DNA of 35,070 nucleotides from Acidiphilium sp. PA (GTDB lineage Bacteria; Pseudomonadota; Alphaproteobacteria; Acetobacterales; Acetobacteraceae), in NCBI RefSeq assembly GCF_026191915.1, contig NZ_JAIMBY010000025.1, positions 1-35,070 on the forward strand. The letters run 5' to 3'. Numbering within the stretch: the first letter of the stretch is position 1; the number at the start of each line of letters is the position of its first letter. This document shows positions 1 through 35,070 of this stretch, one piece after another. A program made the position numbers and the translations under genes. Under the pieces are notes generated by a model. It was not told where the DNA came from. It searched no databases and was given only the letters and a program-made list of their open reading frames with translations.

Positions 1-317
1 CGCAGGCGGGCGGAGCCGGGTTGCGAGCGCGCGGGGCTTTGCCCCGGCGCGGTGAGCGACGCTGCCCCGCTGTAGGCTGCGCTTCATGGAGGGGAGGGCG
101 GCGCTCTCCACTCCTTCAGGCGCGCGTCGGCGCGATCCGTGGGACCGGGTCATCGGAGATTGGTGGTTGTCGAAATCGATGGGCGTTGTGGGGGTGATCG
201 CCTGAAGACCGGTGAGGGCCACGGGAGGACGCGCTCTTGCGGCTGATCGTGTGGTGTGCAGAAATCGGGAGATTGCGGGTTCCGACGCGTAGGACCGGAC
301 CTGTTTGATGAGGTGAG
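1..317. other. Non-coding stretch at window start; possible divergent copy of the leader element
   Basis: I find no credible gene here. Positions 36-50 form a tight GC hairpin (GGGGC / GCCCC around ttt). Read on the minus strand, the hairpin is preceded by a GTCGCTCACC segment and followed by a CGCGCTCGC segment, an order reminiscent of the leader RNA elements at 17.5 and 21.2 kb. The copy, if real, would lead a minus-strand gene lying left of the window. The closing stem cannot be found with confidence. The rest (about 100-310) is the upstream region of the ProQ/FinO gene and holds nothing I recognise. Confidence 0.25.
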
Positions 318-323
318 GTGACG

Positions 324-854
324 ATGGCGTGGCAGTGGCAGACGCTCGATCGGGATAAATGGAATGAGGCGAGCGAGTTGCTCGACATCGTTGCGGCCCG
401 GTATCCCGTGCTCGTCGCGCGTCCAGCCAAGCCGCTGGCGATCGGGACGGGCGATCGGCTCAAGACAATGCGAGCCGAGGTTGGGCTGACCGAAGAGCAG
501 GCGGACCTTGTGCTGGTGCGGGTCACGAGGACATCGAGCTATCTTGCCGCACTGGCGCGGGGTGGTCCGCGCTATGACCTCGAGGGTGAGATTGCCGGTG
601 AGGTCAGTGAGGCGGAGCGGAAGGCAGCCGGGGCGGTGCTTGCCGCGCGTCGGGCGCGCCGGCGCGCGCGGATCGATGCCGACAACGCGTGTCGATCCGC
701 AGAGAGTGACCAGGCGATTGACGCTGGCGAGGGTTCAGCAGAAGCGGCTGACGCAACCGAAGTGCGTGGTGCCGAGGCTGGCGATGCTGGCGAGGTAAGC
801 CAGGCCGGCGGGGTGAATGGGGCGGGCGGCTCGGACGATCGGGCCGCGGCCTGA
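324..854 (+). CDS. ProQ/FinO-family RNA chaperone
   Basis: The protein (176 aa) carries a ProQ/FinO domain at about residues 22-115. Visible hallmarks are the RYPVLVARPAKPLAIG stretch (the family's P-K-P-L-x-I-G turn), the TRTSSYLAALARGGPRYDL segment (equivalent to the R-Y-x-x-x-x-Y-L-x-A-L-x-x-G-x-x-R-x-x-L motif) and a following G-E-V-S acidic turn. A basic run of arginines (109-116) and a low-complexity Gly/Ala/Glu tail follow. Family members bind structured RNAs, often stem-loops, and on plasmids (FinO) control conjugation through antisense RNA. I prefer the ATG at 324 because a GAGG sits five bases ahead; an in-frame GTG at 318 is also possible. It ends exactly where the convergent gene ends (854/855). 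Its role is inferred from the family; the link to the leader RNAs of this window is only a hypothesis. Confidence 0.8.
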   Translation: MAWQWQTLDRDKWNEASELLDIVAARYPVLVARPAKPLAIGTGDRLKTMRAEVGLTEEQADLVLVRVTRTSSYLAALARGGPRYDLEGEIAGEVSEAERKAAGAVLAARRARRRARIDADNACRSAESDQAIDAGEGSAEAADATEVRGAEAGDAGEVSQAGGVNGAGGSDDRAAA

Positions 855-1091
855 TCATACCGGGTCGTGGTAGTGGTGTTCGATCCGCTCCAGATGGTCC
901 CGGTGCTGGCGTTCCTCGACCTGAAGGTTCGGGGTATCGACAACGATGCGCGACCAGTAGCGCCCGCGTTCGTCGTACACGAAGCCAAGGCGATCGAGAT
1001 CGATACCTGACGGGCGTTTCCCTTTCGTACGGGTGATGACGCATCTGAAGCCCTCGCAGTCGAATTCGTCGCGGGGTTTGAGCACGGCCAT
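855..1091 (-). CDS. Hypothetical small protein (78 aa)
   Basis: I do not recognise this protein. It is preceded by an excellent ribosome binding site (AAAGGAGAGG just before the ATG at 1091), which supports it being real. It is charged and soluble, with no membrane segment. The C-terminal third is rich in His, Glu and Arg (QHRDHLERIEHHYHD). It lies 24 bases downstream of the Mom-like gene on the same strand, so the two are probably co-transcribed. Its stop codon abuts the stop of the ProQ/FinO gene on the other strand with no gap. Confidence 0.6.
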   Translation of the reverse strand: MAVLKPRDEFDCEGFRCVITRTKGKRPSGIDLDRLGFVYDERGRYWSRIVVDTPNLQVEERQHRDHLERIEHHYHDPV

Positions 1092-1115
1092 GTTCCTCTC
1101 CTTTCATGTGTCGGT

Positions 1116-1988
1116 TCATGGGCCGATGGTGTTCATCGGGTCGGTGTGGGTGGGGTAGGGACCGCCGGTGCGTAGCGTGGCGGCGAGCGATTTGCGGCTG
1201 GCATGTGAGCCGAGGGTGAAGGCGTAGACGTGATTGCCGGAATGTTGCACGGCCCGGAACGGCCCCTCGCGCAGGGCGCGGCTCACATAGGCAGTGTCGG
1301 CTTCTCCGATGGCTCGGTTCGGCGCACCGTGTCGGCGCAACTGCTCGTAGGTGTAGGCGGCACCGTTGCCGCCGGTGCGCAGTTTGGACAGGGCGCGATC
1401 GGAGAGGCTCGTGCCGTCAGGCGCGAGCCAGATCCGGCGTCTGGTGGCGCGGCCGAGGTAGAGGGCGGATTTTTCCCGGTAGATCCCCCCGAAATGGCCG
1501 TTGAACCGCATGGCGCCGCGCGCATCCGTGCGTGGCACCGGATCGGAATATGCCAGAACGAGGGGGAATTTCGGCCGGCGGTGCTCGTCCTGATGGTCGG
1601 CCGCGAGCAGTTTCAGCGCGCGGCGCAGCGTCCATGTTTCGGCATTGCCGCCGACGCGGTCGGCGAGGAGGAAGCGGCCGAGGTCGCAGAAGGGGGTCGT
1701 TCCGGCACCGTAGGCTGCCCCGGCTTTGGCCTGGACTGGAACGGAGAAGACCACGACGCCGACCAGCAATCGTTGCTGCCAGCCGGTACGTTCGAAAAGC
1801 CCGTAGCAGGCCAGGGCGACGGGGAAGGTGCCAGAGTAGTGGTGAGCCAGGACGAAATCCTTGGCGACCCTTGTGTGGGGCAGGGGGGCTACCTCGTAGC
1901 AGCGCGGGTCGAACGGCTCGCGCTGCGGTCGCCAGGTTGTGCTGCGGTGTGACCATCGTTGGGCGATGGTCCGCAGGTCGATGACCAT
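1116..1988 (-). CDS. Mom-like acyltransferase-fold protein (putative adenine hypermodification)
   Basis: The 290-aa protein shows the pattern of the phage Mu Mom group, GNAT-fold enzymes that modify adenine in DNA and protect it from restriction. Visible features in order are: a HHYSGTFP segment near residue 50, a hydrophobic strand LLVGVVVFSVP, then LGRFLLADRVGGNAETWTL with the Arg and Asn-x-Glu-Thr typical of the core, the strand PLVLAYSDP (family S-Y-A-D), a GHFGGIY loop, and a DGTSLSDRALSKLR segment. I chose the ATG at 1988 because GGAG lies seven bases ahead; a longer frame to 2111 would overlap ssb. The gene follows ssb and its terminator. Assignment is from memory of family motifs, not a search; another GNAT-like family is the main alternative. 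The natural partner activator of Mu mom (Com) is not seen nearby. Confidence 0.6.
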   Translation of the reverse strand: MVIDLRTIAQRWSHRSTTWRPQREPFDPRCYEVAPLPHTRVAKDFVLAHHYSGTFPVALACYGLFERTGWQQRLLVGVVVFSVPVQAKAGAAYGAGTTPFCDLGRFLLADRVGGNAETWTLRRALKLLAADHQDEHRRPKFPLVLAYSDPVPRTDARGAMRFNGHFGGIYREKSALYLGRATRRRIWLAPDGTSLSDRALSKLRTGGNGAAYTYEQLRRHGAPNRAIGEADTAYVSRALREGPFRAVQHSGNHVYAFTLGSHASRKSLAATLRTGGPYPTHTDPMNTIGP

Positions 1989-2006
1989 GACAGTTCTCCA
2001 ATGAAA

Positions 2007-2033
2007 AGACGCCCCGGTGCGACCGGGGCGTCT
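2007..2033 (-). terminator. Terminator hairpin after ssb
   Basis: A perfect 11-bp stem (AGACGCCCCGG / CCGGGGCGTCT) with a five-base loop lies 11 bases after the ssb stop. Read on the minus strand it is followed by TTTTCAT. It separates ssb from the Mom-like gene, whose ribosome binding site starts right after it. Confidence 0.75.
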
Positions 2034-2043
2034 GGTCTGAATT

Positions 2044-2532
2044 TCAGTCGACGCAGGGGGCGAAGGGGATTTCGTCGTCGAGATCAGCGCCTGCACCCGG
2101 TGTGAAGCCACCCGTGGCCCCGGCTGTCTCGCGCTGACGGGGGGTTGCGGCGCGCTCGCTGCCCTGTTGGCCAGCGCGGTTCGGCGAGCCGAGCAGGATC
2201 AGCTGACTGTCGAAGCCGCTCAGGACGATTTCGGTCGTGTAGCGTTCGTTCTCGTTCTGATCGACCCATTTCCGGGTTCGCAGCGTGCCTTCCACCAGCA
2301 CCTTGTCACCCTTCGCGCAGTATTTCTCGATCACCCCGATCAGGCCTTCGTTCCACACCACGATCCGGTGCCATTCGGTGCGTTCCTGCCGTTCGCCACT
2401 GTGCTTGTCGGTCCAGCTTTCGCTCGTCGCCAGCGACATCGAGGCGACTTTCCCGCCCGACTGGGTGCTGCGGATTTCGGGGGTCTGACCGAGGTTTCCG
2501 ATCAGGGTGACGCGATTCATTGATCCAGCCAT
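2044..2532 (-). CDS. ssb: Single-stranded DNA-binding protein
   Basis: The N-terminal 110 residues are a canonical OB fold: MNRVTLIGNLGQTPEIR at the start, the WHRIVVW strand (54-60), GDKVLVEGTLRTRKW and a YTTEIVL strand. A Gly/Ala/Gln linker leads to an acidic tip DDEIPF at 152-157. In typical bacterial SSB this tip is the very C-terminus and binds partner proteins; here five more residues (APCVD) follow. The start at 2532 has a strong AGGAGA site seven bases upstream, although a second Met (MNRV) lies four residues in. It coats single-stranded DNA during replication, repair or transfer; plasmid copies often support establishment after conjugation. The gene is preceded by a long inverted repeat. 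Confidence 0.95.
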   Translation of the reverse strand: MAGSMNRVTLIGNLGQTPEIRSTQSGGKVASMSLATSESWTDKHSGERQERTEWHRIVVWNEGLIGVIEKYCAKGDKVLVEGTLRTRKWVDQNENERYTTEIVLSGFDSQLILLGSPNRAGQQGSERAATPRQRETAGATGGFTPGAGADLDDEIPFAPCVD

Positions 2533-2539
2533 ATTCAGT

Positions 2540-2567
2540 CTCCTGTTTTCATTTCATCCCTCAGGAG
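2540..2567 (-). promoter_or_regulatory. Hairpin covering the ssb ribosome binding site
   Basis: CTCCTG (2540-2545) pairs with CAGGAG (2562-2567). The minus-strand Shine-Dalgarno AGGAG of ssb is inside the 3' arm, so folding would hide it. This is a prediction from complementarity only. Confidence 0.4.
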
Positions 2568-2573
2568 GCGGCT

Positions 2574-2753
2574 GGCCCTTGCCAGCGACGTCCCTCGTGT
2601 GCGGTCCAGGAGAACCGGGCCGGGCGGACGGTCAGGGCAGAGGGCGCTCTATCGCGCCCGAACCGATTGCGGCGCGAGCTTGCGAAGCGGCCTTGACCGG
2701 CTGACCGGTCCCGGTTCAGACCGCACAGACACGAGGGCGCTCCTGGCAAGGGC
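2574..2753. repeat. Long imperfect inverted repeat upstream of ssb
   Basis: A left arm at about 2574-2619 and a right arm at about 2710-2753 are complementary over roughly 45 bases with small gaps. Blocks shared by the left arm and the reverse complement of the right arm include GCCCTTGCCAG, CCCTCGTGT, TGCGGTC and GAACCGGG. An inner pair GGTCA / TGACC adds a smaller stem. No gene fits here. It could be a structured 5' leader of ssb, a cruciform DNA site or an independent small RNA. It resembles the leader elements further right in using CTTGCC/GGCAAG in its stem, but the arm order is reversed, so I do not count it as a copy. Confidence 0.55.
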
Positions 2754-2866
2754 GGTTGACCCCGAAGCGCCGCAGGCGCAGTTCGTTGGTTTCAATTTGC
2801 GGTTTATATTTTCGATTGTTGCTTTTGTTCGATTGTGTTTTCGGAAGAGAGGATAGCGCCTCCATG

Positions 2867-2928
2867 CTCCGCAATATATGCGGAGATCATGATTGCCGAA
2901 TGCGGAGATTATGTGCCATATTCTCCGC
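2867..2928 (+). promoter_or_regulatory. Paired palindromic operator of the fic gene
   Basis: Two inverted repeats of the same heptamer stand just ahead of fic. The first is CTCCGCA (2867-2873) with TGCGGAG (2879-2885) around an ATATA centre; the second is TGCGGAG (2900-2906) with CTCCGC (2923-2928). The second ends three bases before the ribosome binding site. Autoregulation by the winged-helix C-terminus of the Fic protein is a reasonable inference. Confidence 0.55.
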
Positions 2929-2942
2929 GAAAGGTGCGGCGA

Positions 2943-4055
2943 ATGGCGACCTACATCCACACTCTGGCCGACTGGCCAAAATTCCACTGGAGCCATGAAA
3001 TACTGGCGACCAAGTTAGCCGCGGTGCGTCATCACCAGGGCCGGCTGATCGGGCGCATGGAAGGGCTTGGCTTCCCGTTGCGCGCCGAAGCCGTCCTTCA
3101 GTCGCTTACCGAGGAAATCCTGACATCGAATGAGATTGAAGGCGAAGTGCTCAATCGCGAACAGGTCCGATCGTCGATTGCCCGCCGGTTGGGCATGGAC
3201 ATCGGCGCCCTGGCGCCTGTCGATCGAAACATCGAGGGCGTGGTCGAGATGATGCTCGATGCGACTCAGAATTATGTGGCGCCGCTCACGAAGGCGCGCC
3301 TGTTCGACTGGCATGCCGCGCTGTTTCCCACGGGGCGCAGCGGCATGACGAAGATCCGGGTCGGCGCATGGCGCGATGGCAGGTCAGGTCCCATGCAGGT
3401 CGTCTCCGGTCCGCTGGGCCGGGAGCGCGTTCACTATGAAGCCCCAGCCGCGCCGTTGGTCGATCGCGAGATGCGTGCTTTCCTCGCCTGGTTCAATGAC
3501 GAGAACTCCCTGGATCCGGTCTTGCGCGCCGCCCTCGCCCATTTGTGGTTCGTGACAATCCATCCGTTCGACGACGGGAACGGGCGCATCGCGCGGGCCA
3601 TCGCAGACATGGCACTGGCTCGGTCCGAGCAAAGCCCTCAGCGATTCTACAGCATGTCGGCCCAAATTCGGATCGAGCGCAAAGCCTACTATGACATTCT
3701 GGAAGCCACGCAGAAGGGCGACCTGGACATCACCACCTGGATCGAGTGGTTCCTCGGATGCCTCGATCGCGCGTTCGACGGCGCAGAAATCATTCTGGCG
3801 TCCGTTCTGATGAGGGCGCGTTTCTGGGAGATGCATGCTGGCGTGGCTTTGCAGGATCGCCAGCGCTTTGTGCTCAACCGATTGCTGGGTGGCTTCGAGG
3901 GGAAGCTGACCTCGTCGAAATACGCGAAGCTCGCGAAATGTTCCCAGGACACCGCGTCACGCGATATCGACGATCTGATCGCGCACGGGATTCTCACAAA
4001 GGACGTGGCAGGCGGACGCAGCACAAGCTACTCGCTGGTGCCTGTTCAACGTTGA
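2943..4055 (+). CDS. Fic-family AMP transferase with DUF4172 and winged-helix domains
   Basis: The 370-aa protein begins with a DUF4172-like segment (residues about 8-85: ADWPKFHW, RLIGRMEGLGF). The auto-inhibitory motif S-N-E-I-E-G at 62-67 fits S-x-x-x-E-G of class II Fic proteins. The catalytic Fic motif HPFDDGNGR is intact at 207-215. The last 60 residues form a helix-turn-helix (CSQDTASRDIDDLIAHGIL), as in the DNA-binding Fic subgroup. Fic enzymes transfer AMP from ATP onto protein hydroxyl groups; the target here is unknown. I use ATG 2943, not the upstream frame start at 2835, because AAGG lies eight bases before it and because the operator palindromes occupy 2867-2928. It is monocistronic and starts the plus-strand block. 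Confidence 0.9.
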   Translation: MATYIHTLADWPKFHWSHEILATKLAAVRHHQGRLIGRMEGLGFPLRAEAVLQSLTEEILTSNEIEGEVLNREQVRSSIARRLGMDIGALAPVDRNIEGVVEMMLDATQNYVAPLTKARLFDWHAALFPTGRSGMTKIRVGAWRDGRSGPMQVVSGPLGRERVHYEAPAAPLVDREMRAFLAWFNDENSLDPVLRAALAHLWFVTIHPFDDGNGRIARAIADMALARSEQSPQRFYSMSAQIRIERKAYYDILEATQKGDLDITTWIEWFLGCLDRAFDGAEIILASVLMRARFWEMHAGVALQDRQRFVLNRLLGGFEGKLTSSKYAKLAKCSQDTASRDIDDLIAHGILTKDVAGGRSTSYSLVPVQR

Positions 4056-4458
4056 CGGCTCAGCCGGCAGCAGTCGGTATCCTCCGGACCCTGGTCTGGG
4101 AGGACAGTGGCATTTCTATCGGTCCATGCCGTTCTTCTCGGGCGCATCAGCCCGGGGATTGCCTTCCGATATTATCACCAGCGCAAAAAGCCGGTGCAGA
4201 ATGCTTCAGGTTCATGATCTCGATAGGCTGATCCATGATGACATCCCGTGCCGAAACAAGCGCAGATTAGAGACTCACAAAGCCGATAGGCTGAGAATCC
4301 CCCCAGTCATTCAGAGACCGCGCCGACTGGCATAATCCGCCAGCATCTGCCTCCTGTGGCGATCACCGCGCGCGGCCCGTGACATCCGTCACAGCCCACG
4401 GCCCTGATCCCGCGTTATCTCCGGTCATCGCCAAACACCTGACCCAAGGAGACCCGCC
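4056..4458. other. Gene-free stretch downstream of fic
   Basis: No reading frame here has family resemblance or a good ribosome binding site. At 4379-4392 a short palindrome GTGAC-atcc-GTCAC could be an operator for the small gene that follows. Otherwise I see nothing. Confidence 0.4.
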
Positions 4459-4566
4459 ATGAACACCATCACCGCCATCTTCGCGCGCATCGCCACCGCC
4501 GCCCCCTTCGTCGCCGCAATCCTGCTCGCCGCCGATTTCGCCCACGCGATCACGCCGATTATCTGA
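4459..4566 (+). CDS. Very small hydrophobic peptide (35 aa)
   Basis: An ATG with an AAGGAGA site nine bases upstream opens a 35-codon frame rich in Ala and Ile. Residues 5-30 (AIFARIATAAPFVAAILLAA) would make one membrane helix or a signal-like segment. It precedes the permease gene on the same strand, 120 bases away. I do not know a family; the strong ribosome binding site is the main support. Confidence 0.4.
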   Translation: MNTITAIFARIATAAPFVAAILLAADFAHAITPII

Positions 4567-4686
4567 GCCCGCGTCGCCGCCGGCACATCGACAAAGCTAT
4601 CTTTTGAAACAGAGGCTCAGGACCGTTCCAGTCGATTGTCGTCGAACAATCCGCCAGCGGCCACAAATCGGAAAGAACCCTCCACA

Positions 4687-5565
4687 ATGAACGCGCCCAT
4701 GCAGCAGATCATCACCGCTACCCCAGGGTGGGCTCCGGTGGCAACCCAGAAGCACTGGCTGAACGCCGGCACGGCCGCTATGCTTTCGATCGGCGCCACC
4801 GGCCTGTATTTCCTGGTTCTGGCCGGGCACGGTGAGTCGCTGGTGTGCCTTGGCACCATCGCGGCGGTTGGCATCGCCGCATTGCTGTCGGGCATCGCCG
4901 GTTTCGCCTTCTCCGCGCTTTGCGGCGCCCTCGTCTTCCAATTTCGCCACGATGCTGTCGACGTTGTCCAGATCATGCTCGTCTGTAGCCTCGCTAACCA
5001 AGCGCTGTGCCTCCTGCTGCTGCGCAAAGCGATCAGACTGAGACCGCTCACCCCCTACCTTTGCGGCGGCGTGATCGGCGTGCCCGCGGGCGTCTGGCTG
5101 CTGCTGCGCGCGGCCGGCGACCATTACGATCTCGCCCTCGGACTCCTGCTCACAGGCTACGGCCTCTACATGCTGGTCCGCCCGCCGTTGCACCTAACCA
5201 AACGCTCGACCCCGGCCGACATCCTGGTCGGCCTGATCGGCGGCGTGATGGGCGGCTTCGCAGCGACACCTGGTGCCCCGGTCGCCATCTGGTGCGCCAC
5301 CAAGGGCTGGGACAAAATCGCTCAACGGGCGATCGTGCAACCTTACATCCTGGCGGTACAGATCATCGGCCTCATCAGCATAGCCCTGATGCACCATGCA
5401 GGTACCGCCAATTCTGGCATCCCGCCTGTAACGTGGCTGTGCGTCCCGCTGGGCTTGCTCGGCACCGCGTGGGGTTTCGCTCTCGCCAAAAGAATGACCA
5501 ACACCCAGTTTGGCCGCGCCACCAACCTGCTGTTGATCGCTTCGGGCGTCGGTTTGATCACGTGA
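4687..5565 (+). CDS. TauE/SafE (TSUP)-type membrane permease
   Basis: The 292-aa product is mostly hydrophobic, with about eight predicted membrane helices in two halves. Each half has a glycine-rich loop before a helix: GIAALLSGIAGFAFSALCG in the first and GLIGGVMGGFAATPGAPVAI in the second. This duplicated pattern is typical of the TSUP family (sulfite/sulfonate/anion exporters). The substrate cannot be told from sequence. I place the start at ATG 4687; a TTG at 4636 would add 17 polar residues. The ribosome binding site is weak (GGAAAG about ten bases upstream). No partner enzyme gene is adjacent. Confidence 0.75.
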   Translation: MNAPMQQIITATPGWAPVATQKHWLNAGTAAMLSIGATGLYFLVLAGHGESLVCLGTIAAVGIAALLSGIAGFAFSALCGALVFQFRHDAVDVVQIMLVCSLANQALCLLLLRKAIRLRPLTPYLCGGVIGVPAGVWLLLRAAGDHYDLALGLLLTGYGLYMLVRPPLHLTKRSTPADILVGLIGGVMGGFAATPGAPVAIWCATKGWDKIAQRAIVQPYILAVQIIGLISIALMHHAGTANSGIPPVTWLCVPLGLLGTAWGFALAKRMTNTQFGRATNLLLIASGVGLIT

Positions 5566-6081
5566 GATCGGTATTCGCATCAGCGTTTCCGCAACCCGCA
5601 GCCCGATCGAGGCCGGCCATGTGCGATTGCAGGCGACGTTTCCAAGGGCTTTCCGCAACGCCGAACAAGTCTCAGTCGTTATTCCAAAGCAACCCCGGGT
5701 CCGATACCGCAATCAGGGCTGAATATTCGCCGGATCATCCAGCATGGATTTGTGGCTGCGACTAAAAGCAAATAGCTTCTACAATTATAGATCGCAGAAT
5801 TTATCTTATGGAAACTGGTTTTAATTTTTGTCGATTTTTTCAGAATATTTTATAATCGCGGACAGCTCCGGCTGACCAATTACGCGGCAACATGCGCATA
5901 ATGGACCTCACCAAAACATCGTGGTTGCTCGTCAGTTCCAATCATGGGCTGGCCAAAAGGTGGCTATGACGCACAGCCTATCCATGGCAGCAAAATGAAT
6001 AAGACCCCGAGTTTTATTAGGCCGATTTTAACGTCCGCGACTTTATAGTCGTCATCGAGAATATATGGGGGAGATTGGGCG
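5566..6081. other. Intergenic region before the chemotaxis receptor gene
   Basis: About 515 bases without a recognisable gene. The first 190 bases are GC-rich. From about 5765 the sequence becomes AT-rich and remains so to the receptor gene, which itself has lower GC than its neighbours. A candidate promoter lies at 5828-5856. Confidence 0.4.
5828..5856 (+). promoter_or_regulatory. Candidate sigma-70 promoter
   Basis: TTGTCG (5828-5833) and a perfect TATAAT (5851-5856) are separated by 17 bases. It would give a leader of about 220 bases for the chemotaxis receptor gene at 6082. The -35 box matches four of six consensus positions. Confidence 0.4.
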
Positions 6082-7848
6082 ATGTTTCAATGGTTCCGTG
6101 CTGGTTCAGATGCTTTGGCAAAGATGGCGGCATTGAGCCGCTCCCTGGCGTTGATCGAGTTCAACCCCGACGGGACGATTATATGGGCAAACGAGAATTT
6201 CTGTCAGGCGTTGGGATATGGTCTGGAGGAGATAAGGGGTAAGCATCACCGCATGTTTGTCGATCCCGCTTACGCAGAGACCAACACCTATCGGGAGTTT
6301 TGGACGAAGCTGAGCCGTGGTGAGTATGATTCGGCTGAGTATAAGCGGATTGGAAAGGGTGGGCGGGAAGTTTGGATTCAGGCCTCCTACAACCCGGTCA
6401 AGACCACAGCGGGGAGGGTGGTAAGTGTTCTCAAGCAGGCGACCGTCATTACCGCCGAGAAGTTGAGGTCAATGGAAACGCAGGGGCTCGTGACTGCGGT
6501 ATCGCGCGCGGGCGCCGTCATTGAATTCACCCCGGAAGGGGAAATTCTGACTGCAAACGAAAATTTTCTGACAGCCATGGGCTATGGTCTAGACGAGATC
6601 AAAGGCAAACATCACCGCATGTTCGTTGATCCAGAATACGCGAAGTCTCAGGCTTATACAGAGTTTTGGAGAAAGCTAAATTCAGGTGAGGTAGCGGCCG
6701 ATGAATTCAAACGGTTCGGTAAAAGTGGCCGCGAAGTTTATTTGATGGCAACCTATAACCCAATTTTCGATTTGAACCAGAAAGTCATCAAAATCGTTAA
6801 GATTGCGACCAATATGACCGACCATAAGGCCGCGCTAGTTGAGCTGGGTATCGGATTAAAGGCACTAGCAGAAAAACGGATCGATTACCGAATCATTAAG
6901 CCGTTTATTGAACAATATGCGTCACTGAAGGCGGATTTTAACGCGTCGGTCGAGGCGCTCGAGGAGACGATCAGATCTATTGCCGAGAATGCCGACGGGG
7001 TGACTTCGGGAGCTGGAGAGATTGCCCAGGCATCGGATGATCTCTCACGGCGGACCGAGCAGCAGGCAGCGAGCTTGGAGGAGACCGCCGCGGCGCTAGA
7101 TGAAATCACGGCGTCCGTTCGAAAGACAGCTGAGGGCGCAAAACAAGCCCACGAAGTTGTGGAGTTGGCAAAGACTGATGCTTCGCATTCCAGCAACGTC
7201 GTGAATGAGACCGTGGCTGCGATGAGCGGGATCGAGAGTTCATCCAAGCAGATAGACAACATTATCGGCGTAATCGACGAGATTGCATTTCAGACAAATC
7301 TACTTGCGCTTAATGCAGGCGTAGAAGCAGCGCGAGCAGGAGATGCAGGGCGCGGCTTCGCAGTGGTAGCGACAGAGGTCCGCGCACTGGCGCAACGCTC
7401 CGCCAATGCAGCTAAGGAGATTAAAGCTCTCATTTCCGCCTCAAGCGCCCAAGTTACAACGGGCGTGAGGCTAGTTGGAGAAACCGGCGCGGCACTTGGG
7501 CGGACGCTCGAGCAGGTAGAACAGATTAACCGGCTGGTAAGAGAGATCGCAGCGTCCGCGCAGGAGCAGGCGATCGGGCTGGGCGAGGTAAACACCGCGG
7601 TCAATCAGATGGACCAGTTGACGCAGCAAAACGCAGCAATGGTGGAAGAAGCTACGGCAGCCAGCCATTCACTTGCCGGGGAGGCCGCTGAGCTTGGAAC
7701 GCTCGTCGGGCAGTTCCAGCTTAGCCGGTCCGAAGCCGGCCCCTCAGTCAAACTTGTGGCCGCAAAAGCGTTACATAGGTTGCCCGAACAAAAACAGCGT
7801 ACTCGGTCCCACGCTCCTATTGTCAAGCTCAGCGTGCCGCGCCGTTAA
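6082..7848 (+). CDS. Soluble methyl-accepting chemotaxis protein with two PAS domains
   Basis: The 588-aa protein has no membrane segment. Two tandem PAS domains of about 120 residues each (roughly 15-135 and 137-255) are close copies: both contain ANENF, a KHHRMFVDP block and REFW/TEFW. A methyl-accepting signalling domain follows (about 300-540), with the conserved hairpin tip ([20 protein letters not shown]) that contacts CheA and CheW. The layout resembles Aer-like or cytoplasmic energy/redox sensors; whether the PAS domains bind haem or flavin is not visible. GGGGGAGA eight bases before ATG 6082 fixes the start. GC is clearly lower than in neighbouring genes, which suggests separate acquisition. 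No other chemotaxis gene is present, so it must work with host Che proteins. Confidence 0.93.
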
Positions 7849-7935
7849 AAGCCGGAGCGATCTTGTATGATATAAATCATATCGTTGGCGAGCATTGCCG
7901 GGCGTTGTTCTTCGGCGACCAGCATCGGTGCCTCC

Positions 7936-7963
7936 TCGTGCCAGGCATTGCAGCCTGGCACGA
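7936..7963. terminator. Bidirectional terminator-type hairpin
   Basis: A perfect 11-bp stem (TCGTGCCAGGC / GCCTGGCACGA) with a six-base loop lies between the convergent receptor gene and the ParB-domain gene. There is no strong T-run, so efficiency is uncertain. Confidence 0.5.
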
Positions 7964-7984
7964 TCGCTTGAGGGTGGGTGCGGA

Positions 7985-9835
7985 TTATTCCGCTGCGATC
8001 TGCTCGAATTCGCCAGGCATTCCGGGCGGGGATGCATTTGGCTCGGACAGATCCTCCTCCGGATCGGCAGCGTCGGCGCCTTCGGCCGGATCAGCATCAT
8101 CGGGCGAGGCATCGTCAGCGCCTTGCTCCGTCTCCGCGCCGTCCGGGTCATCGTCCCCGGAACTCGGATCGCCGTTGTGCCGGGCGTGGCTTTCGGCGAG
8201 CTTCGCGGCCTCGTCCGCCGTCAGCGCGAACGCCGCGCCGGGGTAGACGAACCGCTCCGTCTTGAACCGATCAACCACGGCTGCGCGGGTTGCCTTCCCG
8301 GTCTGGCGGGGTAGCACGCCGCTCGCGCTGCCGATCCGCTCGATCTCGGGCTTGGACAGGCAGGAGAGGAACTCCTGCGTGGCCATGTTCGGCAGGAACT
8401 GGCGGGCATCGATGGTCGCGCCGGCGATCCGTGCGACCGGCCCCGACTGCATCCCGAAGCCGTCGCGCAGGCAGAGCGCGTGCTTGAGCATCGCCCGTGC
8501 TCCAGTCCGGATCGTGTCGGGATCGAAGGTCAGTATACCGCCGGAGATCAGCGGATAGGCGATGGCGCTACGCCGGCGGTAGATTTGGCCGGGTTCGATC
8601 TTCTCGCCGGTGCGGACCTGCACATTGTCGCCGGCAAAGGCGAGCACGAGCAGGGCTATCAGGGTCTGATCGTCGATCTCGACCTTATCCAGCGCCTCAT
8701 GCAGGGCATCGGTCTGGAAGTCGCCGATCATCTTGAGGCCTTCCTTGGTAACTGGCGGGCGGGAACTCGCTTGCACGAATTCGGCCGCGGTCTCGATCTT
8801 GCCGGTATCAGCGGTATCTCCGGCTTCGTCGGTTACACCCCCTGCCCCGGCGCCGGCAGCGGTCGTCGGCTTACCCTTCGCCTTGACCTTCGATTTCGCG
8901 ACCGGCTTGGGTTCGGGCACGCGGTAGATCACGGTCTCGATCTTGCCGGTGCGCTCATTGATGAAGCGGCCAGCGGTCTCACCCTTCCCCGCCTTCTCGC
9001 CATAGACCTTCACCGCCTTGGCGGGCAGCTTCGGTTCGCCATACTCGTTCACCGGCAGGATGACCTGGCCCTTCGGCAGCTTCTTGCTCAGATACTCGTG
9101 CTGCGCGTTGAGATAGGCCTCGGCCTGGGTGGTGTAGCGGTTATCCACCCCGTCCTGACCGAACAGATCCTCCTCCCAGATGATGCCATTGGCATTGGCG
9201 ATCTTCGCATCGAACGAGGCATCGCGGGCATAGAACCGGGTTTTGGTCAGCGCTCGCGCCAAATCCCACCACATGACCCGCTCGGTCTTCTTCGGTTTAT
9301 GCTTCTTCCAGGCTTCCGCCTGATCCTCGCGTGGGGCGCTGGCGATGGTGCGCAGATCACGCTCGTTCGGTTCATCCCCCTTGGCCATCTGATCGAGAAT
9401 GGCGGGATGGATCGAACCGCAGAGTTTCAGGCGCTTGATCACGCGCGGCGGCAGAGCAAGCGCGGTGGCGATGCCGTCCTCGGTCCAGCCGTCGCCGCAG
9501 AGGGCTTCGATGGCGCGCCACATATCGACCGTGCCGAGGCCGGCGCGGACGATGTTCTCGCTGAAGGCGCGCATGCTGTCGTGATTGGCGTCATCGCCGT
9601 CGAGCACCAGCACCGGGATCGTGTCGAGTCCGGCCGCGATGCAGGCGCGGGTGCGACGATCACCGGCCTTGATCACCAGTCTGCCGTCGATCTCGCGCGC
9701 GATGGGCGGTTGGATCAGGCCGATCTCGCGGATGTTGGCCGCGAGCTGGGCCTCATAGGCTTCGTCCGGTTTGACGCGACGGGGGTTGGCTGGGTTGGGC
9801 ACGAGTGTCTTGGGATCAACCTGTCTGAGGTCCAT
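7985..9835 (-). CDS. ParB/RepB/Spo0J-domain protein, long form
   Basis: The 616-aa protein starts with a ParB N-terminal domain (about 3-110): PNPANPRR (13-20), IGLIQPPIA and the nucleotide-pocket motif GDRRTRA (58-64), followed by a helix-turn-helix region (DGWTEDGIATALALPP). The C-terminal 450 residues are not a typical partition tail: there is an Ala/Gly/Lys linker near 330-370, another folded region, and a very acidic Asp/Glu/Ala end. Such long ParB-domain proteins on plasmids are often accessory factors (regulator, nuclease-like or CTPase), not the partition protein; the window has a separate ParA/RHH pair. The ATG at 9835 has GGAG seven bases ahead; another ATG lies at 9847. Upstream is the E6 leader element. 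Confidence 0.8.
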   Translation of the reverse strand: MDLRQVDPKTLVPNPANPRRVKPDEAYEAQLAANIREIGLIQPPIAREIDGRLVIKAGDRRTRACIAAGLDTIPVLVLDGDDANHDSMRAFSENIVRAGLGTVDMWRAIEALCGDGWTEDGIATALALPPRVIKRLKLCGSIHPAILDQMAKGDEPNERDLRTIASAPREDQAEAWKKHKPKKTERVMWWDLARALTKTRFYARDASFDAKIANANGIIWEEDLFGQDGVDNRYTTQAEAYLNAQHEYLSKKLPKGQVILPVNEYGEPKLPAKAVKVYGEKAGKGETAGRFINERTGKIETVIYRVPEPKPVAKSKVKAKGKPTTAAGAGAGGVTDEAGDTADTGKIETAAEFVQASSRPPVTKEGLKMIGDFQTDALHEALDKVEIDDQTLIALLVLAFAGDNVQVRTGEKIEPGQIYRRRSAIAYPLISGGILTFDPDTIRTGARAMLKHALCLRDGFGMQSGPVARIAGATIDARQFLPNMATQEFLSCLSKPEIERIGSASGVLPRQTGKATRAAVVDRFKTERFVYPGAAFALTADEAAKLAESHARHNGDPSSGDDDPDGAETEQGADDASPDDADPAEGADAADPEEDLSEPNASPPGMPGEFEQIAAE

Positions 9836-9882
9836 CGGTAGCTCCATTGTGGTTCGGTTGGGTTTTGTGTGGTTTGGTTTCC

Positions 9883-9902
9883 CTTCCAGTTTCTTCTGGA
9901 AG
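9883..9902 (-). promoter_or_regulatory. Second leader hairpin (P4) before the ParB-domain gene
   Basis: CTTCCAG (9883-9889) pairs with CTGGAAG (9896-9902) around a six-base loop. On the minus strand it is followed by a purine-rich GGAAGGGAAA. Equivalent hairpins with different arm sequences follow other copies of the leader element (26666-26684, 28209-28225, 21136-21160). Confidence 0.45.
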
Positions 9903-9914
9903 TAACTTCCGCGG

Positions 9915-10045
9915 CGCATGGCGACGGGACCGGCACCATTGCCGGCGAGCCGCCCTGCCCTGCGGTGCGCCGGTACGGCGCCGACGCGGGGCCGGGTGGC
10001 GCAGGCGGCAATGGAGCGCAGCGGTGCCGGGAACGGTGCCATGCG
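9915..10045 (-). ncRNA. Leader RNA element E6 (short, divergent type)
   Basis: An outer stem CGCATGGC (9915-9922) / GCCATGCG (10038-10045) encloses a second stem CCGGCAC (9930-9936) / GTGCCGG (10024-10030) and a third CATTGCCG (9937-9944) / CGGCAATG (10006-10013). The bulge between the last two carries CGCTGCGCTC on the minus strand, the segment shared with E4. It stands 80 bases before the ParB-domain gene start and 20 bases after the preceding gene's stop. It lacks the TGCGCGTGGCT segment of the full-type elements, so family membership is less certain. Confidence 0.45.
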
Positions 10046-10064
10046 ATCGCAGGGGGGAGAAAGG

Positions 10065-10694
10065 CTACAGACCGGCGAACAGGTCCGGCTGGGTGTCGAA
10101 CGATGCTGGGATTGGAGTGCGGCCGCTCGATCCAACGTGTGGCCGCGCAGATGTCTGGCCGTCAGGCATGATGTCCGCTGTGAAACACTCGCACGCGGTA
10201 GCTTTTGCGTCCGCCGGATTGGAGATGTTGCCGTCAATCGGTCCTGGGGTGAATTTCCGGGCCAATCGCTCGTACTCGGCGCGTTCACGCGCTTCACGTT
10301 CCTGCATGAGCAATCGCCGGTGGCAGTCGATCACGCCCGATTGTTTCAACCGGGCGCGGATGACCTGCTCGACGTCGCTGTAGGTCCAGGCGGGGTCACC
10401 GTAGCAGGGGTGGCGGATCGTCTGGTCGAGGAAGTCGAGCTTGGTGGCGCGGCTTATGAAGAATTCGCTCCAGAAACCATGTCGGTCGTAGCAGGCGATA
10501 TGGCCGAAAGTGTTCGAAAGGCGTTGGTAGAATTTCTGGGTGAACATGGTCTCCGGGAAATCCTCCGCGATGAACCGAAGCAGATGGTTGCCGAATTTCG
10601 CTTTGGTCGGCGCGTCATCCCATTTCGTGGGGGTGAATTGCTCTGGGGTCAGCAAGGGCAGACGGATCGCGCGGGCGAGCGCGGTGGGGAGCAT
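10065..10694 (-). CDS. Hypothetical plasmid protein (209 aa)
   Basis: I do not recognise a family. The protein is soluble and mixed alpha/beta, with a compact first 125 residues (MLPTALARAIRLPLLTPEQF; ETMFTQKFYQRL; CYDRHGFWSEFF) and a helical charged stretch (LLMQEREARERAEYERLARK). The last 60 residues look disordered. A strong GAAAGGAGA site precedes ATG 10694. It lies 80 bases downstream of the methylase/helicase gene on the same strand and probably shares its transcript. Confidence 0.7.
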   Translation of the reverse strand: MLPTALARAIRLPLLTPEQFTPTKWDDAPTKAKFGNHLLRFIAEDFPETMFTQKFYQRLSNTFGHIACYDRHGFWSEFFISRATKLDFLDQTIRHPCYGDPAWTYSDVEQVIRARLKQSGVIDCHRRLLMQEREARERAEYERLARKFTPGPIDGNISNPADAKATACECFTADIMPDGQTSARPHVGSSGRTPIPASFDTQPDLFAGL

Positions 10695-10774
10695 GGCGAT
10701 CTCCTTTCGGGTCTCGGTGTCTTTGTCGTTGGAAAAGGATGGGAGGGTTGGGAAGGGGGGGCGTTCCCCCTCCT

Positions 10775-13700
10775 TTATTCGTCCTGATCGGCACCAGACG
10801 ACGCCGTACCGACATCATCGGTCGGATCGTCCTCGAGAGAGGAACGTCGCGCGAACATGGCGGGGAATTCCGGGGGTTGGTCCCCTGCCCCGCTCGCGTT
10901 CGGACCAGCGCCGGTGTTGGCCTCGCTCTCCGTGGCGGCCAACGCCTTGTCGATCGCGGCCAGTTCCGCCAGTTTGGCATCGAGTTCGCCTTGCAGCTCG
11001 AAGGGCACCCCGAGGCGGGACTGGTATTCGCTGATCCGGTGCTCGGCATTGATCAGATCCTCCTGCGCTCGGTCACGCTGCATTTCGAGGCGGTTGATCA
11101 CGGATTCGATGCGGGCGATCACCCCGAGGGCGTTCATCTCATCCGGCATTTCGATCGTGAGGCGCTGGTCGGTCAGATGCAGGATCACCTTCGCGTCGTC
11201 GATCCCGCCCTGCCTGGAGCGCATCACCCGCAGGCTGAATTCGAAGCCGCCGATCTCGCCAGCGATCGCCTCCTTCTGCTCCCACGCGCTTTCCATGATA
11301 GTGCGGATCAGCGCCGATCCGGCATGCTTGCGCTCGGTAAACCGGGTCTCGCCAATGGTCATTGCAAACGCATCGCCGGTGGTGTCGATCCGCCGCGCGA
11401 TGTCCTTCTCAAATCCCGCGATCCGCTTGGTGGCGGTCTCGATCGACCAGCGTGCCTCGTTCAGGGTGCGACGGATCGAGATCTGCCCGTCGATATGTGC
11501 GTCACTCAGGCGCCGGAGCCGGGCCAGCTCGGCTTCCAGCCCGGCTTTCTGCATCAGCCGTTGATCCCCCGAGGCGATCGCCTTGGCCATGGCAAACTGG
11601 TTGGACTGACTACCGGCGTCCTCCAGCCGGCGGATCGTGCGATCACCCGACAGCGAGGCTTCGATGAACCGCTGCTTGCGCTCATTGTTCTGCCACATCG
11701 TCGCATCCATGCTGGTCTGCGTCGCATAGGCATAGATCGCGATTTCCTCGTTCTGGTTGCCCTGCCGCTCGATCCGGCCTTCGCGCTGCTCGATGTCCGA
11801 GGGGAGCCACGGCACGTCGAGATGGTGCAACGCCACCAGCCGCTTCTGGCCGTTCACGCCGGTGCCCATGGTCTGCGACGATCCGATCAGGATCCGCACC
11901 CGCCCGGCGTTGAAGTCGGAGACCACCCGCTGCTTGTCCGCCGCCTTGCGGTAATCCTGCATGAAGGCAATCTCCCCGGCGGGCACGCCGCGTTCGATCA
12001 GCTGATCCCTGATCCAGCGATAGGCCGAGAAGCCGCGGGTCTTCTCGACGTTCATCGTGCCGAGATCGGAGAAGATCATCTGACCCGCGCCGTGATTGGG
12101 GTAGGGTTCCCCGCTGGCATCGAGGTATCGCCGTGCCGCCGTATCCCGCCATATCTCGAACACCTTGTCGATCAGCGCGTTCAGTTTGCTGTCGGGATCC
12201 GGCATGCCGCCCTGGGTCACCAGACGCAGATCGATCGCCGCATGGCGGCCATCGGTGATCACCGAGAGGAGGATGTCATCACCCTTCTGTGGCTTGCCTT
12301 TCCGCGCCTCGATCTCCTTGATCCGCTGGTCGAGAAAGCGCTGGTACATCCGGAAATGTGTGCTGGGTTCGAGGGCGACCAGCTGGCGCTTGCCGGTCGC
12401 AATCCGGGGGAGTTTCAGATACGCGCGCAGATCGGCCTTCTGGACGACGTCGGCGAAGCTGCGGAAGATGTCGATCAGCTCCGGTACGTTGACGAATTCC
12501 GAGAACCTGGTGACCGGCTTGTATTGGCCCGACGGCTGGAGTTCGAGATCGGTGCGTGCGTCGCCGAAATTCGCCGCCCAGCCGTCGAAATGCTGCAAAC
12601 CCATCCGGGTCAGGATATCTTCGGCAAAGAAGCGCTGCAGCGTGTAGAGTTCACCCATGGTGTTGGTGATCGGCGTGCCGCTCGCCATCAGCAGGGCGCG
12701 GCCGGGGTTCTTCTGGTCGACGAACCGGGCCTTGACGAACAGGTCCCACGCCCGCTGCGAGCCGTTCGGATCGACGCCCTTCAGGGTCGCCATATTGGTG
12801 GCGAAGCTGAGCTTGCGGAATTCCTGCGCCTCATCGACGATGATCTGATCGATGCCGATCTCGCCGATCGTCAGCAGGTCGTCCTTGTCGCTGCCCAGCG
12901 CTTCGAGCCGTGCCTCGAACCCCTCCTTGATCCGCTCGATCCGCTTGCGGCTGATCCGGTCGTCGCTGTCCACGCTGGTCAGGATTTCCTCCATCGCCGC
13001 GATCTGGTCCTCGAGCATCGACCGCTCGAAGCTGGCCGGGACGGCGATGAACTTGAATGCGGAGTGGGTGATGATGATGCAATCCCATTCCCCCGTCGCG
13101 GCGCGGGCGAGGAAGCGCTGGCGCTTCGCCTTCGCGAAGTTCGTCTCGTCGGCGACCAGAATGCGGGCGGTCGGGTAGAGTTGTAGGAACTCGCGGCTGG
13201 CCTGGGCAAGGCAGTGACCGGGGACCACCATCATCGCTTTGGTGATCATACCGAGGCGTTTCTGCTCCATCACCGCCGCGGCTATCGAGAAGGTTTTGCC
13301 GGCCCCGACCGCGTGGGCGATGTAGGTTGCGCCATCGGCGATGATCCGCCAGATCACCCGCTTCTGGTGGGGGTAGAAGCTGATCACGCTCGATGCGCCG
13401 GGCAGGGTCAGATGCGAGCCGTCGAAGTAACGCGGCACCAGATTGTTCATTAGATCGTTGTAGATCCGGCAAAGCGTCTCGGCCCGTTCGGCGTCGGTCC
13501 AGACCCAGGACTGGAACGCGGTCTTGATCCTGCTCAGCTTTTCCTTGGCGGCCTCGGTCTCGACCACGTTGAGTTCGCGCCGTTCTGATCCGCCCGCATC
13601 CCGCCAGACGTCCCAGATCTGCGGGATTTGCGAATTCAGCGCGTCGTCGAGCAATTCACCGGCATGACGCCGGGCGGTGCCCCATTCGGTGGTGCAGGCG

Positions 13701-16054
13701 CCGACGCCGGCAAAAGCGGAAACGTTCAGCGTCCAGCTGCCGACCTCGCGGACGTGGTTCACTCGCGTAGTGACACCGATGATCTCCGTGCAGAAGCGCT
13801 CGATCACATTGGTCGGTATCCAGGTTGCCCCCAGGCGGGCAGTGATCTCGGACGGTTTCAGATCGACCGGCTGGGCCGCCTCGAGCGCGGTGACATTGCT
13901 CTCGAACCGAGGGTCCTCGACGGCGGCCGCGCGGGCGATCGCGAGCTTGGTGCGCACCGGGCCGGAGAGATAGGCGTCGGAGGTTTCCCAGCGGCAGGTC
14001 TCCGGGTTGAGGAAGATCGCGTTGGGCAGAAGAGAGATGACTGTCTCGGCGGTGGTGCCGAGCAATTCGGCGATATAGTCGGGATCGACGCTGCCCCGAT
14101 CGTGCAGGCAGACCGTCAGCGCGTCAGCCGCGGTCTCGATCATCGGCTCTGCGGGCGGGTGGATCACCCTTCGGTCGAAGATCGCACCGTGGCGGCCCTT
14201 GTCGCTGTCGAGATCGTATTCCTCGATCGAGGCGACCAGCCAGACATCGGGGTCATCCGCGAAGGGGGCGAGATTGGGTCGGCGGACGATATCGCGGGTC
14301 TTGCCGGTCTCCTCATCGGTGATCGTGACCACCTGCGTCCTGTTGATCGCGCCATAGGTCCGCACGAAGCGACCGTAGACCAGGCGGAGCTGCTGCTGAG
14401 CCTGCTGCCAGGGCAGATCGGCTTCCTGGGCGCGCAGCACCTCCCGGACCGCATCGCGGATCGGGATCAACCCGTCGATGATCTGGGCCGAGAGCAGCGG
14501 GATGCCGTCGCGCTTGGAATTCTTCTGCTTGACCGGGATCTCGGTCGGGATGCCGTCGACCACCTGATGCAGCCGGTTGCGGATCACGAGGTAACTGCCC
14601 TCGCGGATCGTCGCGCCGTCGGCGGCATGGCCGGTGTAGACCGGCTCGGCGACTTCATCGGTCTTGCGGAACCGGGCGGGGTCCGGGGCGTGAACGCCTG
14701 ATGGCAGGATGGCGAGCGCCTCATGGATTGCTGCTTCGAGGCCGGGGCCGGTGTCGCCCTTGCAGGTGTAGACCAGGCCGTAGGGGCTGGTGGTACGGTC
14801 ATGGGTGCCGAGCACCTGAGCCGGATGGTCGAGGAAATAGCGGTTGATCGCGACCGCCGGCGTCTCGTCCGTGGCGGGCAGCGCTTCGGCGGTGCCGGTC
14901 CAGTTTACCGGACCGGGGATCTCGTCATCGGCGCGGGCGCGGAAGACCAGCATGTCGACCACGACATCGGTGCCGGCATCGGCGCGCATCGCCCCGGCTG
15001 GCAGGCGCACCGCGCCGAGCAGATCGGCTTTGTCGGCGATGATCTTGCGCGCGGTATCGTCGATCTTGTCCATGGTCCAGCGGCTGACCACGAAGGCGGC
15101 GAGGCCGCCGGGGCGGAGGTGGTACATCGACCGTGCGATGAAATAATCATGCAGCGACATTGCCGTGGGAGGGATGATCTCCGTTAGGCGCTGGGTGCGG
15201 TCGGAGAAGGGCGGGTTGCCGATCGCGAGGTCGAAATCTCCAACCAGTTTCGCCTTGGTGAAATCCTCTCGCCTGATCTGGCTCTCGGGGAACAACAGGC
15301 GGGTAATGCGGGCGGTCACAGGGTCAGCCTCAATGCCGGTGAAATGGCTGTTCACGGCAATGGCTTCGGGCGCGAGGGCGAGGAACAGGCCAGTACCGCA
15401 CCCGGGTTCGAGGACACGCCCGCCGGCGTAGCCGAGCCGTGCCACAGCGCTCCAGAGCGCCCGGATGATGAATTCCGGGGTGAAGTGGGCGTATTGGGTG
15501 GCGCGCATCAATCCCGCCCGTTCGTGCGGGCTGACCAGGGTTTCCAGATCGCGGCCGATCTCGGCCCAGCCAGCGCGGAAACCCTGGTCCCCACGCGCTT
15601 GCGCCGCCGTCTCCTCACCCGCATCCGCACCTACGGTAAAAGGCAAGGTCGAGCCTGCGGCGCGGAATACACCTTGGGCCAGCTCGGTGCTGCTAAAGGC
15701 GCAGAACTTGATCAGCTGCGCCTGTTCGTCGGGTGTCGCCGGACGGTTCTGGGTTTCGATCAGCTGCAACAGACGGATCGCGGCGAGATTGTCCTGCGCG
15801 CGGGCTTTCCATCCGGCCGCGAGGTTGCGCGCACCGTCGAGCCGGAAGTTCCTCCCGCGACGTGCGGCATCGGACCGGGACGAACGACCCCCCTGCCCTG
15901 CTGGCGTGTCGGCCTCGTCGGTGTCGTCCACCGGGTTCTCCTTCATCGGGATACGGATCAGGCCGACCGGGTTGAGATCGGCTGGGGTGAGTGCGGTTGT
16001 ACCGAACAGGTCGAGACCGAGTTGGCCGCCCTGGTCGAATGGATTGATCGGCAT
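10775..16054 (-). CDS. N6-adenine methylase / SNF2-like helicase fusion (DarB-like)
   Basis: This 1759-aa protein joins two enzymes. Residues about 185-380 are a class-I methyltransferase: SAM motif EPGCGTG (216-222) and catalytic NPPF (280-283), typical of gamma-type N6-adenine methylases. From about residue 900 comes a superfamily 2 helicase: Walker A HAVGAGKT (near 913), Asp-Glu box DEAQ (near 1073), motif III ASGTPITNT and motif VI QREGRIERQGNQNE (near 1430). A helical C-terminal 300 residues follows. This methylase-helicase order resembles phage P1 DarB, which is packaged and protects incoming DNA from type I restriction, and large homologues on alphaproteobacterial plasmids. The presence of ArdC supports an antirestriction role, but a host-directed or replication role is possible. 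ATG 16054 has GAGGAT nine bases upstream. All catalytic motifs appear intact. Confidence 0.88.
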   Translation of the reverse strand: MPINPFDQGGQLGLDLFGTTALTPADLNPVGLIRIPMKENPVDDTDEADTPAGQGGRSSRSDAARRGRNFRLDGARNLAAGWKARAQDNLAAIRLLQLIETQNRPATPDEQAQLIKFCAFSSTELAQGVFRAAGSTLPFTVGADAGEETAAQARGDQGFRAGWAEIGRDLETLVSPHERAGLMRATQYAHFTPEFIIRALWSAVARLGYAGGRVLEPGCGTGLFLALAPEAIAVNSHFTGIEADPVTARITRLLFPESQIRREDFTKAKLVGDFDLAIGNPPFSDRTQRLTEIIPPTAMSLHDYFIARSMYHLRPGGLAAFVVSRWTMDKIDDTARKIIADKADLLGAVRLPAGAMRADAGTDVVVDMLVFRARADDEIPGPVNWTGTAEALPATDETPAVAINRYFLDHPAQVLGTHDRTTSPYGLVYTCKGDTGPGLEAAIHEALAILPSGVHAPDPARFRKTDEVAEPVYTGHAADGATIREGSYLVIRNRLHQVVDGIPTEIPVKQKNSKRDGIPLLSAQIIDGLIPIRDAVREVLRAQEADLPWQQAQQQLRLVYGRFVRTYGAINRTQVVTITDEETGKTRDIVRRPNLAPFADDPDVWLVASIEEYDLDSDKGRHGAIFDRRVIHPPAEPMIETAADALTVCLHDRGSVDPDYIAELLGTTAETVISLLPNAIFLNPETCRWETSDAYLSGPVRTKLAIARAAAVEDPRFESNVTALEAAQPVDLKPSEITARLGATWIPTNVIERFCTEIIGVTTRVNHVREVGSWTLNVSAFAGVGACTTEWGTARRHAGELLDDALNSQIPQIWDVWRDAGGSERRELNVVETEAAKEKLSRIKTAFQSWVWTDAERAETLCRIYNDLMNNLVPRYFDGSHLTLPGASSVISFYPHQKRVIWRIIADGATYIAHAVGAGKTFSIAAAVMEQKRLGMITKAMMVVPGHCLAQASREFLQLYPTARILVADETNFAKAKRQRFLARAATGEWDCIIITHSAFKFIAVPASFERSMLEDQIAAMEEILTSVDSDDRISRKRIERIKEGFEARLEALGSDKDDLLTIGEIGIDQIIVDEAQEFRKLSFATNMATLKGVDPNGSQRAWDLFVKARFVDQKNPGRALLMASGTPITNTMGELYTLQRFFAEDILTRMGLQHFDGWAANFGDARTDLELQPSGQYKPVTRFSEFVNVPELIDIFRSFADVVQKADLRAYLKLPRIATGKRQLVALEPSTHFRMYQRFLDQRIKEIEARKGKPQKGDDILLSVITDGRHAAIDLRLVTQGGMPDPDSKLNALIDKVFEIWRDTAARRYLDASGEPYPNHGAGQMIFSDLGTMNVEKTRGFSAYRWIRDQLIERGVPAGEIAFMQDYRKAADKQRVVSDFNAGRVRILIGSSQTMGTGVNGQKRLVALHHLDVPWLPSDIEQREGRIERQGNQNEEIAIYAYATQTSMDATMWQNNERKQRFIEASLSGDRTIRRLEDAGSQSNQFAMAKAIASGDQRLMQKAGLEAELARLRRLSDAHIDGQISIRRTLNEARWSIETATKRIAGFEKDIARRIDTTGDAFAMTIGETRFTERKHAGSALIRTIMESAWEQKEAIAGEIGGFEFSLRVMRSRQGGIDDAKVILHLTDQRLTIEMPDEMNALGVIARIESVINRLEMQRDRAQEDLINAEHRISEYQSRLGVPFELQGELDAKLAELAAIDKALAATESEANTGAGPNASGAGDQPPEFPAMFARRSSLEDDPTDDVGTASSGADQDE

Positions 16055-16077
16055 GGCAGGATATCCTCTGGAACGAA

Positions 16078-16114
16078 CGCAGAACGCCGTTCCGGGTGGG
16101 AACGGCGTTCTGCG
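16078..16114 (-). terminator. Strong hairpin between operons
   Basis: A perfect 16-bp stem (CGCAGAACGCCGTTCC at 16078-16093 with its complement at 16099-16114) and a five-base loop lies between the 111-aa gene and the methylase/helicase gene. No T-run follows on the minus strand, so it may attenuate or protect RNA ends and not terminate cleanly. Confidence 0.55.
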
Positions 16115-16204
16115 GTGGGCTTGATGGGACAGGTCAGGTTCGGGCGATCGGGCCGATGTCCGGGCCGACGTCTGGACGGGACCGAGCTGGATCGCTGCGG
16201 TTTT

Positions 16205-16540
16205 TCAGGTGGGCGGGTGGATCGCGCTCGCGGGTTCGATCGCTGCGAGCAGATCCGGGTGTTCCTGGGCGAACCGGCCGCGCTGGTAGGGCCGGCCGCG
16301 CTCGGTCTCGACGATCAGGCGTTTGAACCGCTCGATGTCGTTGATCCGGATGTAGCCGTACCGGACGCACCAGGCTCCGCTCTCGTATTCATCGGAGAGA
16401 TCGGGGTGAAGCGGCGGGAAAGGTTTGCCGGTGATTTGATCGAGCGCACCGCGCAGCCACCAGGCATGGAGCCGATACTTGTCGGTAATCCGCCCGTGCT
16501 GCTTGATCAGTCGTTCACGTCGGGAGCGATAGCGTGTCAT
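16205..16540 (-). CDS. Hypothetical protein (111 aa), last gene of a three-gene operon
   Basis: I know no family for it. The first 35 residues are very basic (TRYRSRRERLIKQHGR), followed by Trp/Tyr-rich sequence (YRLHAWWLRGALDQITG; ESGAWCVRYGYIRI). This could bind nucleic acid, but no motif proves it. ATG 16540 has an AGGAGG site six bases ahead, and its start overlaps the end of the 138-aa gene by 26 bases, which suggests translational coupling. Confidence 0.65.
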   Translation of the reverse strand: MTRYRSRRERLIKQHGRITDKYRLHAWWLRGALDQITGKPFPPLHPDLSDEYESGAWCVRYGYIRINDIERFKRLIVETERGRPYQRGRFAQEHPDLLAAIEPASAIHPPT

Positions 16541-16931
16541 CGCCAGCCTCCTGCGCCTCTGGGATGTTGTGGATCTCGGCGCCGGCGCGGCGATAACAGG
16601 CCGCAACGATCTCCAGGCTTTCGTAGGACAAGGCTTTGCAGATGATAAAACGCGGTTCCTCGCCGACCGCGATCATCGGCCCGTTGAAAGCCAGATGAAG
16701 CACCTGATCGGGATCGGCCTGACGAACATCGATGACGGCACCTCCCGCAGCGAGCACCCGGACCTTCATCGCATCGAGGTCATAGCCCGAGATGCTGCGC
16801 CCCCTGCTGACGTAGAGCGTCCATTGCGAGCAGTTGATCCAGAGGTGGCCGCCTGTGGTCGCGCATGACTGCGCGATGAGGTCATCGAGGAACGACTGGT
16901 TGCCGCTTCGCGGCTGGGAAGGATTGCTCAT
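16515..16931 (-). CDS. Hypothetical protein (138 aa)
   Basis: Unknown family. It is soluble, with alternating short strands and helices (QWTLYVSRGRSISGYDLDAM; PMIAVGEEPRFIICKALSYE). GAGG precedes ATG 16931. It is the middle gene of the operon 17340-16205: ten bases after the previous stop and overlapping the next start. Confidence 0.65.
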   Translation of the reverse strand: MSNPSQPRSGNQSFLDDLIAQSCATTGGHLWINCSQWTLYVSRGRSISGYDLDAMKVRVLAAGGAVIDVRQADPDQVLHLAFNGPMIAVGEEPRFIICKALSYESLEIVAACYRRAGAEIHNIPEAQEAGDDTLSLPT

Positions 16932-16941
16932 CGGTGCGTCC

Positions 16942-17340
16942 TCAGATCATGCCGAGAGCGAGCAGCCAGGACGGTGCGCCGTCCGGCGAATGGCCGTCGG
17001 GCTCGACCTCCTCGCCATCGGTGGCTTCGACCACGCTGTCGGTGGACCAGCGCTCGATCTCGGTCATCGTGGGCAGGTCGGTGATCGACCGGGCCCAGGC
17101 CGGGAGATTGGTGATCGCCAGTGCTGCCCGCTCGAACCGCTCGGCCTTGATCGCATCGGTATCGGCAGGTGCGCGGGTGCGTACCCAATCCGAGCACACA
17201 TCACGGACATAGACGGCACCATCCTCGCGGTAGGAGATCAGGCGATGGAGTTTGATACTGAAAAACCGATAGCGTTCGGGTTCCGCGCCGCTGGGCTGGG
17301 ACGGCGCGTTCTTATGCAGGATTTCCGGGGAGGCTGACAT
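16942..17340 (-). CDS. Hypothetical protein (132 aa), first gene after leader E1
   Basis: Unknown family. Notable segments are a Tyr/Arg-rich stretch (RYRFFSIKLHRLISYR), an Asp-rich acidic second half and a hydrophobic end (PSWLLALGMI). I take ATG 17340 as start because GGAGA lies eight bases before it. The same frame stays open upstream through the leader element to an ATG at 17517, so a longer product cannot be excluded. It begins a three-gene operon led by element E1. Confidence 0.65.
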   Translation of the reverse strand: MSASPEILHKNAPSQPSGAEPERYRFFSIKLHRLISYREDGAVYVRDVCSDWVRTRAPADTDAIKAERFERAALAITNLPAWARSITDLPTMTEIERWSTDSVVEATDGEEVEPDGHSPDGAPSWLLALGMI

Positions 17341-17351
17341 GGGAGATCTCC

Positions 17352-17375
17352 TTCGATGGGGGTGATTCGATCGAA
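17352..17375 (-). promoter_or_regulatory. Small hairpin beside the ribosome binding site of the 132-aa gene
   Basis: TTCGAT (17352-17357) pairs with ATCGAA (17370-17375). The Shine-Dalgarno GGAGA follows immediately on the minus strand. Six base pairs are modest, and the sequence differs from the other P4 hairpins. Confidence 0.3.
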
Positions 17376-17437
17376 ATCCTTCGTTGTTCTCTGGATTTCT
17401 CTGATCTACCCATCGCGTGACCGCAGCCCGGCGACGG

Positions 17438-17540
17438 CGGGCAAGGGCGCGAGCGGGCACTTGGCCCGCTCGCGGGAAACGCAGCCACGCGCAACCGGCG
17501 CTTGCGCCGGTGAGCATGGCGAGGCCCTACCCCTTGCCGG
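17438..17540 (-). ncRNA. Leader RNA element E1 (full type)
   Basis: Read on the minus strand: stem P1 (GGCAAGGG from 17538-17531 pairing with CCCTTGCC from 17447-17440) closes a junction with two arms. P2 is CCGGCG/CGCCGG (17495-17510), extended by GCCATGC pairing with GCGTGGC across an internal loop. P3 is a perfect 10-bp hairpin (17449-17458 / 17464-17473). The joining sequences TAGGGCCTCGCCATGCTC and TGCGCGTGGCTGCG are shared with E2 and, in part, with E3 and E5. It lies 100 bases before the start at 17340. Confidence 0.75.
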
Positions 17541-17649
17541 CCGAGGCGGGTGCGGTAGCCGATTTTCCTGTTTGGCTTTCTGCGCTTTTCTCTTTCATTT
17601 TTCTGATTTTGCGTTAGAGCCCGATTGAGATCATTAAGAGGAATTGGAT

Positions 17650-18114
17650 ATGCCCAAGGGTATCAAAGGATCGTCCAAGCCGGCGACCAAGATTCAGGCC
17701 GCAACAAAAACAAAGACCTCACCTGCAAAAGTGAAACCGGCTGCTGCCAAAGCACCGATGAAAGTCGCCCCGAAAACAGTGAAGACGCCCCGGGCCAAGA
17801 CCGTCGCCGCAGTGGCAAAGCCGCAGCTATCAGTCCAGGAATTGCAGGATCGAATCGAGCAACTGGAGCAGGCAAACAGCGCCCTGACAGTGCTGGTTAC
17901 AAATGCGCTGACAGAAGCCCGTGACCAGATCAAAACTCTTCAGGTCGAATTGGAACAATCGAAAGCCGCCCCGCCTGTAAGCGAAACAGCGTCACTTCCT
18001 GACAATACTCCCTCCCCTGCCCCCGTCATTGCGGCAAAGATCGCAAAAAAACCGGCGACCAAGGTGAAGCCGCAGGAAAAACCCATCATCAAGCGCGGCA
18101 AGGTCAAAACCTGA
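17650..18114 (+). CDS. Basic, Lys/Ala/Pro-rich histone-H1-like protein with a coiled coil
   Basis: The 154-aa product has a strongly basic low-complexity N-terminus (residues 1-60, repeated Lys with Ala, Pro, Thr), a central coiled coil (about 62-105: heptads of Leu/Ile in VQELQDRIEQLEQANSA and onward), a Pro/Ala linker and a second basic tail. Such proteins (histone H1-like, AlgP-like, or KfrA-type plasmid proteins) bind DNA without specificity and may compact it or bridge it. AGAGGA lies nine bases before ATG 17650; a TTG two codons earlier is possible. It is the only plus-strand gene between 8 and 35 kb, diverging from the operon led by E1 and converging on the ardC operon. Confidence 0.65.
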   Translation: MPKGIKGSSKPATKIQAATKTKTSPAKVKPAAAKAPMKVAPKTVKTPRAKTVAAVAKPQLSVQELQDRIEQLEQANSALTVLVTNALTEARDQIKTLQVELEQSKAAPPVSETASLPDNTPSPAPVIAAKIAKKPATKVKPQEKPIIKRGKVKT

Positions 18115-18133
18115 CGCGCTGCGCTGCTGCGCC

Positions 18134-18442
18134 TTACTGCGCTCCCCCGGTTTCGGATCGTCCTTCGGCAAGCCAGTCCTTGACCCCAAGATCGGGGTCG
18201 ATCAGGGCAAACGGCCCTCCATCGTCGGCGGTATCGATGGTGGCGTGCAATGCCACGGTCCATTGCGGCAGATCCTCCGCTGGCGTCATCACCGCACCGA
18301 TAGCAAGGCAATGATAGGCGCCGATCGCTTCGGCGATCGTGTCGAGGAACATGCGGTAGCGTGGTTCCTCGTGCTGCGGGGCGTCTGCCACAATGCCGGT
18401 GATGATGGCTGCGAGTTCGACATCGGTTGCGATTTTTGCCAT
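18134..18442 (-). CDS. Hypothetical protein (102 aa), last gene of the ardC operon
   Basis: I do not recognise it. It is acidic and probably all soluble, with helices in the first 60 residues (VELAAIITGIVADAPQHEE; FLDTIAEAIGAYHCLAIG). AGGAGAT before ATG 18442 supports translation. It follows the 113-aa gene by 14 bases. Confidence 0.65.
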   Translation of the reverse strand: MAKIATDVELAAIITGIVADAPQHEEPRYRMFLDTIAEAIGAYHCLAIGAVMTPAEDLPQWTVALHATIDTADDGGPFALIDPDLGVKDWLAEGRSETGGAQ

Positions 18443-18456
18443 GTCGGGATCTCCTG

Positions 18457-18798
18457 TCAGGAACCGATTTCAAGGACGTTCTGCTCCGCGATCCGGATCC
18501 GCGGTGCATGGTTGGGTCGGGGTCGCTTCACCGGGCGGGTTCGGAATTCCCGGACCGACCAGGTGATCGCCGTGCGGTTCTCGACCAGGCTCGCACCCAA
18601 TCGCGAGAGGTACTCTTGCGCTCCTGCCAGATTGGCGCAGGCTAGCATGCACCGGATTGTGTAGCCTGAACGGGGTTTCGGGATCTCTGCCCACACGCCG
18701 ATCAGCGGCAGGCCTTTCGCGGGTCGACGTGTTCGGACCTGCGGTTTGAGGTTCTCGATGTCAAAGACGTCGAGGTCATCGTCATTGGTTCCGGTCAT
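18457..18798 (-). CDS. Hypothetical protein (113 aa)
   Basis: Unknown family. An acidic N-terminus (TNDDDLDVFDIENL) precedes a basic stretch (RTRRPAKG) and a mixed domain that ends with a strongly basic segment (REFRTRPVKRPRPNHAPRIR). GAAAGGAA precedes ATG 18798. It lies 45 bases after the PAPS-reductase-family gene and belongs to the same operon. Confidence 0.65.
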   Translation of the reverse strand: MTGTNDDDLDVFDIENLKPQVRTRRPAKGLPLIGVWAEIPKPRSGYTIRCMLACANLAGAQEYLSRLGASLVENRTAITWSVREFRTRPVKRPRPNHAPRIRIAEQNVLEIGS

Positions 18799-18843
18799 GG
18801 CCGGGGTTCCTTTCGATCAAAGGGCTGAGGTTGAAGTCGAGGG

Positions 18844-20067
18844 TCAGGGGACGGTGAGCCGATCCGGTTTCGCGGCAATAAGATCACGATATCGGTCGCG
18901 GACAGCGGGGCCGGTCAGGTAGTCAGCGTCGATGTCGAGCAGCGTGCCGATCCTGCGGCGGATGCTTGCCAACAGATCGGCGTCTTCATGAGACGGCACG
19001 GTGGTCGGCCAGCCTTTGACGTAGAGGAGATGATGGGGCAGCCGTGCTTCCAGACGCATCCGCTCGTGCGCAGCGAGCCGGGCCCGCGTCACCGCACGTC
19101 GCATATCGGCGTCGAGCAGATGCGGCGCGGTGTCGGCCAGCCAGCGGCTTCCCTGAAAAGCAAAGGTCGATCGGGCTTCGAGATCGACCATGGCGCGGTA
19201 GATGTCACGGTTCTCCGGACAGGAGGCGGCGGCCCGGAGATCACCGATCGAACTCATGATGCAGAACACGCACGACACACGGGTCGAGCCGTAGACGTCA
19301 TAGGCTTCATGCGTCAGACCCGCCTCTCCGATGGTTCGCCAGACCTGCTCGATCGGCCAATCGATGATCGGGTTCCAGACGAAAGCCTCGCGGGTTCTGG
19401 TCGTGAGGTTGGTATCGATGGCGCTGACCGGCTTGCCGCGTCGGTTTGTACTCTCCTGCCGCCTGATCCCGGTCACGTTCAGGATCGGTCGACCGGGGAA
19501 GCGTTTGGCCAGCGCCGATGCGATGATCCTGGTTTTCATTTCGGAGGTGCAGAACCGCATCGATGGCGTGCTCCATGGCAGGATCACCTGCACGCATTCG
19601 AGGGCTGCATAGCGGGCGACGTTGTTGGCCCAGCGCCCATGCCACCGGTGCAGCATATCCCCGGCCTGCCGGCGGACAACGACCAGTTCCCAGCCGATCC
19701 GTTCGGCGAGGCGCTGGCAGGCGGGGAGACTGTCGCGCCATTCCACGCGGCCGAGATCGGCGTGGATCAGGATGCGCGGTCCCGCGTGGCCGATGGCTTC
19801 CAGATAACGATCTACCGCGATGGCAACCGCGCAGGAATCCTTGCCGCCACTGACCCCGATTGCAACGGCGGCATCAGCGGCCAGCAGGCGCTCGACCTCC
19901 GGGGTCAACGCGATCGGCGGGCATTCGGAATCCCAGCCGGTGCCGATGGCAGTGTTGGCGTCGGCATCGAACGGAAGCTTCCCTTGCCAGCTTTTGGTGA
20001 GCGGGAGGGCGGATCGTCCGCTATCCCCCCTGCCCTGCTCCGCGCTTGCGGAGCAAAACGCGTCCAT
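18844..20067 (-). CDS. PAPS-reductase/ATP-pyrophosphatase-family protein
   Basis: The 407-aa protein has the PP-loop SGGKDS at 73-78 in the strand AVAIGVSGGKDSCAVAIAV, a HADLG segment, RFCTSEMK with a conserved Cys, the substrate-loop region GIRRQEST, a WNPIIDWPIEQVW block and SCVFC. These features belong to the phosphoadenosine phosphosulfate reductase superfamily that includes phage/plasmid forms, IbrA and the DNA phosphorothioation protein DndC. The paired cysteines could hold sulfur or an iron-sulfur cluster. Real sulfate assimilation is unlikely in this context; DNA or tRNA modification or regulation fits better. Its ATG overlaps the ardC stop (TGATG), so the two are translationally coupled. 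A GTG one codon earlier is also possible. Confidence 0.85.
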   Translation of the reverse strand: MDAFCSASAEQGRGDSGRSALPLTKSWQGKLPFDADANTAIGTGWDSECPPIALTPEVERLLAADAAVAIGVSGGKDSCAVAIAVDRYLEAIGHAGPRILIHADLGRVEWRDSLPACQRLAERIGWELVVVRRQAGDMLHRWHGRWANNVARYAALECVQVILPWSTPSMRFCTSEMKTRIIASALAKRFPGRPILNVTGIRRQESTNRRGKPVSAIDTNLTTRTREAFVWNPIIDWPIEQVWRTIGEAGLTHEAYDVYGSTRVSCVFCIMSSIGDLRAAASCPENRDIYRAMVDLEARSTFAFQGSRWLADTAPHLLDADMRRAVTRARLAAHERMRLEARLPHHLLYVKGWPTTVPSHEDADLLASIRRRIGTLLDIDADYLTGPAVRDRYRDLIAAKPDRLTVP

Positions 20068-21134
20068 CACGCAGCCGTCGCGAGAGGTTCGACAACAGGC
20101 ACAGCCTGGTCGTCGAACTCGTCGAGCGTGTCTCCCGGATCGCCGTCGCCGTCCTGCTCTCCCGCGCCGGCTTCGTTGGCCGTTCGCACCGCAGTCGCGT
20201 AGTCGGCATGAAAGCCGAGGATGTAATCGGCCACGCGCTGTGCATCGGCCGCCGCGCGGAAGATCGCCTTCCTATCGGACCTGATGACGGTCATCCAATC
20301 GGCCAGGTAGCTGGCGGTATTCTCGATCTCGGCCTCGACGCCGACTACGGTGCAGATGTTCACCGAGGCGATCGACACCACCAGTTCCTCGAACGCATAA
20401 GCCGCTGAGCCGAACCGACCACCCTGGCTGAGGTTCAGCCGAGGTGCCGCATAGGCATAATGGGACAGTTCATGCAGCGCCGTATATGAGAAGGCCGCAT
20501 CGTTGCGGAACGCGGCCTTGGGCGGCAGGTAGATGCAGTCCCGTGATGGCACGAAGCACGCTTGCGAGCCGCCGTAGTGGATGGTGGCACCGCTGCTGTC
20601 GAGGATTGTCTGGACCGCCTCCGGCGTGCGCCACGGCTCGGCTGCGATCCCCGGTGGGTTATAGACGGGAATGCCGTCGATCTGGGTTGCATGAAAGACC
20701 GTGGAAGCCCGCAGCATGAAGAACGGGCGTGCTCCCTCCCCTGCGGTATCAGGAGAAACGAGAACCGTCTCCCCGTCCTCGCCGCCCGGCCGCTGGAGCT
20801 TGCGATAGAACACGACGGTGGTGCCGCGTTCGCCCTTGCGGACCTGCCAGCCCCGGGCTTGCGCCTGCCGGTAGGAGCACCAGCGCGGATCGCCGTTGAA
20901 CGCCGCATCCTGCATCATGCCGAGCAGCAGATTGTTGATCCCGCGGTAAATCCGTCCCGTCGTCGGGTTCATCGGTGCGCCGGCGAGGCCCTGATCCCAG
21001 CCCCGCTGCCACGGCAGCACGCCGCGTTCGAGCGCAGCGAGGATCTTGTCGGTCACCTCCTGGTAGATATCGCGGGGATTGGGATTCAGATTGGTATTGG
21101 CTGTGCAGGAGCGCGGCCATCTGGATTTGTTCAT
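20067..21134 (-). CDS. ardC: ArdC-type antirestriction protein (zincin)
   Basis: The 355-aa protein has an N-terminal ssDNA-binding ArdC domain (about 20-145: DIYQEVTDKILAALERG, LPWQRGW, NPTTGRIYRGINNLLL, VRKGERGTTVVFY) and a C-terminal metallopeptidase domain with zinc motif HELSH at 221-225 and a downstream glutamate in AFEELVVSIAS (249/250). Plasmid ArdC proteins bind single-stranded DNA and protect incoming plasmid DNA from restriction during transfer. ATG 21134 has GGGAGA seven bases ahead; this site sits in the loop of a hairpin (21136-21160) and the gene is led by element E2. It is the first gene of a four-gene operon running to 18134. A frame starting in the leader ends on its start codon. 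Confidence 0.92.
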   Translation of the reverse strand: MNKSRWPRSCTANTNLNPNPRDIYQEVTDKILAALERGVLPWQRGWDQGLAGAPMNPTTGRIYRGINNLLLGMMQDAAFNGDPRWCSYRQAQARGWQVRKGERGTTVVFYRKLQRPGGEDGETVLVSPDTAGEGARPFFMLRASTVFHATQIDGIPVYNPPGIAAEPWRTPEAVQTILDSSGATIHYGGSQACFVPSRDCIYLPPKAAFRNDAAFSYTALHELSHYAYAAPRLNLSQGGRFGSAAYAFEELVVSIASVNICTVVGVEAEIENTASYLADWMTVIRSDRKAIFRAAADAQRVADYILGFHADYATAVRTANEAGAGEQDGDGDPGDTLDEFDDQAVPVVEPLATAA

Positions 21135-21268
21135 CGGTATTTCTCCCTTCCTGAAACACCGTTTGGCGGCCGCGTCGGGGCGGGCGGGGCAAGGGCGCGG
21201 GGCGGGCCGTTTGGCCCGTCCCGCGGGAAACGCAGCCACGCGCAGCCGGCGCGGGCGCCGGCGAGCAT
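21131..21268 (-). CDS. Possible leader peptide within element E2 (45 aa)
   Basis: The conserved ATG inside the element opens a 45-codon frame, rich in Arg, Pro, Gly and Ala, that ends with the TGA inside the ATGA of the ardC start. That exact junction would couple translation of the two. No clear ribosome binding site is present beyond a G-rich stretch, and GC-rich DNA often stays open by chance, so this is only a candidate. Confidence 0.3.
   Translation of the reverse strand: MLAGARAGCAWLRFPRDGPNGPPRALAPPAPTRPPNGVSGREKYR
21136..21160 (-). promoter_or_regulatory. Hairpin presenting the ardC ribosome binding site in its loop
   Basis: GGTATTTC (21136-21143) pairs with GAAACACC (21153-21160), eight pairs with one G-T. 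The nine-base loop, read on the minus strand, is AGGAAGGGA: the Shine-Dalgarno sequence of ardC. It is the E2 counterpart of the P4 hairpins. Confidence 0.5.
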
Positions 21269-21290
21269 GGCGAGGCCCTACCCCTTGCGG
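21186..21290 (-). ncRNA. Leader RNA element E2 (full type)
   Basis: P1 is GCAAGGG (21189-21195) with CCCTTGC (21282-21288). P3 is a 13-bp stem (21196-21208 / 21213-21225) with one G-T pair. P2 is a 7-bp stem (21245-21251 / 21256-21262), extended by the conserved GCCATGC / GCGTGGC pairing. The junction sequence equals that of E1 almost completely, while arm sequences differ. It lies 54 bases before ardC and about 65 bases after the stop of the SANT-repeat gene. Confidence 0.75.
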
Positions 21291-21353
21291 CGCGCGACCC
21301 GCATGCGGCATTGCTTCACGCTCGCGGCGGAGATCGCTTTCATGTCTGCTGTC

Positions 21354-22670
21354 TCAATCGTGACCGAAGACCCGAACCACCTTGAACGATTGCCAGGGGT
21401 CACCCGCCGGGCCGGTCGGCGCGGCCAGCGAGAGGATCGCGGCACAATCGAGCACTGGCCGATGGGCGCGAAGATTACGCGGGGCTGCGTGATCGCGCTG
21501 GGAGAATGACAGGCCGATCTTGATTGCCCGCTTCGAGACGATCGTCGGATCGCGCCGCATCACCTTGGCAAGATCGATCATCGAGACGCCTGCCGCATGG
21601 GCGATGCGGATCAGGAGATCTTCATCCGGGGTCCAGTCCCGGCAGTAGCCATGATCCAATCCGAGGGTGAAGGCGCGGTTGTAGACGGCGGATTTCGGCC
21701 GATCGAGCAGGCCGGCGAGTTCGCCCGTCTTCATCCGGCCTCTGCCATAATTCGCCCGGAGCATTTCATCGTCTGCCTCGCTCCAGAGGCGGCCCTGACG
21801 TGCGCCGTTGGGCTTTGGGTGGGTGCCTGACAGGTTGAGTTCTGCGGCTTTCCAGCGGATCGAATGTCGCGATCGGCCAAGCCGGTGACTGAGCGCCACA
21901 AGATTGCCGCCGGTCTGATAGGCTTGGCGCAGGAGATCGCATTCCTCCTCGATCCAGGGTCGACCCCAACCCCGGTGATAGCCGCTCGCGGCGATGAACG
22001 CCTGAAAACTGCTTTCCGCGCGAAGGGGAAACCCCTTGGCGGCCAGCTTGCGGCGGATCACCGGATAGAGATGCCCCTCCTCGGCAAGCTTGAGCGCAAG
22101 AGCCTGTTCATCGGGATGCCAGGGCTTGGGTCCTTCTGGACGTCGCAGACCGAGATGCGACGCCCGGCTGATCACCCCGGACCCAGGGCGGCCGAGACGC
22201 GCGGCGATCTCGGCAATCGTCGCTTCTATCGTGTAGACCGCTCGAAGAACGGCATCTTCGGCTTCCGACCACGGCGGAGGTGCCGCCTTCGTCAGACCGA
22301 GAAGCCCGGCGCGGACGTAAACAGCCGGCACACCACGTTCAAGGCGGAGCGCAAGTGTTGCAGTCGGCACGCTGCCGTAGTCCGTGATCAGGACACGGTC
22401 CTCATCTTCGGTCCACGGCCGAAACTTCGGGCGATAGAGGCCCAGTTCCCAGGCTATGTCTTTCACCGTCTCGATCGTGCGACTGACGGCAATCGCGATC
22501 TCCTCCCAGGGCGCATCTGCGCCGAGCCTATCCCGGAGCGTATCGAGTTCCGCCGGCATCCAACCTCGCGTGTGGTATCTGATCTCCCGCACCGGGGTGA
22601 TCTCTGCCGGTGTGGGTAGCACCCGGTCCGCAGTCGCGGGATCGAGCACCACGATCTCGTAATCGCCCAT
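21354..22670 (-). CDS. Protein with seven Myb/SANT-like helical repeats
   Basis: The 438-aa protein contains seven units of about 48-57 residues, each starting with a Trp followed by an acidic pair and ending in an A-x-x-L-G-L type turn. Anchor tryptophans are at about 37, 86, 134, 184, 239, 296 and 346 (PWTEDEDRVL, PWSEAEDAVL, PWHPDEQALA, PWIEEECDLL, LWSEADDEML, DWTPDEDLLI). The second half of most units looks like a recognition helix (IAARLGRPGSGVISRASHLGL). This is the layout of Myb/SANT or GcrA-like DNA-binding helices, so an extended multi-site DNA contact is likely. Its ATG comes one base after the stop of the HerA-like gene, with no separate ribosome binding site, so the two proteins are made together. 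I know no named family with seven such units in a plasmid. Confidence 0.75.
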   Translation of the reverse strand: MGDYEIVVLDPATADRVLPTPAEITPVREIRYHTRGWMPAELDTLRDRLGADAPWEEIAIAVSRTIETVKDIAWELGLYRPKFRPWTEDEDRVLITDYGSVPTATLALRLERGVPAVYVRAGLLGLTKAAPPPWSEAEDAVLRAVYTIEATIAEIAARLGRPGSGVISRASHLGLRRPEGPKPWHPDEQALALKLAEEGHLYPVIRRKLAAKGFPLRAESSFQAFIAASGYHRGWGRPWIEEECDLLRQAYQTGGNLVALSHRLGRSRHSIRWKAAELNLSGTHPKPNGARQGRLWSEADDEMLRANYGRGRMKTGELAGLLDRPKSAVYNRAFTLGLDHGYCRDWTPDEDLLIRIAHAAGVSMIDLAKVMRRDPTIVSKRAIKIGLSFSQRDHAAPRNLRAHRPVLDCAAILSLAAPTGPAGDPWQSFKVVRVFGHD

Positions 22671-22671
22671 G

Positions 22672-24033
22672 TCAGGACAAGCCCACGATGGGCGTATCGG
22701 CGATCAGGGTGCGCAGCGCCGCAGCCAGGCGCACGACGCGGCAGTCGTCGCGCGGCAGCGCGTCGATCAACCGCTCCCCGATCAGCAGATCGATCGCCTG
22801 ATCGACGATCCCCGGTTCGATCGCGAGCTTGGCGGCGATCTCCGTGGTGGTCGTGGCATTGGGAGAGATCCGCTTCAGGGTCTGGACAATCGTGCCCGCG
22901 ACCGGCGCGAGGTCGTTGAGCAGGAACAGGCTGAGCGCCAGTTTGCCTCTGCGGTCGGGACGATGATCGCTGACTGCCGAAGCGGGCAGGCGATCGAGAT
23001 CGAGCCGGTCGCGGGCGTCGGCGTCACTCATTCGTGCCCCTGGCATCGGTGTGGGTGTCGCGCCGACATGCGGGGTGGACGCGATCGCGACGTCGACCGC
23101 GACCGCCTCGCGCGCGAAGGCCGGGCCGATCGCAAAGAAGCGTCCTGCCGGCAGCGTGCGCAATTGGCAGGCCTTCTGGTAGGGGAACCCGAGGAGATCA
23201 CCGGCGCGCGCGACGTCCCGGTCGTAGACATTCAGACCGAGCAGATGATTGTGGCATTCGCTGACCACCGAACTCGCGAGCTTTGCGAGACGCTGGGTTG
23301 CGATCACCGGTCCGAGGCCACGCTTGCGGCCCCGCGCGCAGAGTTCGGTGAGGGTGGCGATCCCGAGGCGGCGGATCTCGGCGTCGCGCCCCGATGCGGC
23401 GAGATGCGGCGCAATCAGATGGGCTTCGTCGATCGCGACCAGCATCGTGTGCGGCCAGTGTTCCCTGGGCGCGGTCAGCAGGCCGTTCAGAAAGGCGGAG
23501 GCACGCACGATGCGCTCGTCGGGCGAGAGATCGCTCAGGTCGAGATGCACCGAGAGCCGGTGCCGCCGGGCATTGAGTGCCACGATCGCGAGTCCATCCG
23601 CGGCGAGGTCGGCCGCCCGGATCGTGGGAGCGCCGATATGAGAGGCCAGGTTGGCGAACTCGGCTTCCGGATCGAGCAAGGCGATCGCCGTATGAGGATG
23701 TGCCTGCTCGATGATATGGCGGAGCGCCATGGACTTGCCGGCGCCGGCCGATCCCTGGATCAGGCATTTGTAAGCGATCAACCGGGAGAGATCGACGTCG
23801 AGTGTCCCGCGCGGCGTCTTGCCGAGGGTGAATCGCGGCCCTTTCAGGCTCGGCGCTGGCGATGAACCGGCACGCGCGATCGTTGCGGGTGGTGGATCGG
23901 GCTCTTCGATCATGCCGCGGTCGCGCAGCAGGGTGCGAAGCGCCGGGGTGGTCGGGAAATTATCATCGCCGGGGCGGACGATGCGCGGCCGCTCGAGCGC
24001 CTTGTCGGACGCGGGATGTGATCTTGCGGGCAT
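22672..24033 (-). CDS. HerA/DUF87-type P-loop ATPase with C-terminal winged helix
   Basis: The 453-aa protein has Walker A GSAGAGKS (94-101), Walker B MLVAIDEAH (197-205), a RKRGLGPVIATQRLAKL segment (sensor and arginine typical of HerA/VirD4-like ATPases) and a winged-helix-like end (about 385-430, TTEIAAKLAIEPGIVDQAI). HerA-type ATPases move DNA as hexamers; relatives serve in end resection, conjugation coupling and several phage-defence pairs. A membrane anchor, usual in conjugation coupling proteins, is absent. I use ATG 24033 with GGAG ten bases ahead; another Met 13 codons earlier is possible. It is directly followed by the SANT-repeat gene, which suggests the two act as a pair. Confidence 0.82.
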   Translation of the reverse strand: MPARSHPASDKALERPRIVRPGDDNFPTTPALRTLLRDRGMIEEPDPPPATIARAGSSPAPSLKGPRFTLGKTPRGTLDVDLSRLIAYKCLIQGSAGAGKSMALRHIIEQAHPHTAIALLDPEAEFANLASHIGAPTIRAADLAADGLAIVALNARRHRLSVHLDLSDLSPDERIVRASAFLNGLLTAPREHWPHTMLVAIDEAHLIAPHLAASGRDAEIRRLGIATLTELCARGRKRGLGPVIATQRLAKLASSVVSECHNHLLGLNVYDRDVARAGDLLGFPYQKACQLRTLPAGRFFAIGPAFAREAVAVDVAIASTPHVGATPTPMPGARMSDADARDRLDLDRLPASAVSDHRPDRRGKLALSLFLLNDLAPVAGTIVQTLKRISPNATTTTEIAAKLAIEPGIVDQAIDLLIGERLIDALPRDDCRVVRLAAALRTLIADTPIVGLS

Positions 24034-24081
24034 GGGATGTCTCCGGGGGAGTGCCGAGGAAAGATTCGGCATGTTGAAACG

Positions 24082-24110
24082 CCAACGCGCCCTCGTGGGG
24101 CGCGCTGGCA
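24082..24110 (-). terminator. Terminator hairpin
   Basis: A 12-bp stem with one G-T pair (minus strand GCCAGCGCGCCC / GGGCGCGTTGGC) and a five-base loop, followed by GTTTC on the minus strand. It ends the 218-aa/159-aa operon. Confidence 0.65.
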
Positions 24111-24188
24111 GGATTGAATTCGTCGGAGTAATTCGGATCAGGACCGGAACGTCGCGTTCACAATGACGTCGTGGTCACAATGACGCGG

Positions 24189-24668
24189 TCAGGGAGCGGT
24201 TGTGTCTCGATCTCGCCGTTCATGCTCATCGCGCCAATGCTGTTCGAGCGCACGGGCGATTTCGGCACGGGGTTGGACTGCGCGGAACAACGCGAAGGCT
24301 GGTGCGCCGGCGACTGCGTTCTGGTCGAGCGCTTCGAGGCTGGCGTTCACGCCGCGGTTCGGGTGTCCGGTCTCGTCGTTGTAGTCGGTAACCAGCTGAC
24401 GGAATCCCGGATGGTCACGATATTCCTGCTCGAGCCGGGCGATCTGGGCAGCATGGTTCGGCAGGGTTTTCTCGACCGCCTCGGTCGCCGTGGCAGGCAG
24501 GTCGGGTTTCTGCGCCTGCGTTGCCTGTCGAGCCTGCGCTTTAGCCGCCTGGACCAGCTGGGTGATGTCCGGCCGTGCAGTGGTCCGGTCCGATGGCGCG
24601 CGCTCACGACCATAGAGGAAGCCGACAGCGCAAAGGCCAAGCCCGAGAATGAGGGTGGAACGCTTCAT
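24189..24668 (-). CDS. Hypothetical membrane-anchored or exported protein (159 aa)
   Basis: Residues 4-20 (STLILGLGLCAVGFLYG) form one hydrophobic segment after MKR, a signal anchor or signal peptide; there is no proper lipobox. The rest is helical and Gln/Ala/Arg-rich (about 35-75), then a soluble domain ending in charged repeats of Glu, His and Arg. The start overlaps the stop of the 218-aa gene as ATGA, so translation is coupled. I know no family. Confidence 0.65.
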   Translation of the reverse strand: MKRSTLILGLGLCAVGFLYGRERAPSDRTTARPDITQLVQAAKAQARQATQAQKPDLPATATEAVEKTLPNHAAQIARLEQEYRDHPGFRQLVTDYNDETGHPNRGVNASLEALDQNAVAGAPAFALFRAVQPRAEIARALEQHWRDEHERRDRDTTAP

Positions 24669-25321
24669 GACACGGTGCCCATTTTCGGCTGATCGGCATC
24701 GGCTGGCAAATGAATTTCGGGATTCAGCGTTCCTGCGGATTTGATTTCGACCCAGTCGGCATCACTGCCGAGGCTGGCTGGCAAGCAGAATATCCTGCGC
24801 TCAGACCAGTTGAAGATCGTCGCGCTGCCCAGATCCACCCAGCCGTCATCGTTGGACCAGTAGCCACCTCCCTGCCCCATCTGACTCTCGTTCGGTGAAT
24901 AGATCATGAAGCGCTTGCCGGCCTGGATCATCTCGTCGATCCAGTCGCCGCAGTGAAAATCGCCGATAACCTCGCCGGCGCCGAGATCGAGCACGCAGGC
25001 CCCGCCACTGAAGGCGTCGAGGACTGGCCGCGAGCAGAGATAGGCCCAGCTAAACCCCCAGCGACCGCGGAGCTTGAAGCGCTTGGCGCAGGCAAGAACG
25101 TAATTGATGACATGATCGGGATCGCCCATGCCATCACCGTCATGGATCCAGACGCCGCCCGGTGAATCCTCCATCGGGTCGGCTGCCACCTCGAAGCAGA
25201 CGATATCGCCGTGTCGCGCCATCAGACGCTCATAGGCGGCAAACAGTCGCACGGCGCGGGCGGCATTGCCGGTCGAGCCGGTATCGAGCCGGCAGGAAAA
25301 TCGTGTGGAATAGTCGGCCAT
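24665..25321 (-). CDS. Hypothetical protein (218 aa)
   Basis: I do not recognise this family. It is soluble and mixed alpha/beta, with many Gly, Asp and Trp residues (GGVWIHDGDGMGDPDHVINY; GWVDLGSATIFNW). CGGAG lies ten bases before ATG 25321. It heads a two-gene operon bounded by terminator hairpins at 25343-25369 and 24082-24110. Confidence 0.65.
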   Translation of the reverse strand: MADYSTRFSCRLDTGSTGNAARAVRLFAAYERLMARHGDIVCFEVAADPMEDSPGGVWIHDGDGMGDPDHVINYVLACAKRFKLRGRWGFSWAYLCSRPVLDAFSGGACVLDLGAGEVIGDFHCGDWIDEMIQAGKRFMIYSPNESQMGQGGGYWSNDDGWVDLGSATIFNWSERRIFCLPASLGSDADWVEIKSAGTLNPEIHLPADADQPKMGTVS

Positions 25322-25342
25322 GAGAAAAAGCTCCGTGAATGA

Positions 25343-25369
25343 AAAAGCCCGGTGCGAGACCGGGCTTTT
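25343..25369. terminator. Bidirectional terminator hairpin
   Basis: A perfect 11-bp stem AAAAGCCCGGT / ACCGGGCTTTT with a five-base loop. The A/T ends provide a T-run in either direction. It ends the DUF6878 operon on the minus strand. Confidence 0.75.
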
Positions 25370-25393
25370 CGGAATGAGAGGGAAAGCTGACGA

Positions 25394-25666
25394 TCAGCCG
25401 CCGGGTTGGGGATGGATGCGGTCCTCGTCGAACGGGACGGCCTCGATGACCTGTTCCCTGCTGTCGGCAGTGACCCGGTCGATGTAGGCGATGATCCCTT
25501 CGCGCCGATCGTCGGTGTCGATGTGTTCGGGTTGACTGGCTGATTCCATCGCGCGTTTGGCCGCGACCTTCGCCGCCTCGATGGCCGCGGTATCGCTGTT
25601 CGCCTCGGTCGTGATGCTATCGTAGGCGCGTAGCCAGAAGCCGAGTTTCACGATGTATTCGGTCAT
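25394..25666 (-). CDS. Hypothetical protein (90 aa)
   Basis: Small soluble protein with a possible amphipathic helix (DTAAIEAAKVAAKRAMESA) and an acidic second half. The beginning TEYIVKLGFWLRAYDS followed by a helix suggests a small alpha/beta fold as seen in many plasmid/phage accessory proteins, but I cannot name a family. ATG 25666 overlaps the stop of the DUF6915 gene as ATGA. Confidence 0.6.
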   Translation of the reverse strand: MTEYIVKLGFWLRAYDSITTEANSDTAAIEAAKVAAKRAMESASQPEHIDTDDRREGIIAYIDRVTADSREQVIEAVPFDEDRIHPQPGG

Positions 25667-26022
25667 GATGCGGTTCCTTCCAGAATGTCGCGGTCCAGCG
25701 TGCTGCGCGATCCCATCCAGGCTTCCGGCCGGATCGCGCGCACCCAGTCAGCGAAGCTCGGGATGCGACCGAGATCTTCTTTCACGTGCTGTTCGGCGAT
25801 CAGCCGGACCGGAACGATCCGGCCTGCGCTGTTGGTCAGAACGTGACCGAACACGCGCTCGGTGATGAAGATGCCGCTCGAGTGGTGGAGCGCTGCGCGG
25901 TGCCGAAAGTCGGCGACCGCTGCCTTGCTGGAATCGAGGAAGTCATGGATCGCCTGGTAGTCGTCGGGTGAGCCGCCCCACTGACGCGCGGATGACACCG
26001 CATGGTGATACGGATGTGCCAC
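25663..26022 (-). CDS. DUF6915-like protein (119 aa)
   Basis: The sequence matches my memory of DUF6915: MAHPYHHAVSSARQWGG at the start, DDYQAIHDFLDSSKA, DFRHRALHHS-like segment (DFRHRAALHHSSGIF), then TNSAGRIVPVRLIAEQHV and EDLGRIPSFADWV. The many conserved His residues could bind metal, but the function is unknown; the family is common in phages and plasmids. I prefer the GTG at 26022 because it matches the family start and follows GAGG, whose first bases are the stop of the upstream gene. An ATG at 26046 lacks a ribosome binding site and would overlap the upstream gene by 17 bases. Confidence 0.75.
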   Translation of the reverse strand: MAHPYHHAVSSARQWGGSPDDYQAIHDFLDSSKAAVADFRHRAALHHSSGIFITERVFGHVLTNSAGRIVPVRLIAEQHVKEDLGRIPSFADWVRAIRPEAWMGSRSTLDRDILEGTAS

Positions 26023-26029
26023 GGGGCCC

Positions 26030-26587
26030 TCACATCTCGTGTTCATAGTAATTTGTTTCGGTGTAGCGTTCGTTCATCTCCAGCCGGATCGTCTCGCTCT
26101 CGACATCGAATCCGCACTCGCCGAATCCGCCGTCGTTGTTCTCCCATCCGTCGTGCTTTGCGCCGATGAAGTCCCAGAAGATCTCCTCGATGATGTCCTG
26201 GATCAGGGATGATTTTTCCATCTCCTGGACTTCATAGCCGGCGCAGCGCTGCCCGCTCGGTGTCTCCGAACAGGGTTCATATCGTTCTTTCATTGTAGCG
26301 AACGGATAGGGGATGGGTTCCGCCGGCAGATCGATCGGCTTTTTCTCCGCGTCGTAAGCCTCGACCGATTCGATCTGGCCACTGTCGCCGTAGCCATCGA
26401 ACGTCACGGTGACGCGCGTGATCCCGGCAGCTTTCAAGGCGCCGAACAGGATCGGTTTGGCTTTTCGCAGGATCGAGCTTTGCAGTTTCTGGAACTCGGT
26501 ATGTGCCACCGTGTAGTCAGCAATCAGCGCGGTCGCGGTGGCAACCGATGCCGGTTCGGCCGTCGGTGTGGTGGAATGATCGCTCAT
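26030..26587 (-). CDS. DUF6878-like protein (185 aa)
   Basis: The central segment (ALKAAGITRVTVTFDGYGDSGQIE split over about residues 45-75) is the hallmark of DUF6878, small proteins of phages and plasmids without known function. The C-terminal half is acidic and ends ETNYYEHEM. I use ATG 26587 with GGAGA nine bases ahead; a second, equally good start at ATG 26653 (GAAAGGAAAA before it) adds 22 residues, and the frame stays open further up through leader E3. It is the first gene of a three-gene operon with DUF6915 and the 90-aa gene. Confidence 0.75.
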   Translation of the reverse strand: MSDHSTTPTAEPASVATATALIADYTVAHTEFQKLQSSILRKAKPILFGALKAAGITRVTVTFDGYGDSGQIESVEAYDAEKKPIDLPAEPIPYPFATMKERYEPCSETPSGQRCAGYEVQEMEKSSLIQDIIEEIFWDFIGAKHDGWENNDGGFGECGFDVESETIRLEMNERYTETNYYEHEM

Positions 26588-26665
26588 GGGGTGGTCTCCG
26601 TCTGATGGGTATGGGGGAAGAGAACGATGGTGGAGCTGCTCGCGCAGTTTCATGGATTTTCCTTT

Positions 26666-26684
26666 CATCTTCTTCGTGAAGATG
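26666..26684 (-). promoter_or_regulatory. Second leader hairpin (P4) after E3
   Basis: CATCTTC (26666-26672) pairs with GAAGATG (26678-26684), loop of five. On the minus strand it is followed directly by AAAGGAAAA, the ribosome binding site of ATG 26653. Confidence 0.5.
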
Positions 26685-26711
26685 TCCGGATCGCGGCCAC
26701 GGCGGTGCCGG

Positions 26712-26822
26712 GCGGGGCAAGGCTGCGCAAGGGTGCGGAGCGCCCGCAGCGCAGGACCAGAGCCACGCACAGCCTGCCCTCCGGGGCAGGCGAGCATGGC
26801 GTGGACCCACGCCTTGCCCCGC
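26712..26822 (-). ncRNA. Leader RNA element E3 (full type)
   Basis: P1 is a perfect 12-bp stem, GCGGGGCAAGGC (26712-26723) with its complement (26811-26822). P2 is GCCTGCCC (26772-26779) / GGGCAGGC (26784-26791). P3 is a two-part hairpin (26724-26728 / 26749-26753 and 26731-26736 / 26740-26745). Junction sequences GGGTCCACGCCATGCTC and TGTGCGTGGCTCTGG match the family. Compared with E1, the inner end of P1 changed from GGG/CCC to GGC/GCC, keeping the pairs. Confidence 0.7.
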
Positions 26823-26860
26823 ACGGACCGACCGTGGCAGCCGGGCCTACACCGATCGCT

Positions 26861-27532
26861 TCAGGCGACGGTTTGATCCACCCTCATCAACGTTGGCGTC
26901 GCTGACGTCGTGCGTTCAGCGGTTTCGATTTCAGCCGTTGCGAGCACACGCCCGCGGATCCGGTATCGGCCGCCAAGCGGACGGTCTCCGGCATCGACCG
27001 GCCGGAAAGCAAGAATCATTCGTCCCCGCCGTGACATAGCTTCGGCGATGAACCTGTCGTAGCTGGCCCCATCGGTAAACCGGAGCGGGGTTGCGAACCG
27101 GATGTGGGTACCGCTGACGATGCGCGCTTGCTGCCGCCGCTCGCCGGCTTTGCGTTCCCGAGCGGCAGCAACCCGTGCCCGCCAGTCCGCCGCATATCCC
27201 GCGCCGGGCAGTTGATCGATCGGGGTCAGCAGATTCATGATCCCGACCGGGCAATCGACCTCGCAGGGACCAACCGACTCGTCCATCGGCTTGTAACCGA
27301 AATCGCCATCGCGGCCCATTTGCGTCAGGTATACATAGGCCACGGTGTATGGCGCCTGATCGGGAATGCCGATCAGAACCGCCGCATACCAGGTCGAACC
27401 GACGAAGGCGGATTTGACCACCTTGATCTCGGCCCTCCCCGGCTTGTCGGCGATCTGCTCGATTTCGCTGCGCAAAAACGCATCCTTGTCGGCGGTGCTA
27501 CGACCACCGATCGGTTGATAATACCATCCCAT
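26861..27532 (-). CDS. Hypothetical protein, MGWYYQP-type (223 aa)
   Basis: The start MGWYYQPIGGRSTADKDAF recalls a small family of plasmid/phage proteins (possibly DUF6927-like; low certainty). The first 120 residues are a compact domain; after a charged helix (AARERKAGERRQQAR) a second domain begins (SGTHIRFATPLRFTDGASYD). AGGAG lies seven bases before ATG 27532. It stands alone between a terminator hairpin (27587-27606) and leader E3. Confidence 0.65.
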   Translation of the reverse strand: MGWYYQPIGGRSTADKDAFLRSEIEQIADKPGRAEIKVVKSAFVGSTWYAAVLIGIPDQAPYTVAYVYLTQMGRDGDFGYKPMDESVGPCEVDCPVGIMNLLTPIDQLPGAGYAADWRARVAAARERKAGERRQQARIVSGTHIRFATPLRFTDGASYDRFIAEAMSRRGRMILAFRPVDAGDRPLGGRYRIRGRVLATAEIETAERTTSATPTLMRVDQTVA

Positions 27533-27586
27533 GACGGGACTCCTGTGAGAGGGGTTAAAGCAATCACCCACCCCGAAAACGCCAAA

Positions 27587-27606
27587 GCCCGCCGATAAGG
27601 GCGGGC
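27587..27606 (-). terminator. Terminator hairpin
   Basis: A 7-bp stem GCCCGCC / GGCGGGC with a six-base loop, followed on the minus strand by TTTGGCGTTTTC. It ends the operon led by E4. Confidence 0.65.
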
Positions 27607-27646
27607 CTGCGGTTCGAGAGTGGGCAGGTGGCTGCCGACGTGCGGC

Positions 27647-28042
27647 CTATTCGTATAAGGGCCGTATCCGCGGGAAATGCGTCGGCATGATCTGGGCGCG
27701 CATGACCCGGACATCGTATTGCCCGACCGAGTTGGTCTGCGAGATGTCGGGACGGCCCTGATTGACCTCGGGTAGTTTCACTCGCATCTGCTCCGCGTGT
27801 ACGTTGGCCGCAGCGATGGTGCAGAAGCCCGCCGGGGCGGCTCCAAGGGTTTCATAGACCCACGGGTCGATCGCGAGGATGCCGGTTTGATACCACCATC
27901 CTCCTTCCTCAGGGCCGCCGTAACTCAGGTCGATCAGGAAAACCGCGACCCAGCAGAGGCCGGCCCCTTGATCATCGTCGGGACCGGACTCGTAATCGGT
28001 AGCCGTGGCCGGTGGCGTTTCGGCACCAATGGTATCGATCAT
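27647..28042 (-). CDS. Hypothetical protein (131 aa)
   Basis: Unknown family. It is acidic at the start (TDYESGPDDDQGAG), then has a hydrophobic strand (GLCWVAVFLIDLSYGG) and a domain with conserved-looking Trp/Tyr residues (EGGWWYQTGILAIDPWVYE). ATG 28042 follows GGGAG and overlaps the stop of the 38-aa peptide as ATGA. Confidence 0.65.
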   Translation of the reverse strand: MIDTIGAETPPATATDYESGPDDDQGAGLCWVAVFLIDLSYGGPEEGGWWYQTGILAIDPWVYETLGAAPAGFCTIAAANVHAEQMRVKLPEVNQGRPDISQTNSVGQYDVRVMRAQIMPTHFPRIRPLYE

Positions 28043-28155
28043 GGGACCACGCTCCCGTTCGATTGGATGACGGGCGGTGCGTGCAGGACGCCGATGGCCG
28101 GCATTGCGAGGATGACGTGGATCACGATGGCGAGGGTCATGACCCGGATCGCCAT
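28039..28155 (-). CDS. Very small membrane peptide (38 aa)
   Basis: One hydrophobic helix (MTLAIVIHVILAMPAIGVL) followed by a short tail. Its stop overlaps the next start as ATGA, the same coupling seen in neighbouring operons, which is the main support. The start is uncertain: ATG 28155 lacks a ribosome binding site, and an in-frame GTG five codons earlier is possible. Confidence 0.45.
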   Translation of the reverse strand: MAIRVMTLAIVIHVILAMPAIGVLHAPPVIQSNGSVVP

Positions 28156-28208
28156 GTCGAAATGCCACACGTTCAGTATGCGTAATCGTTTCCTGGGTTT
28201 CTCCTTCA

Positions 28209-28225
28209 GTCTTCTCCTTGAAGAC
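28209..28225 (-). promoter_or_regulatory. Second leader hairpin (P4) after E4
   Basis: GTCTTC (28209-28214) pairs with GAAGAC (28220-28225); the five-base loop reads AAGGA on the minus strand and a purine-rich GAAGGAGAAA follows. Confidence 0.45.
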
Positions 28226-28244
28226 CCCCTCCCCCGGCCGTATC

Positions 28245-28327
28245 GGGATGACCGGGGCAAGGGCGCGCGAGGGCGCTTGCGCCCGCACCACGGGAGCGCA
28301 GCGACAACCCCTTGCGGCGGTCATCCC
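28245..28327 (-). ncRNA. Leader RNA element E4 (short type)
   Basis: An outer stem GGGATGACC (28245-28253) / GGTCATCCC (28319-28327) continues, after a three-base internal loop, into GCAAGGG (28257-28263) / CCCTTGC (28309-28315). Inside, GGGCG/CGCCC (28271-28284) forms a hairpin, and CGCTGCGCTCC lies in the junction on the minus strand, as in E6. It precedes the 38-aa/131-aa operon by 90 bases. The 28328-28461 stretch beyond it holds nothing I recognise. Confidence 0.55.
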
Positions 28328-28461
28328 GCATGCGGCAGGGAATTGTCCTAACTGCCGGGTCTTATTTGCTTGTCAGCGCCCCACGCTGATTTCAGGGGCG
28401 GTGATTGCCGTTGAGCCGTTCCGCCGTGGTGATCGGGTCAACCGTGTTGTTGCGTTTTTGC

Positions 28462-28614
28462 CTACCAGCGTACGCTGCCACGTTTTCTGCGCACCCGTCT
28501 GGCTTTCCACGCCACCAAGGCGTGTTTCATCTTATCAATCTGTGGCGCGAATATGTAGCCGAACGCAGCGCCGGACATCATAACCGTCAGAAGGTTTCTG
28601 AAATAGTCGCTCAT
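28462..28614 (-). CDS. Small membrane protein (50 aa)
   Basis: A short hydrophobic segment (LLTVMMSGAAFGYIFAP, about residues 8-24) is followed by a strongly basic tail (KARRVRRKRG), which would lie in the cytoplasm. GGAG precedes ATG 28614, four bases after the stop of the HD gene, so it belongs to that operon. Confidence 0.55.
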   Translation of the reverse strand: MSDYFRNLLTVMMSGAAFGYIFAPQIDKMKHALVAWKARRVRRKRGSVRW

Positions 28615-28618
28615 TGTC

Positions 28619-29302
28619 CTACTCCGCCGCTTCGACTTGATCATAATCGATATGACCCGGTGACGTAGAAATTTCCTGCCGGGCACGAATCAGGCCACGC
28701 AACGTCTCCTCGAACCGTTCTGCTGCCAAATGCGCCGGCCATGGCTCCCAGGGCGCCATACCCGGTTGCACATTCAACGGGTCCTCATCAAGCGGCTTCA
28801 GGGTGATCCCGAGATCACGCCGCAGTGCCGGTTTCCGCCATCCGACGACGTGGAGGGCTTCGCTCGCGGCCGCCAGACGATCGGCATGCTTGTGCTGCCG
28901 GTGGATCGCGACCGTCCAGGGTGGGAGGTCGTAGCGGAGGTTCACAGCGGCCTGAAGACGGCGGTTGACCTCCGCATACCCCTCCCCGAGGTGTGGTTTC
29001 AGCGGGGTGATCGGATCAAAACCACCAATCAGTGCCTCCGTTGCATCGTGGAGTAGCTCACGCAGCGCCTCGCCCGGCGACAATGGTGACGGTGCGAGTT
29101 GCTGACGGATTGCCAACACCGTCAGACTGTGCTGGGCAACAGACAGCGGCAGATCCCAGCAGGAATGACCGCCCCAACGATAGGTGCGGGATAAGCCAGT
29201 CGCAAGATCAGTCTCGGTCCAGGCATTCGGTGCCGGATCCAGCAGGTTGAGGCGATTGCCGGAGCGAAACATGATCCACGCCCGCGGCAGTTGTTTGTTC
29301 AT
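28619..29302 (-). CDS. HD-domain phosphohydrolase, YfbR-like
   Basis: The 227-aa protein has the metal-binding His in SVAQHSL (58) and the HD pair in LHDATEALIGGFDPITPLK (85-86), nearly the motif of YfbR, a 5'-deoxynucleotidase that removes phosphate from dNMPs. The RAWIMFRSGNRLNLLDP beginning is typical of the plasmid/phage forms. It may adjust nucleotide pools during plasmid or phage replication. GGAG lies nine bases before ATG 29302; an ATG 54 bases earlier is less likely. It is led by element E5 and followed by the 50-aa membrane protein. Confidence 0.85.
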   Translation of the reverse strand: MNKQLPRAWIMFRSGNRLNLLDPAPNAWTETDLATGLSRTYRWGGHSCWDLPLSVAQHSLTVLAIRQQLAPSPLSPGEALRELLHDATEALIGGFDPITPLKPHLGEGYAEVNRRLQAAVNLRYDLPPWTVAIHRQHKHADRLAAASEALHVVGWRKPALRRDLGITLKPLDEDPLNVQPGMAPWEPWPAHLAAERFEETLRGLIRARQEISTSPGHIDYDQVEAAE

Positions 29303-29388
29303 CGGAAGATCTCCTTGGCGATCGAGAGGAAGACCACCGGACCATCCATGTTGCATTCTCTGTCTCGATCACCCCAGAGCCACCGCGG

Positions 29389-29519
29389 CCCGGTGATCCC
29401 GGCAAACGCGCAGGCGTCCGTGTTCGGATGCCTGCGGGGCCAGAGCCACGCGCAAGGAGCGCGGTATCTGCCGCGCGATTGAGCATGGCGAGGACCCACC
29501 GTTTGCCGGGGTCATCGGG
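29389..29519 (-). ncRNA. Leader RNA element E5 (full type)
   Basis: P1 is GGCAAACG (29401-29408) / CGTTTGCC (29500-29507), extended outward to 20 positions with two mismatches. Where E1 has GGCAAGGG/CCCTTGCC, both strands have changed together. P3 is a 12-bp hairpin (29409-29420 / 29425-29436) with one G-T. P2 is GCGCGG (29459-29464) / CCGCGC (29471-29476). The junction GGGTCCTCGCCATGCTC and TTGCGCGTGGCTCTGG match the family. It lies 87 bases before the HD gene. Confidence 0.75.
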
Positions 29520-29528
29520 CCGCGGTAA

Positions 29529-29951
29529 TCACCCAAAGCGCTGGGACCTCGGCTCAATGACGTCTGCAGATACGATCGGCAAGAGTTGAAAGCGGATTAC
29601 TTTAATCGCGGACGCTTGCGATCGCGGCCAGATCAGGATCAATAAGCGGACGATTGTCACAGCCAGACGATGCTCGCTACCGGCGAGCGCCTGGACGATG
29701 AGATGGCGTAGATCAGGCCACATGTCGGCCAGCCGTCCCAAGGAGACAAAACACTCGTCATCGCCGGTCGCCACCAGCGCGTCGATGGTTTCCGACGACG
29801 GTTCATCCTTTACCAGACGTATCAGCGATGCCCGGGTTTCGGGTCGTCCCATCATACCGAGAGCTATTGCGGCCTCGCGTGAGACTTCCCGATGAAGATC
29901 ATCCAGGAGCTCGATCAGGCGAGGAACGGTAGATGGCCAGAATATTGCACA
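29529..29951 (-). pseudogene. HEAT-repeat protein remnant
   Basis: The minus-strand frame ending at 29529 reads, upstream of its first ATG (29855), through more HEAT-like sequence (VPRLIELLDDLHREVSREAA, then IALGMMGRPETRASLIRL) up to a stop near 29952. The helical pairs R-L-I-E-L-L-D-D and A-A-I-A-L-G are typical of HEAT/PBS-lyase repeats. No good start or ribosome binding site exists, so I read it as the 3' end of a decayed gene. Expression of a 108-aa piece from ATG 29855 is possible. Confidence 0.45.
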
Positions 29952-30044
29952 TCAGCAGGCGCCTCGCCCTGAGGCGACGTTTCCTTCTGCGGTCGCAGAA
30001 TCCCACAGACCGTCGTGATTGACCGCGTTGATGCGGGGATGTTT

Positions 30045-30209
30045 TTTTCTGGCCGGACTCACTACCGTCTTTGCGAACCTCGTTTACCCTGTTGTCCGGA
30101 ACGCCGGTGACCACAATTACGTTGCCCTTGTCCTTGAGCGCCTAGCCCAGCCATTGATTAGTTTCGCGGCCGACACCGTAAGGACTCCCCATCTGTCCGT
30201 AGTTATTCA
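30045..30209 (-). pseudogene. Fragment of a periplasmic sugar-binding protein gene
   Basis: One minus-strand frame reads NYGQMGSPYGVGRETNQWLG, a stop codon, then ALKDKGNVIVVTGVPDNRVN and EVRKDG. The K-G-N-V-I-V-V-T-G-V-P strand and the preceding W-L-x-x-A-L-K are characteristic of ribose/xylose-type substrate-binding proteins of ABC transporters. The internal stop and missing ends show that it is a dead fragment. Confidence 0.55.
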
Positions 30210-30541
30210 ATTCCGAGTTCCTTGCGAATGTGATTGAATTTTTTCGGATCAGCATGTTGCGCATCTGACATCATACGTTTCAACGCGACAAAACCAGCCT
30301 CCGTGAAGAAGAGCCTGGGCGCCGGGTGGCGCTCCAGTCGCATCAATCCCCTCTCCAGCAATGTCTGACCGGCTGGTGGTATCTTTGGTTCGCCCGAGTT
30401 TGGACCCGTCTTCCTGGTACGGACTAGAAAGCCATCAGAAACGGCTGGGAGTGTCGTGAAAACCTCGTCAAGTTCGCGACGGATGTAAGCACGCTCGGCG
30501 GCGTTGAAATCGTCTGGGGGAGGCGGATTGGCTAGAGACAT
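30203..30541 (-). CDS. Hypothetical protein (112 aa)
   Basis: Unknown family. It has a helical beginning (DFNAAERAYIRRELDEVF), a Lys/Pro-rich middle and a winged-helix-like C-terminal half (GQTLLERGLMRLERH; FFTEAGFVALKRMMSDAQ; HIRKELGIE), which could be DNA-binding. Start uncertain: ATG 30541 or ATG 30565, neither with a strong ribosome binding site. It ends inside the border of the sugar-binding remnant. Confidence 0.55.
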   Translation of the reverse strand: MSLANPPPPDDFNAAERAYIRRELDEVFTTLPAVSDGFLVRTRKTGPNSGEPKIPPAGQTLLERGLMRLERHPAPRLFFTEAGFVALKRMMSDAQHADPKKFNHIRKELGIE

Positions 30542-30565
30542 GGTTGACGATTGACCGATCTTCAT

Positions 30566-31216
30566 GGAGTGGGGAGCATCTCAAGGGGGGAAACAATCGA
30601 TGAGGCTGACGGTGTAGTCGCCCTTTGTGCTGGTGGGCAAGTTGCGAGTGAGCAGATAGGCCGCGACTCGTTGACCCTTGTGGGAATTCTCGACCTTCCC
30701 GTGGGTCGGCAGTTCCTAGACTTACACACTGAAGGGTCGTCCGCTGGCCCGAAGGGCAAGAAACTCCTAGCGGCTTGTACGTGCGCGAGGTCAACAAATC
30801 CCACATGAGTCGGCATCCACTGATTCTGGCGTGGCATCGTCCATTGCCGAGGATATCTTGACCGGTTGATGATGGCGCTTTGATGAAGCTGGCTCACTGT
30901 GTATCCAACATGTTGAGGGTGGCAAAACTACTTGAGCGCGGGTTTCCGGGTTATGAGACAACCGGCCGGCGCTAAAGCGTGGGATTTCTTGACTGACGTG
31001 TCGGCGCCTCGTTCGCGGCCATATCTTGCCGCGCAAGTCGGGAAATCCCCTAAGGGCGATCTCAAGACAAGGCGGTAAGCTACTAGCTTTAGGGGATTTT
31101 CCGACGCACAAGATTGTAAACCAGAGTTTACGGTCGAAAAATCCCACAGGAGTCGAGGGAATACAAACATTGGGCCAACGGGTTGACCGATAAAAACGTT
31201 GTGGCAGGCTGAAATT
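30566..31216. other. Gene-free region downstream of repA with iteron-like repeats
   Basis: No credible gene. It carries five copies of the iteron-like motif (consensus GGTCRRGAAATCCCAC): 30789-30805 (+), 30979-30993 (-), 31037-31050 (+, diverged), 31092-31105 (-, diverged) and 31132-31150 (+). The 31037-31105 pair forms an inverted arrangement. The role may be copy-number control or part of the origin. Confidence 0.5.
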
Positions 31217-32155
31217 CTATGACTTGACAAGCTTTAAGACAGGCGGCCTTGACGGATGTAGGGTAACGCCGCGCTCCTCTACTTCAAGCCGACATTCGGG
31301 ATACGCGGCAGTAGCAGCTCGGAGAGCGTCAGCGAAGAGAGGCTTGAAGTGCTTCAATGGCCTGCCTGTAGTGTTGAACTGGGCGGTCAAGGCGGTCCAG
31401 GATATCTCTACAGGCCCCTTCAACTCGTGGCATCGCCATGCTAGCCATATATAAACATCCAGGGCCAGAGAGCGATGAGCAAGTTCACGAATTGCCGTCT
31501 CTTGGAGCGGCACGGGGTGGTCTCTCAGTGCCCGCCAGAAAGTCTCGTCAAGGACAACGCGGTCATCCCAGGACAGATTGCTATGGTGGTGCTCGCCGGT
31601 GTCCTTAAAACGAAGTCCGGCAGAGACAATGGCACCGCGAGACCACATCTCTGCATCCTCGCCATCCCAGAAAAACTTCAACGAACAGGCTGAAATGCGT
31701 GCAGCTTGTTCCTTTAATGCGCGTGTGGTTTCTCCCCCTACGGCAATACCCATACGTTCCATCCAACTACGCATCGACTTGCCCAGTTCAATTTCGCGGC
31801 TACCCGTGCGAATCGCCTGAGTTTGCAAATAGAGAAGGATCATACGAGCGCGTGACCCGAATGGGACGCCGTATTTGACCACTGTATCTCCGCTGCGCAT
31901 GGTGCCTGGCTCGACGAGCAGTGTGACTCGATGGCCACGGCGCTGCCATATCTCGTCGTCTGGAAGTTTTTTATGTGGAAGGCTTGTTAGGCAGAATCCT
32001 GAATAGGATATCCCAATCTGCTGGCGCTCGTCTGTGAGGACCTCCTGAGCAATATCAACGAGTGGCCTATATCGAGGCTCGACGAGTTCCCTCGCCTGCT
32101 CGCTTCCGAAGTCCAGGACGAGCTGGGCTATGTTTTGGTCGATGCGGTAGCTCAT
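31217..32155 (-). CDS. repA: Plasmid replication initiator RepA
   Basis: The 312-aa protein matches the plasmid RepA family of alphaproteobacteria (RepA_C-type). Visible features: GYSGFCLTSLPHKKLPDDEIW-like segment (SYSGFCLTSLPHKKL), GVPFGSRARMILLYLQTQAI, a helix-rich winged-helix region (ELGKSMRSWMERMGIAVGGE), RRELAHRSLALDVYIWLAWR-like helix (RELAHRSLALDVYIWLAWR) and a C-terminal TAQF/FKPLF segment. It binds iterons at the origin to start replication. AAGGAG nine bases before ATG 32155 fixes the start. Iteron-like repeats lie on both sides, and one abuts a TTGACA box upstream (32211-32216), which suggests autoregulation. Confidence 0.9.
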   Translation of the reverse strand: MSYRIDQNIAQLVLDFGSEQARELVEPRYRPLVDIAQEVLTDERQQIGISYSGFCLTSLPHKKLPDDEIWQRRGHRVTLLVEPGTMRSGDTVVKYGVPFGSRARMILLYLQTQAIRTGSREIELGKSMRSWMERMGIAVGGETTRALKEQAARISACSLKFFWDGEDAEMWSRGAIVSAGLRFKDTGEHHHSNLSWDDRVVLDETFWRALRDHPVPLQETAIRELAHRSLALDVYIWLAWRCHELKGPVEISWTALTAQFNTTGRPLKHFKPLFADALRAATAAYPECRLEVEERGVTLHPSRPPVLKLVKS

Positions 32156-32497
32156 TCCAAAACTCCTTTCTAAACCTCCTCACCTAACCTAATCGTTTAT
32201 TGGGTCTACTTGTCAACTGTGGGATTTCTTGACCAAAAACCGTGGGATTTCTTGACTGAGCTATTAGAAGTTAGTTAGATTCTATTAGTAGTATTTAGTA
32301 AAAAAATCCCACGGGACGAATCGGGTTTTGGTCGGGAAATCCCAAGGAGGGGTCGAGTAATCCCTGTGGATAAGTATCCAATCCTGTGGAAAAGTTTTAA
32401 TCCTTTTTGGGGGGTCAATTTTTCCCACGCAGGATCTGTGGATAACTTTCTAGAAACGCCGAGTCGCCGATGCGTGCATCACGAACCACGCATCACG
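32156..32497. other. Replication origin region (oriV)
   Basis: Upstream of repA lie four iteron-like repeats: 32219-32234 (-), 32242-32256 (-), 32301-32315 (+) and 32330-32347 (+). An AT-rich stretch (about 32265-32306) separates the two pairs. Perfect DnaA boxes (TGTGGATAA) stand at 32365-32373 and 32437-32445, with a variant at 32385-32393. This grouping of iterons, AT-rich DNA and DnaA boxes is what an iteron-controlled origin needs. Confidence 0.75.
32211..32216 (-). promoter_or_regulatory. Candidate -35 box of repA
   Basis: A perfect TTGACA on the minus strand touches the iteron at 32219-32234. No good -10 box is seen at 17 bases, so the promoter is tentative. Confidence 0.3.
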
Positions 32498-32929
32498 CTA
32501 CCACTTGAGCCCTCGCCGCTGCATGTATGCGTCAAGGGCCTCGCCAAGAATTTCTTGGATTGGTCGGCGCTCTTGCACCGAGAGCATTTTGAGCCGTTCC
32601 CAGCGGTCTTCGGTGAGGCGGAGTGTGACACCTGGAAGATTGCGTGATGCTGTGTAAGTCCGAACCCGGCCAGTCGAAGTGACGACTCTTGTACGGTCGT
32701 CCCCTCCCCTCCCCTCCCCCGCGCTGCTCTCCCTCGCCTGTCGAGATACGGACGGCGCAAGGACCGAGTCGGTGACTTCGAACTCGTGATGGAGGTCGAT
32801 TGGCGGCGCGGTTTCTGCGGCTGCCACGAGGTTAGGCCGAGACTGCTCCTGCGGTGTGGCACCGTCGGTGATCGAGTCGGAGGAACGTTTCACGAAACTA
32901 GTGAAGCTGCGTTTTGGAGTGTTCGCCAT
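32498..32929 (-). CDS. Ribbon-helix-helix partition/DNA-binding protein (ParB/ParG-like)
   Basis: The 143-aa protein has a long flexible N-terminus (about 1-95) and a C-terminal ribbon-helix-helix domain (99-139: GVTLRLTEDRWERLKMLSVQ, then a second helix PIQEILGEALDAYMQRR). A flexible arm plus RHH is the design of ParG-type centromere binders, although ParG itself is shorter. It overlaps the parA stop by one base (TAATG), and its own stop coincides with a repeat of the centromere-like array. It likely binds the GTGATGCGTG repeats and represses the operon. Confidence 0.75.
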   Translation of the reverse strand: MANTPKRSFTSFVKRSSDSITDGATPQEQSRPNLVAAAETAPPIDLHHEFEVTDSVLAPSVSRQARESSAGEGRGGDDRTRVVTSTGRVRTYTASRNLPGVTLRLTEDRWERLKMLSVQERRPIQEILGEALDAYMQRRGLKW

Positions 32930-33606
32930 TATGCCCTCCGCTTGGAAGATGAGACATTGGTGAGGTCGCTGACGCTGGTGCGGTTTTTGTCAAAAGCCAA
33001 TATTTCCTTCCAAAGTGCACGGATCTCCTTCGCGGCTTTGCTGGTCGGGTCAAACTCGCCCACTGCTTGGCCCTGCGTGAGAGCCCGCCGGTAGACCTTT
33101 CGCTCGACAACTCGGGTGTTGAGCAGAGGCAATCCAAGCGCTTTCAGCGCGCGCTCCGTTTCCAAGATTTCTTCGTCTGTGCGTGGCGAAGTCCGGGTGA
33201 GTACTGCAATGGCGGGAACACTGTTCGCGCGCAGAAGATCCAGAGTCGCTTGGGTTGCGGCAACGTCAAGGATCGATGGTTGGACCGGAACCACAGCAAC
33301 GTCGATATTTCGTGCGACAACCTCGAGCGCGGGTGCGGTATGGGGCGGCGTGTCGATAAAAATGAGTTTGAAGCCCTCTGCTTCAGCTGCTTCAAGGGCG
33401 TCCCGGAGTTCAGCAGCGAGGACAGCGGCAACAGGTGGCGCAAGATCACCCCTCGCCAACCCCCATACTCCGGACGCGCTCGCTTGGGGATCAATATCTA
33501 TGATTGCGGTGCGGATGCCAGACTGTTGAGCGGCGACTGCTAAATGGACGCAAAGCGTTGTTTTCGCGGCACCACCCTTCTGCTGGACAAGAGCGATACG
33601 CCTCAC
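32929..33606 (-). CDS. parA: ParA-type partition ATPase
   Basis: The 225-aa protein is a compact ParA (type Ib-like, no N-terminal DNA-binding domain). The deviant Walker A QQKGGAAKTTL is at about 7-17, followed by Walker A' IDIDPQASAS and Walker B LIFIDTPPH. It drives plasmid segregation together with the RHH protein. I choose GTG 33606: the stop of a 14-codon leader peptide overlaps it as GTGA, and the frame further upstream would translate the centromere-like repeat. Confidence 0.85.
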   Translation of the reverse strand: MRRIALVQQKGGAAKTTLCVHLAVAAQQSGIRTAIIDIDPQASASGVWGLARGDLAPPVAAVLAAELRDALEAAEAEGFKLIFIDTPPHTAPALEVVARNIDVAVVPVQPSILDVAATQATLDLLRANSVPAIAVLTRTSPRTDEEILETERALKALGLPLLNTRVVERKVYRRALTQGQAVGEFDPTSKAAKEIRALWKEILAFDKNRTSVSDLTNVSSSKRRA

Positions 33607-33647
33607 CAACTTCCCGCCCACATTGTGCTGCGTGATGCACGCATCAT
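33603..33647 (-). CDS. Leader peptide coupled to parA (14 aa)
   Basis: An AAGGAG site six bases ahead of ATG 33647 opens a 14-codon frame (MMRASRSTMWAGSW) that ends with the TGA overlapping the GTG start of parA. Its sequence runs across one copy of the centromere-like repeat, so protein binding there would act on the leader. parA itself has only a weak ribosome binding site, so it probably depends on this coupling. Confidence 0.5.
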   Translation of the reverse strand: MMRASRSTMWAGSW

Positions 33648-34286
33648 TTTGAACTCCTTCCTGTTGTGATGTCGCCAAGTCTTTGCCCACGTTCGATAGA
33701 CGTGCTGCGTGATGCACGGTTCATGCACCACGCATCGCTCACCCGTCAAGTTAATATTGGCGCGTAACTCTCCTCTACTGGGAGGTTTATGGTAACCAGA
33801 CGTACACCGTGATGCGTGCGCCGAGATGCGTGCAGGGTGATACGTGCTTCGTGAGTGGTGATGCGTGAGGCAATATTTGTAGGCCGATTGCAGTGATGCA
33901 CGCACCACGCATCGTGTGTAAATAGATGATACCCTATGTAATAGGCATACCGGACGCATCTAAACCTGTGGATTCTTTGCGCCTGGATAAGTGATGTGTA
34001 GCGTGCGCTTCGCACGACCAATCACACACCACGAAGCACGCATTACGCAGCACGCATCACGCATTATCCTTCAGGTGTTTGGCCCCGGTTCCATCGATAC
34101 GTCATAAGTCTGCCCTACGCGATGCGTAATGCATGGTGCATTAATCACGCATCACCGCCATTGGGACTTCCGATTAAAGGAACAGAAGATAGGTTATCGT
34201 GGTGCACGCATCACACATCACTTCCGAATCGACGGGTTTGTACCTTGGGTGGATCATGCATCGTGATGCACGATCCACGAACCACG
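33618..34286. repeat. Centromere-like repeat array (parS candidate)
   Basis: Many copies of a short palindromic motif related to GTGATGCGTG / CACGCATCAC are spread in both orientations: about 33631-33647, 33702-33738, 33808-33871, 33892-33916, 34023-34066, 34118-34160, 34199-34222 and 34255-34286. A further copy lies at 32469-32498, at the end of the RHH gene. Spacing is irregular, and units vary, so this is not a CRISPR. The association with the par operon makes a partition site likely. No gene is visible in this stretch. Confidence 0.7.
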
Positions 34287-34854
34287 TTTCTGTGGCTGCG
34301 AGGTGCTAAATAATGTCCAACAAATGGGTATCGTACGTCGGATCCTTTTCAATTGGGTGCCGAGATCTGGGTATTTACACCACGCGCAGCGGGTTCTTTG
34401 TGCCGGTCGAACCCATTCTACTTAGCGGCTGATCGCCGGGGGCCATTCCGGTGGCCAACGCGCCGCAATTCATGCTGTGGCCGTTGAAGTCACAAAGACA
34501 GAGTCTACCATTACGAATCGGTTCTTGGTGCACTGAGCCACGGTCTGCGGAGTGGCTGACTGCGAGCCGAATGGGGGCAGAGTGGGACGGCGACAGCACC
34601 GTCCTCTGGGCGGCGCCTGCCTGATGCGCCGGTAGCCGGAGACTTCGATCTCGATCTGTCCAAAAGCGGAGCGTTGGCGGATGCGTTTCGTATGCGTTCT
34701 CGGTTTCGTCGGTCTCTGATGGTTTGTCGTAGTCGTCTGAACGGGGCCAACAGCTCGACGTTGATCGTGGTGGGGGAAGGGTGTGGCGCCACAAACAGGG
34801 TGAGAAGGCCGGGGATGATGTCGCGCAACTACAGCTAGTGTCCCGTCGCAGTGA
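34287..34854. other. Gene-free stretch between repeat array and transposase
   Basis: Several overlapping frames occur on the minus strand (for example 34375-34794 and 34511-34828), but none has family resemblance, a ribosome binding site or a consistent start. The right part may include the IS end. I see nothing certain. Confidence 0.35.
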
Positions 34855-35070
34855 TTACGACTCCTTGATTGATGGCGTGGGGTAGGATTTGGCCATCTTC
34901 ACTCTTGCCTGATCTGTGGAGAACATCCAGCGAATTTTGGCACCGCTTTTGGTGCGGCGGCGCTCCCAGGCCCGGACTTCGGTTTCGAGCAGTTCGCGGT
35001 TATCGATCCGGCGGTCGAGGCATTGTCGGCGCATGACGCCGATCTCGATCTCGGCCATGTTGAGCCAACT
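34855..35070 (-). CDS. IS630-family transposase, C-terminal part (cut by window edge)
   Basis: The visible 71 residues begin SWLNMAEIEIGVMRRQCLDR, the last part of the DDE domain of IS630-type transposases (W-L-N-x-x-E with the catalytic Glu). A W-x-x-R-R segment and the FSTDQARVKMAKSYP end follow, matching I-x-W-x-F-x-x-x-x-A-R-x-K-L. The gene continues beyond 35070. The stop at 34855 is intact. IS630 elements duplicate TA on insertion; a CTAG at 34834-34837 could mark the end, but that is a guess. Confidence 0.8.
   Translation of the reverse strand, partial: SWLNMAEIEIGVMRRQCLDRRIDNRELLETEVRAWERRRTKSGAKIRWMFSTDQARVKMAKSYPTPSIKES

What the first reader, a model, noticed from the sequence alone, without database searches (positions are those of the whole stretch)
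9915..29519. A family of structured leader RNAs (E1-E6) before at least six plasmid operons, with covarying stems
Seen directly: at 17438-17540, 21186-21290, 26712-26822 and 29389-29519 the minus strand has the same order of parts: P1 arm, TRGGKCCWCGCCATGCTC, P2 hairpin, TGYGCGTGGCT, P3 hairpin, closing P1 arm. P1 changes as GGCAAGGG/CCCTTGCC (E1), GGCAAGGC/GCCTTGCC (E3), GGCAAACG/CGTTTGCC (E5). P2 and P3 sequences are unrelated between copies but always complementary. GCCATGC can also pair with GCGTGGC (one G-T), extending P2. Shorter relatives precede the operons at 28.1 kb (E4) and 9.8 kb (E6), sharing CGCTGCGCTC. All lie 50-125 bases before a start codon, on the sense strand. Inference: a cis-acting RNA (regulatory leader, protein-binding site or riboswitch-like) used by one plasmid to co-control unrelated genes. 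I recall no named RNA of this kind.
Basis: partly seen in the sequence, partly recalled or inferred. Interest (0 to 1): 0.9.

Follow-up and report, generated by a model that had tools for sequence, protein, structure and literature searches.

The report
Hairpin switches in plasmid leading regions
The plasmid carries the same folded DNA signal in front of several of its first-entering, anti-defence operons; it belongs to a family found in many Alphaproteobacteria that most likely lets a new host read those genes while the incoming plasmid is still a single strand of DNA, though no one has yet tested that.

Summary
The observation largely holds. Four copies (E1, E2, E3, E5) are full members of one family (covariance model E 3e-10 to 1e-16), E4 is a weak member (E 4e-4), E6 is not a member. 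The family is large: 126 copies aligned, in named plasmids of Acetobacteraceae, Rhodobacterales, Hyphomicrobiales and Sphingomonadales and in many contigs, with very strong covariation; the window has no Rfam match. The reading as a leader RNA is disfavoured: G.T and A.C cells are equally rare in the stems (43 and 44), whereas a riboswitch control from the same bacterial family gives 21 and 5. In 11 plasmids with transfer genes in view, 24 of 25 copies point toward the oriT inferred from gene layout, and downstream genes are leading-region genes (ArdC, ArdA, SSB, ParB, helicase-methylase). In two plasmids a nic motif makes the transferred strand the template. The stem usually holds a TTG box (54 of 76) and ends about 20 nt below it, where a sigma70 promoter would open. 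Best reading: a new family of single-stranded-DNA promoters, Frpo-like in job but not in sequence. Weak points: no -10 consensus, no expression data; a priming site or RNA leader remains possible.

The parts
17433..17545 (-). E1, full element before the operon starting at 17340
   Evidence: CM R1 66.7 bits, E 3e-15; opposite strand folds as DNA with z -3.7
21181..21296 (-). E2, full element before ardC (ATG at 21134)
   Evidence: CM R1 47.6 bits, E 3e-10; ArdcN and zincin domains downstream; DNA fold z only -1.8, the element being 83% GC
26709..26825 (-). E3, full element before the DUF6878/DUF6915 operon (ATG at 26653)
   Evidence: CM R1 68.2 bits, E 1e-15; DNA fold z -7.1; Pfam
29394..29514 (-). 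E5, full element; basal stem extends to 29382-29526 as 27 nearly perfect pairs
   Evidence: CM R1 72.2 bits, E 1e-16; inverted repeat I7 27 nt, 93% complementary; DNA fold z -10.4
28249..28323 (-). E4, short variant: intact CAA/TTG stem, reduced top
   Evidence: CM R1 24.3 bits, E 4e-4; counterparts in contigs C13 and C26, E 0.003-0.004; DNA fold z -4.8
9890..10035 (-). E6, a different hairpin before parB; not a member by the model
   Evidence: DNA fold z -4.6; no CM hit better than E 4 here
2550..2750 (-). very long hairpin before ssb (another candidate single-strand signal, different family)
   Evidence: 2535-2770 folds at -76.6 kcal/mol on the + strand as DNA, no shuffles run; SSB PF00436 at 2044-2532
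20067..21134 (-). ArdC-type antirestriction gene
   Evidence: PF08401 1.8e-33, PF18818 2e-39
18844..20070 (-). PAPS reductase family gene, DndC-like
   Evidence: PF01507 9e-8; PADLOC DndC 4e-8
10775..16054 (-). 1759-aa methyltransferase/SNF2 helicase gene
   Evidence: SNF2-rel_dom and Helicase_C over cut-off, Eco57I below its cut-off
7985..9835 (-). ParB-type plasmid gene
   Evidence: PF02195 1e-13; NF010406 1e-188, 628 bits against a cut-off of 640
2044..2532 (-). single-strand binding protein gene
   Evidence: PF00436 6e-34

Best explanation
Each element is a single-stranded-DNA promoter of the plasmid's leading region. During conjugation the transferred strand (the + strand here) enters the new cell first and folds into a branched hairpin at each element. 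The hairpin's long basal stem recreates double-stranded DNA with a TTG box acting as the -35 element, and the stem ends about 20 nt further on, leaving the -10 region already open. The recipient's RNA polymerase binds this fork and transcribes toward oriT, using the transferred strand as template, so that antirestriction, SSB and establishment genes are made before the second strand exists. Once the plasmid is double-stranded the hairpin is gone and the promoter is off. Shown here: the conserved structure, DNA-like pairing, direction relative to the inferred oriT, gene content, spacing. Inferred: that the window's + strand is the transferred one (its oriT is not in the contig), polymerase binding, transcription from the single strand, shut-off.
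For: Covariation: 130 double-change cells against 40 in shuffles, 0 of 500 as high, 24-43 when partners are slid. DNA-like pairing: G.T 43, A.C 44 of 2490 cells against TPP 21 and 5, Fisher p 0.006; relative tolerance 0.83 (0.59-1.16) against 2.4 (1.1-8.5). Direction: 24 of 25 copies in 11 plasmids point toward the inferred oriT with the relaxase gene (in Shinella, the mob genes) beyond it; that the relaxase is typically on the lagging side is from a passage of PMC11541004. Strand: nic motif TAAGTGCGC on the minus strand in Jeongeuplla and Acidisoma, whose copies read on the plus strand (MOBQ consensus from a passage of PMC3832669). Genes: ArdC, ArdA, SSB, ParB, DUF932, polyvalent-protein domains, methylase downstream. 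Position: same-strand gene start within 18-213 nt in 25 of 34 annotated copies; ORF with SD-like start downstream in 38 of 62 against 11 of 62 mirrored. Geometry: arm pairing exceeds mispaired arms up to position 20 below TTG (0.93 against 0.70 at 19) and is at control from 25 (61 copies chosen for CAA in the left arm).
Against: TTG is not invariant: 54 of 76 aligned copies, A or C next in 50 of those 54. No TATAAT at 15-19 nt: best -10 score of 2 or more in 11 of 61 non-template arms, 3 of 61 on the other arm, but up to 8 of 61 at other offsets. First base after the stem is A in 13 of 30 against 17% in shuffles, suggestive only, and 27 of the 57 copies folded fell outside the distance range counted. 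Shinella p5 has a second copy in the wrong direction between converging genes; a partial copy in Skermanella also lies between converging genes. In Cereibacter pDE a 47-nt BLAST match (not confirmed by the model, so not counted) has the mobF gene on its sense side before any likely oriT, which would be against. The better fold of the transferred strand (67 of 80) is partly composition: shuffles 71%. No expression data were available.
Confidence: 0.55

Rival explanations
1. Single-strand initiation (priming) site: the folded transferred strand recruits primase, PriA or RNA polymerase only to prime the complementary strand.
For: Strand, region and DNA-like pairing fit equally well. Masai and Arai 1997 (title only, in the reference lists shown) name Frpo as serving both transcription and priming. 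Converging-gene copies in Shinella and Skermanella suit this better than a promoter.
Against: Several copies per plasmid, mostly one before an operon at a promoter-like distance (25 of 34 within 18-213 nt; 38 of 62 against 11 of 62). A priming site needs neither.
Confidence: 0.19
2. RNA leader: the mRNA 5' end folds and binds a protein or ligand that controls translation or termination.
For: Sense strand lies before start codons and the conserved T.G pair is a G.U wobble only in the sense strand (74 of 80).
Against: No wobble preference elsewhere; tie to transfer direction; no Rfam match at the elements. Beyond the outer arm no position out to 50 nt before CAA exceeds 0.2 bits in 61 copies, so no upstream promoter at fixed distance; one at variable distance would not show.
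Confidence: 0.15
3. Double-stranded or cruciform binding site for a plasmid regulator that switches the operons together.
For: Imperfect palindromes with conserved half-sites GCCATGC/GCGTGGC and CAA/TTG.
Against: P2 and P3 keep pairing (96% and 86% of cells) while their sequence and length vary, which a duplex site does not need. I did not look for a shared regulator; three small plasmids name none in common beyond ribbon-helix-helix or ParG-type proteins.
Confidence: 0.07
4. Mobile palindromic repeat (REP or MITE-like) that has spread within the plasmids.
For: Several copies per genome; E1 and E2 are 94% identical over 67 nt, so copying within the plasmid may have happened.
Against: Other copies differ in their stems and match counterparts at the same place in parallel plasmids (spacings alike in C18, C22, C26); strongly oriented (24 of 25).
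Confidence: 0.03

Closest known systems
Frpo1/Frpo2 of plasmid F and the Frpo/ssi-like promoters of ColIb-P9
   Same: Stable hairpin of the transferred strand upstream of leading genes (ssb, psiB and others), more than one per plasmid; the F region fetched here has the same kinds of gene: methylase, antirestriction, SSB, ParB, PsiB, DUF932
   Different: The covariance model has no significant hit before the F ssb or antirestriction gene (best E 8.1 and 9.6); about 110 nt branched fold with a conserved core instead of a stem-loop with canonical -10 and -35 boxes; copies covary rather than being near-identical (Frpo1 and Frpo2 share 92%, passages of PMC9849209)
STAXI motif (Weinberg 2010, PMC2864571, passage read)
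   Same: Conserved structure near SSB and antirestriction genes that its authors thought might act as single-stranded DNA
   Different: Tandem pseudoknots; here single nested three-way junctions kilobases apart; no Rfam hit at E up to 1 in the window (that STAXI is an Rfam family is recalled)
Riboswitches and protein-binding leaders (TPP used as yardstick)
   Same: Covarying structure before start codons
   Different: No G.U tolerance over A.C and oriented by DNA transfer

Membership tests
Frpo/ssi single-stranded DNA promoters | lies in the leading region on the transferred strand, genes read toward oriT | tested here: met
   24 of 25 copies in 11 plasmids; nic motif strand in 2 of them. In the other 9 both oriT and the T-strand are inferred from the layout of relaxase or mob genes
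Frpo/ssi single-stranded DNA promoters | transferred strand folds into a stable hairpin | tested here: met
   five of six window regions (E6 included) z -3.7 to -10.4, E2 -1.8; covariation
Frpo/ssi single-stranded DNA promoters | hairpin rebuilds canonical -35 and -10 boxes | tested here: inconclusive
   TTG box in 54 of 76, stem ends at the expected place, but no -10 consensus
Frpo/ssi single-stranded DNA promoters | sequence similarity to known Frpo | tested here: not met
   model has no significant hit before the F ssb or antirestriction gene; its best F hits, E 0.005, are repeats just after sopB. Only F was tested
Frpo/ssi single-stranded DNA promoters | transcription by RNA polymerase from single-stranded DNA | not testable with these tools
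   needs in vitro transcription or conjugation reporters
cis-acting RNA leader / riboswitch | helices conserved as RNA (G.U tolerated over A.C) | tested here: not met
   43:44 against TPP 21:5, p 0.006; with MAFFT alignments alone 17:11 against 30:11, p 0.30
cis-acting RNA leader / riboswitch | match to a known RNA family | tested here: not met
   no Rfam match in the window at E up to 1; in 9 related loci 3 hits below threshold, none at an element
mobile palindromic repeat | near-identical copies at scattered sites in any orientation | tested here: not met
   oriented and at corresponding places in parallel plasmids; but E1 and E2 are 94% alike over 67 nt; target duplications not tested
STAXI motif | structure repeated in tandem, two or usually three times | tested here: not met
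   window copies lie kilobases apart; pseudoknots were not tested for

The most novel reading that the evidence does not exclude
A class-wide, structure-coded single-stranded-DNA promoter family of alphaproteobacterial plasmids, whose duplex stops at the -12/-11 fork so that RNA polymerase needs no melting step and no -10 consensus, and which switches on the whole anti-defence regulon only in the minutes after entry.
Probability: 0.38. Interest if true: 0.88.

Novelty: new variant of a known kind. Interest (0 to 1): 0.72.

Why it matters
Single-stranded promoters are described for enterobacterial plasmids such as F and ColIb-P9. Samuel et al. 2024 (passages read) searched for relatives by BLAST with five known sequences and by -35/-10 consensus; this family lacks a -10 consensus and a recognisable likeness to F, so it would probably have been missed. 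If right, it gives a searchable mark for leading regions across Alphaproteobacteria, points to uncharacterised genes behind each copy as anti-defence candidates, and offers many natural variants of one fold for asking how RNA polymerase starts on single-stranded DNA.

Tried and rejected
Riboswitch or leader RNA: lowered after the wobble test. A MAFFT-only version of that test was weaker and not significant (17:11 against 30:11, p 0.30); the structure-aligned version is the one quoted. Its TPP set (29 after de-duplication) was aligned with a model built from the same 30 sequences, while the element set had 26 training and about 100 further copies.

Sigma70 -10 box: sought on both arms, not found. 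First base after the stem: weak. Fold stability by strand: partly composition. Conservation upstream with the TTG anchor says little, because element length varies; the CAA anchor is the better look.

CM search over 386 class genomes found only the own genome and one other; the tool scores few candidates per genome (10 in most rows shown), so this is low sensitivity, not absence. The pattern search of 299 family genomes is the better count: 38 hold it, 0 for the backwards pattern.

Rows dropped: one search was given 100 of 113 loci L048-L160 (13 left out by eye as off-target); 71 of the 100 had a hit at E up to 0.01. One search was given 49 loci: L161-L163, 16 of the 23 viral loci, the 29 family-genome loci L016, L017, L019-L045, and L188. 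The 126 copies came from 98 chosen sources. De-duplication at 85% identity with at least 60 letters left 80; 61 of these have CAA in the left arm and enough flank; 62 have 0.9 kb on both sides. Not among the 25 for want of a relaxase or mob genes in view: Komagataeibacter, Roseomonas, Rhodovastum, Lichenicola unnamed2, Skermanella. Not among them because the model does not confirm a copy at E 1e-4: Cereibacter pDx and pDE. The gene-distance and direction counts were made by eye from the printed tables; 9 of 34 copies miss the distance range, one of them (Paracoccus albus, L204 3176) because it overlaps the annotated gene start.

Full report
What is there. I use E1 (17.4 kb), E2 (21.2 kb), E3 (26.7 kb), E4 (28.3 kb), E5 (29.4 kb), E6 (9.9 kb). 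The window is the whole of contig C18 of a 4.54 Mb genome in 86 contigs. The core occurs exactly 12 times in that genome, on contigs C13, C18, C22 and C26, with like spacings in C18, C22 and C26, so these look like parallel leading regions rather than scattered repeats. E1 and E2 are 94% identical over 67 nt. The genome has four TrwC relaxases, on other contigs. The genus is not given; near-identical copies lie in Acidiphilium records (titles).

The family. CCWCGCCATGCTC, spacer, GCGTGGCT is in 38 of 299 genomes of the same bacterial family and the backwards control in none. Record titles with hits include Acetobacter, Gluconobacter, Acidiphilium, Shimia, Phaeobacter, Roseobacter, Paracoccus, Chelatococcus, Antarcticirhabdus, and metagenome bins named Nitrospinia and Scalindua. 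Consensus on the sense strand: outer arm, P1 (..CAA..), GTGGGTCC, TCGCCATGCTC, P2, TGYGCGTGGCT, CCGGTCCC, P3, P1' (..TTG..), outer arm, with P2 and P3 of varying sequence. It is a three-way junction.

Covariation. On 26 distinct copies 92% of cells pair, 130 cells show compensating changes against 40 in shuffles (0 of 500 reach it), and sliding the partner by 1-3 columns leaves 24-43. P1, P2, P3 and the outer stem all vary; the GCCATGC/GCGTGGC helix does not vary within those 26.

RNA or DNA. In 80 de-duplicated copies G.T and A.C cells, the conserved T.G pair aside, number 43 and 44 of 2490. TPP riboswitches from the same bacterial family, put through the same kind of model alignment, give 21 and 5 (Fisher p 0.006); observed-to-expected tolerance of G.T over A.C is 2.4 (1.1-8.5) for TPP and 0.83 (0.59-1.16) here. 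With MAFFT alignments alone the difference was smaller and not significant (17:11 against 30:11). I take this as moderate evidence that pairing is selected as DNA.

Context. Pfam places ArdC, PAPS reductase, a methylase-helicase, ParB and SSB in the window, all on the minus strand. In other lineages, of 10 proteins behind the element put to Pfam, 7 match: ArdA (twice), SSB, DUF932, ArdC, LPD29/30, an Eco57I methylase below cut-off. In annotated plasmids the gene behind is ArdC, the helicase, ParB, ssb, PAPS reductase, parA, a toxin or a methylase. These are unrelated proteins, mostly with one job: getting a plasmid established. A same-strand gene starts 18-213 nt downstream in 25 of 34 annotated copies; an ORF of 100 aa or more with SD-like start lies within 260 nt in 38 of 62 copies against 11 of 62 on the mirrored side.

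Direction. In 11 plasmids with transfer genes in view, 24 of 25 copies read toward the inferred oriT with the relaxase gene beyond (in Shinella, whose relaxase is not in the gene table, the mob genes): CP122395 2, Jeongeuplla 1, Acidisoma 1, Acetobacter plas4 4, Kozakia 5, Paracoccus albus 3, P. sediminicola 3, Sphingobium 2 (a duplicated plasmid), Pelagovum 1, Lichenicola unnamed5 1, Shinella 1 of 2. In Jeongeuplla and Acidisoma the MOBQ motif TAAGTGCGC lies on the minus strand of the oriT gap (family consensus from a passage of PMC3832669; that the strand after GCG is the leading 5' end is recalled). So in these two the transferred strand is the template of the genes behind the element. A short unconfirmed match in Cereibacter pDE would be against.

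Geometry. TTG stands in P1' in 54 of 76 aligned copies and A or C follows in 50 of those 54; it is invariant only in the 26 training copies. Pairing of the outer arms exceeds arms taken from different copies up to position 20 below TTG, peaks at 19 (0.93 against 0.70) and is at control from 25 (61 copies chosen for CAA on the left). If TTG is the -35 box, the duplex ends at about -13/-12, the fork that sigma70 holoenzyme holds when it opens a promoter (established knowledge). Against this, no -10 consensus was found and the base after the stem is A in only 13 of 30. This geometry was noticed after the fact.

Known relatives. F plasmid carries Frpo1 and Frpo2, hairpins of the transferred strand that drive leading genes on entry and fall silent on conversion to double strand (PMC9849209, passages). 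Samuel et al. 2024 found 13,089 Frpo-homologous promoters by searching with known Frpo/ssi sequences (PMC11541004, passages). The F leading region fetched here has the same kinds of gene, yet the model has only chance-level hits before its ssb and antirestriction genes (E 8.1 and 9.6). The STAXI motif is an earlier case of a structured element by SSB and antirestriction genes suspected to be single-stranded DNA (PMC2864571, passage). My searches of the held open-access library for single-strand promoters in leading regions or Alphaproteobacteria listed no paper that by title or abstract start names this family; one search showed 20 of 32 papers, subscription papers and preprints are mostly not held, and Weinberg 2017 could not be read.

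Verdict. A real, large, covarying family; most likely single-stranded-DNA promoters of leading-region genes; not shown to be so. E4 is a variant member. E6 is not a member, though another strong hairpin stands there, and a still longer one stands before ssb.

Noticed in passing
window 2550-2750, strand -: A hairpin of about 200 nt (-76.6 kcal/mol as DNA for 2535-2770) directly before ssb, with GGTCAGGGC/GGCCTTGACC inside; probably a second kind of single-strand signal in the same region.
   Followed up: partly
window 30974-30996, 32214-32236, 32237-32259: Three copies of GTGGGATTTCTTGAC around repA, iteron-like.
   Followed up: no
window 33626-34286: Dense short direct and inverted repeats of GCATCACG/CGTGATGC type beside the parA gene, perhaps a centromere.
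   Followed up: no
window 1116-2111, strand -: Gene matching the Mom DNA-modification family (1.7e-14) next to ssb: possibly another anti-restriction gene.
   Followed up: no
L198 17200-17295 (+) and 21912-22007 (-): Shinella plasmid p5 carries two copies of equal score in opposite directions flanking its rep region; the second lies between converging genes.
   Followed up: partly
L130, L151, L023 and similar, about 30-45 nt after P1': A further conserved stretch GTCGGGACGARGG, often able to form a small hairpin, follows the element in several lineages.
   Followed up: no
L062, L063: AT-rich copies in bins labelled Nitrospinia and Scalindua; in L062 the left arm read on the transferred strand has TTGCCG, 16 nt, TATAAT. 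May be wrongly binned plasmids.
   Followed up: no
L250 8343-8756: In plasmid F the stretch before the antirestriction gene folds on the transferred strand at -111.7 kcal/mol, a hairpin not checked against known Frpo sequences.
   Followed up: no
L205 25077-25123 (-): Short element-like BLAST match in Cereibacter sphaeroides 2.4.1 plasmid pDE on what may be the wrong side of the relaxase gene; not confirmed by the model.
   Followed up: no
L165, L168, L171, L172, L176: Copies in contigs filed as viral; L176 has ardC behind it, so some may be plasmids filed as viruses.
   Followed up: partly
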